A DNA stretch of 50,020 nucleotides, taken from contig ONOQ01000020.1 in the NCBI GenBank assembly GCA_900319485.1, positions 1 to 50,020 on the forward strand. Direction: 5' to 3'. Position 1 is the stretch's first letter, and each line of letters starts with the position of its first letter. Shown here in pieces: positions 1-50,020 of this stretch. Made by a program: the position numbers and the translations under genes. Source of the stretch: an uncultured Bacteroidales bacterium (GTDB taxonomy: Bacteria; Bacteroidota; Bacteroidia; Bacteroidales; UBA932). The notes under the pieces are model-generated. The model saw only the letters and a list, made by a program, of their open reading frames with translations. It was not told the DNA's origin and ran no database searches.

Positions 1-1
1 G

Positions 2-337
2 TCAGGCGTAGGCATCACAACAGGCAACATCATCTGCGTGGTTCAGGAGAACAAGTACATCAACGCAAACTTACAAAGTGGAGAAAGCGCATTTGTTTCC
101 GGAAGTTATGTAACAGGGAGTAATTCCAATGCAGAGAAAATACTTGCCCTCAGGAATGAAGCCAGGCAGCAGCCCGGTTACAAGACAGGCCTCATCATTG
201 GAGGAGTGTCTTTTGGAACGGCCCTGGTTGGCGCAACCCTTCTCATTATAGGCGGTACCAATAAAAGGAAAATTCGCAATGCCGCGGAAGAAACGGTGGC
301 ATTGCTCTCTTTCAACTGCATCCCTGGTGGCGCTTAA
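2..337 (+). CDS. 3' end of an unknown membrane-associated protein
   Basis: The frame is open from the first bases of the window to a TAA at 335-337, so this is the C-terminal part of a gene that begins upstream; an in-frame GTG at 38 is only an internal possibility. The visible 111 residues include a hydrophobic, glycine-rich stretch (GLIIGGVSFGTALVGATLLI) that looks like one membrane span, followed by a basic segment (NKRKIR). I recognise no family. It lies 30 bp before a lipoprotein gene on the same strand and may be cotranscribed with it. Function unknown. Confidence 0.55.
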   Translation, partial: SGVGITTGNIICVVQENKYINANLQSGESAFVSGSYVTGSNSNAEKILALRNEARQQPGYKTGLIIGGVSFGTALVGATLLIIGGTNKRKIRNAAEETVALLSFNCIPGGA

Positions 338-367
338 CTTTCACTTGCTTTTTAAACTTATACTAAT

Positions 368-1381
368 ATGAAAAAAGGTATCATTTATTCACTGTTTCTT
401 GGCGCCCTGGCCCTTGCCGGGTGCTCTCCAAAAGTGACAACAACCCTTATCAAGGCCAAGGCGCCGCTGGAGCCGGGTGAAGAGGTCACGGTCCTTCAGA
501 AGGAGGATCCGGAGCCTGAGGACGCCGTGGTACTTAAAACCATAAGGATGCAGGGAAAAGACTATGATGAATTGATAGGGATGGCTGCGGACGAGGCCCG
601 TACCACCGGCGGAGAAGTCCTTAAGATTGTGGACCATTTGAATCCGGATATAACAAGCCCCAGGCACAGGGTATCGGCCCTTGTATTATCGGCCGATGAA
701 TCCGACAGCACCATCACCTCTTCCGGCCGCGTTGCCACAGACGTCATAGAATCGGACCTTGACCTTCGCAAGGAGAGTTGGTCCGTTCGCATTGCCCTAC
801 AGGGCGGTGCGTCATACAGAATCGGCAAGGAACCTCAGGGCGTGGATGCCGTAATGTCTTCGCATATCAAGAACCGCCGCTTGGGCGTTAATTATAGTGC
901 CGATGTTACCGTATTCATATCGGAAAACATAGGTGTTGGCATCAAGGCGCAGAATGTATATTACGGAGACAAGATGCCCGCATCCGTGGATGGGAAAAAC
1001 GGTTTTCTGGAAGATTATGAAAATATCTGGTTCGCCGGGCCGATATTTACTTTCCGTATGCCAAGCAAAAACAGGAACAATGCCTTCCTGGCACGTGCCG
1101 GATATGGACTAGCCGGGTATTCAGACTGGGGAAAGGCCGTTGTTGAGCCCTCGTATACCATCAGCGGAATAACCCCCGGGCTCCTGCTGGAAGTAGGATA
1201 CGACTTTGGCATAACAAAGAATCTGTCAGTTGGCGCTGCGCTTACATTTGTGACCGGAGCGCTTAGATATGCCACCGTCAAATACAGTAATGGCAAGACG
1301 GTTTATATGAGCATGGAGAAAGAAGATGCGGAGAGCCTTCGGAGTATCGGCCTCAGCATCGGCCTCAGGTATAACCTGTAA
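368..1381 (+). CDS. Outer-membrane-type lipoprotein with C-terminal beta-rich region
   Basis: This is a 337-residue protein starting at ATG 368 with a lipoprotein signal peptide (lipobox LALAGC, Cys near residue 19), so it should be exported and lipidated. The first 130 residues are charged. From about residue 140 to the end it has alternating short hydrophobic strands and glycine turns, ending in the strand IGLSIGLRYNL with a nearly terminal aromatic residue. That is the pattern of a small outer-membrane beta-barrel as in Bacteroidota OmpA/PorT-like proteins. I do not recognise a named family. A -7-like box for the next gene begins 27 bp after its stop. Confidence 0.7.
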   Translation: MKKGIIYSLFLGALALAGCSPKVTTTLIKAKAPLEPGEEVTVLQKEDPEPEDAVVLKTIRMQGKDYDELIGMAADEARTTGGEVLKIVDHLNPDITSPRHRVSALVLSADESDSTITSSGRVATDVIESDLDLRKESWSVRIALQGGASYRIGKEPQGVDAVMSSHIKNRRLGVNYSADVTVFISENIGVGIKAQNVYYGDKMPASVDGKNGFLEDYENIWFAGPIFTFRMPSKNRNNAFLARAGYGLAGYSDWGKAVVEPSYTISGITPGLLLEVGYDFGITKNLSVGAALTFVTGALRYATVKYSNGKTVYMSMEKEDAESLRSIGLSIGLRYNL

Positions 1382-1407
1382 CACCGCCATTATTCCACAA
1401 AAATGCG

Positions 1408-1415
1408 TATATTTG
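1408..1415 (+). promoter_or_regulatory. -7 promoter box of cysS (TATATTTG)
   Basis: TATATTTG matches the Bacteroidota primary sigma -7 consensus TAnnTTTG and lies 21 bp before the cysS ATG at 1437. It would give a short leader of about 15 nt. The downstream xth and folD genes follow with a 1 bp gap and a 4 bp overlap, so this box probably drives all three. Confidence 0.55.
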
Positions 1416-1436
1416 TAAGTTATAAAAAGGGATTCT

Positions 1437-2903
1437 ATGAGACCGTTATATCTTACAAATACGCTTACCCGCACTAAGGAACTCTTCAAGCCCATTCACG
1501 AAGGCCACGTTGGAATGTACGTCTGCGGCCCCACCGTGTACGGAGACGCGCACCTTGGTCACGCTCGCCCGGGAGTTACCTACGACGTCCTTTTCCGCCT
1601 CCTGAAGGAACTGGGCTACAAGGTCCGTTATGTGCGCAATATCACGGACGTAGGGCATCTGGAGCACGATGCCGATGAAGGCGAGGACAAGATTGCAAAG
1701 AAAGCCCGTCTTGAGGAACTGGAGCCCATGGAAGTGGTCCAGTACTACACGGAACGCTACCATGAAGCCATGCGCCTCCTTGGCTGCCAGTCACCGTCCA
1801 TAGAGCCCCGTGCATCAGGACACATCATTGAGCAGATAGAGACCATCAAGAAAATCCTTGCGGCCGGTTATGCCTATGAAAGCAACGGCAGCATCTACTT
1901 TGATGTCCAGAAATACAACCGTGACCACAATTACGGCATCCTTTCCGGCCGCACCCTTGAGGCCACCCTCGAAGGCACCCGCAGCCTTGACGGCCAGAGC
2001 GACAAGCGCGCTCCATATGACTTTGCCCTCTGGAAGAAGGCGGAACCGGAGCATATTATGCGCTGGCCTTCACCCTGGGGAGACGGCTTCCCCGGCTGGC
2101 ACCTTGAGTGCTCCGTAATGGGTGAGAAATACCTTGGATATGAGTTTGACATCCACGGCGGCGGAATGGACCTTATGTTCCCTCACCATGAGTGCGAGAT
2201 TGCCCAGAACGTGGCCTCCCGCGGCACCCGCGGCGTTCACTACTGGGTCCATAACAATATGATCACCATCAACGGCCAGAAGATGGGAAAGAGCCTTGGA
2301 AACTTCATCACGCTGCCTCAGCTCTTTGCAGGGGAGCATGAAAAGCTCACCCAGGCCTACACCCCCATGACCGTGAGGTTCTTCATCCTTCAGGCCCATT
2401 ATCGCAGCACCCTTGACTTCTCCAACGAGGCCCTCCAGGCCGCGGAGAAGGGCCTTTCACGCCTTATGGCCGCCTGGAAAGAACTTGGACCTGTCATTTC
2501 GAGCGACGCCGAGAAATCTCCTTCCGCTGAAGTTTCAGCCATCATAGACGCAGTGTGGGATGCCCTCTGCGACGACCTAAATACCCCCATCGCCATAGCC
2601 CACCTCTTCGATGCAGTGAAACTCATCAACGGAGGTAAATTATCGGCCGATGACCGCGCAGCCCTTGCTCAGCTCTTTGACCAGGTGGTTGGCCGGGTCC
2701 TTGGCCTTCAGGAAGAGGGCGCCGGCGCCTCCGGTAAGGCCGATAAAGCCCTGGAAGGCGTGATGGGCCTTGTCCTTGAAGCCCGCAAGAAGGCCCGCGA
2801 GGAAAAGAACTGGGCGGAAAGTGACCGCATCCGTGACACCCTTGCCTCCTTTGGAATCACCGTAAAGGACACCAAGGAAGGCGCCACCTGGACCCTGGAA
2901 TAG
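1437..2903 (+). CDS. cysS: Cysteinyl-tRNA synthetase
   Basis: A 488-residue class I aminoacyl-tRNA synthetase that charges tRNA-Cys with cysteine in the cytoplasm. Seen directly: Cys30 of the zinc site in YVCGPTVYG, the HIGH-type signature HLGH at residues 39-42, and the KMSKS-type loop KMGKS at 282-286, with the DALR-like helical domain at the C-terminus. Length fits the family. An odd stretch around residues 352-362 ([11 protein letters not shown]) is encoded by a dispersed palindromic repeat (2491-2519) that also occurs between atpD and atpC, so a mobile repeat seems to have been absorbed into the frame. It is the first gene of cysS-xth-folD; xth begins 1 bp after its stop. Confidence 0.97.
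2491..2519. repeat. Dispersed repeat inside cysS (CTGTCATTTCGAGCG family)
   Basis: A 29 bp sequence CTGTCATTTCGAGCG-ACGC-CGAGAAATCT lies in frame in cysS. It matches 40273-40301 between atpD and atpC except for two internal bases. The arms ATTTCGAGCG and CGAGAAAT form an imperfect inverted repeat. Its translation (VISSDAEKS) falls in a region where the synthetase family tolerates insertions, so it probably sits in a surface loop. Confidence 0.7.
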
Positions 2904-2904
2904 T

Positions 2905-3654
2905 ATGCTGAAGTTTATCTCCTGGAACGTAAACGGCCTCAGGGCCGTGGCAGGCAAAGGTTTTGCCGACGCATTCACGGAACTTGACGCAGACTTTTTC
3001 TGCTTGCAGGAAACAAAGATGCAGGCGGGGCAGTTGGACCTTGAGTTCCTGGGCTATGAGTCCTATTGGAATTATGCCGATAAAAAAGGCTATTCCGGAA
3101 CAGCCGTCTACACAAAGCACACCCCGCTCAGCATCCGCTACGGCATGGGCGTGGATGAGCACGACCACGAAGGCCGCCTCATCACGCTGGAGTACCCCGG
3201 CTTCTTCCTTGTTTGCGCTTACGCTCCAAACTCACAGGACGGCCTTAAGAGGCTGGATTACAGGATGAGGTGGGAGGATGACCTCCGTTCCTATCTATCG
3301 GCCCTTCCAAAGCCCGTTGTGTTCTGCGGAGACCTCAATGTGGCGCATGAGGAGATAGACCTTAAAAACCCTTCCACAAACCATTTCAACGCCGGATTCT
3401 CCGATCAGGAGCGCGGGAAGTTCACGGAACTTCTTGCCGCCGGTTTCATTGACACCTGGCGCTACCAGCACCCGTCGGACGTTAAGTATTCCTGGTGGAG
3501 TTACCGTATGAACGCCCGTGAGAGGAATGCCGGGTGGCGCATAGACTACTTTGTGGTCTCCGAGTCCATCCGTGACCGCATTGTCTCTACGGAAATCCAC
3601 AATGAAATCTTCGGGTCAGACCACTGCCCCGTGGAATTATGCCTTGACCTATGA
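2905..3654 (+). CDS. xth: Exodeoxyribonuclease III / AP endonuclease
   Basis: A 249-residue member of the exonuclease-endonuclease-phosphatase family, which cuts DNA at abasic sites and removes 3' blocks in base excision repair. Diagnostic motifs are N-terminal SWNVNGLRA, FCLQETKMQ with the metal-binding Glu, YAPNSQ, GDLNVAHEEIDL, SWWSYRMNARERNAGWRIDY, and the C-terminal catalytic GSDHCPVEL. Length matches bacterial ExoIII/ExoA. It starts at ATG 2905, 1 bp after the cysS stop, and its TGA overlaps the folD ATG by 4 bp, so translation is likely coupled. Confidence 0.95.
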   Translation: MLKFISWNVNGLRAVAGKGFADAFTELDADFFCLQETKMQAGQLDLEFLGYESYWNYADKKGYSGTAVYTKHTPLSIRYGMGVDEHDHEGRLITLEYPGFFLVCAYAPNSQDGLKRLDYRMRWEDDLRSYLSALPKPVVFCGDLNVAHEEIDLKNPSTNHFNAGFSDQERGKFTELLAAGFIDTWRYQHPSDVKYSWWSYRMNARERNAGWRIDYFVVSESIRDRIVSTEIHNEIFGSDHCPVELCLDL

Positions 3655-4502
3655 TCCTTATAGACGGAAAACAGATATCGGCCTCCCTTAAGGAGAGCAT
3701 CAGAGAGCAGGTGGCGCTGTTACCGGAAAAGTACGGCCGCGTGCCGCACCTTGTTGTGGTAAGGGTGGGGGAAGACCCCGCAAGCGTGGTTTACGTGCGT
3801 AACAAGGCCAAGGCCTGCGAGGCCTGCGGCATCCGCAACACCACAATAGTGCTTCCGGAGGATACGCCGGAATCGGCCCTTCTTGAGAAGGTGCGTTCCC
3901 TTAATGCCGATGATTCCGTAGACGGCATCCTAGTCCAACTTCCGCTGCCGGGACATATCTCGGAGGCTAAAGTGATAGAGACTATCGCCCGCGAAAAGGA
4001 CGTGGACGGTTTCCATCCCCTCAACGTTGCCGGTCTCTGGCAGAAAACGCCCCATATGGCCCCCTGCACGCCTTCCGGCATAATGAAACTCCTGGAGGCC
4101 GTGGGCGTGGATCCCAAGGGCAAGAGGGCGGTCGTTATCGGCCGAAGCAATATAGTGGGTCTTCCCGTTGCAAAGATGCTCCTGGACGCCAACGCCACCG
4201 TCACCACCTGTCACACCCGCACCGTGGATATGCCCTCCGTCACCCGTGAGGCCGATATCCTGGTGGTAGCCGCCGGCCGCCCCAAGATGGTTACGGCCGA
4301 TATGGTGAAGGAAGGCGCCGTGGTGATTGACGTGGGGATGGACCGGGACCCTGAAACCGGGAAACTCTGCGGAGACGTGGACTTTGACGCCGTGGCACCA
4401 AAAACTATGGCCATCACGCCCGTTCCCGGAGGAGTTGGGCCGATGACCATAGCCTGTCTTATGGAAAACACCCTTAAGTGTTTCCTTTCCCTTAGAACTT
4501 AA
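3651..4502 (+). CDS. folD: Bifunctional methylene-THF dehydrogenase / methenyl-THF cyclohydrolase
   Basis: A 283-residue FolD, which interconverts 5,10-methylene-, methenyl- and 10-formyl-tetrahydrofolate for purine and formyl-methionine synthesis. Motifs in order are YVRNKAKAC with the catalytic lysine, VQLPLPGH, DVDGFHPLNVAGLW, PCTPSGIMKLL, the nucleotide-binding loop GRSNIVGLPVAKML, and PVPGGVGPMTIA. The ATG at 3651 overlaps the xth stop (ATGA). Its last 11 bp overlap the end of the convergent lipoprotein gene. The window also encodes Fmt, a consumer of 10-formyl-THF, but not nearby. Confidence 0.96.
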   Translation: MILIDGKQISASLKESIREQVALLPEKYGRVPHLVVVRVGEDPASVVYVRNKAKACEACGIRNTTIVLPEDTPESALLEKVRSLNADDSVDGILVQLPLPGHISEAKVIETIAREKDVDGFHPLNVAGLWQKTPHMAPCTPSGIMKLLEAVGVDPKGKRAVVIGRSNIVGLPVAKMLLDANATVTTCHTRTVDMPSVTREADILVVAAGRPKMVTADMVKEGAVVIDVGMDRDPETGKLCGDVDFDAVAPKTMAITPVPGGVGPMTIACLMENTLKCFLSLRT

Positions 4503-5691
4503 CGGCTTTTACCGCGCTTTTCCCTTCACGGGGAACGTAAACCTTTCCGCGAAGAGGTTTGTCCTCTCCGGTAAGGTGAGCCTTGCCGTTGCGCTTGACT
4601 GCGCTTCTGGATACGTTGACGCTGCCCTTGGTCTTCACCATCGTAACGTCCTGCAGGCCGCCCGCGTTGTCAAAGAAACTGATGGAATCGTCATTGTAGT
4701 AGTGCCAGTTGCCGTTCTCCACTTCCTGGTAGACGTACTGCATACAGAAGAACTTGCCGTCAAAGGTGTCATTGCCGACGTTCACTTTGATGTTGCAGGG
4801 ACGTACAGTGACGTGCTCTTCATCGTCCAGTTGGGCGTAGGCAAGGTCTATACCTTCATCGGGGACAATGTAAAGGCCCATTTCTTCGGTGATTCCGTCG
4901 TAGTCTATCACGCCAAGGAAGAGTTCGTCAACCTTTGCTCCGTCAAGGTCGTCGTCCTCATAGGTGGTGATGTACTGGGAAACAAAGTACATCCTGCCGT
5001 CAGAGGGCTCGAAGAAAGTCTCAAGATACTCAAGGTTCATCTGAACCCAGTCTGAGTTGCCTTCAATCACTTCCCATCCATCCAGGCGGTATACCTGGTT
5101 GGCTTCCTCCTGGCTTATCTGGATGTTGTAACTGATACGGCCGTCGGAAACGGTCCAGTTGCCAAGCCAGGAAAGGTAACCGGCCGAGGGCTCTTCCTCC
5201 TCTACGGTGAACTTGCAGTAGGTGTATTCGCCGGTGAGTTTCTTGCCGGAATCCAGGCCGATCACAAAGGCATACCACGTTCCGTGACGGAATCTTCCAA
5301 ACTGGATGACCTCAGGGGCGCCCTGGTAGACGTAATCCGAGTTGTGCTCAAGTTCGTTTTTGAAGAATGCGAGGAGATCTCCGCCGTAAGTTGAGTAATT
5401 GGCCTTGTTGATAACGCTTACAAGGTAATTCTGATTGGCGGGGATGTTGTTGACGCGGATCTCCTCAGTGTAGGCGCCGCTCACAACCTTACGGCCCTCG
5501 TAGGTGATCTGCCAGGTTGAGTTCAACTTAAGTTCGGGGTCCGTCTGGGGATCCGGGGTGGAAGGCTGCTGGTTTCCGGAGTTGTCAGGCCTTTGGTTTC
5601 CTCTGGGATAATAAGGGTCTACACGGGTTCTGCAGCCCGATAGAACCGCGGCCATAACCACGGCCGCCATAAGATATCTGTAAAACTTCAT
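4492..5691 (-). CDS. Lipoprotein of unknown function
   Basis: A 399-residue exported lipoprotein with a clear signal (lipobox VLSGC). A proline- and asparagine-rich linker (PDNSGNQQPSTPDPQTDPE) follows, then repeated beta-strand segments beginning with W or L and rich in acidic and aromatic residues (for example SWLGNWTVSDGRISYNIQIS), in the style of cell-surface lipoproteins of Bacteroidales. The C-terminus is basic (VPREGKSAVKAVKF). I recognise no catalytic motif. A -7 box TATCTTTG on this strand lies at 5720-5727, giving a leader of about 25 nt. It is convergent with folD and overlaps it by 11 bp. Confidence 0.8.
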   Translation of the reverse strand: MKFYRYLMAAVVMAAVLSGCRTRVDPYYPRGNQRPDNSGNQQPSTPDPQTDPELKLNSTWQITYEGRKVVSGAYTEEIRVNNIPANQNYLVSVINKANYSTYGGDLLAFFKNELEHNSDYVYQGAPEVIQFGRFRHGTWYAFVIGLDSGKKLTGEYTYCKFTVEEEEPSAGYLSWLGNWTVSDGRISYNIQISQEEANQVYRLDGWEVIEGNSDWVQMNLEYLETFFEPSDGRMYFVSQYITTYEDDDLDGAKVDELFLGVIDYDGITEEMGLYIVPDEGIDLAYAQLDDEEHVTVRPCNIKVNVGNDTFDGKFFCMQYVYQEVENGNWHYYNDDSISFFDNAGGLQDVTMVKTKGSVNVSRSAVKRNGKAHLTGEDKPLRGKVYVPREGKSAVKAVKF

Positions 5692-5781
5692 AGTCTTTCC
5701 TCCTATATTATTTTACTTCTGCAAAGATATACAAAAAAGGGGCCATACGCAACCCCGGCCGCCTTGCCGCCCATTTGCCCC

Positions 5782-5887
5782 CGTGGAGGTAACTTGCTGA
5801 TACACAGTGTGTTACGTAAAAGAGGGTGCGAAATCTTCCGCACCCTCTTTTGTGTTTCTAATTGATAATCAGCCGATTATCTCCACG
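5782..5887. repeat. PE1: 106 bp palindromic element (REPIN-like)
   Basis: The ends CGTGGAGGTAA (5782-5792) and TTATCTCCACG (5877-5887) are inverted copies of one another. A perfect 13 bp hairpin, AAAAGAGGGTGCG at 5818-5830 and its complement at 5839-5851 with an 8 nt loop, sits exactly at the centre of the element. It begins 90 bp upstream of the minus-strand lipoprotein gene and ends 8 bp before the ssb stop. The stem with flanking A and T runs could act as a terminator in both directions. Same length, ends and stem as PE2 at 7763-7868. Confidence 0.85.
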
Positions 5888-5895
5888 CCTAGAAA

Positions 5896-6573
5896 CTAGA
5901 ACGGAAGGTCGTCAGAAGACTCTGCGGCAGGAATTGGTCCCTGGTAATCAGGAGAGACCTGCGGCTGAGGTGAGGCAGGAGCCGGACCTGCAACGGGAGC
6001 GGCCACAGGGGCTGCTGCAGGCGCAGGGCTGGGGGCCGATACCGGAGCGGGGGCGGCGGGGGCGCCATATCCGGGTGCGGGAGCACCGTAACTGGCGGCT
6101 GGCGCTGCTCCGGCGGGAGCGCCGTAGTTTGGAGCAGGCGCCGCACCGGCAGGTGCACCGTAACCGGAAGCCGGAGCGGAAGAGTAACCGCCCTGGTAAC
6201 CACCCTGCTGCTGTTCCCCTTCAGGGCGCTTGCCAAGAAGTTGGACAGTGTCTCCAACTACCTCGGTGGTGTAGCGCTTTGCGCCGGTCTGGTCTGTCCA
6301 CTGACGGGTGCGGAGTTTGCCCTCGATATAGATCTGACTGCCTTTGCGGATGAATTTTTCTGCGACATCTGCATTGTTACGCCATAGGACGATGTTGTGC
6401 CATTCCGTGTTTTCACGGAGTTCTCCGTTGCGGTCACGGAAGCGCTCCGTGGTGGCAAGACGGAAGGATGCAACCTTTGCGTTTGTGGCTGGATTCTGGG
6501 GATTGGATTCAAGGTAACGTACTTCAGGGTCATTTCCAACGTTACCGATAAGCATTACTTTGTTCAGTGCCAT
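5896..6573 (-). CDS. ssb: Single-stranded DNA-binding protein with long Ala/Pro/Gly tail
   Basis: SSB coats single-stranded DNA in replication, recombination and repair. The N-terminal 110 residues are an OB fold beginning ALNKVMLIGNVGNDPEVR, with RDRNGELRENTEWHNIV, the RKGSQIYIEGKLRTRQW core and YTTEVVGD. The remaining 115 residues are low complexity, built from imperfect repeats of GYGAPAGAAPAP, ending in the acidic tip SSDDLPF that docks partner proteins. At 225 residues it is longer than typical Bacteroidota SSB (about 110-150) because of this tail. It stands alone, without rpsF/rpsR, and its 3' end abuts palindromic element PE1. Confidence 0.95.
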   Translation of the reverse strand: MALNKVMLIGNVGNDPEVRYLESNPQNPATNAKVASFRLATTERFRDRNGELRENTEWHNIVLWRNNADVAEKFIRKGSQIYIEGKLRTRQWTDQTGAKRYTTEVVGDTVQLLGKRPEGEQQQGGYQGGYSSAPASGYGAPAGAAPAPNYGAPAGAAPAASYGAPAPGYGAPAAPAPVSAPSPAPAAAPVAAPVAGPAPASPQPQVSPDYQGPIPAAESSDDLPF

Positions 6574-6620
6574 AGTGATAATAGTTTACTGTTTGCAATT
6601 TACGAATAATTTATGAAAGT

Positions 6621-7466
6621 TTATACCTGTTTTTGAGGAATGTGAAGGAAAGCGGCTATCTGCTTCCCGGGAGCTTCTACCCTTACATTAATATACCGGA
6701 ATGCTTTCCTTTTCTGTTCGGGAGTCATAGAAAAAATTTCGCGGATATCCTTGACGAGTCCTGAAGCAAGGAGCACCCTTTTCATCTTGACATAACAGGC
6801 GTCGGACCGGCCGATGAACTGTTCCTTTATGTCATATTCACTTCCGGTATTGGCGTGAGCGGTTATCAGTTCATTCTCATAAGACTTGAAATGGCTTATG
6901 GCCGCCTTGTGGTCTATGACAGAGTATGTGCTGATTATGTAATCCGTAAGCTGTTCGCACTCCAACTTGCTGGGCAGCGAATCAAACAATCGCCGGAGTA
7001 GCGCTCCGGTGAGGTATCGGCCTTTAGATTGGCGGTCTTTGACAATTTTTAACGCCCTTCTAAGCGGCATGGAAGCCTTCCTCAGGACTATTGTGGGGGA
7101 GAATGGATGGCCGGACACGGCGTATGACGGTTCTCATTTTGCCGGTTTGGACGTCTTTTTGACTGCCCGGCCGAACGGAGTTTTGAACATAGAGCCCTTA
7201 CGGCCGTGGACGGCGTTATACTCACGGACAAAGAGAGAAGTTACAAGATCCAGGCACGCGCCCAGTTGACCGGATTCATTCTCTATTATAGAGTGGTGAA
7301 GATGATCCGGCATCTGGACAAGTTTTAGTGCTGTAACATTATACTTTGGAACAACAGTGCAATAAATGGTAAAGTATAACAAATGATCGGAAACGGTATA
7401 GAATATCACCCCACGGTCCTTGGGCCGCTGGTAACAGTGATAGAATATGCCTTCATTGTCTCTCAC
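6621..7466 (-). pseudogene. Decayed REP-associated tyrosine (Y1) transposase
   Basis: Two consecutive minus-strand frames make one broken gene. The 5' part (7466-7134, GTG start) holds the Y1-transposase core: an HUH-type motif in MPDHLHHSI and a candidate catalytic tyrosine in FVREYNAVHG, then MFKTPFGRAVKK. It stops at TGA after KPAK. The 3' part (about 7118-6621) is the typical C-terminal half of the Bacteroidales versions (SGHPFSPTIVLRKASMPLRRALK..., TGSEYDIKEQFIGRSDACYVKMKR). One missing A in the AAAA run at the junction would restore KMRTVIR. The roughly 25 residues expected between there and SGHPFSP are also absent, suggesting a frameshift plus a deletion of about 80 bp. These enzymes (TnpA-REP, RAYT) act on REP palindromes, and PE1 and PE2 flank this locus. 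Confidence 0.8.
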
Positions 7467-7762
7467 GGTACAAAGGAAAGTATTATTATCCGTTTCATCA
7501 CTCTGGGAAACGATTAATTAAACCCCATACCACAGGTGCCTGAGAGGCTGATTTTTGAAGATGTTTGCAGAATCACTGTGCCGGGACAACCACCCTGGTC
7601 ACATCGATACTACCCACAACCGCCCTTGCGCCTGATTTTCTGAAACGGCGGCTGAAACGGATATTGAAACGGCTATTGACAGACAGTGGACCTGGTCCAG
7701 TACATTTTTGGACTTTGTCAGGAGCATTTTGTGGACCTGGTCCAGCGCTTTTTCAAATAGCC

Positions 7763-7868
7763 CGTGGAGGTAAAACGCTGACTGTGAGGTGTTTATGCAA
7801 AAGAGGGTGCGATAAATGCCGCACCCTCTTTTATATAAGTTGCTTATAATCAATGATTTATCTCCACG
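7763..7868. repeat. PE2: 106 bp palindromic element (REPIN-like)
   Basis: Ends CGTGGAGGTAA and TTATCTCCACG are identical to those of PE1. The central stem AAAAGAGGGTGCG (7799-7811) pairs perfectly with 7820-7832 around an 8 nt loop and is identical to the PE1 stem, while the sequence between ends and stem has diverged. The stem centre coincides with the element centre (7815.5). A TGGACCWGGTCCA palindrome lies 18 bp before and another 14 bp after the element. Confidence 0.85.
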
Positions 7869-7882
7869 CGACCATCGGTGGC

Positions 7883-7973
7883 TGGACCAGGTCCACGGCC
7901 TACCACGGTATTGTCGATGGCGGGACCAGGTCCACGGCCTACCACGGCATCGTCGATGGCTGGACCAGGTCCA
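7883..7973. repeat. About 40 bp tandem repeat built on the 13 bp palindrome
   Basis: Three units start at 7883, 7922 and 7961. Each has the core GGACCAGGTCCACGGCC; the first two continue with TACCACGG and TATTGTCGAT or CATCGTCGAT, while the third continues into a degenerating run. The units are too similar to one another and too few to be a CRISPR array. Each contains one copy of TGGACCAGGTCCA, the middle one with its first T changed to G. Confidence 0.8.
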
Positions 7974-8052
7974 CGGCCCGACGCGGCACACCACAGGGCC
8001 GACACGGCACAACGCGGTCCACTACGGGCCCACCACGGCCCGGAACGCGGCT

Positions 8053-8526
8053 CTAGTGCAGAAGATCTATGGCCCCGAAGACGCCGAGGGAGGCGGCAAG
8101 CATTATGGCGCCGGCTAGAAGAACCCCAAGGAGTACGTACAGGACGCTTTTCTTGAAGTCCATATCAAGGATGCTGGCGGCAAGGGTGCCGGTCCAGGCA
8201 CCTGTGCCGGGGAGGGGAATGCCCACAAACAGCAGCAGGGCTACATACAGCCCGGCGCCTGCCTTGGCTTCCAGTTTACGGCCGCCCTTCTCTCCTTTTT
8301 CAAGGCACCAGCGGCAGAAGCCGCCTATCACTTTCTTGTCCTTGCCCCAGTCCAGGATGCGGCGGGCAAAAAGGAAGATAAACGGCACGGGAAGCATATT
8401 TCCCAGGACAGAAACTATGATGGAAGGCACTATGGGAAGCCCAAAGCCCACGGCATAAGGAATGGCGCCGCGAAGTTCTATGAGCGGCACCATTGATATA
8501 AGGAAAACAATAAGATATTTCTTCAT
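8053..8526 (-). CDS. COG2426 small membrane protein (putative small multidrug export family)
   Basis: A 157-residue integral membrane protein with about four hydrophobic spans. The family signatures are SMVPLIELRGAIPYAVG near the N-terminus and VGIPLPGTGAWTGTLAA in the second half. The family is annotated as small multidrug export, but its substrate is not established to my knowledge. Its ATG shares one base with the stop of the upstream PfkB kinase (TGATG), so the two are translationally coupled, though no functional link is evident. The gene ends at the edge of the repeat-filled gap. Confidence 0.85.
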   Translation of the reverse strand: MKKYLIVFLISMVPLIELRGAIPYAVGFGLPIVPSIIVSVLGNMLPVPFIFLFARRILDWGKDKKVIGGFCRWCLEKGEKGGRKLEAKAGAGLYVALLLFVGIPLPGTGAWTGTLAASILDMDFKKSVLYVLLGVLLAGAIMLAASLGVFGAIDLLH

Positions 8527-9542
8527 CAGTTGAGGGGCGGAAGGGGATCATTGGAATTTGCTGCTATGAGGGCGCGGATCTCGTCCTTCGCTTCTCTCCA
8601 GCGGGGGATGTCTATCTTGGTGCCGATTACTTCCACCACCTTTGCGGCAATGATGGAGCCTATCTGGCCGCACACAAGGAGCGGCATTCCCAGCGAGTGG
8701 GCATATAGGAAACCGGCCGCATAGGTGTCTCCTGCACCAGTGGCGTCAATGGGCGTTGCGGGCCAGGGTTCTATGAAGTAGTAGTCATCTCCGGACTTTA
8801 CCATAGACCCGGCCTTGCCAACCTTCACAACAGCTATCTTGCAGTGACGCGCAAGTTCATCAATTGCATCACGGGGCTCCATCTTGGTGAACGCCTTGGC
8901 TTCGGACTCATTTGCAAACACAATGTCCACGTAGTTTTCTACCAGATTGTGGAAAAATGCATCATTGGATTCAACCACATTGTAGGAAGCCATATCTATG
9001 GAAATGATACATCCCGCTGCCTTTGCAAGACGCGCGGCCTTTGAGATGAGTTCCTGGTTCTGGACCAGGTAGCCCTCAATGTGGAAGTAGTCATAGCCTT
9101 CAAAAAATGATGCATCCAGGTCCTCAGGCCCCAGTTCAAGGGTGGCGCCCATATAATCGGCAAAAGTGCGCTCTGCGTTGGCGCCGGTGATAAAGACCAT
9201 GCATCGGCCCGAAGATTTCTCCGAGTACAGCATCTGGGCCTTCACTCCGTACTGCTCCATAGTGCTCTTGAAGAGGTTTCCAAGGTCATCGTTGCCGATT
9301 TTCCCAAGGAAGCCGGACTCCATCCCGAAGATTGCCGTGCAGGTGATGGTGTTTGCCGCGCTGCCGCCGGGAACATACTTTACGCCGTACTGCTTGAGCT
9401 CTTCCCATATACGGTCTCCGGTTTCCATATCCACGTGCTGCATACTGCCAAGCGGGAGGTGGAACTTCTTGAGAAGGGTGTCGTCCGGGAGGACGGCAAG
9501 GATGTCTGTAAGGGCGTTGCCTATGCCTAAGATAGATTTCAT
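8526..9542 (-). CDS. PfkB-family carbohydrate/nucleoside kinase
   Basis: A 338-residue ribokinase-fold enzyme that transfers phosphate from ATP to a sugar or nucleoside hydroxyl. Seen: the N-terminal GIGNALTDILA, the glycine-rich VPGGSAANTI substrate loop, and the C-terminal catalytic signature DATGAGDTYAAGFLYA with the base Asp and anion hole. The layout resembles the adenosine-kinase-like group common in Bacteroidota, but substrate cannot be decided by reading. A -7 box TAATTTTG on this strand lies at 9561-9568, so the leader is short. COG2426 follows in the same operon. Confidence 0.88.
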   Translation of the reverse strand: MKSILGIGNALTDILAVLPDDTLLKKFHLPLGSMQHVDMETGDRIWEELKQYGVKYVPGGSAANTITCTAIFGMESGFLGKIGNDDLGNLFKSTMEQYGVKAQMLYSEKSSGRCMVFITGANAERTFADYMGATLELGPEDLDASFFEGYDYFHIEGYLVQNQELISKAARLAKAAGCIISIDMASYNVVESNDAFFHNLVENYVDIVFANESEAKAFTKMEPRDAIDELARHCKIAVVKVGKAGSMVKSGDDYYFIEPWPATPIDATGAGDTYAAGFLYAHSLGMPLLVCGQIGSIIAAKVVEVIGTKIDIPRWREAKDEIRALIAANSNDPLPPLN

Positions 9543-9591
9543 AAAAGGTCAGATTACCTACAAAATTAACCATAATTTGCGGATTTTCCAT

Positions 9592-9599
9592 TACCTTTG
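9592..9599 (+). promoter_or_regulatory. -7 box TACCTTTG just upstream of the flippase-like gene
   Basis: TACCTTTG ends 8 nt before the ATG at 9608. If transcription starts about 6 nt after the box, as is usual in this phylum, the mRNA would have almost no leader. This argues for the ATG at 9608 and against the in-frame GTG at 9599, which overlaps the box itself. Confidence 0.55.
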
Positions 9600-9607
9600 T
9601 GTGGCCG

Positions 9608-10594
9608 ATGGACAATAAAGTCAAAAATATCCTCCAGTCCCTCTTCTGGACCGCCGTAGCAGCGGTCCTGGTGTGGTTTTGCGTCAAGGCTATAGACTGG
9701 AAGGAGTTTCTTGCCGCTCTCCGTACCTGCAAGTGGATTTACGTGGCGCTGTCCTTCGTGGTCGGCTGCATTTTCATAGCCGTGAGGGGCCTCCGCTGGC
9801 ATATGCTTATAAAGCCACTTGATCCCACCATCACCAAAACCGACGTAGTAAATGCCTACGGAATAGGTTTCATCGCCAATCTGGTGCTTCCAAAACTTGG
9901 AGAGGCAATAAAAATCGGCTATATAGTGAAGGATTCCGGCAAGGGGGCCGATGGAAAGCGGCACCTCACCGTAGACGCCGCCATCGGCACATATCTGGCC
10001 GAAAAAGCCGTGGATGCCATTGTCCTCGTCATTTGCGCCGTCATCTTCCTGGCCGGCTCATGGGGTATAATGAAGGACAACCTGCAAATTGGAGGCGGAG
10101 TAATGACCTGGACTCTTGTGGCCGGTATAGCCCTCTCCGCCGCCTTTATCCTCCTTTGCCGTAAGATGCAGGATCGAGGCGGTATATGGGAAAAAGCCTG
10201 GATCTTTATCTGCGGCATCGGCCGCGGGCTCACTACAATCGGCAAACTGGAAAGGCCCTGGCTGTTTATCCTGTACACCGTTTCGATATGGGGCAGTTTC
10301 TGGCTCACCAGCGCCCTGATAGTGTGGGCTCTCAATGATATAGAACCGTTTACCGCCCTTACATCGGCCGATGCCTTCGGCCTTATGGTAACCGGCAGCA
10401 TCACCACCATAATTCCCGTCCCGGGAGGCTTCGGAGCGTATCACGGGGCCGTGGCAACGGTAATGCAGGCTCTCTACGACATCCCCATTGGCAGCGGCAT
10501 GATCTACGCCACCCTCAACCACGAGGCCCAACTTCTGGCCCAGGCCGTAACCGGACTCTGGTGCTACATCCACCAAACCTTCTTCCGCAAATGA
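9608..10594 (+). CDS. Lysylphosphatidylglycerol synthase TM-region (UPF0104/AglD-type) membrane protein
   Basis: A 328-residue integral membrane protein with about eight hydrophobic spans. Family features include GLRWHMLIKPLDP, the GIGFIANLVLPKLGEAIKIGYI region and a C-terminal GSITTIIPVPGGFGAYHGA motif, the hallmark of this family. Relatives include the flippase part of MprF and the archaeal AglD group; in Bacteroidota the role is generally unknown, perhaps lipid or polyprenyl-linked substrate handling. The ATG at 9608 is preferred because the -7 box TACCTTTG overlaps the alternative GTG at 9599. Its stop overlaps the aroE start by 4 bp. Confidence 0.85.
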   Translation: MDNKVKNILQSLFWTAVAAVLVWFCVKAIDWKEFLAALRTCKWIYVALSFVVGCIFIAVRGLRWHMLIKPLDPTITKTDVVNAYGIGFIANLVLPKLGEAIKIGYIVKDSGKGADGKRHLTVDAAIGTYLAEKAVDAIVLVICAVIFLAGSWGIMKDNLQIGGGVMTWTLVAGIALSAAFILLCRKMQDRGGIWEKAWIFICGIGRGLTTIGKLERPWLFILYTVSIWGSFWLTSALIVWALNDIEPFTALTSADAFGLMVTGSITTIIPVPGGFGAYHGAVATVMQALYDIPIGSGMIYATLNHEAQLLAQAVTGLWCYIHQTFFRK

Positions 10595-11328
10595 AACGCT
10601 TTGCGCTTATCGGCCATCCTGTAGCGGGCTCCCTCAGTCCCCGCCTTTTCACCGCGGCTTATGAGGGCCGATATCCCTACGACCTCATTGACGCCCCATT
10701 CGATGAGGCCTGGGCGCGTTTTTTAGCCGATTATCACGGCATCAACGTGACCGCTCCCTACAAGCAGGACGCCTTCAGGGCGGTGGATGTCCTTTCCGAC
10801 GGAGCAAGGGAGTGCGGCGCAGTGAATCTTGTGGTAAAGGCCCCGGACGGACTTCTTCACGGCTACAACACGGATGTTGACGGCGTTGTGGGGGCTGTCC
10901 GTGAAACCGGCTTTCAGCCTTCTGATACGCTTGTCATCGGCGCCGGCGGGGCCGCGATGGCTGCAGTCGTAGGAGCGAAAATCCTTGGCTCCAAAACCAT
11001 CACCATAGCCAACCGCACATACGAAAAGGCAGCTGCTCTTGCAGCCGCCCATTCGTGTGAGGCCGTTCCGCTTGATGCTATCGGCACGCTTTCTCCGGAC
11101 CTTGTCATCTACACCATTCCCGGAGGAGTCCCCGTTGTGCCGGGAATGCCGCTTGGCGGCGCCGTAATCCTTGAGGCAGAGTACAAGCGCCCGTCACTTT
11201 CATCGGCCCCGTGCCGCAAATATATCAGCGGCCTTCGGTGGATCCTCCACCAGGCGGTGGCCGGTTACAGCCTCTTTACAGGAGAGGCCCCCGATCTGGA
11301 GGCCCTTTCCCGTTCAATTATTTGTTAA
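10591..11328 (+). CDS. aroE: Shikimate dehydrogenase
   Basis: A 245-residue enzyme that reduces 3-dehydroshikimate to shikimate with NADPH in aromatic amino acid synthesis. Seen: ALIGHPVAGSLSP (shikimate-binding serines), the catalytic lysine in GINVTAPYKQDAF, NTDVDGVVGAV, and the nucleotide-binding VIGAGGAAMAAVVGAK followed by NRTYEKA. It is on the short side for the family (usually 250-280). The ATG at 10591 overlaps the upstream stop (ATGA). It converges with and overlaps trpB2 by 11 bp, so two aromatic-amino-acid genes face each other tail to tail. Confidence 0.94.
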   Translation: MKRFALIGHPVAGSLSPRLFTAAYEGRYPYDLIDAPFDEAWARFLADYHGINVTAPYKQDAFRAVDVLSDGARECGAVNLVVKAPDGLLHGYNTDVDGVVGAVRETGFQPSDTLVIGAGGAAMAAVVGAKILGSKTITIANRTYEKAAALAAAHSCEAVPLDAIGTLSPDLVIYTIPGGVPVVPGMPLGGAVILEAEYKRPSLSSAPCRKYISGLRWILHQAVAGYSLFTGEAPDLEALSRSIIC

Positions 11329-12682
11329 GGGCATCGGCCGATGCCATAAACTTTGCCAGGTCTTCGTCGGAGACGTGGTAGTTCTGCATCTCGCCGGAGA
11401 AGTAACTGTCGTAGGCCGCCATATCCACAAATCCGTGGCCTGAGAGGTTGAAGAGGATGGTCTTGGCTTCACCGGTTTCCTTGCACTTCAGGGCCTCCGT
11501 GATGGTGGCGGCAATTGCGTGGCAACTTTCCGGAGCGGGGATGATGCCCTCTGTCTGGGCAAACAGCACACCTGCCGCGAAGGAATCCTTCTGCTCAATG
11601 TCCACAGCCTCCATAAAGCCGTCCTTCATAAGTTGTGAAAGGATAACGCCTGCACCGTGATAGCGAAGGCCGCCGGCGTGGATTGATGCGGGCTTGAAGG
11701 TGTGGCCGAGGGTGTACATGGGAAGGAGGGGCGTCATACCGGCCTCATCGCCGAAGTCGTACTCGAACTTACCCCTGGTGAGTTTGGGGCAGGAATAAGG
11801 CTCTGCCGCAATGAAGCGGGTCTTCTTGCCGTCCTGGATGTTGTGACGCATGAAGGGATATGCAATGCCGGAGAAGTTTGATCCGCCGCCGAAGCAGGCA
11901 ATCACAATGTCCGGGTATTCTCCGGCCAGTTCCATCTGCTTCTCTGCCTCAAGGCCGATAATACTCTGGTGCAGGCAAACGTGGTTGAGCACCGAGCCAA
12001 GGGCATACTTGCAGTTAGGGGTGCTTACGGCAAGTTCGATAGCCTCGGAGATAGCGCAGCCAAGGGAACCCTGGTCGTTGGGGTTGCGGGTGATGATATC
12101 CTTACCGGCACGGGTACTCATTGAAGGGGAAGGGGTGATGGCCGCGCCGAAAGTCTGCATAATGGAGCGCCTGTAGGGCTTCTGTTCATAACTCACCTTA
12201 ACCATATACACAGCGCAGTCTATGCCGAATTTCTTGGTGGCATAACTGAGCGCTCCGCCCCACTGGCCGGCGCCGGTTTCCGTGGTAAGATTGGTGATTC
12301 CCTGTTCCTTGGCATAGTATGCCTGGGCGATGGCAGAGTTCAGTTTGTGGCTGCCTGCCGGGCTCACGCTCTCGTTCTTGAAGTAGATGTGTGCAGGGGT
12401 GCCCAGGGCGGCTTCCAGTTCATACGCCCTCACAAGGGGAGTGCAGCGATATGCGGCATACTGCTCACGTACGGGCTCCGGGATGGGGATCCACTCGTCT
12501 GTCTGGTTCAGTTCCTGGTCGGCGCAGGCCTTGCAGAAGATGGGGTAGAGGTCCTCAGGCTTGAGCGGCTGCTTGGTTGCGGGATGAAGGAAAGGCAGCG
12601 GCTTGTTGGGCATGATTGCCTGGATGTTGAAATAGTGCGTAGGAATCTCCGATTCCGGAAGCAGGTACTTTTTCTGTCGCAT
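11318..12682 (-). CDS. trpB: Tryptophan synthase beta chain, TrpB2 type
   Basis: A 454-residue PLP enzyme of the TrpB2 (COG1350) group, longer than canonical TrpB (about 400). It condenses indole with serine to make tryptophan and probably does not need TrpA. Seen: the PLP lysine in SVSPAGSHKLNSA, ETGAGQWGGAL, the phosphate loop CFGGGSNFSGIAYPF, and a C-terminal FNLSGHGFVDMAAY. No trpA is nearby, consistent with an orphan indole-salvage enzyme. A trp peptide leader and attenuator (12706-12823) immediately precede it, so it is evidently controlled by tryptophan supply. Confidence 0.95.
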   Translation of the reverse strand: MRQKKYLLPESEIPTHYFNIQAIMPNKPLPFLHPATKQPLKPEDLYPIFCKACADQELNQTDEWIPIPEPVREQYAAYRCTPLVRAYELEAALGTPAHIYFKNESVSPAGSHKLNSAIAQAYYAKEQGITNLTTETGAGQWGGALSYATKKFGIDCAVYMVKVSYEQKPYRRSIMQTFGAAITPSPSMSTRAGKDIITRNPNDQGSLGCAISEAIELAVSTPNCKYALGSVLNHVCLHQSIIGLEAEKQMELAGEYPDIVIACFGGGSNFSGIAYPFMRHNIQDGKKTRFIAAEPYSCPKLTRGKFEYDFGDEAGMTPLLPMYTLGHTFKPASIHAGGLRYHGAGVILSQLMKDGFMEAVDIEQKDSFAAGVLFAQTEGIIPAPESCHAIAATITEALKCKETGEAKTILFNLSGHGFVDMAAYDSYFSGEMQNYHVSDEDLAKFMASADALNK

Positions 12683-12705
12683 AATATAAGGGTTTAAACA
12701 AAAAT

Positions 12706-12740
12706 CAAAAAAAATGGCCTGCTGTAAGTCAGCAGGCCAA
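12706..12740 (-). terminator. trp attenuator terminator
   Basis: On the minus strand the perfect 10 bp stem TGGCCTGCTG/CAGCAGGCCA (12730-12739 with 12715-12724, 5 nt loop) is followed by a run of T (complement of 12707-12714), a strong intrinsic terminator ahead of trpB. The RNA segment GACUUACAG, which spans the loop and part of the 3' arm (12722-12730), is exactly complementary to CUGUAAGUC further upstream (12767-12775). The terminator can therefore be replaced by a 9 bp antiterminator. Confidence 0.88.
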
Positions 12741-12778
12741 TTCTATACATATCTATACGGCGAAGCGACTTACAGGGT

Positions 12779-12823
12779 TTAACTGCAAGCGCGCCACCAG
12801 TTGTTATTGTTGCTCATTCTCAT
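12779..12823 (-). CDS. trpL: trp leader peptide MRMSNNNNWWRACS
   Basis: A 14-codon open frame, ATG at 12823 (or at 12817), encoding MRMSNNNNWWRACS with two adjacent Trp codons (12794-12799) and TAA at 12779-12781. It stands about 40 bp before the attenuator hairpin of trpB. Stalling at the Trp codons when charged tRNA-Trp is scarce should leave the CUGUAAGUC segment free to form the antiterminator. The arrangement matches the Bacteroid-trp leader class described in Rfam, as I recall it. It is too short for ordinary gene calling. Confidence 0.88.
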   Translation of the reverse strand: MRMSNNNNWWRACS

Positions 12824-12870
12824 TCTGTTACAAAGATGAGGAATTGATTTTTAATATGCAAGAAAAATTT

Positions 12871-13632
12871 TTAAAAATTTGCAAGAAGGGGCGCTGTCCA
12901 CTCTGCGGAAGCCGTTACGAAGTTGGCTTCATACCAGGCGTTGAGGGCGGTGCAGACAAACAGCAGGATGATGAGGGTGGCCACGATGGCGCCAATCCAC
13001 TTGAGGCGTACAAGCCACTTCTTGTTATTCCAGCCGATGGTCTGGAACATGCTCCAGAAACCGTGGTTGAGGTGCAGCCAGATGGCCACGAACCATACGA
13101 TGTAGAGGGCTACCACCCACCAGTTGCGGAAAGTGGCAAGGAGGAGATAGTAGGGATTCTCCGCTTCCCCGCCCATGAATTCCTGAAGTTGCATCTTTGC
13201 CCAGAAGTGGGTGAGGTGGAAGGCAATGAAACCAAGGACGATGATTCCGAGGACTGCCATATTCTTGGCGCTCCAACTGTCGTTCTTTGCCTTGGAGGCA
13301 ACCTCATAACGCTTGAGGCCGCCGCGCTTCACTACGTTCTCATAACTGAGCCAGATGCCGTAGAGGATATGGATGGCAAAGCCAAGGGCCAGGATGGGAA
13401 CCATGATGGTGATGACGGGGGAGGACATGAAGTCGCAGCCAAGCTGGAACCAGCCGTCTCCGTGGGTATAAGGGAAAGCGTCTGCGGCTACCTTGCCGAA
13501 ATTACCTTTAAGTGAGTCGATTACGGAGAAGAAGTTGATGGTGCCGTGGAGAAGGAGGAAAATCACCAGGAAAGCACCGCTTACGCTCTGGATGAACTTC
13601 TTGCCGATGGATGAGGTTAAAAAATTAGCCAT
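12871..13632 (-). CDS. frdC: Succinate dehydrogenase / fumarate reductase cytochrome b subunit
   Basis: A 253-residue b558-type membrane anchor that binds haem and passes electrons between menaquinone and the fumarate reductase catalytic subunits. It starts MANFLTSSIGKKFIQS and has five hydrophobic spans with histidines placed for haem ligation (LLLHGTINF, AFHLTHFWAK, WLHLNHGFW), as in Bacteroides and Bacillus proteins. Normally frdA and frdB follow directly; here the next thing downstream is the trp leader and trpB. The catalytic subunits are absent from the window, so this is a split or duplicated locus. A -7 box TATATTTG on this strand is at 13663-13670. Confidence 0.92.
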   Translation of the reverse strand: MANFLTSSIGKKFIQSVSGAFLVIFLLLHGTINFFSVIDSLKGNFGKVAADAFPYTHGDGWFQLGCDFMSSPVITIMVPILALGFAIHILYGIWLSYENVVKRGGLKRYEVASKAKNDSWSAKNMAVLGIIVLGFIAFHLTHFWAKMQLQEFMGGEAENPYYLLLATFRNWWVVALYIVWFVAIWLHLNHGFWSMFQTIGWNNKKWLVRLKWIGAIVATLIILLFVCTALNAWYEANFVTASAEWTAPLLANF

Positions 13633-13662
13633 TATAGTTTAGTTAAATTTGTTTCCAGTTCA

Positions 13663-13711
13663 CAAATATAGGAATCTTTCTTGGAAGTTTACCAATATTT
13701 CGGTACTTTTG
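13663..13711. promoter_or_regulatory. Divergent promoters of frdC and pyrH
   Basis: On the minus strand TATATTTG (complement of 13663-13670) lies 30 bp before the frdC ATG. On the plus strand TACTTTTG (13704-13711) lies 22 bp before the pyrH ATG at 13734. Both match TAnnTTTG. The plus-strand box also shows that the in-frame TTG at 13713 is too close to be the real pyrH start. Confidence 0.5.
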
Positions 13712-13733
13712 TTTGACATTAAAACATCTATTT

Positions 13734-14438
13734 ATGTATAAACGCGTTCTTCTCAAACTCTCCGGAGAAAGCCTCGGAGGTCCCGCCGGCAAAGGCCTTG
13801 ATACCCAGTGGCTGGAAAAATATGCAAAGGAAGTGGCATCGGCCGCAAAAGCAGGCCTTCAGATAGCCATAGTGAACGGCGGCGGCAATATCTTCCGCGG
13901 CCTTCAGGGCGTAGGCAAGGGCTTCGACCGCGTGGATGGAGACAAGATGGGAATGCTCGCAACCGTCATCAACGCCCTGGCCCTCAAGATGTTTATTAAG
14001 GCGGAAGGCGTTGAGGCAGAGGTCTTTACCTCAACCCCCATGGAGCCCCACGCAAAGTATTATATGAGGGATGAAGCCGTGAAACTGATGGAGCGTGGCG
14101 GCGTGGCCCTCATCGCCGGCGGCACCGGCAACCCCTTCTTCACCACTGACAGCGGCGCAGCGCTCCGCGCCCTTGAGATAGGGGCCGATGCCCTCCTCAA
14201 AGGCACCCGCGTAGACGGCGTCTACACCGCAGACCCGGAGAAGGATCCATCGGCCACAAAGTACGATGAACTCTCCTTCGACGAAGCCATCTCCAAGCAC
14301 CTCAAGGTGATGGACCAGACCGCCTACGCCCTCTGCAGTGACGGCAAGATGCCCATCATCGTCTTCGATATGAACGCCACCGGCAACCTTACCAAACTCC
14401 TCTCCGGAGAAAAAGTTGGCACCCTGGTGCACCCGTAG
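13734..14438 (+). CDS. pyrH: Uridylate kinase
   Basis: A 234-residue UMP kinase that phosphorylates UMP to UDP in pyrimidine synthesis. It belongs to the amino-acid-kinase fold, distinct from eukaryotic UMP/CMP kinases. Motifs are YKRVLLKLSGESL at the N-terminus, IAIVNGGGNIFRG, GTGNPFFTTDSGAALRA, KGTRVDGVYTADPEK and ALCSDGKMPIIVFDM. The start MYKRVLL at 13734 aligns with the family. A -7 box TACTTTTG precedes it, and its stop is followed by a 13 bp palindrome and element PE3. Confidence 0.96.
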   Translation: MYKRVLLKLSGESLGGPAGKGLDTQWLEKYAKEVASAAKAGLQIAIVNGGGNIFRGLQGVGKGFDRVDGDKMGMLATVINALALKMFIKAEGVEAEVFTSTPMEPHAKYYMRDEAVKLMERGGVALIAGGTGNPFFTTDSGAALRALEIGADALLKGTRVDGVYTADPEKDPSATKYDELSFDEAISKHLKVMDQTAYALCSDGKMPIIVFDMNATGNLTKLLSGEKVGTLVHP

Positions 14439-14449
14439 TGCATACCCGG

Positions 14450-14462
14450 TGGACCCGGTCCA
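14450..14462. repeat. 13 bp palindrome TGGACCCGGTCCA
   Basis: This copy of the dispersed palindrome TGGACCNGGTCCA has C as the central base. It lies 11 bp after the pyrH stop and 16 bp before element PE3. The other copies are at 7687, 7732, 7883, 7922 (one mismatch), 7961, 38532 and 48339. Confidence 0.7.
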
Positions 14463-14478
14463 GCCCGTCTAGATAGGT

Positions 14479-14586
14479 CGTTTTTGTTAACTGCTTGATT
14501 ATCGGCCGATTATAACATTTACTCCCGCCCAAACGGACGGGAGTAAATTTCATAAGTATCAAATATTCAAGTGTTTAACTAAAACG
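14479..14586. repeat. PE3: 108 bp palindromic element, variant ends
   Basis: The ends CGTTTTTGTTAA (14479-14490) and TTAACTAAAACG (14575-14586) are inverted copies, with TTTT where the other elements have GGAG. The central stem ATTTACTCCCG (14517-14527) pairs perfectly with 14538-14548 around 10 nt, centred exactly on the element. The arms contain CTTGATTATC, like the conserved block of the other copies. It lies between the converging 3' ends of pyrH and a DUF4252 gene, where the stem could terminate both transcripts. Confidence 0.72.
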
Positions 14587-14591
14587 CTCAA

Positions 14592-15077
14592 TTAATCTGC
14601 CGCGGCGGAGGCAATGACTTCTTCCAGTTTAGCGCGGTCCATCTGACCGTCTATGGACAGGAAGGTGGTCTCTGAGCCGTCTTTTGCCAGCATTAGAAGG
14701 GAGGTTACCGTCTTGCTGTCTCCAACGGAGTACAGGCGCATCACTTCTCCGTCTTCCTTGGCTTCCATGAGGAGTTCGTACTTGCTTTTGTTAAGGCCGC
14801 GGGATACTTCTCCATAGAGTTTTTCTCCGGTGGCGGCGTCTTCCGTTGATAGGAGATAGAAGCCGTTCATGGACTTTATGATGGGCGTGAAGTTCACATC
14901 TTCATCGGCCAGTTCAACATCTGGGATCTTGCCTATGAGCCTGAACATTGCCGGGGAGATGTATACTGCGCTTACTCCGGGAAGGTCTGAGTATTTGTTG
15001 TACAGTTCCTTGCCACCCTGGGCAAAGGCCGGGAGAGCCAGCGCAATGGCTGCTATTATTGCATATATCTTTTTCAT
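14592..15077 (-). CDS. DUF4252 secreted protein (second copy)
   Basis: A 161-residue exported protein with a Sec signal peptide (MKKIYAIIAAIALALPAFAQ), followed by a DUF4252-type domain: GVSAVYISPAMFRLIG near the start, and YELLMEAKEDGEVMRLYSV, SLLMLAKDG and TTFLSIDGQMDRAKLEEV later. It is predicted periplasmic; function unknown. The ATG at 15077 overlaps the upstream stop by 4 bp (ATGA). It is the last gene of a four-gene operon, and a paralogue (15882-16370) is the first. Confidence 0.85.
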   Translation of the reverse strand: MKKIYAIIAAIALALPAFAQGGKELYNKYSDLPGVSAVYISPAMFRLIGKIPDVELADEDVNFTPIIKSMNGFYLLSTEDAATGEKLYGEVSRGLNKSKYELLMEAKEDGEVMRLYSVGDSKTVTSLLMLAKDGSETTFLSIDGQMDRAKLEEVIASAAAD

Positions 15078-15415
15078 TTCCAATAGTTTAACTTGTTAAA
15101 TGTGGATTCTGCATCTTCCAGTTTTACGGAAGCGCTGTTTACCGAGCCTGAGATCTTGCAGAGGGCATTCTCCACGGCGGCGTAGGCAAGGTAGGGATCG
15201 TCAAAGGTATCTGCGGGGGTGTCAGAAGGCCTTCTGAGGCCGATAAATCCTGCCACCACAACAACTGCCGCCGCTGCCGCGCTCCAGGCGATGACCGGAA
15301 CCCTGCGGGAAGGTATCTTCACGGAGAGGTCTCCGGGAACGGGGATGTTTTCATCGGCCCCTATCCTCTCAAGTTCCTCTACGGATAGTTTCTCTATTTC
15401 CTTTATTGATTTCAT
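15074..15415 (-). CDS. Single-span membrane protein, probable anti-sigma factor
   Basis: A 113-residue protein with a short cytoplasmic N-terminus (KSIKEIEKLSVEELERIGADE), one membrane span (VIAWSAAAAAVVVVAGFIGL, about residues 40-60) and an extracytoplasmic C-terminus. It directly follows an ECF sigma gene with a 4 bp overlap. Position, topology and size fit a Bacteroidota anti-sigma factor that holds the sigma at the membrane. I see no ZAS-type HxxxCxxC motif, so the assignment rests on context. Confidence 0.65.
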   Translation of the reverse strand: MKSIKEIEKLSVEELERIGADENIPVPGDLSVKIPSRRVPVIAWSAAAAAVVVVAGFIGLRRPSDTPADTFDDPYLAYAAVENALCKISGSVNSASVKLEDAESTFNKLNYWK

Positions 15416-15885
15416 AACAGTTGTTTTAATCTTTTTCTTGCCAGGGACACCTGGACCCTGATGTTTAGGCCGCTGAGGCCCGTACGTTTTTCTATTTCAC
15501 CATAGTCCAGCCCTTCAATCACCTTCATTGAAAGCAGTTTCCTCTGGCTTTCCGGGAGAGAGTCCATCGCTTTCCGGACGCCCTCAAGTTGCTCCCTGAG
15601 GTCAAGGTCTTCGTCGGGAGGCCCCTTGACGGCCATTTCCTCTTTGAGGGTATCTGACGGGAGCCTTTTTCTGATACGGTCTATGCAGAGGTTCCGCATC
15701 ATGAGGGCACCGTAGGACTGGGGGTTACGGATCAGTTCCAGATGGTCCCTGAGGTTCCAGAGCTTCAGGTAGAGGTCCTGGACGGCGTCCCTTGCATCGG
15801 CCTCATTCTCCAGTATATAGAAGGCTATGCGGTAGAAACGTCCCTGGAGGGGAATCCATATGTCCTCGAAGGCCCTAGTTGTCAT
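15412..15885 (-). CDS. ECF-type RNA polymerase sigma factor
   Basis: A 157-residue sigma-70 family protein with region 2 (FEDIWIPLQGRFYRIAFYILENEADARDAVQDLYLKLW) and region 4 (LPESQRKLLSMKVIEGLDYGEIEKRTGLSGLNIRVQVSLARKRL), the minimal ECF architecture that redirects RNA polymerase to a few target promoters. The ATG at 15885 overlaps the stop of the preceding DUF4252 gene (ATGA); a longer reading frame upstream only reads through that gene in another frame. The next gene, a probable anti-sigma factor, also overlaps by 4 bp. Confidence 0.9.
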   Translation of the reverse strand: MTTRAFEDIWIPLQGRFYRIAFYILENEADARDAVQDLYLKLWNLRDHLELIRNPQSYGALMMRNLCIDRIRKRLPSDTLKEEMAVKGPPDEDLDLREQLEGVRKAMDSLPESQRKLLSMKVIEGLDYGEIEKRTGLSGLNIRVQVSLARKRLKQLL

Positions 15886-16370
15886 TGTGCAACTTCCATC
15901 AGCTTGCCGATATTCTCCAGCGCTATGCTGCCGTTGACACAGATGACGGCCTCGTCCGGGCAATAGATCACTATGTCGTGAAGGGTATTACCGTCATCGT
16001 AGCCGTAGATCTTTACAACGTCTCCGTCGTCTTTGGCCTCAAGGATGAGTTCCATCTTCCCAAGGATGGAATCAAGGTTAGCGCAGAAGGCGTTTTTATC
16101 GGCCTCAGATGCATCCTCAAAGTCAACTACGGTGAGTTTCTTTATGCCCTTGAAGGCATTCAGAGCTGCGCGGTCCTCCGCATCCAGATCCTTGTCCAGA
16201 CTTGCGGCAACGCCAAGGGCGCTGATGAGCACTCGGCCCATCGAGACCACCTCAAATCCGTCTTTGCTGCCAAACTGACTGGCAAGCGCTGAAACCTCTG
16301 ACGGTTTTCCGGCCCAAGTGCAGCATACCGTGCCAAGGACCATTGCGATAATGATTAAAGTCTTTTTCAT
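15882..16370 (-). CDS. DUF4252 secreted protein (first copy)
   Basis: A 162-residue exported protein. The start MKKTLIIIAMVLGTVCCTWA at ATG 16370 gives a proper signal peptide, so the upstream in-frame ATG at 16406 is not preferred. The mature part has DUF4252 features (VSALASQFGSKDGFEVVSMGR, MELILEAKDDGDVVKIYGY, VICVNGSIALENI). It is the first gene of the operon DUF4252, sigma, anti-sigma, DUF4252, with ATGA overlaps throughout. A pair of such proteins framing a sigma/anti-sigma module suggests they sense or respond to the same envelope signal. Confidence 0.83.
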   Translation of the reverse strand: MKKTLIIIAMVLGTVCCTWAGKPSEVSALASQFGSKDGFEVVSMGRVLISALGVAASLDKDLDAEDRAALNAFKGIKKLTVVDFEDASEADKNAFCANLDSILGKMELILEAKDDGDVVKIYGYDDGNTLHDIVIYCPDEAVICVNGSIALENIGKLMEVAQ

Positions 16371-16391
16371 ATGTTCAAAAAATATTTGCAT

Positions 16392-16424
16392 CAAAAAGCC
16401 GGCCACATATATGACGTGACCGGC
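16392..16424 (-). terminator. Intrinsic terminator after thiN
   Basis: The stem GCCGGTCAC/GTGGCCGGC on the minus strand (16416-16424 with 16398-16406, one G-U pair) is followed by TTTTTGA. It lies 41 bp after the thiN stop and just before the sigma operon on the same strand, separating the two transcription units. Confidence 0.7.
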
Positions 16425-16464
16425 GTAAAAATGTTAAAAGAAAAAAATTAGCGAAAACTGCCGA

Positions 16465-17106
16465 TTAATCCACCATCACAAGGGCGGAGGAAGGGTGGTT
16501 GAAGGTGAGGGAGACGATGGGCTCCGTGGTGCGGTTGAGGGTGGCTTTCCACCAGGCATCGAAGACAACGCCGTCAAGGGGCCACTGGAGGCCCCTTGAG
16601 GTGATGCGGAGGGAGTTATCGGCACTAAAAATGGAGAAGCGCCGGCCCTCGCCAAGGTGGAGGTCGCAGGTGTCCGTTATGGCAAAGGCGGTGCCGTAGT
16701 CTGATACCATTGAAACCTTCCTGTCCCCAAGGTCAAACATACGCGTATATTCCATAAGGAGTCCAAGATTGCCGATAGTGTGGTCCTCACGGAGCCCCGT
16801 GGCTCCAAGGATCACAATCTCCTCCGCTTCCGGATGCTCACGGAGCACCCAGCGCAAAGCCTTTGTAAGGTCATTGTAATCCTGCTCGGTCTCATGGAAA
16901 AGAACCCCGGAATACTGCTTCTGAAGGCCTTCCGGCAGGGAATCCATATCCCCTACAACGGCAATGGGCATACGCCCCGGAAAATGCTGTGCGAATTTCT
17001 CCAGGGCTCCGTCGCAGCACACCACCGCCTCTGCACTTTCCAGCAAATACAGCGGATACGGCTCCGTGGGGTACGCCCCGTTACATAAAATGAAGATGCT
17101 ATCCAT
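16465..17106 (-). CDS. thiN: Thiamine pyrophosphokinase
   Basis: A 213-residue enzyme that transfers pyrophosphate from ATP to thiamine, making thiamine diphosphate in the cytoplasm. Seen: VVCCDGALEKF, the metal-binding VVGDMDSLPE, QDYNDLTKAL, ILGATGLREDHTIGNL and the C-terminal SRGLQWPLDG, the usual order for the TPK catalytic and thiamine-binding domains. It is the last gene of alaS, lptF-fmt, thiN, separated from fmt by a 117 bp palindromic repeat. Confidence 0.93.
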   Translation of the reverse strand: MDSIFILCNGAYPTEPYPLYLLESAEAVVCCDGALEKFAQHFPGRMPIAVVGDMDSLPEGLQKQYSGVLFHETEQDYNDLTKALRWVLREHPEAEEIVILGATGLREDHTIGNLGLLMEYTRMFDLGDRKVSMVSDYGTAFAITDTCDLHLGEGRRFSIFSADNSLRITSRGLQWPLDGVVFDAWWKATLNRTTEPIVSLTFNHPSSALVMVD

Positions 17107-17107
17107 A

Positions 17108-17224
17108 GGTCAGAGGGTGTTGTATCGCGAACCTGTGGCCACCCTCGGCCGCATAAGAGGGAGGGGCCCACCGGAGGTGGGAGGGGTCGCGAAGCGACGG
17201 TTCGCGATATAACACCCTCTGGCC
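17108..17224. repeat. 117 bp long palindrome between fmt and thiN
   Basis: The left arm 17108-17133 (ends GGTCAGAGGG and TCGCGAACC) is complementary to the right arm 17199-17224 at 24 of 26 positions, and both mismatches leave G-U pairs possible on one strand. Inside are CACCCTC/GAGGTGGG words and a small hairpin GTCGC-GAA-GCGAC (17187-17199). It fills the whole gap between the fmt stop and the thiN start. Sequence and ends differ from the PE family, so it belongs to another repeat class. Confidence 0.75.
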
Positions 17225-19708
17225 TTACTCATCCTCATGAGGGGCGGCTTTGGCTATTTCGGCCTTGGATGTGCCCTGGGTGGTCCTGTAGGAGGTGGGA
17301 TTGCGGAAACCAAGGAGGAAGGACTTTACGTCCATACGCTTCTTGCCGGCAAGTTGGAGGTCCGTGATGGCAATGGCGCCGTCCTCGGTGGCAATGGCAA
17401 AGTAGGTTTTGCCGTCGGAGAGAACGGTTCCGGGCTCTCCGTGAAGGTCTGTGCGCATTTCTCCGAAGAAGACTTTTAACTGGACAGGAGATGGCCGATC
17501 GGAGTCGGCCATGACGTGTCCGTCATCCCCGACCTGATCGGGGATTAGTTCCGTGAAGGCGCAGGGGTAGGGAGACAGGCCTCGGATGAGGTTGTAGACG
17601 TGTTTTGTGGTGTCATTCCAGTCAATGTGCTGGAGTTCGCGGGTGATCTTGGGAGCGGGCTTCAGGAGTTCCGATCCCTGGATGAAACTTCTCTGGACAC
17701 GGAGTTCCACATTGTGCTGGATAAGGCCTTCAACGGTTTCGCAAACCAGTTCCGAACCTAGTTCCATAAGTTTGTCGTGGAGGTCTCCGGCGGTGTCCGT
17801 GGACTCCACGTGGCACTCTGAACGGAGGATGATTCCGCCGGTGTCTATCTTCTTGTCAATCATAAAGGTGGTGACACCGGAGATGTTCTCTCCGTTGATA
17901 ACGGCCCAGTTGATGGGGGCGGCGCCGCGGTACTGCGGCAGCAGGGCTGCGTGAAGGTTGAATGTGCCCAGTTTAGGCATTGCCCACACAACTTCCGGCA
18001 GCATACGGAATCCCACCACCACAAAAAGATCGGCCTTGAAAGCCTTCAGGGCGGCAAGGAACTCCTCATCTTTCAGTTTTTCAGGCTGCAGCACGGGAAG
18101 GCCTTCCTTCACGGCGTACTGCTTCACTGCGCTTTCCTGCATCTTGAGGCCGCGGCCGGACGGCTTGTCCGGTACGGTGACCACTCCCACAACCTTGTAG
18201 CCCTTCTTTCTGAGGGCATCCAGCGGGCCCACGGAGAATTCCGGGGTGCCCATATACACTATCCTTGTCTTTCTGAACATTCTGATAATCTGACTCTTAA
18301 CCTTTCTGAAACCAATCATGAACCCGTCCCAATGGAACAGATTCTTGTCCTTCACGGCCTTTACGGTAAGGAAGCCGCCTATGGGCGCCAGCACGAAGGC
18401 CGATATGAATTTCCCGATGAAAGCCGTAGTTGCGCCGTTACTGGCAAGCCTTTCTCCCGTGATGTCTATGACCCAGTACAGCACGAAGAACAGCAGGGAA
18501 ATGACCGCAGGGGCCCCCAGGCCGCCCTTTTTGAGGATGGCCCCTACCGGGGCGCCTATGAAGAACAGCAGCAGGCAGGCCAGCGCCTGGGCATACTTCT
18601 TCCACATCTCTACGTCGTTGCGATGGATGAGGTTGATGTAGTCGTAGGAGTCGTAGATCTGGCTGCGGGCAACATTCTCATACTGCCTTGCAACCTGTAG
18701 CGCCCCCTCAAGGGCCTTCTGCCTGTCCTTAAGCGATTTGAATTCCCAGTTCTCCGGAATCTCGAAATTAACTGAGGCCTGTTCCCTCCAGGTGGTGTCC
18801 AACTGCTTTTTGAAACTGAGGCCGTTGTCCCTCTGGAAGTCCCGCACATGCCTTACTGTACCCTGGTCCACAAGATTCACAAGGGAGTCGTGACCGTGCT
18901 TTAACTGCTTGAGGTTCATCGACTTTACCTGCTCTCCGTAACGGGCGGAATCGGACTGCTTGTAGGCGTAGTTCTCCAGCGGGATCACCAGTTCCTGCCT
19001 GTGGAACCTCACCCTCTGGAGGGCCAGGGAGGTATCCCTGTACTTTCGCCTGTTCTCCTCACGGTAATTGGTGCCGTCGTAGAGCATAAACGTGAGGTAA
19101 TCCTTGGACTTTGCCATCTTGAGCATTCCGCTGTCGGCCACCGTGATGCGGAGGTTGCCGGCCCCGGAGGTGTGGTCGTACACCTGGATGCCGTGCATCA
19201 TTCCGGTTTTTTTGTCGCGGCTGTCTACGCGGAGGATATATCCGTCAATTCCGTCGTAGAAGGTTCCTGAAGGGATTTTTATCTCGGATTTTGTACGGCC
19301 GATATCGTCCCTCATAGTGAAGATCTGGTTGATGGAATAAGGCACCAGCCTGTCTCCAACGAAGAACGCTCCCACGCAGACGAACAGGCTCACTATGGTC
19401 ATCGGAACCAGAACCCTTGCGAGGGAGATGCCTCCCGCCTTCATTGCGGTGAGTTCAAAGTGCTCTCCCATATCTCCCAGTGTCATCATAGAGGACAGCA
19501 GGGTGGCAAGCGGAATTGCCAGGGGAAGCGTCTGGAAACCGCCCCACATCAGGAACTCCAGTATCACCTTAAGTTCAAGACCCTTACCCACAAGTTCGTC
19601 AATATACAGCCACAGGAACTGCATGACAAGGATAAAGGTCACGATCGCGAGGATAGCGAAGAACTGCCCCACGAACGACTTAAGTATGAACTGGTCTAAT
19701 TTTTTCAC
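17225..19708 (-). CDS. fmt: Fusion of LptF/LptG-type permease with methionyl-tRNA formyltransferase
   Basis: One uninterrupted 827-residue frame. Residues 1-476 are a YjgP/YjgQ (LptF/G) permease with N-terminal membrane spans, GGFQTLPLAIPLATLLSSMMTLGDM, a periplasmic domain and three C-terminal spans; it helps move lipopolysaccharide out of the inner membrane. Residues 477-827 are a whole Fmt, which formylates initiator Met-tRNA: MFRKTRIVYMGTPEFSVGPL, VTVPDKPSGRG, FNLHAALLPQYRGAAPINWA, IDTGGIIL. The GTG at 19708 is 1 bp after the alaS stop. Met477 (ATG at 18280) could still start a separate Fmt. About 22 extra residues near IPDQVGDDGH come from two small palindromes (17491-17545). The fusion could also reflect a lost stop codon. 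Confidence 0.88.
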   Translation of the reverse strand: MKKLDQFILKSFVGQFFAILAIVTFILVMQFLWLYIDELVGKGLELKVILEFLMWGGFQTLPLAIPLATLLSSMMTLGDMGEHFELTAMKAGGISLARVLVPMTIVSLFVCVGAFFVGDRLVPYSINQIFTMRDDIGRTKSEIKIPSGTFYDGIDGYILRVDSRDKKTGMMHGIQVYDHTSGAGNLRITVADSGMLKMAKSKDYLTFMLYDGTNYREENRRKYRDTSLALQRVRFHRQELVIPLENYAYKQSDSARYGEQVKSMNLKQLKHGHDSLVNLVDQGTVRHVRDFQRDNGLSFKKQLDTTWREQASVNFEIPENWEFKSLKDRQKALEGALQVARQYENVARSQIYDSYDYINLIHRNDVEMWKKYAQALACLLLFFIGAPVGAILKKGGLGAPAVISLLFFVLYWVIDITGERLASNGATTAFIGKFISAFVLAPIGGFLTVKAVKDKNLFHWDGFMIGFRKVKSQIIRMFRKTRIVYMGTPEFSVGPLDALRKKGYKVVGVVTVPDKPSGRGLKMQESAVKQYAVKEGLPVLQPEKLKDEEFLAALKAFKADLFVVVGFRMLPEVVWAMPKLGTFNLHAALLPQYRGAAPINWAVINGENISGVTTFMIDKKIDTGGIILRSECHVESTDTAGDLHDKLMELGSELVCETVEGLIQHNVELRVQRSFIQGSELLKPAPKITRELQHIDWNDTTKHVYNLIRGLSPYPCAFTELIPDQVGDDGHVMADSDRPSPVQLKVFFGEMRTDLHGEPGTVLSDGKTYFAIATEDGAIAITDLQLAGKKRMDVKSFLLGFRNPTSYRTTQGTSKAEIAKAAPHEDE
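17491..17545. repeat. Two small palindromes inside fmt
   Basis: ATGGCCGA...TCGGCCAT (17491-17512) and ATCCCC-GACCTGATC-GGGGAT (17525-17545) lie side by side in frame in the Fmt part. The second matches, in the form CGTCAYCCCCGACYTGAYC, a repeat inside atpG (44933-44957). They add about 22 residues between the conserved SPYPCAFTEL and LKVFFGE segments. Confidence 0.68.
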
Positions 19709-19709
19709 C

Positions 19710-22322
19710 TTATTTTGTTGCTATCTCAACAAGAGTGTCAAGTGCCTGGGCAAGGCCTTCCACGTTGCGGCCGCCGGCTGTAGCAAGGCCGGGCAGGCCG
19801 CCGCCGCCACCCTGAATGAATTTTGCGGCTTCGCGGATGTCCTTTCCGGCGTTCTTTCCCTTTGCAACGAGGTCCTGGGAGTACATGAGCACAAGGTTGG
19901 GCTTGCCGTCAAAGGCAAAGGCGCCTGCCAGCGCAAAATTCTGGACCTTCTTCTGCAAAAGCAGGGCCACGTTGCGGGCGATGGCGGGATCTATGGAGTG
20001 ATCGTAGCGAACCACCTTTATGCCGCCTATCTCCTCGGCCGATGCTTCCAGTTTTTCTGCAAGTTGCGCAGCCTTTTCATTGGCGACGGCCTCAAGTTGT
20101 TTCCTGGCATCGGCATTCTCCGCCACCAGTTTCTCAATTGCGCCCTGTAGGTCGGGGACGTTGTTCATAAGGTTCTTAAGGCCTTTCAGGAGGTCTTCCA
20201 TATGGTGGACGGCTTCCTCCGCCTTGCCGCCGGTGACGGCCTCGATCCTTCTGACACCCGCTGCAACGGCGCCTTCTGAGACAATCTTGAACAGGCCGAT
20301 AGTTCCCGTTGAAGGAGTGTGGGTGCCGCCGCAGAGTTCCACGGAATCTCCGTAACGGACCACGCGTACCACGTCTCCGTACTTTTCTCCGAACAGGGCC
20401 ATGGCGCCCATCGCCTTGGCCTCGTCCATAGTGGCGTCGCGCTTTTCGATGAGCGGGAAGTCGGAGCGGATGAGTTGATTCACGCGGGTTTCAACGGCGC
20501 GGAGTTCCTCATCCGTCATCTTCTGGAAGTGGGAGAAGTCAAAGCGGAAGTAATCCGGGCCAACAAAGGAACCCTTCTGCTCCACGTGAGTTCCAAGCAC
20601 CACGCGGAGAGCCTGGTGAAGGAGGTGGGTGCAGGTGTGGTTGTTCTGGATGTGCCTGCGGCGTACATTGTCTACAACAAGGGTGAAGGTTTGGGTGCTC
20701 CTTGAAGGAATTCTTTCGGCCAGATGGATTGTGAGGTTGTTTTCCTTCACGGTGTTGAGGATCTGGATGCGTTCTCCGTTCTCTCCTTCAATATAACCGG
20801 TGTCTCCCACCTGACCGCCCATCTCTGCGTAGAATGGGGTGCGGTCAAACACAAGCTGGAAGTATTCCTTGTTCTTCTGCTTGACTGTGCGCTGCTTGAG
20901 GAGGCGGGCGCCGGTGACGCGGAGGGTGTCGTAGCCCTCGAACACTACATCGGCCTCATTGAACACCATCCAGTCTCCGAATTCGTTGGCGGTGGCGTTG
21001 CGGGCGCGCTCCTTCTGCTTGTCAAGCTCTATGTTGAAGTTCTTGATGTCTACGGTATAGCCCTTTTCTGCGGCAATAAGTTCCGTGAGGTCAATGGGGA
21101 AGCCGTATGTGTCGTAGAGCACAAAGGCGTCTGTGCCGGGAATGACCTTGGTGGCGGCGTTCTTTGCCATATTGTCCTCAAGCATCCTGATACCGCGGTC
21201 CAGGGTGCGCAGGAAGGCGTTTTCTTCCTCCTTGATAACATTGGAGATAAGCTTCTGCTGGGCCTGGAGCTCGGGATAGGCTTCTCCCATATCGGCCACA
21301 AGCTGGGGGATGAGGCGGCAGAGGAAGGGCTCCGTAAAGCCAAGGAAGGTGTAGCCGTAACGGACGGCACGGCGAAGGATGCGGCGGATGACGTAGCCTG
21401 CCTTCACGTTGGAGGGAAGCTGGCCGTCTGCAATTGAGAAGGCAATTGCACGGATGTGGTCTGCGATAACCCTCATTGCAACCTCTACGTTGCCGCCTTC
21501 TGAATACTTATGGCCGGAGAATTCCTCCACTTTGCCGATAAGGCCGGAGAAGACATCCGTCTCATAATTGGACTTCTTGTTCTGGAGGATCATGCAAAGG
21601 CGCTCGAAGCCCATACCGGTGTCAATGCTCTTGGCGGGAAGGGGCTCCAAGTGGCCATCGGCCTTGCGCTCATACTGCATAAACACAAGGTTCCAGATCT
21701 CTATTACGTCGTCGTTGTCCGTGTTCACCAGTTTGTTGCCGGGAATCTTTGCAATCTCAGAGTCCGGCCTCAGGTCAATGTGAATCTCAGAGCAGGGGCC
21801 GCAAGGGCCGGTGTCTCCCATTTCCCAGAAGTTGTCGTGCTTGTTTCCGGTAAGGACGTGGTCTGCGGGAAGATGCTTCAGCCAGGCTTCGCGGGCTTCC
21901 GTGTCAAGGGCGGTGCCGTCCTCGGCGCTGCCCTCGAATACGGTTGCGTAAAGTTTGGTCTTGTCTATCTTGTAAACTTCCGTGAGAAGTTCCCAGGCCC
22001 AGTCAATTGCCTCTTTCTTGAAGTAATCTCCAAAACTCCAGTTACCCAGCATCTCGAACATAGTGTGGTGGCGGCCGTCGTGGCCAACGGCTTCAAGGTC
22101 GTTGTGTTTGCCGCTCACGCGGAGGCACTTCTGGGAGTCCGTTGCGCGGGGAAACTTGGGCGCGGCGTTGCCAAGGAAGATGTCCTTGAACTGGTTCATA
22201 CCGGCGTTGGTGAACATAAGGGTAGGGTCATTCTTGATAACCATGGGAGCGCTGGGCACCACGGTGTGGCCCTTGGAGGCAAAAAAGTCCAGATACTTCT
22301 GGCGGATTTCTTTAGAAGTCAT
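19710..22322 (-). CDS. alaS: Alanyl-tRNA synthetase
   Basis: An 870-residue class II synthetase that charges and proofreads tRNA-Ala. Seen: the N-terminal catalytic core ([47 protein letters not shown]), GMGFERL, the editing-domain zinc motif [12 protein letters not shown] with [13 protein letters not shown], and the C-terminal DHHA1 end with [14 protein letters not shown]. The ATG at 22322 is chosen; the frame runs further upstream only through a TTG codon. A -7 box TATTTTTG on this strand is at 22353-22360. It is the first gene of alaS, lptF-fmt, thiN. Confidence 0.97.
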
Positions 22323-22433
22323 ATAGCGAGTTTGATTTTTCAATATAGCCTACAAAAATAAGTATTTTTGGCCGATTTTCCACACGCGCGGGCATAGAAT
22401 ATGCAAAAGAGGGGCAGTTTCAGAAATAATGCA

Positions 22434-22441
22434 TATCTTTG
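22434..22441 (+). promoter_or_regulatory. -7 box TATCTTTG of the M23 gene pair
   Basis: TATCTTTG ends 6 nt before the ATG at 22448, so the transcript should start almost at the start codon. The in-frame TTG at 22439 overlaps the box and can be discarded. Confidence 0.6.
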
Positions 22442-22447
22442 CATAAT

Positions 22448-23404
22448 ATGCCGTCCAAGTTGCAGAAATACATCGTAAGCCCTGAAGACTTCATCGACAG
22501 CCTCCAGCAACTGCCCGCCCGTGAGTGGTGGAAACTGGTCCTGGTGCTGCTGGGCGGCATAGTGTCCTTCCTGTTCTATATGTGGATTTACGTTCAGGTG
22601 CTGGGGCTGGACCTTCCCAAGACGGCTATCCTCAAGCGCCGGAATATGGACTGGAGGGCGCGTGTGGAAAGGCTCTCAACCCATATGGACCATCAGGAGG
22701 AACTTCTTTCCCTTCTGGAGGTGAGGGACGACAAAATCTACCGCAGCGTGTACGGCCTGGATGAGATTCCGCCGGAGGTGAGAGGTTCCGGAATAGGCGG
22801 AGAAAACCGGTATGAAAAACTGGCCGGAACCACCCTCGAGGCCGTTGTGCGCCGTCAGGACATAATAGAGAAGAGGGCCTATGTCCAGTCAAAATCCTTT
22901 GACGACATAACCATCCTTCAGAACAGCGCAGGCGATATGGCGGCCCACATCCCCGCCATTCCGCCAATGAGCACGGACCGCAACACTTATCATATGTCCA
23001 GTCCCTTCGGCTTCCGCTCGGACCCTCTCCTGGGGTACACCAAGCGCCATACGGGAATGGACTTCGCCTGCCCTCCGGGCAACCCCATCTACGCAACCGG
23101 AGACGGCGTGGTCGTGAAGGTGGCTCACGAGAGAAAGGGCTACGGCAACCACGTGGAGATAGACCACGGATTCGGTTACAAGACGCGCTATGCGCATATG
23201 TCGGAGATATTCGTGGAGGAGGGGCAGAAACTCTCGAGGGGTGACTGTATCGGCCTTTCAGGAAAGAGCGGCCGAATCACAGGCCCGCACCTTCACTATG
23301 AGATTATGTACCGCAAGGATTACGTGAATCCGGCGCTGTATATGGATCTGGACATCCCGCCCAAGGATTATTACGAACTGGTGAGGAGGCCAGAAGGCCG
23401 ATGA
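22448..23404 (+). CDS. M23 (LytM-type) peptidase with N-terminal membrane anchor
   Basis: A 318-residue protein with a short cytoplasmic start, one span at about residues 32-52 (KLVLVLLGGIVSFLFYMWIY), a charged middle region that may form a coiled coil, and a C-terminal LytM domain. All zinc and catalytic residues are present: HTGMDF (H and D ligands), YAHMS (catalytic His) and GPHLHYE (His catalyst and ligand). It should cut peptide crosslinks of peptidoglycan in the periplasm. A similar gene follows with an ATGA overlap, and a -7 box TATCTTTG ends 6 nt before this ATG. Confidence 0.88.
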   Translation: MPSKLQKYIVSPEDFIDSLQQLPAREWWKLVLVLLGGIVSFLFYMWIYVQVLGLDLPKTAILKRRNMDWRARVERLSTHMDHQEELLSLLEVRDDKIYRSVYGLDEIPPEVRGSGIGGENRYEKLAGTTLEAVVRRQDIIEKRAYVQSKSFDDITILQNSAGDMAAHIPAIPPMSTDRNTYHMSSPFGFRSDPLLGYTKRHTGMDFACPPGNPIYATGDGVVVKVAHERKGYGNHVEIDHGFGYKTRYAHMSEIFVEEGQKLSRGDCIGLSGKSGRITGPHLHYEIMYRKDYVNPALYMDLDIPPKDYYELVRRPEGR

Positions 23405-24303
23405 GTAAGTTCAGTAAGATTCTTGGCTCCATTGTGCGCTATCTTGTGGCAACGGTTTCGCTGTCGGTGGTGCTGTATATCCTTTTTGCGCTCATTTTCT
23501 CCACGGAGGAGGAGAGGCGGCTTCAGAGGGAAAACAACCTCTACAAGTCCCTCTACAAGGAAATCCGCAATAAGGACAGGCTCATAGGGGACGTGGTTGA
23601 CGGCCTCCTTGTGAAGGACGACGCAATCTACCGCCAACTCTTCGAGACCACGCCTCCGTCCCTTGACGCCATCACTGCGGCCGATTTAATTGCCGACAGC
23701 GACTCCCTTTCCGAGAGTTTCTACCTTTCGGCGGCCGCATCGGCCTCTGAGAGACTTATGATGATGTCAGGTTCTGTGGACGATAATTTTGCCGAAGTTT
23801 TCCGCATCCTCCTCAAGGGCCGCCGGGACAGCATTCCGCCGCTCTGCCTGCCCCTGAAGGGGATGTCGTATGTGCAGACGGGCGCTTCCGTGGGTCCCAA
23901 GCACAATCCCGTCTTCAAACTTGAAATGCAGCACGACGGCATCGATTTCATCGCTCCTCAGGGCGCTCCGGTCTACGCCGCGGCTCCGGGAATAGTCTCC
24001 AAGGTCACGCACTCCAGGAAGGGCCTCGGGAACGTGGTGGAAATCAATCACGGAAACGGCTATGTGTCACGCTACTGCCTCCTTGGCGACATAAACATCT
24101 TCTCCCAGATGAAGGTGCGTACCGGCCAGAAGATCGGGGAGGTGGGCGTGTCCACGGGGATATCGGCCCCTCATCTTCACTTTGAACTGTGGAAAAACGG
24201 CGTTGTGTGCGATCCCGTGCACTACCTCTTCGCTTCCATCACCCCGGAGGAATACTCCCGTATGATGTACATGTCCGTCTCCACTACCCAGTCGCTGGAT
24301 TAG
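23401..24303 (+). CDS. M23 domain protein lacking one catalytic histidine
   Basis: A 300-residue membrane-anchored protein (span at about residues 12-34) with a C-terminal LytM domain similar to its upstream neighbour. The zinc ligands remain in QHDGIDF and APHLHFE, but the position of the catalytic YAHMS histidine reads YCLLG. It may therefore be inactive and serve as a partner or activator, as EnvC/NlpD-type degenerate LytM proteins do for amidases. It starts inside the stop of the first M23 gene (ATGA), so the two are almost certainly made together. A triplicated 17 bp repeat and PE4 follow. Confidence 0.83.
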   Translation: MSKFSKILGSIVRYLVATVSLSVVLYILFALIFSTEEERRLQRENNLYKSLYKEIRNKDRLIGDVVDGLLVKDDAIYRQLFETTPPSLDAITAADLIADSDSLSESFYLSAAASASERLMMMSGSVDDNFAEVFRILLKGRRDSIPPLCLPLKGMSYVQTGASVGPKHNPVFKLEMQHDGIDFIAPQGAPVYAAAPGIVSKVTHSRKGLGNVVEINHGNGYVSRYCLLGDINIFSQMKVRTGQKIGEVGVSTGISAPHLHFELWKNGVVCDPVHYLFASITPEEYSRMMYMSVSTTQSLD

Positions 24304-24304
24304 C

Positions 24305-24355
24305 ACTCACTTGCTGGTTCTCCCACTTGCTGGTTCTCCCACTTGCTGGTTCTCC
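24305..24355. repeat. Threefold 17 bp tandem repeat next to PE4
   Basis: The unit CACTTGCTGGTTCTCCC is repeated about three times between the M23 stop and PE4. A diverged copy (GGTTCTCCCCTTGC on the opposite strand) also flanks PE5 near 25895-25920, so the homology of the PE4/PE5 inverted pair extends beyond the GTGGAG ends on this side. Confidence 0.75.
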
Positions 24356-24361
24356 CCTTGC

Positions 24362-24469
24362 GGTGGAGCTTAACACGCTCATTACTAGTCGTTTACAGAA
24401 GTTTCTACCAGAAAAAGTTCTGGTAGAAACCCATGTAACCAACTGTGTTTCAATGAATTGGCTTCCACC
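24362..24469. repeat. PE4: 108 bp palindromic element
   Basis: Ends GGTGGAGCTTAA and AATTGGCTTCCACC are related inverted repeats. The central stem GTTTCTACCAGAA (24401-24413) pairs perfectly with 24418-24430 around a 4 nt loop, centred on the element. It lies between the converging ends of the second M23 gene and miaA, finishing 6 bp before the miaA stop. It matches PE5 in reverse orientation at about 86% by hand alignment. Confidence 0.85.
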
Positions 24470-24475
24470 GCGAAA

Positions 24476-25276
24476 TTACGGCCTGGTCCAGTGAATCCTT
24501 ATGCCGTCGCGCTCCATCCCGCGGAACCAGGTCATCTGGCGCTTGGCAAACTGATGGATGGCATTGCCAAGGCCCACCACCATATCGTCATATGATAGTT
24601 CTCCAAGCACATACTGGGTAACGAACTTATACTCAAGACCATAATAGATAAGGTCCGGTGCCGGTACGGTTTCCAGAAGGCCGCGGACTTCCTCCACCAG
24701 GCCCTCCTTCAGGCGCTCCTCCAGGCGGCGGTCTATGCGCTCAACCCGCTCCTCACGGGTGACAAGCGTGCCGATATAATATGGCTTTTGAGGCAGTCTG
24801 GAAGGGTCTACGCCGTTCTGCTTCTCAAACTTGTAGGCCTTGGTGGCCGCTTCAATGTAGAGGCCGGAACCACCGCAGAGGATGGGAATGGCGCCCTTTG
24901 AACGGACTGCGGCCCATGCATCGGCAAAAGCCGCCTGGTACTGATAGATGTTGAATTTTGCCCCGGCCGGCACAATGTCAATTAGGTGATAGGGAACGTC
25001 ATCGTACTCGCATAGGTCCTTTCCCGTGCCGATATCCATCCCCCTGTACACCTGCCTGCTGTCGGCCGACAGGATCTCGGCCTTTCCCAACGCCTTTGCA
25101 AGTTGCACGGCATACCGCGTTTTCCCGGATGCGGTGGGGCCCACAACGCAGATGAGGTCAATATCCCCAGCGGCATAAGCCCTGGCCAGGACCTCAGGGT
25201 CGATGACCTCAGGGTCCGGCAGTTTTGCCATCGGGGGAATGCCGGGGCGGTCCGGCAGCAGTTCTGTGCGGTTCAT
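24476..25276 (-). CDS. miaA: tRNA dimethylallyltransferase
   Basis: A 266-residue enzyme that adds a dimethylallyl group to A37 of tRNAs reading U-starting codons. Seen: the P-loop VVGPTASGKTRYAVQLA, DSRQVYRGMDIGTGKD, LIDIVPAG, and ILCGGSGLYIEAA. It starts MNRTELLPDRPG at ATG 25276. A -7 box TATTTTTG on this strand (25281-25288) ends 4 nt before that ATG, so the in-frame ATG at 25291 would precede the transcript. It is divergent from smpB, with which it shares a 40 bp promoter gap, and its 3' end abuts PE4. It is rather short for the family (usually about 300). Confidence 0.94.
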   Translation of the reverse strand: MNRTELLPDRPGIPPMAKLPDPEVIDPEVLARAYAAGDIDLICVVGPTASGKTRYAVQLAKALGKAEILSADSRQVYRGMDIGTGKDLCEYDDVPYHLIDIVPAGAKFNIYQYQAAFADAWAAVRSKGAIPILCGGSGLYIEAATKAYKFEKQNGVDPSRLPQKPYYIGTLVTREERVERIDRRLEERLKEGLVEEVRGLLETVPAPDLIYYGLEYKFVTQYVLGELSYDDMVVGLGNAIHQFAKRQMTWFRGMERDGIRIHWTRP

Positions 25277-25280
25277 ACCG

Positions 25281-25309
25281 CAAAAATACACATTTTTTTA
25301 CTACCTTTG
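25281..25309. promoter_or_regulatory. Divergent -7 boxes of miaA and smpB
   Basis: The complement of 25281-25288 is TATTTTTG, 4 nt before the miaA ATG (25276). TACCTTTG at 25302-25309 is 7 nt before the smpB ATG (25317). Both transcripts would start at or next to their start codons. The boxes are only 13 bp apart on opposite strands, so the two promoters must share their upstream DNA. Confidence 0.6.
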
Positions 25310-25316
25310 CAATCCT

Positions 25317-25772
25317 ATGCCAAAAGCGAAGAGCACCATACAGATCAAAAACCGCCGGGCCTCGTTCGATTACGAGTTCCTGGAAACCTACACCGCCGGC
25401 ATCCAGCTGGTGGGAACGGAGATCAAGTCCATAAGGGCCGGAAAGTGCTCCCTGCAGGATGCATACTGCTTCTTCTCAGGCAACCAGCTGTTTGTCCGTG
25501 GAATGAACATAGCCCAGTACCACTGGGGCAGCTGGGGCCAGCATGAGCCCGTAAGAGACCGCCGCCTGCTCCTTAACCGTAAGGAACTCAGGCACTTGCA
25601 GCAGGAGGACAAGCAGAAAGGTCTTACCATCATAGCGGTGAAACTCTTCATCGCAGATAACGGCTACGCCAAGCTCCTCATAGCCCTGGCAAAGGGTAAG
25701 AAGGAGTACGACAAACGTGAAAGCATCAAGGCCAAGGACCTCCGCCGTGAAATGGACCGTAACGGGTACTGA
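25317..25772 (+). CDS. smpB: SsrA-binding protein
   Basis: A 151-residue protein that binds tmRNA and brings it to stalled ribosomes for trans-translation. Family features are IQIKNRRASFDYEFLETYTAGIQLVGTE, the KSIRAGKCSLQDAY segment, NIAQYHWGSWGQHEPVRDRRLLL, and the basic C-terminal tail YDKRESIKAKDLRREMDR that reaches the decoding centre. The ATG at 25317 is fixed by a -7 box TACCTTTG (25302-25309). tmRNA itself is not in the window. PE5 begins 15 bp after the stop. Confidence 0.96.
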   Translation: MPKAKSTIQIKNRRASFDYEFLETYTAGIQLVGTEIKSIRAGKCSLQDAYCFFSGNQLFVRGMNIAQYHWGSWGQHEPVRDRRLLLNRKELRHLQQEDKQKGLTIIAVKLFIADNGYAKLLIALAKGKKEYDKRESIKAKDLRREMDRNGY

Positions 25773-25786
25773 TGAGCGGTTTTCGG

Positions 25787-25894
25787 GGTGGAGGCTAATT
25801 CATTGAAACACAGTTAGTTACACGGGTTTCTACTAGAACTTTTTCTGGTAGAAACTTTTGTAAATAGCTGATAATAAGCGTGTTGAGTTCCACT
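25787..25894. repeat. PE5: 108 bp palindromic element, inverted relative to PE4
   Basis: Ends GGTGGAGGCTAA and TTGAGTTCCACT. The stem GTTTCTACTAGAA (25826-25838) pairs with 25843-25855 with one mismatch, exactly at the centre. It lies between smpB and dus. Read on the minus strand it aligns with PE4 along its full 108 bp with about 15 differences. Confidence 0.85.
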
Positions 25895-25956
25895 GCAAGG
25901 GGAGAACCGGTAAGTGGGAGGGACGTGCTGGTACCTGCAGGAACGGAAAAAATGAG

Positions 25957-25964
25957 TAACTTTG
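25957..25964 (+). promoter_or_regulatory. -7 box TAACTTTG of dus
   Basis: TAACTTTG ends 4 nt before the dus ATG at 25969, again predicting an mRNA with essentially no 5' leader. Confidence 0.55.
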
Positions 25965-25968
25965 CAGT

Positions 25969-27000
25969 ATGAAAATAGGGAATGTGGATCTTGGGGAGAG
26001 GCCGGTGACTCTGGCGCCGATGGAGGATGTGACGGACGCATCCTTCAGGATACTGTGCCGTGAAGCCGGGGCCGCAATGGTCACAACGGAGTTTGTGAGC
26101 AGTGACGGCCTGGTCCGTGACGTCTCAAAGACAATAGCAAAGATGCACACCCTTGAGGAGGAGGCTCCCGTGGCGGTCCAGATCTACGGAAACATCCCGG
26201 AGGCAATGGTGGATGCCGCAAAGATGGCGGAGAGGGCAAAGGAACTTGCCGGAGGCCACGGGGCCGATATTATAGACATCAACTTCGGCTGCCCCGTCTC
26301 AAAGATTGCCGGCCGCGGCGCCGGAAGCGGAATGATGAGGGAACCGGACAAGATGGTGGCAATCACAAAGGCCATCGTAGAGGCAGTGGGGAAGCCCGTC
26401 ACCGTGAAAACCCGCCTTGGCTGGGACGACTCCTCAAAAATCATAGTAAACCTTGCCGAGCGCCTTCAGGACACGGGAATATCGGCCCTTACAATCCACG
26501 GCCGCACCCGCTGTCAGATGTATAAGGGTGAGGCCGATTGGACTCTCATCGGGGAGGTTAAGAACAACCCCCGGATGCATATCCCTATCATCGGGAACGG
26601 AGACATAAACACCGCCGCGAAGGCAAAGGAAGCCTTTGACAGATACGGCGTAGACGGCATCATGGTGGGCCGGGCAAGTTTCGGCCACCCCTGGATCTTT
26701 ACGGAAATCCGCCACCTGCTGGACACCGGGGAGGAACTCCCGCCTATGAGCGTAAAGGACCGCGTAACCCTTGCCAAACGCCATTTCCAACTCTCCCTGG
26801 ACCTCAAGGGGCCCGTCACGGGAGTATATGAGATGCGCCGCCACCTCAGTTGCTACTTCAAGGGCCTCAGGGATTTCAAGGAAACCCGCATAAAGCTGGT
26901 CACCTCCAAGGACCCGGAAGAGATAGTGCGCACCCTCGATTACGTTGCGCAGCGCTGGGGCACCGAAGCCCCCGAGCCGGAAGGTGTTTACGGACTCTAG
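25969..27000 (+). CDS. dus: tRNA-dihydrouridine synthase (DusB-like)
   Basis: A 343-residue flavin enzyme that reduces uridines in the tRNA D-loop. Seen: LAPMEDVTDASFR, the active-site cysteine in INFGCPVSKIAGRGAGSGMM, PVTVKTRLGW, the FMN-site segment IHGRTRCQMYKG, GNGDI and GVDGIMVGRASFGHPWIF. Length is typical. It has its own promoter directly ahead of the ATG and is convergent with the S51/ATP-grasp fusion gene, 28 bp between stops. Confidence 0.94.
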   Translation: MKIGNVDLGERPVTLAPMEDVTDASFRILCREAGAAMVTTEFVSSDGLVRDVSKTIAKMHTLEEEAPVAVQIYGNIPEAMVDAAKMAERAKELAGGHGADIIDINFGCPVSKIAGRGAGSGMMREPDKMVAITKAIVEAVGKPVTVKTRLGWDDSSKIIVNLAERLQDTGISALTIHGRTRCQMYKGEADWTLIGEVKNNPRMHIPIIGNGDINTAAKAKEAFDRYGVDGIMVGRASFGHPWIFTEIRHLLDTGEELPPMSVKDRVTLAKRHFQLSLDLKGPVTGVYEMRRHLSCYFKGLRDFKETRIKLVTSKDPEEIVRTLDYVAQRWGTEAPEPEGVYGL

Positions 27001-27028
27001 TCCGGATTTGTCACCTGGCCGAAACGGA

Positions 27029-28951
27029 CTATTCCGTAGTGAACTTGAAGAAGGCTTCAATGTCGGCCTTTTTCTCCAGGCGCACGATGTAGCAGGTGTT
27101 GCCAAGGTCGTCGGAGAGGGCGTCCGGGACGCGGGCGGCCATGCGGACGTCGCTGCCGTAGCGCGCCATGATATCCTCGTGGGAGTGCTTGTACGCGTGA
27201 TTGTCGCGGCGGCCGGCATAACCGATGTAGCAGCTGTCGCCAAGGGGCTTGCGGGCCTCGTCAAAGGCCACCATGTCGGCCCAAATCTGATAGACGTCCG
27301 TGTTGTGGGCATAGTTCATCATGTCAGGGGTGTAGCCTCCCGGCGGGCGCATGTTAACCTCAAGGCCCACATAGTCCCCCTTCTTGCCAAGGCCTTCACG
27401 GTCACGGTCCAGCTGGAAGAATTCAAGGTGCACAAAGCGGCTCTTGATGCCGAATGCGTTTACCGTGCGGCGGCCAATCTCGGAGAGCTTTGCGGGAACC
27501 GTCTTGTTGGTCCAGTAGCAGCAGTCAAGGTTATTGTGAACTATCTCCATGATGGGCGTGGGGAACACGGTGTTGTTTTCAAACACCGGCTCTCCTTTTG
27601 AGTTGAAAATGGCGTCGTAGCTAACCAGGAGGCCGGTTATGAACTCCTCAATCACATAGAAGCCCATGTCCTGCGCATGCTGCTCCAGCCAAGCCGAAAG
27701 GTCTTCGGCACAGGTGATCTTGGTGGTGCCGCCGGCGCCCATGCCGTTGTCCGGCTTTGCAATCACGGGGTAGCCGGTCTTTTTCACGAAGGCCTTGATT
27801 TTTGCAGCGCCTTCGGCCCCCTTTATCTGACGCGCGGTAGGGATGCCGCCAAGGGCGTAGTATTTTTTCATCTCGCTCTTGTTCTTGATGGCGGCAATGC
27901 GGTCTGTCTTAATCCCTGTGGTTACGTTGAAATCTGTCCTGAGGCGGGCGTCCTGCTCAAGCCAGTACTCGTTGTTGGACTCTATCCAGTCTATCTTACC
28001 GTACTTGTGGGCGAACCAGGCCACGGCGCGGTACATTTCGGAGTAGTCTTCAAGGTTCTGCACACGGTAATAGTCCGTGATGCTCTGCCTGAGTTCCCAG
28101 GAGAGGTTTTCATAGGGAGTGTCGGCAATTGCAAGGACATTGACGCCGTTTGCCTTTGCCCCGGCGCAGAAGTGCCAGTAAGTGTCCGGGAAATGGGGGG
28201 ATATGAATACGAGGTTCATAAAGGAGTATGTTTTGTTTTCATCGGAAACGCGGCGCATGGCTCCGCGGGTTATTTCGTAGGCCTCTCCGTAAAGGGTGCT
28301 TCGGCCGTTTTCCACTTTAACGTAACCGCCGTCACGGAAGGTGTAGAATCGGTGGCCCCAGCTGTCCGGGAAGGCTATGTCTTCAAAAAGCCGAAGGCCG
28401 TCCACGGTGGCCCATCGCACCTGCTCAAAGTGCGGGATAAGCTGGATGTCAGTAAGGCCAAGGCCTTCCAGCCAGCGGTTGTAGCCGGGGTCCGTGGCTT
28501 CTCCGGGTAGTTCCGGGTGGGAATACACCCTTCCGGCGCAGTTCATGCTTCCGGCGCTGCAGCCCATGACCACTCCGTCAAACCCTTCCAGAAGCTTTTT
28601 AAGGCCGATTTCATGGATAAAACGGTTCTGGGTGGGGACGTGACCGCCGCAAAGGACAACCCAGTGGGCCCGGGGAACCAGTTCCGGCGCCTTGGCGGCA
28701 TTGCTGCGGTCCAGCATCACTATTGACTCTGTCTCAATGCCGGAGCGGTGAATGCAAAGGCTCATGCCTTTCTCAACGGAATCCGTGAAGCCTTTGTCGT
28801 CCGGGGCGGCGCTCACAAGCAGCACTCGCGGCTTTCGGCCCGGACCGGCAACAGCGCGCAGCGACGCCTTGACGCTGGCAAGGAAGCCGTTGTCTTCAGT
28901 GAAATGATCTTCCCCAAAACGTGTGGGGCTGCCGGTAAGATACAGAATCAT
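27029..28951 (-). CDS. Fusion of S51 peptidase-like domain with ATP-grasp ligase
   Basis: A 640-residue two-domain protein. Residues 1 to about 235 form a class I glutamine-amidotransferase-like fold of the S51 type (dipeptidase E/cyanophycinase), with WVVLCGGHVPTQ and the nucleophile elbow VMGCSAGSMN (Ser132). From about 243 on it is an ATP-grasp carboxylate-amine ligase: LVFISPHFPDTYWHF, VIAKPDNGMGAGGTTKI (ATP loop), EEFITGLLVSYD and the metal-binding VGLEVNMRPPGGYTPDMM. One half is of a peptide-hydrolysing type and the other of a peptide-bond-forming type, so it might make and trim or recycle a small peptide; the substrate is unknown. It overlaps the upstream lpxK stop (ATGA) and is the last gene of pfkA-lpxK-fusion. 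Confidence 0.82.
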   Translation of the reverse strand: MILYLTGSPTRFGEDHFTEDNGFLASVKASLRAVAGPGRKPRVLLVSAAPDDKGFTDSVEKGMSLCIHRSGIETESIVMLDRSNAAKAPELVPRAHWVVLCGGHVPTQNRFIHEIGLKKLLEGFDGVVMGCSAGSMNCAGRVYSHPELPGEATDPGYNRWLEGLGLTDIQLIPHFEQVRWATVDGLRLFEDIAFPDSWGHRFYTFRDGGYVKVENGRSTLYGEAYEITRGAMRRVSDENKTYSFMNLVFISPHFPDTYWHFCAGAKANGVNVLAIADTPYENLSWELRQSITDYYRVQNLEDYSEMYRAVAWFAHKYGKIDWIESNNEYWLEQDARLRTDFNVTTGIKTDRIAAIKNKSEMKKYYALGGIPTARQIKGAEGAAKIKAFVKKTGYPVIAKPDNGMGAGGTTKITCAEDLSAWLEQHAQDMGFYVIEEFITGLLVSYDAIFNSKGEPVFENNTVFPTPIMEIVHNNLDCCYWTNKTVPAKLSEIGRRTVNAFGIKSRFVHLEFFQLDRDREGLGKKGDYVGLEVNMRPPGGYTPDMMNYAHNTDVYQIWADMVAFDEARKPLGDSCYIGYAGRRDNHAYKHSHEDIMARYGSDVRMAARVPDALSDDLGNTCYIVRLEKKADIEAFFKFTTE

Positions 28952-29946
28952 ACCTTGTCCAGTATCTCCACAAACGCTTTCTCATCTTCCTCCGAGACAA
29001 AAGCGGCCTCTATGGGGAGGTAGAAAAGGCGCTGCCTGAGGGAATCCGGCACAACCTTGACCTCGCGGAGGCGCTGGGCGTCTTTTTCCGTGGTTATGAG
29101 GCAAGCCGTGGGAGCAGCCTTGACTGCGGCGGCCATGGCGCGGATATCGGCCTTCCCAAAGCGGTGATGATCCGGGTAAGAGAGGCGCTTCACTATCTTG
29201 TAAGTATCTGAGAGATAGCTTCTGAGAGGAGCGTCGTTGGCTATTCCGGAAACAAGGATGGTCTTGTTGGAGTAGGTGTAACGGGCATCGGCTTCCGGGA
29301 AAACGGGCTCCGGAGGGAGGTAGCGGATGCTTGTGAAAAAGAGCTTCTGCCCAGGCCTCAGGCCCAGTTTTCGGCCGAACTCCTGGCGGGACCAGCCGTC
29401 AAGTTCCGGGGGGCACTTTGTGACTATCACGACATCGGCCTTGAGAATGCGGGAGGGAAGGTCACGGAGACGTCCCCAGGGGAGAAGCTTGTCTTCCCAG
29501 ACGGGCCTTCCGTAATCCACCAGTACTATGCTGAGGCTGGGGCAGAGCCTTCGATACTGGAAGGCGTCGTCAAGGACTATTATGTCGGCGTCAAGCTTGC
29601 GGCAACCCTCCACGCGGTCTTTGTCTACTGCAACGGTTACTCCGTGGAATTTGCGGGCAATCTGCAGGGGTTCATCCCCGCAGAAGGAGGCCGATGAATC
29701 CGGCTTCACAATCTGAAAGCCGCGGGATTTGCGCTTATACCCTCTTGAAAGCACGGCAACAGGCCTGTAGCCCCATTTGTCGCTGACACGAAGGTAGCGG
29801 AGGAGCATCTCCACATGAGGGGTTTTGCCGGTGCCGCCGGCCGTGATGTTGCCCACGCAGACGGTGGGGACATCGGCCTTGAAACTCTTTTTCCAGCCCT
29901 TATTGTAGGCAAGGTGCCTAAGCCTCAGCCAAAGACCGTAAATCAT
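28948..29946 (-). CDS. lpxK: Tetraacyldisaccharide 4'-kinase
   Basis: A 332-residue membrane-associated kinase that adds the 4'-phosphate of lipid A. Seen: the N-terminal hydrophobic start ([16 protein letters not shown]), the P-loop VGNITAGGTGKTPHVE, VAVLSRGYKRKSRG, DDAFQYRRL and TTEKDAQRL. Length is typical. Its ATG shares a base with the pfkA stop (TAATG) and its stop overlaps the fusion gene start by 4 bp. It shows that the organism is Gram-negative and makes lipid A, like the LptF part encoded elsewhere in the window. Confidence 0.94.
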   Translation of the reverse strand: MIYGLWLRLRHLAYNKGWKKSFKADVPTVCVGNITAGGTGKTPHVEMLLRYLRVSDKWGYRPVAVLSRGYKRKSRGFQIVKPDSSASFCGDEPLQIARKFHGVTVAVDKDRVEGCRKLDADIIVLDDAFQYRRLCPSLSIVLVDYGRPVWEDKLLPWGRLRDLPSRILKADVVIVTKCPPELDGWSRQEFGRKLGLRPGQKLFFTSIRYLPPEPVFPEADARYTYSNKTILVSGIANDAPLRSYLSDTYKIVKRLSYPDHHRFGKADIRAMAAAVKAAPTACLITTEKDAQRLREVKVVPDSLRQRLFYLPIEAAFVSEEDEKAFVEILDKV

Positions 29947-30935
29947 TACATCGAGAGCACGTTGAGAACTGCGATGAGTTCTTTGTTAATGGGTTTGTCC
30001 ATCTTGATGGCGCGGGAGATGGGGACGTACACAATTTCGTCGTTCTTTATGCCCACCATGATGTTGCGCTGGCCTTCCAGCAGAGCCTCAATGGCGGCAT
30101 AACCCATACGGGATGCCAGGATACGGTCATAGGCCGAAGGTGTGCCACCCCTCTGTAGGTGACCGAGGATGGTGACGCGGGCGTCAAACTGAGGGTACTC
30201 CTTCTTGATTCTTTCGGCATAATAAAAAGCGCCGCCCACGCCGTTCTTCTGGGCTTCGGAGACCAGCACTATGGCGCTGTTCTTGGATTTGCGCTTGCCT
30301 CTTTCGATGAATTCGGCCAGCTGGTCTACGTCCGTGGAGTCCTCGGGGATAATTGCGGCCTCTGCACCGGAAGCGATTGCGCTGTTCTGGGCAAGGAAAC
30401 CGGCATCACGGCCCATTACCTCTATGAAGAAGATGCGGTCGTGGGAATTAGCGGTGTCGCGGATTTTGTCAACGCATTCAACTATGGTGTTGAGGGCGCT
30501 GTCGTAGCCAATTGTGGAGTCCGTGCCATAAAGGTCGTTGTCTATGGTGCCGGGAAGGCCGATAATGGGGATGTCATACTCCCTCGCGAAGAGCTGGGCA
30601 CCTGTAAGTGAGCCATTTCCGCCAATTACAATCAGGGCGTCAATTCCCGCTTCCACCATATTGTCATAAGCGGTCTTTCGGCCTTCGGGGGTCATGAAAG
30701 CGCCACAGCGTGCGGTTTTGAGGATGGTGCCGCCTCTTTGGATAGTATTGGATACCGACGATGAGGTAAATTTCACGAACTCCTTCTCTATGAGTCCCTG
30801 ATAGCCCCTCATGATTCCAACCACGTTCATGTCGTGGTAGCGGGCGCAGCGGGTGACGGCCCTGATGGCTGCGTTCATTCCGGGGGCGTCTCCGCCTGAG
30901 GTAAGTACGCCGATAGTGTTGATTTTGCGTTCCAT
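29946..30935 (-). CDS. pfkA: 6-phosphofructokinase
   Basis: A 329-residue glycolytic enzyme that phosphorylates fructose 6-phosphate. Seen: [28 protein letters not shown], the catalytic [31 protein letters not shown] and [15 protein letters not shown]. The Gly after GGN suggests ATP rather than pyrophosphate as donor; the Asn replaces the usual Asp at that loop. It is the first gene of the operon; a -7 box TATTTTTG on this strand (30959-30966) gives a leader of about 18 nt. Confidence 0.95.
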
Positions 30936-30945
30936 TCGATTAATT

Positions 30946-31137
30946 GTGACTTATCCTGCAAAAATACACAAAAAACCGCAAAAAAGCGACACCATCTGGA
31001 GCCTGGGCGGCAAGGCCCTTGGAGCAGCGGATTCCGACACCTCCGTGAGCTTCAAGCAGCGTGCGGAAGCCTACCTTCTTTCAATAGGAGTATCCCAGAA
31101 AGACATTGACGACCTCCGCACCCTGATGCTTGAATAG
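30946..31137 (+). CDS. Possible small protein of 63 residues
   Basis: An open frame divergent from pfkA. From a GTG at 30946 it encodes a basic start ([14 protein letters not shown]) followed by a well-behaved sequence, [18 protein letters not shown] and [27 protein letters not shown], with the codon usage of neighbouring genes and an amphipathic helix at the end. I recognise no family. The start codon is uncertain and would lie within the pfkA promoter region. It could also be the C-terminal remnant of a lost gene. Confidence 0.4.
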
Positions 31138-31164
31138 CCAAATTCACTTTAAGCCGGGCAAATA

Positions 31165-33846
31165 TTACTCTATGGCCGATATTATATCGGCATAGTTGCT
31201 CCAGCCCTCGGCCTCCTTGTAGGCGTCCACGGAGCCGGAAGGCACGCGGATTTCGAAGTCGAAGCGGCGGGGCAGGAAGTTGGAGCTGATATCCGCGCCG
31301 GGGGTATGGGGAGGCGTAGCGGCGAGGACAGTCAGCTTTTCAAGGGCAGACCTGTAAAACGCCTCAGCCTCAATCGCCTCCACGGTGGAAGGAAGCGTGA
31401 AAACCTTCAGGTTGGTGCTGTTGAAGGCACTGTAGCCGATGGATTTGATGCTTTCCGGAAGGGTAAGTTCCTCAAGAGCTGTACATTCGCTGAAAAGATA
31501 TCTCTTTATTGCGGTGACACCGGAAGGGACATTCACCTTCTTCAGGCTGCGGCAGCCCGAGAAAGTGCCGGCTCCCATTTCAGTAACGCTCTCCGGAATG
31601 GAGATTTCTTTGAGTGCGGTGTTTGTGAAAGCGTTGTCCTTGAGTTCCGTAAGCGTGGAAGGGAGAAGAATGCTTTCCAGTGAAGAACAGCCATAGAATG
31701 CTCCGCCCTGGATGAGGGTAATGCCCTCGTGCAGATTCACTTCAGTAAGGTTCTCGCAACCCGCAAGCAGGCTCTCCACTACTACATTGATATTCTTCGG
31801 CAATGTGAAGGATTCCAGGCCGCTGTTCTGGAAGGTCCAGTAGCCAAGCACGCTGAGTTCTTCCGGCAAGTCGATGTGCTTGAGGCTGGTACAGCCGGAG
31901 AATACGCCGCTGGAAGTGATTTTCGTGAGCGTGGAAGGAAGGGTCACGTCTTCCAGTTTCGTGCAATTTGCGAAGAGATTGAAAGTGCCGATCTCCGTAA
32001 CGGTGGAAGGGAGGACCAGCTTTTTAAGACCGCTGCCGGCAAAGGCATAGTCTCCCATCCCCCTGAATCCTTCCGGCAGAACAGCTTCCTCTATGCCTGA
32101 ATACACAAAGGCGGATTCGCCGATGTATTCCAGTCCGGCAGGCCAGTCTACGGAAGAAAGATTGCTGCAGTTATAAAAAGCTTGCTCTCCGATATCTTCA
32201 ATACCGTCATGGAGTGTAACGGAGGAGAGGCGCTCGCAGTTCTTGAAAGCATAGTTGCTTACATATTGATACCCCTTGGACCATGTAACTTCCTCAAGAT
32301 TCTTACAGCCGTAGAATACACCCTGCCAAATAGCCGTGACGGAATCCGGGATCACAAAAGAGGTGAAGCCGGTGCCGGAGAAGGCATACTCGCCGATGAG
32401 TTTCACCGAAGAAGGAAGTTCCAGTTCACTAAGCTTGCTGCAACCGGAGAACATCCGGTCTCCAATCTGTTTTGTCCCGGCGGGGATATTGACAGAGGTG
32501 AGTTTCCAGCATCCGTTGAATACTCCTTTTCCAAAGGTCATGGCATTGTCCGGGAGTGTAACCTCTTCCAGAGGAGTATAGGAGAAAGCGCCTGCGCCGA
32601 TGGCATTGAGGTGGGGAGGAAATGCGATGCTCTTCAGCGAAGAGTCGTTAAAGGCAAAATCCCCGAGGGCGCTCAGGTTGCCGGGAAGCTGCACGGAAAC
32701 CAGGTTCTTGCAGGAACTGAAATACGGCGGCAGTTCTCCGGTACCGTTGTCGTCAAAGACCAGGATGTAACGGTCATTGTCGGCATCGTAGGTATGGCTC
32801 ACAATACCTTCCTGGGTGAAGAAACCATCAACGATGGGATCTCCGTTCTCGGAGAATCCTGCGCCTTCCGTCTTGCAACCTGCGGGCAGGCCGTTATCAG
32901 TGGTGTAGATGATGGTGTTGTCGGCCAGCTGCACGGTATAGATGTCACCTTCGTCGGCGTCACCCACCTTGCCCCAGACGGCACGCTTCACCGTGACAGG
33001 CTCACGATGGACGTATTCTCCGACCGAAACTTCCAGTCCGTTCACCTTCTTGGTAAAGCGGAGGGTGAAACCCTGCTCCAGCACACCCGGGAGGCAGGCG
33101 ATGCAGTACCACGCTCCCTTCTTGAGGGTCTCTCCTTCCGGAGCGCGAAGCTCGATCTTGCTGCGGGTGTCCTGGGGACCAAGGGTCATGCCGGCCAGCG
33201 GGTAGAAGGCATATGGCCGGCCCTCCTCGTTAAAAGAGACGCGTACGTCGCCCGCGATGTGTTCGCCGGCCGTGGCGTAGAAAGTGACTTTCTCGATACC
33301 TTCCTCCTGGACGGAGAACCTGACGCCGCCGCAGAGGTTGTAGAAGGTGAGCGTCTCAAAGGCCTCCTTGGGAGCATAGACCATCGTCTTGGCAAAGGAG
33401 AGGAAGGCCGTCCGGTCAAAGCCTCCTTCGCGGGCAGTCTGGACCGGAGGGACCGCAGTCTCGACATACTCGTATGTTATAGCTGTGGAATAATCATACG
33501 CCCAGTCTTTTTTTCCGGCGGCCTCATAGGGATACATTGCCCAGAGATCATACCCGCCCTCTATCCAAGTGTAGGTGTCGTAGCGCATGCTGCCGGTAAA
33601 ATCGGCTGTCTGGGACGGGGCGCTGAGGGACGCGGTGAATTTTTCCTCGTCCAAGAAGTACACTTTGATGGCGTCGCCGTCTTCCCAGAAGATGGCGCCA
33701 TCCTCCTGAAGGACGGTTTTGGTGGGATTGCCTTCACCGGTGGCACGGATGGTAAAGAAGGGGGATTCCTCCTCCACGGGTACTTCCTCGCGGGCACAGG
33801 CTGCAAGGGTAAGAAATGCAGAAAGAATATATATAGTCTTTTTCAT
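31165..33846 (-). CDS. BspA-like leucine-rich repeat lipoprotein
   Basis: An 893-residue cell-surface lipoprotein. The ATG at 33846 gives the signal MKKTIYILSAFLTLAACAREE with a lipidated Cys; an in-frame TTG 9 bp upstream is not needed. Residues 20 to about 290 form a fimbrillin-like N-terminal region (TIRATGEGNPTKTVLQEDGAIFWEDGDAIKV). From about 310 to 870 there are some 20 leucine-rich repeats of the LRR_5/BspA type, with units such as LPSTVTEIGTFNLFANCTKLEDVT. Such proteins bind host or microbial surfaces. It lies 19 bp after an Ig-like lipoprotein gene, probably in the same operon. Confidence 0.9.
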   Translation of the reverse strand: MKKTIYILSAFLTLAACAREEVPVEEESPFFTIRATGEGNPTKTVLQEDGAIFWEDGDAIKVYFLDEEKFTASLSAPSQTADFTGSMRYDTYTWIEGGYDLWAMYPYEAAGKKDWAYDYSTAITYEYVETAVPPVQTAREGGFDRTAFLSFAKTMVYAPKEAFETLTFYNLCGGVRFSVQEEGIEKVTFYATAGEHIAGDVRVSFNEEGRPYAFYPLAGMTLGPQDTRSKIELRAPEGETLKKGAWYCIACLPGVLEQGFTLRFTKKVNGLEVSVGEYVHREPVTVKRAVWGKVGDADEGDIYTVQLADNTIIYTTDNGLPAGCKTEGAGFSENGDPIVDGFFTQEGIVSHTYDADNDRYILVFDDNGTGELPPYFSSCKNLVSVQLPGNLSALGDFAFNDSSLKSIAFPPHLNAIGAGAFSYTPLEEVTLPDNAMTFGKGVFNGCWKLTSVNIPAGTKQIGDRMFSGCSKLSELELPSSVKLIGEYAFSGTGFTSFVIPDSVTAIWQGVFYGCKNLEEVTWSKGYQYVSNYAFKNCERLSSVTLHDGIEDIGEQAFYNCSNLSSVDWPAGLEYIGESAFVYSGIEEAVLPEGFRGMGDYAFAGSGLKKLVLPSTVTEIGTFNLFANCTKLEDVTLPSTLTKITSSGVFSGCTSLKHIDLPEELSVLGYWTFQNSGLESFTLPKNINVVVESLLAGCENLTEVNLHEGITLIQGGAFYGCSSLESILLPSTLTELKDNAFTNTALKEISIPESVTEMGAGTFSGCRSLKKVNVPSGVTAIKRYLFSECTALEELTLPESIKSIGYSAFNSTNLKVFTLPSTVEAIEAEAFYRSALEKLTVLAATPPHTPGADISSNFLPRRFDFEIRVPSGSVDAYKEAEGWSNYADIISAIE

Positions 33847-33865
33847 GGCTTTCAATCTTTAATGG

Positions 33866-34801
33866 TTACTTCCAATCTTCTTCACCGGTTCCTTCGTTGC
33901 CGCCGGAGACAGGCTCTACCGTGACGGTGCACCCCGCGGAGATGCCGTCGGCCGAGACCGTGATATCGGCCTGTCCCAAAGCGAGAGCCGTAACCTTGCC
34001 CGTGGCATCCACGGTAGCCACGCTCTCATTGGAGCTCTTCCACTCCAGAGATTTGGCCGATGGAGCATCCTCCGGAGTAACCGTAGGATAGAGCGTTATG
34101 GTGTTTCCGACGACGAGGTGAGCGCTATAAATGTTTAGGGCAATGGTGCTCACTTTCTGGACTACGGTAACCGTGCAGGTGCCGGAGACTTCCTGTCCCT
34201 GGAGCGTTTGCCTGTAGGCATAGATGGTGGCTGTACCGGCCTTGCCGCCGGTGACAGTCCCGTCGCTGGTCACAGATGCCGTGGAGGTGCTGGAGGAACG
34301 CCAATAGACGGTTTTGTCAGTTGCGTTGTCTGGGGCTACTGTGGCCGAGAGTCTTACTGTCTCTCCCACGTTTATTTCCGCTTCAGAGGGTGTTAGCGTT
34401 ATGCCGGTAATGTCCACATACCCTCCGGGGCCGGGGCCTTCGTCGCTCCACACCACTATCTCGCATTCTGCTGTAAGTCCGTTGGCGGTTTTGGCGCCCA
34501 CAACGGCCGATCCCGGTTCAAGGCCGTTCACCAGGCCGCTCTCCGAGACGCTGGCCACCTTGGGCTCCAGGGTATACCAAATAACGGTTTTGTCGGTAGC
34601 GTTGTCCGGTTTGAGGGTGGCGGCGAGCTGGAGAGTCTCACCTACCTTGACGGATTCGCTGGTATGGTTCAGGGAGATTTCGGTTACTTCCACTTTGGAA
34701 ACATCGGGGACATCCGGGATGTCCGGAGCCTTTTCACAGGAAAAGAGGAAAGTGCCTATGGCTACACCGGCCGTCAGCATCTTGAGAGTAGCAGATTTCA
34801 T
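33866..34801 (-). CDS. Lipoprotein with three bacterial Ig-like (BIG_2) domains
   Basis: A 311-residue exported lipoprotein (TFLFSC lipobox) with three tandem BIG_2 domains of about 85 residues. Each has the repeated pattern of V..GETL.L.AT, PDNATDKTV.W.S.., VASV...G.V.G...G.A (for example VGETLQLAATLKPDNATDK and VGETVRLSATVAPDNATDK). The acidic C-terminus is NEGTGEEDWK. It is predicted to extend from the cell surface. A -7 box TATATTTG on this strand lies at 34824-34831. The LRR gene follows closely, and the divergent neighbour is a sensor kinase. Confidence 0.88.
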   Translation of the reverse strand: MKSATLKMLTAGVAIGTFLFSCEKAPDIPDVPDVSKVEVTEISLNHTSESVKVGETLQLAATLKPDNATDKTVIWYTLEPKVASVSESGLVNGLEPGSAVVGAKTANGLTAECEIVVWSDEGPGPGGYVDITGITLTPSEAEINVGETVRLSATVAPDNATDKTVYWRSSSTSTASVTSDGTVTGGKAGTATIYAYRQTLQGQEVSGTCTVTVVQKVSTIALNIYSAHLVVGNTITLYPTVTPEDAPSAKSLEWKSSNESVATVDATGKVTALALGQADITVSADGISAGCTVTVEPVSGGNEGTGEEDWK

Positions 34802-34977
34802 GGCTTTACTATTCTGGTTCGCCCAAATATATGAAGATTATACCACTCCAGAGCCCTCCGGAAGGCCCTTTTTGACGAACCATCCCCTGCGGATGACGAA
34901 GCCCCCCGCTGCGTTGACGAAGCAAAAAAAGTTACTGACAATTAGCCAGATACGGCAGTTTTACGTTACAATTTATA

Positions 34978-34985
34978 TAAATTTG
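34978..34985 (+). promoter_or_regulatory. -7 box TAAATTTG of the sensor kinase gene
   Basis: TAAATTTG ends 5 nt before the GTG start codon at 34991. The gap from 34832 to 34977 otherwise shows only GC-rich GACGAA direct repeats and an imperfect GCCCTCCGGAAGGCCC palindrome (about 34853-34869). Confidence 0.45.
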
Positions 34986-34990
34986 CAGCA

Positions 34991-37567
34991 GTGAAAAAGC
35001 CTCTCTCATATTGTATTGCCTTGCTGCTGGCTGCAGCCTTCTGCCTGCAGACCGCGGCGGACAATCTGGAACATTCGCTCAGTTACCGGCGTTTCACCAC
35101 GCTGGACGGCCTGCCGCAAATGCAGACGGAAGCCGTATGGCAGGACTCCCGCGGCTATATCTATATAGGTACGCTTTCCGGTTTTGTCCGTTACGACGGC
35201 AGGTCTCTCTCCCCTTTTCTCAAAGGACGGAGGGAGAACATTGTGAGTTTCCAGGAAGTGGACGGGAAGGTACGTGCCCTTGGCTTTGTTCGGCAGTGGA
35301 CCGTGCGCGGAGACAAAGCCTGGATGCAGCCCATAGACCCTGACGGGGAGCTGCTGCTGAACAATTTTAACGCCGCGGACCTTCCCCCGGGTTACATACT
35401 CCTTGAAGACCGCCTTGAGAAGGGGCGTGTCCTTGCAAGGCTGGAGGCCGATGAAATGGCCCCCGTACTGGACCTCCCGCTGTTGGACAAGATGACTCCG
35501 GACCGGAAAATGTACGTGGACTCCACAGGTATATACGTCCCCACCTCCGAAGGACTTTTTGTGGCGGTGAACGACGAAATCCGCCTTCTCACCCGCAAGG
35601 CCGATATCTACGCTCTCATCCGGACGGAAGAAGGGCTTGCAACCTTTGCCGGAGACGGCATCTGGACCGTGAATAATGACAGCCTCTCCCTTGCCCATCC
35701 ATTCCGGTTCCCCAATCCGGATTACGGCCTTTCCGTCAGGCAGAACTCACGCGGGCAGATATACATTGCCGACGCCCACACCATCTGGATGTATGACGGG
35801 GAACTCCACCGTCTGGTGTCGGGCTTCAACCTCATCAGGGGCATCTTAGTGGACAGATGGGACCGCCTGTGGGCCGCCACATACCAGGGAGCCTACTGCT
35901 TTTTCCATTGCAACATCATCAACCATTCACTGGACGACGACAACGATATAGTACGTGCACTCGCATTCAGCGGTGACAGTCCGGTCATGGGAACCCTCAA
36001 CGGAAAAATCCTGGCCGGCGGAGAGGTCATAAGCCGGGAAGATGACAATTTCTATGCTCCCGGCGCCGCCGCCCTGGACGGAACGGTCTATATGGCCGGA
36101 AACGGTGATATTGCGGCCGTCAGCGGGCACTCCATGAAGTGGCTCGGCCTTCCCTATGACCGCTACCGCTTTGTATCGGCCGCCGGAGGAAAACTTATCA
36201 TCGGCACGCGTTCGGCCGTTCTTTCCTATGATACGCATACGGGCATTACCGATACCCTCACCACGCAGATTGTCCACCCCTGGTGCGCGGTAGAGGACGG
36301 GGAGTGGCGCCTGTGGGTAAGCGGTAACCCCGGTCTGTACTGCCTTGAGGGGCCACACACCATACGCAAAGTCAGGAGCACTCCCTCCACACTTGTCATC
36401 ACCGCCATGACTGCCGATGAAAAAGGCACTGTCTGCTTTGCCGAAGGCGATTCCCTTTTTGTGATCAAAAAAGGGCAAATCCGTAAAATGACGGAACTTC
36501 CGGTCTCCGGCCACGAAATCCGTTCAATCCACATTTCCCGGCAGGGGTATTTGGTTGTGGCGGCCGTCGACGGCCTGCTTGTCGCACGTCTGGATGACCG
36601 GGGATATGCCGATGATTCCCATTGGTTTGACTCCTTCAACGGGTTCACAACCGTGGAACCTCTTGCCGCGCCAATGGCGGAAGCCCCCGACGGGACCATA
36701 TGGCTGGCCGGTCTGGAAGAGATGACGTCTTTCCACCCTGAAAAGCTCCTGGAAGACAACCGGGAATCCACCTTCATCCCAGGTCCCCGCCCGTGGTGGC
36801 AGCACTGGTGGCTCTGGGTTTTGGCTGCGGTTCTGCTCTCCTTCTGCGTATGGATGGCAGCACGGCACTTTGAAAAACGGGCTTCACGCAGGAAGATGGA
36901 GGAGCTGGAACGTGAGAAGCAGCTTAAGGAGCTGCAGCTGAGGTCGGTACGCCTAAAGTCCATCCCCCACTTCCACGCAAACGTACTATCCGGCATAGAA
37001 TACTTTGTCATGAACAATTCGGCCGAAGAAGCCTCGTATTACCTGAAACTGTACTCCGACTTCACAAACCGGACGCTCTCAGACATAGAGCGGCCGGCCC
37101 GCACCGTGGCCGAAGAAGTGGATTACGTCAGGGGTTATCTGGAACTGGAAAAACTGCGTTACGGTGAGCAGTTGGAGTACGATGTCAACGTGGCCCGGGA
37201 CGTGGACAGGGAAGCACTTCTTCCCACCATGCTTCTTCATACCTACTGCGAGAATGCCGTCAAACACGGGATATCGGCCAAAAACGGAACGGGGCATATA
37301 CATGTAAATGTTTCCAGAGAGACAAGAGGCGGCGTGGATGGCATTCTGGTATCCGTGGCCGATGACGGAGTAGGGCGAATACGTGCGGCTATGTCCGGCG
37401 GCCATTCCACCAAACAGGGGCTCAGTATCCTTCAGCAGCAGATAGAACTGTACAACCGTTCCAACAGATACCATATTGTCCAGCAGGTTATAGACCTTGC
37501 CGATGCCGGAGGCCATCCGGCCGGCACCCGCTTTGAGACCTGGGTCCCGGAAGGGTTTCAATTTTAG
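34991..37567 (+). CDS. Propeller-type sensor histidine kinase (LytS/His_kinase family)
   Basis: An 858-residue membrane sensor. It has a signal peptide (LLAAAFCLQTAAD), a large periplasmic part of beta-propeller repeats (WQDSRGYIYIGTLSGFVRYDG, LWAATYQGAYCF), one membrane span at about 603-625 (WWLWVLAAVLLSFCVWMAA), then a cytoplasmic kinase core with His660 in IPHFHAN and the ATP-binding ENAVKHG. The usual LxxQxNPHFLFN motif is altered to LKSIPHFHAN. The GTG at 34991 is the start. The LytTR regulator follows 6 bp later, so they form a two-component pair, divergent from the two surface lipoprotein genes they might control. Confidence 0.88.
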   Translation: MKKPLSYCIALLLAAAFCLQTAADNLEHSLSYRRFTTLDGLPQMQTEAVWQDSRGYIYIGTLSGFVRYDGRSLSPFLKGRRENIVSFQEVDGKVRALGFVRQWTVRGDKAWMQPIDPDGELLLNNFNAADLPPGYILLEDRLEKGRVLARLEADEMAPVLDLPLLDKMTPDRKMYVDSTGIYVPTSEGLFVAVNDEIRLLTRKADIYALIRTEEGLATFAGDGIWTVNNDSLSLAHPFRFPNPDYGLSVRQNSRGQIYIADAHTIWMYDGELHRLVSGFNLIRGILVDRWDRLWAATYQGAYCFFHCNIINHSLDDDNDIVRALAFSGDSPVMGTLNGKILAGGEVISREDDNFYAPGAAALDGTVYMAGNGDIAAVSGHSMKWLGLPYDRYRFVSAAGGKLIIGTRSAVLSYDTHTGITDTLTTQIVHPWCAVEDGEWRLWVSGNPGLYCLEGPHTIRKVRSTPSTLVITAMTADEKGTVCFAEGDSLFVIKKGQIRKMTELPVSGHEIRSIHISRQGYLVVAAVDGLLVARLDDRGYADDSHWFDSFNGFTTVEPLAAPMAEAPDGTIWLAGLEEMTSFHPEKLLEDNRESTFIPGPRPWWQHWWLWVLAAVLLSFCVWMAARHFEKRASRRKMEELEREKQLKELQLRSVRLKSIPHFHANVLSGIEYFVMNNSAEEASYYLKLYSDFTNRTLSDIERPARTVAEEVDYVRGYLELEKLRYGEQLEYDVNVARDVDREALLPTMLLHTYCENAVKHGISAKNGTGHIHVNVSRETRGGVDGILVSVADDGVGRIRAAMSGGHSTKQGLSILQQQIELYNRSNRYHIVQQVIDLADAGGHPAGTRFETWVPEGFQF

Positions 37568-37573
37568 TTAAGA

Positions 37574-38302
37574 ATGACAAAAAGACTTAAAACCATAGTT
37601 GTGGAAGACGAGCGCCTGCCGCGACTTACCTTGCTTCAAAAGCTGCAGGACTACCCTGTAATAGAGGTAGTGGATGCCTGTGACAGCTATGAGAGCGCAC
37701 GGGACAGTATCCTGCTGCATCGGCCTCAACTTCTGTTCCTGGACATCCAGCTGCGGGGGCAGAACTCAATTTCACTGCTGGAAGAGCTCAGGCAGACCAT
37801 CACCCTGCCGTACGTGATTTTCACAACCGCATACTCCGACAGCAAGTACCTCATGAGCGCAATCAAACTCTCGGCCGTGGATTATCTGGTGAAGCCGATA
37901 GGCAAGGCTGAGCTTTCCCACGCCATGGCAAAGATATCCAACCGCGCCTCTGAAGAGGCATTGGCAAATACAAAAAAAGGCTTCAAGGCTGTTGGGAGCA
38001 TGATTTTCGCGGAGCCCGGAGACATTGCCGCAATCCAGGCCGATGGCAACTACTCAAAACTTGTCACGTTTGACGGCGAAGACCTTATTCTGGAAAGTCT
38101 GCTGTCTCTGGAAAGGCGTCTTGAAAACCCGCCGTTTGTCCGGGCAGACCGCAGCACCATAGTGAACCTGCAACTCGTGAGCCGCCTGAATGCCCAGGAA
38201 CGCACATGCACACTTTTATCCCCGGACGGCCGCTCAAGGGTAATAGAACTGTCAAAAAGCGGAATTGAAAAACTCCTTTTGGTGATGAACCCGGGGTTCT
38301 GA
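37574..38302 (+). CDS. LytTR-family response regulator
   Basis: A 242-residue regulator. The receiver domain (1-125) has VVEDERLP, the phospho-acceptor Asp57 in LFLDIQL, and the Lys in YLVKPIGKAEL. The LytTR DNA-binding domain (about 140-240) has SMIFAEPGDIAAIQADGNYSKLVT and FVRADRSTIVNL. It should be phosphorylated by the preceding kinase and bind promoters as a dimer. It is 6 bp from the kinase gene and converges with the LuxR HTH gene, 10 bp between stops. Confidence 0.92.
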   Translation: MTKRLKTIVVEDERLPRLTLLQKLQDYPVIEVVDACDSYESARDSILLHRPQLLFLDIQLRGQNSISLLEELRQTITLPYVIFTTAYSDSKYLMSAIKLSAVDYLVKPIGKAELSHAMAKISNRASEEALANTKKGFKAVGSMIFAEPGDIAAIQADGNYSKLVTFDGEDLILESLLSLERRLENPPFVRADRSTIVNLQLVSRLNAQERTCTLLSPDGRSRVIELSKSGIEKLLLVMNPGF

Positions 38303-38312
38303 CAATCTCTTC

Positions 38313-38567
38313 CTAATTCAACAGCCCCCGATTCATTACTTCGGCGATGAGGGCGGTGGAGGTGTGGACATCCAGTTTGGCCAGAAGGCGCTTACGGTAC
38401 CATACAATGGTTTCATAACTCACGCCCATTTCGTCGGCAATCATCTTGGTGCTCTTGTCTTTCATGAGAAGGCGGACCACTTCCTTTTCCCGTTTTGTAA
38501 GTTTGACATCCTGGCTTGTCCGGCCTGCAGCTGGACCAGGTCCAACAACCTTCTCGGTACTGGCCAT
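38313..38567 (-). CDS. Small LuxR-type HTH protein, possibly a truncated regulator
   Basis: From an ATG at 38567 this is an 84-residue protein whose last 65 residues are a complete LuxR/NarL DNA-binding domain (LTKREKEVVRLLMKDKSTKMIADEMGVSYETIVWYRKRLLAKLDVHTSTALI). The first 20 residues include GPGPAA, encoded by a copy of the TGGACCWGGTCCA palindrome, and the region upstream is a 52 bp tandem repeat. A receiver or sensor domain normally precedes this HTH, so the gene looks truncated by repeat expansion. It could also be a stand-alone LuxR protein. The true start is unclear because the frame stays open upstream. Confidence 0.55.
   Translation of the reverse strand: MASTEKVVGPGPAAGRTSQDVKLTKREKEVVRLLMKDKSTKMIADEMGVSYETIVWYRKRLLAKLDVHTSTALIAEVMNRGLLN
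38532..38544. repeat. 13 bp palindrome TGGACCAGGTCCA
   Basis: This copy lies at the start of the LuxR HTH frame, just before the conserved domain, where it encodes the residues GPGP. It is the one clear case of the 13-mer inside a likely coding region in this window. Confidence 0.7.
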
Positions 38568-38659
38568 ACACGTTTCAGGGCATTTTTGTGTACAGTGAGT
38601 ACTCGATGGTACTGGCCGAACACGTTGCAAGGCATTTCTGTGTACAGTGAGTACCCAGA
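38556..38659. repeat. 52 bp tandem duplication
   Basis: Two units begin GGTACTGGCC at 38556 and 38608, both ending in TGTGTACAGTGAGTACC/T. They differ at a handful of positions (for example CATACACGTTTCAGGG versus GAACACGTTGCAAGGG-like). The array fills most of the space between the HTH gene and the atpD promoter. Confidence 0.78.
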
Positions 38660-38716
38660 AGTATAGGAAACAGGCGCTTGTCTCCACGGCCCCGGAACGA
38701 TAGCGAATAAACATCG

Positions 38717-40272
<1,556 letters not shown>

Positions 40273-40301
40273 CTGTCATTTCGAGCGAAGTCGAGAAATC
40301 T
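40273..40301. repeat. Dispersed repeat filling the atpD-atpC junction
   Basis: CTGTCATTTCGAGCG-AAGT-CGAGAAATCT starts right after the atpD stop codon and ends 1 nt before the atpC ATG, so the entire intercistronic leader is repeat. The same 29 bp, with two changes, is embedded in cysS at 2491. Confidence 0.75.
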
Positions 40302-40302
40302 T

Positions 40303-40548
40303 ATGTCTGAACTGACTTTACATATCCTGAGCCCTGAAGGCACTCTTGTAGACGCCTCCGTTTCCCTGGTATCCCTGCCCGGGACGCTGAGTCCGTTCAC
40401 CGTCCTTCCCGGCCACGCCCCCATAGTCACTTCCCTGGAAAAGGGCAGCATCCGCTATGTTGAGGATGGTGAAGAGAAATTCCTTCAGATTTCCGGTGGC
40501 TTTGTAAGGGTCAAGGACAACACCGTAACCGTCTGCGCCGAAGTATGA
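40303..40548 (+). CDS. atpC: F1Fo ATP synthase subunit epsilon
   Basis: An 81-residue protein containing only the N-terminal beta-sandwich (LTLHILSPEGTLVDASVSLVSLPG, LPGHAPIVTSLEKGSIRY). The C-terminal helical hairpin of longer epsilons, used in some bacteria to inhibit ATP hydrolysis, is absent, as is usual in this phylum. It joins the gamma subunit to the c-ring in the central stalk. Its stop overlaps the atpB start by 4 bp, and the dispersed repeat supplies its whole leader. Confidence 0.93.
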   Translation: MSELTLHILSPEGTLVDASVSLVSLPGTLSPFTVLPGHAPIVTSLEKGSIRYVEDGEEKFLQISGGFVRVKDNTVTVCAEV

Positions 40549-41441
40549 TCCTTACTTTCCTCATATCGCTGTTCCTCCTTCAGGAAATCAATGTGTCGGA
40601 GATTATCTTCGACCACATTGGTGACGAGTATGAATGGCACATTACTGAGTGGAAGGGAAAGCCGGTGGCAATTCCGCTGCCGTGCATAGTGATAGATAAG
40701 GGCGTGAAGGTGTTTACGGCGCATCACGCAGGGGAGCACGGATATACGTTCAACGAGGACGGGAAACTGGTGGATGCCACCACGGGAAAGCGCCCCGTGG
40801 ACATCTCCATAACCAAGAACGTGCTTGCCCTTATGATGAGTACGGCGCTCCTTCTTGTCATAATCCTTCTTACGGCAAGGTGGTATAGGAAACACGATGC
40901 CCTTGAGGAGGCCCCTACAGGCCTTGCGGCCGCAATGGAGCCGCTTGTGATGATGGTGCACGATATGGCAAAGGAAAATATCGGCCCTGATTACAGGAAG
41001 TTCTCCCCGTACCTTTGCATGGCTTTCCTGTGGATTCTTTTCAACAACTTCCTGGGGATTATGCCGTTCTTCCCGGGAGGGGCCAACCTTACGGGCAACA
41101 TAGCAATTACCCTGGTGCTTGCCCTTTGCACCTTCTTCACGGTGAACCTGAACGGCACCAAACATTATTATAAGGAGATTTTCGCCCCGGACGTTCCGGG
41201 CTTTCTCAAACCCATAATGCCGGTAATTGAGGTGTTCAGCGCCATTATGAAGCCGGTATCCCTTACCATCCGTCTCTTTGCCAACATGCCGCTCCTTGGC
41301 GGAGGAATGACGGTTGTGAGCGTGCTCTTCGGGGTGTTCCTGGATGCCCTGGAGTGCCTTGTGGCCTTTATCCAGGCTTATGTTTTCACTATGCTCAGTT
41401 CCATTTACATAGGACTGGCACGGCAGAAGGAAGAGGAATAA
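40545..41441 (+). CDS. atpB: F1Fo ATP synthase subunit a
   Basis: A 298-residue membrane subunit that forms the proton half-channels. An N-terminal hydrophobic segment (LTFLISLFLL) and a periplasmic extension (EIIFDHIGDEYEWHI) precede the core, as in other Bacteroidota. The core has FNNFLGIMPFFPGGANLTGN and the essential arginine in LTIRLFANMPLLGGGM. It overlaps atpC by 4 bp. Confidence 0.95.
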   Translation: MILTFLISLFLLQEINVSEIIFDHIGDEYEWHITEWKGKPVAIPLPCIVIDKGVKVFTAHHAGEHGYTFNEDGKLVDATTGKRPVDISITKNVLALMMSTALLLVIILLTARWYRKHDALEEAPTGLAAAMEPLVMMVHDMAKENIGPDYRKFSPYLCMAFLWILFNNFLGIMPFFPGGANLTGNIAITLVLALCTFFTVNLNGTKHYYKEIFAPDVPGFLKPIMPVIEVFSAIMKPVSLTIRLFANMPLLGGGMTVVSVLFGVFLDALECLVAFIQAYVFTMLSSIYIGLARQKEEE

Positions 41442-41460
41442 ACTTTAAAACTTTGATATT

Positions 41461-41721
41461 ATGATCTTAAGTACAATCATTCTCCAGGCAGCCGCGGGCG
41501 CAGCCCTCGGAAAGGCGGGTGCCGCCCTTGGCGCCGCCATCGCTGCCATCGCCGCCGCTATCGGCATCGGTAAAATCGGCAAATCCACTATGGAGGCAAT
41601 CGCCCGCCAGCCGGAAAGCGCCGGCAACCTGCGTACCTCTATGATTATCGCAGCCGGTATGGTTGAGGGCGCCGCCCTTTTTGCCATCATTGTAGCACTG
41701 CTTGCAATTGTAATTAAGTAG
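41461..41721 (+). CDS. atpE: F1Fo ATP synthase subunit c
   Basis: An 86-residue two-helix proteolipid that forms the rotor ring. The first helix has alternating Gly/Ala (GAALGAAIAAIAAAIGIG), the loop is ARQPESAGN, and the ion-binding Glu lies in AGMVEGAALFA. The residues typical of sodium-binding rings (Gln in helix 1, Ser/Thr after the Glu) are not present, so proton coupling is expected. 19 bp follow atpB and 2 bp precede atpF. Confidence 0.96.
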   Translation: MILSTIILQAAAGAALGKAGAALGAAIAAIAAAIGIGKIGKSTMEAIARQPESAGNLRTSMIIAAGMVEGAALFAIIVALLAIVIK

Positions 41722-41723
41722 CC

Positions 41724-42230
41724 ATGAACCTTGTGACGCCAGATTTCGGCCTCCTGTTCTGGATGGTCGTGATTTTCGGCATTGTGTTTTTCCTCCTTGC
41801 AAAGTTCGGTTTTCCCATTATAACCGACATGGTGGATAAACGCAGCGCCAAGATTGCGAAGGCGCTTCAGGATGCCGACACAATCAAGGCGCAGATGGCT
41901 CAGTGGAAAGACGAGCATTCCCGGATGCTGGAGGAAACCCGGAAGGAGCAGACCCGTATGATCCGTGAGGCCACGGATGCAAAGGCAAAGATCCTTGCCG
42001 ATGCTAAGGCTGAGGCGCGTTCTGAGGCCGATGCAATAATCGCAAACGCAAGGCTCCAGATTGAGGCGGAGAAAGAGAGCGCCCTGCGGGACGTCCGGAA
42101 GGAAATTGCCCTCCTCAGCGTTGAGGTGGCGGAAAAAGTGCTCCGCCACGAACTCCAGGATACCGGCAGCCAGAGGGCTTTCATAGAGTCCCTGGTGGAT
42201 GAGGCAAATGAGGCCAGACTTGAATCGTGA
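41724..42230 (+). CDS. atpF: F1Fo ATP synthase subunit b
   Basis: A 168-residue peripheral-stalk subunit with one N-terminal membrane span (FGLLFWMVVIFGIVFFLLAKF) and a long charged helix (KAKILADAKAEARSEADAIIANARL) that dimerises and reaches F1. The C-terminal part (LLSVEVAEKVLRHEL) meets the delta subunit. Its stop overlaps the GTG of atpH. Confidence 0.95.
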   Translation: MNLVTPDFGLLFWMVVIFGIVFFLLAKFGFPIITDMVDKRSAKIAKALQDADTIKAQMAQWKDEHSRMLEETRKEQTRMIREATDAKAKILADAKAEARSEADAIIANARLQIEAEKESALRDVRKEIALLSVEVAEKVLRHELQDTGSQRAFIESLVDEANEARLES

Positions 42231-42787
42231 ACCGTAGTATCGTCATAACACGCTATGCCTATGCGCTGGTAAAGTATGCCCGTGAGAGCGGGCAGGGGGA
42301 ACTTGTGTGCTCAGAGGCCGAGACCCTGCTGGGCGCAATCCGCTCGGTTCCTGACCTCAGGCGTATGGTTACCGCCGCCGATGACGTGGTGTCTCCATTC
42401 GACAAGAAAAAACTCCTCCAGGGAGCGCTGGGAAACAGGCTTTCCACGGAGATGAGCCGTTTCCTCACCCTTCTTAACAAGAACGGAAGGATGGATCTTG
42501 TGGAGGATATCCTGAGGGATTTTGTGGACATCTACCACAGGAGCATCGGCATAAGGAAAGCCCGCCTTACCACTGCGCGTGAGCCTTCCGAGCGCCTTCT
42601 TCAGCGCCTGAAGGCCCTGGTGAAGCAAAAGACAGGGGACGACGTTATCATAGAGGTTGAGGTGGACCCCGACCTTGTGGGAGGCTTTGTGTTTGACCTT
42701 GAAGACTACCTTCTGGATGCCAGCGTAAGGCGCCAGTTGGACCTTATCCGTGAACAGTTTATAGAAAAGAATAGAAGAATTATCTGA
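42227..42787 (+). CDS. atpH: F1Fo ATP synthase subunit delta
   Basis: A 186-residue subunit that links the b stalk to the top of F1. It starts at GTG 42227, overlapping the atpF stop (GTGA). Seen: [16 protein letters not shown] at the N-terminus and the C-terminal [31 protein letters not shown] motif of the family. Its stop shares one base with the atpA ATG. Confidence 0.94.
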
Positions 42788-44370
42788 TGAGCGTATCTCT
42801 TAAACCAAGCGAAGTAAGCGACATCCTTCTCAGCCAACTCAGGGATATGAAAAACGACCTCCAGTTTGAGGAGATCGGAAAGGCCCTGCAGGTGAGCGAC
42901 GGCGTAGTGCGCATCTATGGCCTGGACCACGCCGAGGCCGGGGAACTCCTTGACTGCGGCGGCGGAGTTATGGCCGTGGTGATGAACCTTGAGGCCGATA
43001 ACGTGGGTGCCGTACTGATGGGCCCCACGGACCACGTGAAGGAAGGAATGCTGGTGCGCCGCACCGGCCGCATAGCCTCCGTGGGAGTGAATGACAGCCT
43101 CCTTGGCAGGGTGATAGACCCTCTTGGCAACCCCCTGGACGGCCTTGGCGCCGTGGGCGGGGAGAAGATAGATATGCCTCTGGAGAGAAAGGCTCCGGGC
43201 GTTATCTTCCGTCAGCCGGTTTCAGAGCCTCTCCAGACTGGCCTGAAGGCCATCGACGCCATGATTCCTATCGGCCGCGGCCAGCGTGAACTCATAATCG
43301 GAGACCGCCAGACCGGTAAGACGGCTATTGCCATAGATACAATCATCAATCAGAGAAGCGCCTACGAGGCAGGGGAGCCTGTGTACTGCATCTATGTGGC
43401 CGTCGGCCAGAAGGGTTCCACCGTGGCTTCAATAGTGCAGACGCTGAGGGAGCATAAGGCAATGGATTACACCATTGTGGTTGCCGCTACCGCTGCAGAT
43501 CCCGCAGCACTTCAGTATTACGCTCCGTTTGCCGGGGCGGCAATAGGAGAGTACTTCCGTGACACCGGACGCCACGCGCTGGTTGTGTTCGACGACCTCT
43601 CAAAGCAGGCTGTGGCATACCGTGAGGTGTCCCTGATCCTGAAACGTCCTTCCGGCCGTGAGGCATATCCCGGAGACATTTTCTACCTGCATTCACGTCT
43701 TCTGGAGCGCGCCGCCCGTATCATCGACCAGCAGGAGGTTGCGGCTCAGATGAACGACCTCCCGGAGGCCCTGAAGGACAAGGTGAAAGGCGGTGGATCC
43801 CTTACTGCTCTTCCAATAATAGAGACTCAGGCCGGAGATGTATCGGCCTATATCCCTACAAACGTGATTTCCATCACGGACGGCCAGATTTACCTGGAGC
43901 AGGCGCTCTTCAACCAGGGCGTGCGTCCCGCAATCAATGTGGGTATTTCCGTTTCCCGCGTTGGCGGCAGCGCCCAGGTTAAGTCCATGAAGAAGGTGGC
44001 CGGCACCCTTAAGATTGACCAGGCCCAGTGGGCGGAACTTGAGGCTTTCTCAAAGTTCTCGTCGGATGTAGATAAGGTTACTGAACTAGCACTGGATAAG
44101 GGTAGGAAGAACAATCAACTCCTGATTCAGCCACAGTACAGTCCTATGCCTGTCGGGGAGCAGGTGGCGGTGCTCTACTGCGGCACCCGCGGCCTTATGA
44201 GGGACATTCCCGTTTCCTCTGTCCGTGCCTTCCAGGACACTTTCCTGGACCGACTCCGCGCCACGCACAAGGCCGATGTCCTCGAGCCTCTGGGAGAAGG
44301 CAAACTTACCCCGGAGATAGAAAACATCCTCACTGAAACCGCCGCTTCCGTTGTTTTAGCAATGAAGTAA
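42787..44370 (+). CDS. atpA: F1Fo ATP synthase subunit alpha
   Basis: A 527-residue nucleotide-binding, non-catalytic F1 subunit. Seen: [15 protein letters not shown] (Walker A), [61 protein letters not shown], and [22 protein letters not shown] near the C-terminus. One base is shared with the atpH stop, and atpG starts 1 bp after its TAA. Confidence 0.98.
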
Positions 44371-44371
44371 A

Positions 44372-45214
44372 ATGCCCACTCTGAAGGAAATAAAGGGCCG
44401 GATAGGGTCTGTGAAGAGTACGCTGAAGATAACATCGGCTATGAAACTGGTGTCATCGGCGAAACTCCGTAAGGCGCAGAACGCAATTGCGGCAATGCGG
44501 CCCTATGAGGAGGAACTGAGACGGATGCTGGAGATGGCTTCGGGTGCGGGTAATGTGCCTGAAAATGTCACATCACCTGAAAATGTCCAGTTACCTGCAG
44601 TAATTGTGGCAATAGCGTCCAACTCTTCCCTTTGCGGCGGATTCAATGCCAATGTGATTGCAAAGGTGAGGGCCGTGAGAAAGCCCGGTGACGTTGTGTA
44701 TTCAATTGGCCGCAAGATGGCCGATGCAATGGCACGTGACGGGTTCCATTCACCTTCGGACTACTCCGCTCTCTCCGAGCACCCGGTTTATGCGGATGCC
44801 GCGGCCATTGTGGAGAAACTCGCAAAGGACTTTTATGAAGGCAGGATAAGCGGCGTGACGCTTGTGTACACGCACTTTGTATCCACGGCCAAGCAGGTTC
44901 CGGTGGCGGAACGCCTGCTGCCGGTGGATGAGACCCGGGGTCAAGTCGGGGGTGACGAAACCGATGCCATCCTGGAGCCATCGGCCCGGGAACTTCTGGA
45001 GGCGCTGATGCCCCGGACACTGAAACTGAAACTGTACGCTGCGCTCCTTGACAGCGCGGCGGCGGAGCACGCGGCCCGCACAATTGCCATGCAAACCGCA
45101 ACGGACAATGCAGAGAACCTGCTTTCTGAACTGACTCTTCAGTACAACAAGAGTCGTCAGCAGAAGATTACATCGGAGATCCTGGACCTCGCGGGAGGCC
45201 AGGCCGCAGAATAA
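44372..45214 (+). CDS. atpG: F1Fo ATP synthase subunit gamma
   Basis: A 280-residue central shaft. The N-terminal helix (PTLKEIKGRIGSVKSTLKITSAMKLVSSAKLRKAQ) and C-terminal helix (RTIAMQTATDNAENLLSELTLQYNKSRQQKITSEI) are conserved and form the coiled coil. In the middle, around residues 188-196 (ETRGQVGGDE), a repeat of the fmt type (44933-44957) is embedded in the frame, and it gives an irregular loop in the least conserved part. Last gene of the operon. Confidence 0.96.
   Translation: MPTLKEIKGRIGSVKSTLKITSAMKLVSSAKLRKAQNAIAAMRPYEEELRRMLEMASGAGNVPENVTSPENVQLPAVIVAIASNSSLCGGFNANVIAKVRAVRKPGDVVYSIGRKMADAMARDGFHSPSDYSALSEHPVYADAAAIVEKLAKDFYEGRISGVTLVYTHFVSTAKQVPVAERLLPVDETRGQVGGDETDAILEPSARELLEALMPRTLKLKLYAALLDSAAAEHAARTIAMQTATDNAENLLSELTLQYNKSRQQKITSEILDLAGGQAAE
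44933..44957. repeat. Small palindromic repeat inside atpG
   Basis: On the minus strand the sequence reads CGTCACCCCCGACTTGACCC then CGGGT, matching the repeat in fmt (17521-17545, CGTCATCCCCGACCTGATC then GGGGAT) except for transitions and one extra base. It lies in frame in a variable part of the gamma subunit. Confidence 0.65.
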
Positions 45215-45234
45215 GACTAGACTAACCACATAAA

Positions 45235-46167
45235 ATGAAAAACATTCTTGAAATTCTGAAAACCTGGAAATTCTGGAAGGAACTGTTCATTATGACTGCC
45301 GGCATGACCATAGCGGCAGCGGCCGTTTACTACTTCCTTATGCCCTCCAAACTGGTTGTGGGCTCAATTACGGGTCTTTCAATCGTGATTGCAAAACTGC
45401 TGAACATTGCAGGTATCGGCATAAAGGTGTCGCATGTGATTGTTATCATCAACGCCATCCTGCTGGTGCTGGCCTGGATCCTTATCGGCAAGGAGTTCGG
45501 CGCCAAGACGGTTTATACGGCACTTATCCTTGGTCCGTTGGTGGATTTCTGGGAGAAGGTGCTGCCCATCGACCGCCTTCTGGAGCCGGGGCAGATGTCC
45601 CTTATGAACGACCCCTGGTTCGACCTTATCTGCTTTGTGCTCATCCTAAGCGCTTCCCAGACCATCCTTTTCAATATCAATGCGTCAACCGGAGGGCTGG
45701 ATATCCTGGCAAAGATTGTGAACAAGTACCTGCACATAGACATCGGCACGTCCGTTACCGTTGCAGGAGCAATCATCTGCTGCACTGCTTTTGCCATCAA
45801 CCCGTTCAGGCTGGTTGTAATCGGCCTTATAGGAACCTGGATCAACGGCCTTGCACTGGATTATTTCACCGCCGGCCTCAACCGCCGAAAGAGGGTGTGC
45901 ATAATCTCGTCGCAGTACGAGCGCCTGCGTAAGTACATCATCGAGGACCTTGAGCGCGGCTGCTCCCTGTACAACGTTACGGGCGGTTACAACGGCCATC
46001 AGAATGTTGAGATTCAGTCACTTCTTACGCAGGATGAATTTGCCCATCTTATGGATTATATGAAGACAAATGACATCCACGGATTCATCACCGCAGGCAA
46101 CGTGAGCGAAATTTACGGTGACTGGCACAAAAAAACTCGTAAAAAGAAGAGTTTGGCACAGAATTAG
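45235..46167 (+). CDS. YitT-family membrane protein (DUF161 + DUF2179)
   Basis: A 310-residue protein with about five to six membrane spans (ITAGMTIAAAAVYYFLMP, GSITGLSIVIAKLL, VIIINAILLVLAWILIG and a later STGGLDILAKIVNKYLH motif) and a C-terminal DUF2179 domain (RRKRVCIISSQYERLRKYIIEDLERGCSLYNVTGGY). The family is widespread and poorly understood. It follows atpG by 20 bp on the same strand and may be cotranscribed, but a functional link is not implied. Confidence 0.9.
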   Translation: MKNILEILKTWKFWKELFIMTAGMTIAAAAVYYFLMPSKLVVGSITGLSIVIAKLLNIAGIGIKVSHVIVIINAILLVLAWILIGKEFGAKTVYTALILGPLVDFWEKVLPIDRLLEPGQMSLMNDPWFDLICFVLILSASQTILFNINASTGGLDILAKIVNKYLHIDIGTSVTVAGAIICCTAFAINPFRLVVIGLIGTWINGLALDYFTAGLNRRKRVCIISSQYERLRKYIIEDLERGCSLYNVTGGYNGHQNVEIQSLLTQDEFAHLMDYMKTNDIHGFITAGNVSEIYGDWHKKTRKKKSLAQN

Positions 46168-46209
46168 ATATAAGTGGTATCAGACATAAATATTGATACC
46201 TTACCATAC

Positions 46210-46252
46210 ACCCGCCGCCAATTGTGAAATTCGCGTGCGGGTTTCTTTTATT
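46210..46252 (+). terminator. Terminator after yitT
   Basis: CCCGC (46211-46215) and GCGGG (46237-46241) form a stem with additional inner pairing, followed by TTTCTTTTATTT. A second small hairpin GGTATC/GATACC (46176-46200) lies directly before it. It ends where the convergent MFS gene begins its last codons. Confidence 0.6.
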
Positions 46253-47600
46253 TCCGCAGATATTTCCACCCTATGACCGGGAGGGTGAACGCCAGAAGGC
46301 AAGCCGCTATCCAGAAGATGGATACAGGCGTGAAGTTGTATGCCCCGGCAGTAGTGTTCCCCTCGATGAGGAAGCCGCTCACCACGCTCTGAAGGCCCGC
46401 AGCGGCGTAGCTGGAGATACCAACTATGCCAAGGGCTGCACCCGTCGCTTTGCGGGGCACGAAGTCCAGCGCCATAAGCCCGGCCACAATGCAGAACACC
46501 ACGCTGAAGGCAAAACTGAACAGGGCCACAAAAGCCATATTGCCCCAGAAGCCGCCGCCAAGGAACAGGAACGCTGCCAGCGAACACACGGCCAGAATTC
46601 CGGAAACCACCACGGGCTTTACGCGATTGCCTTTGAGGAGGATGTCTGAGATCCAGCCGGCGGCAAGGTTACCCGCCACGCCAAAGATTTCGGCAAGGCC
46701 GATCACCTGCGTTGCCCCCTCAAGGGAGAACCCCTTCTGCTTCTGGAGAAACAGTACACCCCAGTCGGAGACTGCATGCTGAGTTACGTACAAAAATGCC
46801 GTGGAGATGGCTATGACCCAGATTCCGGGGTGCTTGAACACCCACTTTTGGAGTTCCCGTGTGGGCTTTTTATCAAGCGGCCTGGTCTCTTCTCCTGAGA
46901 GTTCCTGGACGGAAGGGAGACCCTGGCTTTCAGGGGTATCGGCAATGAAGATGAGGGACACGGCAAGGCCGATAACCCCCGCTACCGCCGCAGCCAGAAA
47001 TCCCCATTGCCACCCTGCGGCGGCAACGATAAATCCCGTCATCATCATTGAGACGGCTTTTCCAAGCTGAGGGGTGGAGGAGAAGATGCTGTAGTACCTG
47101 CCCCTAAGGGAAAGCGGGAACCAGCGGGAAAGGCTTATGGTTCCGGGAGGAGATCCCATAGACTGCATCCAGCCGTTGATGCCCCAAAGAAGCGTGAATG
47201 TGACCAGCATCACAATTGAGCCAAAGCCAAGAGGCCCCTGAAGAAGGCCCATCAGCCCAAGGATCAGATTGACTGCAGCCGATATCCCGATGCCCACCGC
47301 CATAAACCTGCGGATGTTGCAATAATCCGCTATGAAGCCGTTGAGGAACTTACCTACCGCATAGACAAAGTAGAAGGCGGAACCTATGATGCCAAGTTGC
47401 CCGGCCGTAAGAACGCCTCCGTCAATGAGTGGCTGCTTCACTACGCCAAGGGTCATCCTGCATACATAATATAATGTATAGGCCACGGTAACGCCCCAGA
47501 AAGTGCGGCTTCGAAGACGCTTATAAGTGGCGTCCACCTCTCCTGACGGCACTTTTGCCGCCGACGGCTTACTTATGCGGAAGTGGCTGTAGAGGGACAT
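46248..47600 (-). CDS. MFS transporter of the organophosphate:phosphate antiporter type
   Basis: A 450-residue, 12-span transporter resembling GlpT/UhpT/UhpC. Seen: YTLYYVCRMTLGVVKQPLI in the first span, AVGKFLNGFIADYCNIRRFMAVG in the loop 2-3 region, and WGINGWMQSMGSPPGTISLSRWFPLSLRGRYYSI. These proteins exchange sugar phosphates or glycerol 3-phosphate for inorganic phosphate, or act as receptors. The ATG at 47600 lies 2 bp after the stop of a HAD phosphatase gene, so uptake and dephosphorylation of a phosphorylated compound may be coupled. Substrate unknown. Confidence 0.88.
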   Translation of the reverse strand: MSLYSHFRISKPSAAKVPSGEVDATYKRLRSRTFWGVTVAYTLYYVCRMTLGVVKQPLIDGGVLTAGQLGIIGSAFYFVYAVGKFLNGFIADYCNIRRFMAVGIGISAAVNLILGLMGLLQGPLGFGSIVMLVTFTLLWGINGWMQSMGSPPGTISLSRWFPLSLRGRYYSIFSSTPQLGKAVSMMMTGFIVAAAGWQWGFLAAAVAGVIGLAVSLIFIADTPESQGLPSVQELSGEETRPLDKKPTRELQKWVFKHPGIWVIAISTAFLYVTQHAVSDWGVLFLQKQKGFSLEGATQVIGLAEIFGVAGNLAAGWISDILLKGNRVKPVVVSGILAVCSLAAFLFLGGGFWGNMAFVALFSFAFSVVFCIVAGLMALDFVPRKATGAALGIVGISSYAAAGLQSVVSGFLIEGNTTAGAYNFTPVSIFWIAACLLAFTLPVIGWKYLRK

Positions 47601-47602
47601 TT

Positions 47603-48217
47603 CTAACAGTCTGAAAGAAGAAGGCCAAGGTCCGTTCCCGGATTATAGAGGCGGGCATCCAGGCCGACCGCCCTTGCTCCGTCTACATTGGCCTTGTTGT
47701 CATCTATGAAAAGTATCTCCTGAGGCGGCTGTCCTATCCTCTGGATCACGTAGTTATAGAACTCCGGGGCCGGTTTCATCATCTTTAGGTCGGACGATAT
47801 GAACTGGTCCCTGAAAGTGGCCTCCGGATCAATTCCGTTGTCTTTCAGCACCCTCAGGCAGTGCCTCATGGAAATTGGATTGTTGTTGGAAAGGAGGTAG
47901 AGCGGGTATTTCCCCTTGAGGTCAAGGACGGCCTTGACTGTACGGGGATCCATCTTCTTGTCAAGAAGTTCCCCCATAGCGTACTCCACGTCCTGAGGCT
48001 TTGTTCCGGGGCGGGACTCTGCAAGGACAAGTTCCTTGAAGTGCTGCTCACTTAGGCGGCCGCCCTCCAGTTCCCCGTAGATACCCTTCTGATGATAAGG
48101 ATCAAGCAGTTGCGTAATCCTCTCAAAACCAAGACCGGAGCGGAATGCTTCGATGCACCTGCTCATGTTGAGACCGATCAGGACCCCACCTATGTCAAAT
48201 ACTATTGCTTTAGGCAT
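47603..48217 (-). CDS. HAD-superfamily hydrolase, subfamily IA
   Basis: A 204-residue phosphatase-like enzyme with the nucleophile motif VFDIGGVLIG (the second Asp of the usual DxDGV replaced, as in the YihX-like group), YLLSNNNPIS as motif II, a Lys in SSDLKMMKPAPEFYNYV, and FIDDNKANVDGARAVGL as motif IV. It probably acts on a sugar phosphate. A -7 box TACCTTTG on this strand is at 48229-48236, 11 nt before the ATG. The MFS gene follows within 2 bp. Confidence 0.88.
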   Translation of the reverse strand: MPKAIVFDIGGVLIGLNMSRCIEAFRSGLGFERITQLLDPYHQKGIYGELEGGRLSEQHFKELVLAESRPGTKPQDVEYAMGELLDKKMDPRTVKAVLDLKGKYPLYLLSNNNPISMRHCLRVLKDNGIDPEATFRDQFISSDLKMMKPAPEFYNYVIQRIGQPPQEILFIDDNKANVDGARAVGLDARLYNPGTDLGLLLSDC

Positions 48218-48338
48218 AATTCAGTGCACAAAGGTAGTCATTTGCCACGGCATTCGCAAAAGTCCTTTCCGTGTTGACACAAAAACCCCATTCTGGGCAT
48301 TCTGGTTGTCAACACGGCCGCAGCATGGCGGCTGTGTG

Positions 48339-48351
48339 TGGACCAGGTCCA
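48339..48351. repeat. 13 bp palindrome TGGACCAGGTCCA
   Basis: The last of the eight copies in the window. It lies 11 bp before PE6, the same side-by-side arrangement as at PE2 and PE3. Confidence 0.75.
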
Positions 48352-48362
48352 AGGGTAGAATC

Positions 48363-48469
48363 GGTGGAGGTTAAGTGGCTTACACACAGTAAGTTATGGG
48401 ATTATTTGGGATTACAGTAATCCCAAATAATCATGTAAGTAACTGATAGTGAGTTAGTTGGGCTCCACT
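48363..48469. repeat. PE6: 107 bp palindromic element
   Basis: Ends GGTGGAGGTTAA and TTGGGCTCCACT. The central stem GATTATTTGGGATTA (48400-48414) pairs perfectly over 15 bp with 48418-48432 around a 3 nt loop, exactly at the element centre (48416). The arms share TTACACACAGTAAGTTA-like and AACTGATAGTGAGTTAG-like blocks with PE4 and PE5, but the stem sequence is completely different. It lies between the HAD promoter and the lgt stop. Confidence 0.83.
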
Positions 48470-48513
48470 ACATCGGCATTACAGTAAGGGGAGAGAAAGC
48501 CGATGGAGGGTGA

Positions 48514-49461
48514 CTATTTCCCGGTGGGGTGTGCGAAGTGGGTTGGCTGGGCCTTGGGCTTGGCGGCGGGTGCCGGGGGAATGGCCATTGCGGGCTGTTT
48601 CTTCACGAAGGCGTACACCAGGAAGCCGATGCCGAGGAGCACGAACGGGATGGAGAGGAGTTGTCCCATATTGAGGGCCATATTGGCCTCGAAGTCCACC
48701 TGGTCGTTCTTCACGAATTCAATGAGGAAGCGGCTTCCGAAGCACACAATTAGGAATATGCCGATGAACGTACCCCTATAAAGTTTTTCCAGCCTGTTAC
48801 GGTACAGCCACATGAGAAGGAATCCTAAAAGGAGATATGTGAGGGCCTCATAAAGCTGTGTAGGATGGCAGGGAACGGTTTCTCCGTTTCTCTCAAATAC
48901 GAAGCCCCAGGGAAGGGAGGTGGGGCCGCCGTAGATCTCTGAGTTAAAGAGGTTGCCAAGGCGGATGAAGCACGCTGCAAAGGCAACGGGGATTGCTATG
49001 TGGTCAATTACCCACACGAAGTCGAAGCCGTTTGCCGGGCCGTACTTACGGGCATACCAGATGATACCAAGGATGATGGCTATAGTGCCGCCATGGCTTG
49101 CGAGGCCGCCTTTCCAGGGCATGAAGATTTCCCAGAAGGCCTGCCAATTGGTCATTCCGCGTGCGGCCACCTGAGGGGAAACGGTGCCTCCGAACATCTG
49201 GAAGAAAGGCGCCAGATAGTAATCCGGCTCATAAAACAGGCAGTGCCCCAGGCGTGCGCCTACTATGGTGCATATAAGGAGCATATATAGCATAGGGTCC
49301 AGGAGGGCCTCGCTTATCTTTTCACGGTTAAAGAAGCTTTTCATTATGAACCAGCCCAGGATGAAGCCGCTTACAAAAAGCAGCGAGTACCATCTGAGTT
49401 CAAAGCCGCCGATGTGAAGGATGGCGGGGTTCACATTCCAATGTACGATGAGTGTTTCCAT
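48514..49461 (-). CDS. lgt: Prolipoprotein diacylglyceryl transferase
   Basis: A 315-residue, seven-span inner-membrane enzyme that attaches diacylglycerol to the Cys of lipoprotein precursors, the first step for all lipoproteins seen in this window. Seen: GGFELRWYSLLFVSGFILGW, GGLASHGGTIAIILG, the Lgt signature RLGNLFNSEIYGGPTSLPW and HPTQLYEAL. The C-terminal tail is rich in Ala, Pro and Lys (MAIPPAPAAKPKAQ). A -7 box TATATTTG on this strand (49466-49473) ends 4 nt before the ATG at 49461. Confidence 0.96.
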   Translation of the reverse strand: METLIVHWNVNPAILHIGGFELRWYSLLFVSGFILGWFIMKSFFNREKISEALLDPMLYMLLICTIVGARLGHCLFYEPDYYLAPFFQMFGGTVSPQVAARGMTNWQAFWEIFMPWKGGLASHGGTIAIILGIIWYARKYGPANGFDFVWVIDHIAIPVAFAACFIRLGNLFNSEIYGGPTSLPWGFVFERNGETVPCHPTQLYEALTYLLLGFLLMWLYRNRLEKLYRGTFIGIFLIVCFGSRFLIEFVKNDQVDFEANMALNMGQLLSIPFVLLGIGFLVYAFVKKQPAMAIPPAPAAKPKAQPTHFAHPTGK

Positions 49462-49465
49462 ACTG

Positions 49466-49493
49466 CAAATATAATAATAAATTCGTACATTTG
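49466..49493. promoter_or_regulatory. Divergent -7 boxes of lgt and the TolC-like gene
   Basis: The complement of 49466-49473 is TATATTTG, 4 nt before the lgt ATG, predicting a leaderless lgt mRNA. TACATTTG at 49486-49493 serves the plus-strand gene, with about 42 nt of leader. The two boxes are 12 bp apart. Confidence 0.55.
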
Positions 49494-49540
49494 CAGGCCT
49501 AATTTTTGCAGTAAATTGCCAGCTTATTCAGTTAGTTTTT

Positions 49541-50020
49541 ATGTGTGTTAAAAATTTGATCCTTACGCTCCTCATCCTGCTGCCTTCAGCGGCATGGGCG
49601 CAGTATAAGGAATCACCTCAGGAAGCATCGGACAGCACGCTTGTGCTTACCCTTGACGACGCCATCAAGATAGCCCTCAGTGAAAATACGTCCGTAAAGG
49701 TGGCCGATATGGAGGTCCAGCGCCAAAAATACGCCCGTAAGGGCGCTTACGGCGCGCTTTTCCCCCATATCAACGCCACCGGAATGTACAGTTACGCCAT
49801 CCAGAAGCAGAAGGTGTTCTTTGGCTCCGACGACGAATCCTCCGGTTCAGGCGGTGGTGGCATGGCATCCATGATTACAAGCGCCTTCGAGCCCATAATG
49901 TACTACATCCAGCAACTCTATGCGGCAACAAGCACTCCCTTCGTGCCATACGAGGCTCCAAAGACAGAGGAGAAGACATCTTCCAGCAGTGACCCCATTG
50001 AAATGGGCCGCCGCAATCAG
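49541..50020 (+). CDS. TolC-family outer-membrane efflux protein, 5' part only
   Basis: The frame from ATG 49541 runs 160 codons off the end of the window. A signal peptide (LILTLLILLPSAAWAQ) is followed by a TolC-like start, LVLTLDDAIKIALSENTSVKVADMEVQRQKYARKGAYGALFPHINATG. That is the first repeat of outer-membrane export channels used with MFP and RND or ABC pumps. A glycine- and serine-rich stretch (SSGSGGGG) follows at about residue 105. Its partners would lie beyond the window. Confidence 0.85.
   Translation, partial: MCVKNLILTLLILLPSAAWAQYKESPQEASDSTLVLTLDDAIKIALSENTSVKVADMEVQRQKYARKGAYGALFPHINATGMYSYAIQKQKVFFGSDDESSGSGGGGMASMITSAFEPIMYYIQQLYAATSTPFVPYEAPKTEEKTSSSSDPIEMGRRNQ

Follow-up and report, generated by a model that had tools for sequence, protein, structure and literature searches.

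The six palindromes of the window, the whole 50,020-nucleotide stretch of DNA from an uncultured Bacteroidales bacterium that was analysed, are part of a large, mobile-looking family of short DNA elements in one Bacteroidales genus. They are probably REPIN-like and non-autonomous, relying for their spread on long RAYTs, a group of single-strand DNA transposases specific to the genus.

Anatomy and abundance of the palindromic family

A sequence-only reading had described six intergenic hairpin elements in the window, and all six were recovered, with lengths of 106, 106, 108, 108, 108, and 107 bp. According to the open reading frame list, at least one gene ends beside every one of them. The hairpin fold claimed for them also held, since each element folds far more stably than 200 dinucleotide shuffles (z of -5.8 to -10.1 with RNA parameters). 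The elements, placed by fold and covariance model, and their neighbourhood are as follows.

5782..5887, unstranded: E1, END CGTGGAG, STEM AAAAGAGGGTGCG, flavour F1
6621..7466, minus strand: decayed RAYT (Y1/HuH transposase), between E1 and E2
7763..7868, unstranded: E2, END CGTGGAG, STEM AAAAGAGGGTGCG, flavour F1
14479..14586, unstranded: E3, END CGTTTTT, STEM ATTTACTCCCG, flavour F5
24354..24361, plus strand: one-sided TAIL of E4, CCCCTTGC, end of a GGTTCTCC.. tandem
24362..24469, unstranded: E4, END GGTGGAG, STEM GTTTCTACCAGAA, flavour F2a
25787..25894, unstranded: E5, flavour F2a, inverted partner of E4
25895..25902, minus strand: one-sided TAIL of E5, GCAAGGGG, the reverse complement of CCCCTTGC
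46248..46250, unstranded: empty site in the source genome; a cluster with an element lies here in sister genomes G180, G223, G125, G184, and G221
48363..48469, unstranded: E6, END GGTGGAG, STEM ATTATTTGGGATTAC, flavour F2b
48470..48482, minus strand: TAIL of E6, ACATCGGCATTAC

E4 and E5 form an inverted pair whose complementarity reaches 87% across 140 nt, of which 26 nt are outer flank, and the STEM of E4 is identical to that of an element adjoining RAYT L017/L085.

Three layers lie in register from the centre of the elements: a STEM that varies and is paired, an ARM that is conserved and shows no extra pairing, and an END that again varies and is paired. In 76 copies from the same genome, STEM positions pair in 798 of 912 cases (334.5 in shuffled halves) and END positions in 392 of 456 (235.6), a signal that is partly built in because the covariance model and the scanner both score pairing. 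Conserved ARM positions, by comparison, pair no more than shuffled halves do (736/988 versus 740.7). Positions are conserved or paired up to position 53, and background level is reached beyond position 55. The ends had initially been read as constant; the END instead differs between copies, and the constancy lies in the inner ARM, where the block TAA-N4-CTGATTATCAG-N4-TTAC with its CTGATTATCAG dyad is kept across flavours while END and STEM both change. GTGG is found in the ENDs of F1 and F2, and those of F3 to F5 and of many RAYT-side elements read CTGGC, CGTTTTT, CGTTGAATG, CTGGTC, and others. Selection for unpaired free ARM positions was also considered, as these pair in 255 of 912 cases in the 76 copies compared to 309.7 after shuffling (0/5000 shuffles), but it was dropped because the 87 RAYT-side elements display no such effect (341/1044 versus 332.9).

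The covariance-model search that the sequence-only reading had proposed was run against the source genome and its relatives. With a model built from 19 copies, elements were detected at at least 82 distinct places of the 2.5-Mb genome (E <= 2e-4 on the better strand), a lower bound because scoring covered 150 of the 797 first-look candidates; 46 of these copies measure 108 bp, 30 measure 106 bp, and 6 have other lengths. Four further copies lie beside RAYTs L017, L018, and L019. At least 31 of the 41 genus genomes searched, the source genome included, carry elements, and all seven close relatives are positive, each with at least 137 to 148 of 150 scored matches. Element counts for the source genome, the genus set, and the close relatives rest on 150 or 96 scored matches covering both strands. 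Outside the genus, the same model matched none of 148 other genomes of the order at E <= 1e-5, with 26 candidates scored per genome and stricter filters. A DNA-only search recovered only part of the family, so that the covariance model was needed as the finder. No Rfam family matched at gathering score within the window, and no description of the family was found in a search confined to a library of open-access papers.

Hairpins of this kind could also be bidirectional terminators or mRNA-end hairpins maintained by the host, with the stem under termination selection and the likeness of the arms incidental. Among the 77 of 82 copies with clear neighbours under a crude open reading frame rule, 32 lie between convergent, 37 between co-directional, and 8 between divergent genes (convergent versus divergent, p 0.0002), and T runs follow F1 stems on both strands by eye. 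Nonetheless, T runs are mostly absent from F2 stems by the same inspection, the conservation or pairing of arms and ENDs extends outside the hairpin to position 53, and the elements adjoin RAYTs and have empty sites in sister genomes, all of which make this reading an unlikely one. A terminator role and a mobile-element role may both hold.

RAYT transposases and their link to the elements

PF01797 was found above cut-off in five genes by genome search, four of which were also recovered by hmmscan. The long RAYTs have a C-terminal extension and comprise about 305 residues, and those examined carry [DN]HxH (26/27) and Y-x-x-N-N (27/27). The combination of a Y1_Tnp domain, an HuH motif, and a tyrosine motif thus assigns them, from their predicted sequences, to the RAYT/TnpA_REP proteins. 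Their best score against NCBIfam REP_Tyr_transpos was 42.4 bits, below the cut-off of 80, and a PDB sequence search with the L017 RAYT returned no match at E <= 10. With a profile of three RAYTs, 25 of the 41 genus genomes, including the source genome, proved to hold strong relatives. The RAYT alignment covers 29 of 80 loci, L256 (stops in translation), seven others, and a further 43 being left out. The decayed gene between E1 and E2 belongs to the same family as the other long RAYTs of the genome; it keeps the HuH motif DHLH, contains one in-frame stop, and lacks the stretch with the tyrosine motif. At the same site, the frame is open in sister genome G180 (L252, 296 codons without a stop).

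Elements and RAYTs occur together. At least five element matches were counted in 22 of 25 genus genomes with a RAYT and in 4 of 16 without (Fisher p 0.00012). Genomes with elements but no RAYT of the long type are G001 (at least 7 matches), G011 (at least 12), G030 (at least 93), and G039 (at least 19), while G015, G036, and G020 have a long RAYT yet 0, 0, and 3 element matches among those scored. At the level of loci, 27 RAYTs drawn from 45 strong matches were examined, and the covariance model at E <= 1 placed an element no farther than 300 bp away on the 3′ side or 400 bp on the 5′ side of 26 of them, with two of the 26 being weak. A rigid scanner, whose threshold is the best score in the reversed window and which therefore has zero false hits there by construction, found an element at 21 of the same 27 loci and at 66 of 80 named RAYT loci, a set whose genes partly overlap with the former. 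RAYT-side copies often lie no more than about 60 bp from the end of the RAYT match. Other RAYT types had elements at 0/5 loci, and at 0/2 in the source genome.

The layer that follows the enzyme is the STEM. After removal of near-identical RAYTs, which left 80 of 87 loci, STEM distance tracked RAYT distance (rho 0.208, 0/500 permutations), END distance did so only weakly (32/500 permutations reach it), and ARM distance did not. Copies flanking one RAYT have a STEM type in common: at the 55 loci with two flanks, the partner was the single best match by STEM in 40 cases, by END in 19, and by ARM in 4. The swap of stems between subgroups seen in the window is real, and its likely explanation is that stem types follow RAYT lineages.

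Empty sites, stem differences, and flipped blocks in sister genomes

Empty sites, another check proposed, were found as well: at orthologous sites, the element is present in some sister genomes and absent in others, although such sites could be losses. No target duplication was present at the one filled/empty pair that was read closely (G180/G265), and this, together with a linked enzyme that is a Y1 HuH protein, renders it very improbable that the elements are ordinary MITEs of a DDE-type insertion sequence, despite their being short, intergenic, multi-copy, and bounded by terminal inverted repeats. Orthologous sites further revealed that the STEM differs between sister genomes while one ARM is kept; in this same-site comparison G180 was used instead of E6, whose odd length of 107 bp creates an artefact.

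Gene blocks between elements also differ in orientation. The SSB-RAYT block, which lies between an element pair, has one orientation in five of eight genomes and the opposite in three, and the IPPT block is inverted in four of eight, its inner flanks travelling along up to the element border. After short or element-only BLAST pieces were dropped, an element was found at 24 of 37 rearranged junctions compared to 13 of 36 collinear alignment gaps (p 0.019). These observations would also be expected if the elements were sites of an invertase- or attC-like site-specific recombinase that flips or shuffles gene blocks. However, 13 of the 37 rearranged junctions are element-free, including the breakpoint at 27,000-27,030 and the two junctions that bound the IPPT block in G223; the breakpoints of block 46249-48280 fall at TGGACC(T/A)GGTCCA dyads within elements; and homologous recombination between inverted copies accounts for the flips with no special enzyme. 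We therefore give the recombinase little credence.

Returning to RAYT-driven dispersal, we infer movement, cutting, and a causal part in the inversions from these comparisons. Replication would expose the element as a single-strand hairpin. Enzymes of the TnpA_REP and IS200/IS605 kinds rely on a hairpin together with a guide close by and, by analogy, the RAYT would recognise the STEM and cut at or near the END. The constant ARM may serve as a second, family-wide contact, or as homology letting one flavour overwrite another, which would produce the swapped perfect stems that had seemed odd in the window. Since the palindromes mostly lie where genes end, they may also stop transcription, and inverted element pairs could act as recombination sites flipping the genes between them. 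A bolder version, which we put forward tentatively and hold to be possible rather than probable, is that the constant arms are a landing platform on which a new RAYT lineage overwrites resident copies where they stand, replacing the stem together with the outer arm and tail. Flavours would then change at unchanged sites, and same-flavour inverted pairs would repeatedly flip gene blocks.

This one genus, in which dozens of RAYTs are paired with stems on an unchanging scaffold, bears on how RAYTs choose their REPs; only the STEM clearly follows the enzyme, so that comparison of the pairs could reveal a recognition code. The family also suggests a route by which a perfect hairpin is swapped for another perfect one rather than drifting, which bears on the origin of new REP types, and it ties such palindromes to local gene-order change.

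Comparison with REPINs and related systems

The window elements had been proposed to be REPIN-like and spread by a transposase in trans, a reading that is largely right. RAYTs flanked by elements, co-occurrence across the genus, and empty sites argue for it, and a universal GT[AG]G head is what is missing. Two inverted halves form one hairpin and are dispersed in intergenic DNA, and a cognate RAYT is flanked by same-type copies, except for F5, whose RAYT was not seen in the source genome, and F1, whose RAYT is the decayed gene of the window. REPs are defined by a GT[AG]G head on each half, and here F3 to F5 and many RAYT-side elements lack it. Because it is not shared by all members, the elements are a variant and not plain REPINs: their arms are constant, the RAYT-specific part is the stem, GT[AG]G heads are not universal, and the RAYT is long.

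In the parts of Bertels and Rainey 2011 (PMC3116915) that bear on this, REPINs likewise are extragenic, many-copy elements whose inverted halves form one long hairpin, with several flavours, each beside its own RAYT, and compensatory hairpin changes. In those REPINs, high conservation within each RAYT-linked group falls on the ends, which are 16-mers overlapping the REP, and the spacer needs mainly length and pairing. Here, in contrast, the central stem follows the RAYT, all flavours have the arms in common, length is nearly fixed at 106 to 108 bp, and there is no common GTAG/GTGG head.

TnpA_REP subclass 2.6 (RAYT group 5), as outlined in sections of PMC6006769, is similar in that it occurs in Bacteroidetes with RAYTs flanked by non-GT[AG]G, "atypical secondary structures" that have copies elsewhere in the genome. 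Membership was rejected, as its signature in those sections (NH[LIV]H, WQ, YIH[QN]NP, median 179 residues) does not fit the [DN]HxH, YxxNN, and C-terminally extended, roughly 305-residue proteins found here; the closest Y motif in the table of that paper is that of subclass 2.4 (YIxNNP, 194 residues). TIRtrons, or TIRYTs, which are mostly of subclass 2.1 (PMC6006769, same sections), also resemble this family: in the portions of PMC3733652 that describe them, RAYT-like genes lie between long inverted repeats that have no relation to GTAG REPs; some of these repeats form repeat families and some are self-complementary, as here. The anatomy of a constant arm with an exchangeable stem is not among the features described in those portions and sets the present elements apart.

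Copies and anatomy of the element family

All six palindromic elements of the window (E1 to E6) were found at the sites where the sequence-only reading had placed them, and they fold far more strongly than shuffled sequences. A DNA search with E1 as query recovered additional genomic copies. The further genome-wide copies which that reading had called for were obtained with a covariance model of the element (R1), trained on 19 copies, which matched at least 82 separate sites across the window's own 2.5-Mb genome (150 of 797 candidates scored). Exact lengths of 106 or 108 bp, reflecting ends that are 8 or 9 nt long, were found in 76 of these 82 copies, and four additional copies, beyond the 82, adjoin genes for REP-associated transposases (RAYTs). 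Among 41 genomes of the genus, this one included, 31 contained element matches (R1, E ≤ 0.001). No R1 match at E ≤ 1e-5 was detected in 148 other genomes of the order (26 candidates scored per genome), a sample including one genome from the same genus and one from the same family.

Counting outwards from the centre, 76 copies stay in register. The stem (positions 4 to 15) varies in sequence among copies, and its partners pair in 88% of cells versus 37% in shuffled halves, although part of the observed pairing was selected by the search because R1 scores base pairs. The arm (positions 16 to 47) comprises the conserved blocks TAA, CTGA, CAG, and TTA with variable gaps between them, its conserved positions pairing no more than the consensus predicts. 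The end (positions 48 to 53) is variable again, yet paired, and background is reached only past position 55. The main stem types with both halves alike were GTTTCTACCAGAA (13 copies), AAAAGAGGGTG (11), GTCGGGTGCACC (10), and TTTGGGATTAC (10). The two halves were assigned different stem types in 15/82 copies; C3:1054 and C35:16137 are among the clear hybrids, and others are just weak matches. In addition, a one-sided tail adjoins ends of the GGTGGAG flavours. In 18/21 copies with a CTACCAG-type stem, CCCCTTGC was the sole tail and occurred on one side only; the same held for GCCGATGC in 9/14 copies with a TTGGGA-type stem. Of the remaining copies, 44/47 had no tail. At locus L015 (351-460), a tRNA-Phe gene (351-424) is directly followed by the arm-like sequence TTAACACGCTGAAAATCAGCAAGTTACGCAA.

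RAYT genes and their elements

The genome of the window carries five Y1_Tnp genes. L017, L018, and L019 encode mutually alike proteins of 310 to 338 residues, and their 3′ ends are overlapped by elements with, respectively, the same stem as E4, a GCGGTGCACC stem type, and the ACCCCTATG stem type. A profile of these three also matched the window itself, in a decayed gene retaining the HuH motif, with one stop and without the tyrosine stretch; an SSB gene sits between it and E1. In the close relative G180, this site is about 72 bp longer, and L252, matched to G180 by model scores, has a 296-codon open frame. L020 and L021 (about 300 residues) are of another type, and no element was found at their loci. 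A series of TGGACC(T/A)GGTCCA palindromes, which also recur adjoining elements, lies upstream of L021, and these two genes perhaps represent a second REP system within the genome. A third palindromic repeat occurs within the same intergenic clusters in sister genomes.

Decayed RAYT and additional palindromes
Window 6630-7127 and 7143-7454: decayed RAYT between E1 and E2 (profile of L017-L019)
Window 7688-7972, 14451-14461, 38533-38543, and 48340-48350; L021 922-956: TGGACC(T/A)GGTCCA palindrome
L182 4180-4680; L168 320-860: GCCGTGTTGACA...TGTCAACACGGC repeat

The 80 best named RAYT relatives all bore Bacteroidales or Bacteroidia in their titles, many being derived from samples taken in the rumen or elsewhere in the ruminant gut. 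Strong RAYTs (≥190 bits with the L017-L019 profile) were present in 25/41 genus genomes, and at least five R1 matches were found in 22 of these 25 versus 4 of the 16 others. Elements without a strong RAYT occurred in G001, G011, G030, and G039, and a strong RAYT with few or zero elements in G015, G036, and G020. G030 has 93 element matches and no RAYT of the L017-L019 type at E ≤ 1e-4; its elements are perhaps orphaned copies or served by an unrecognised enzyme. When 27 of the 45 strong RAYT matches were read for adjoining elements, 26 had one (R1, E ≤ 1; weak at L096 and L101) and L102 had none. A rigid scanner reaching up to 1 kb upstream of the RAYT found an element at 21 of the 27 and at 66 of the 80 named loci, a set that overlaps the 27 by several genes. 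Loci of weak-type RAYTs had no adjoining element (0/5).

Across 80 non-redundant loci, stem distance grows with RAYT distance (rho 0.208; 0/500 permutations), from 0.31 at RAYT identity >65% to 0.69 at <50%. End distance tracks the RAYT less clearly (32/500), and arm distance does not (104/500). At loci flanked by copies on both sides, the partner on the opposite flank was the single best match for 40/55 stems, 19/55 ends, and 4/55 conserved arms. The stem thus follows the enzyme.

Empty, rewritten, and inverted sites in close relatives

The surroundings of the window elements were read in seven close relatives. Empty sites, which the sequence-only reading had proposed to seek in sister strains, do occur: in G382, neither the E4 nor the E5 site holds an element, and the two genes at the E5 site nearly abut. 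At window 46249, the window's genome is itself empty, and G180, G223, G125, G184, and G221 carry an element-bearing cluster. The cluster is also present in G265, with tail and element absent to within 1-2 bases; no target duplication was visible in this comparison. The inversion breakpoints of block 46249-48280 fall at TGGACC(T/A)GGTCCA dyads.

The E6 site carries a TTTGGGATTAC stem in the window's genome and G180 and a TCTACCAGAA stem in G184, G265, G223, and G221, the left flank being near-identical. Between G180 and the latter four, which are nearly identical and so count as one comparison, 8-9 of 12 free positions agree in the left arm (4.15 expected with random arms; P(≥8) 0.03, P(≥9) 0.009) and 5/12 in the right arm. 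Between genomes with differing stems at E4 and E5, the IPPT pair, the inner arms agree at 7-10/12 positions and the outer arms at 5-7/12. We read both cases as a putative in-place exchange of the stem together with the outer arm and tail; separate insertions into the same site may also account for the stem differences. At the E1 site, G223, G221, and G125 have another stem and either arm agrees with the rest at just 3-6/12 positions; the whole element therefore differs.

The SSB-RAYT block between E1 and E2 has one orientation in the window's genome, G180, G184, G265, and G382 and the opposite one in G223, G221, and G125 (the last resting on one junction). Two elements are present in all eight genomes, and the stem pair differs between orientation groups. 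The E4-E5 block is inverted in four genomes: G180, G265, and G221, each with an element at either end of the block, and G223, where no element was found at the block's ends; the inner flanks travel with the inverted block up to the element border. Overall, an element lies at 24/37 rearranged junctions (13 had none) versus 13/36 collinear alignment gaps (p 0.019), an imperfect control since gaps are themselves insert-enriched and sister genomes share a common history. Of the candidate causes of these inversions, recombination between copies in inverted orientation is the simplest. In G265, G223, G221, and G382, block 27030-30970 (window 27000-27030 and 30971) is flipped and lies next to ~38776; in the window's genome, no element was found at the break.

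Comparison with known REP systems

Among 77 copies in the window's genome, 32 lie between convergent, 37 between co-directional, and 8 between divergent genes. This context resembles one reported for REPs in PMC3733652 and is compatible with a side role of the elements in ending transcripts. The RAYTs of this family fall under the NCBIfam RAYT cut-off, and they do not match the protein signature of Bacteroidetes subclass 2.6 as given in PMC6006769. Although a GT[AG]G head is not universal in the family, element and RAYT work like a REPIN-RAYT system and are best placed as a new variant thereof.
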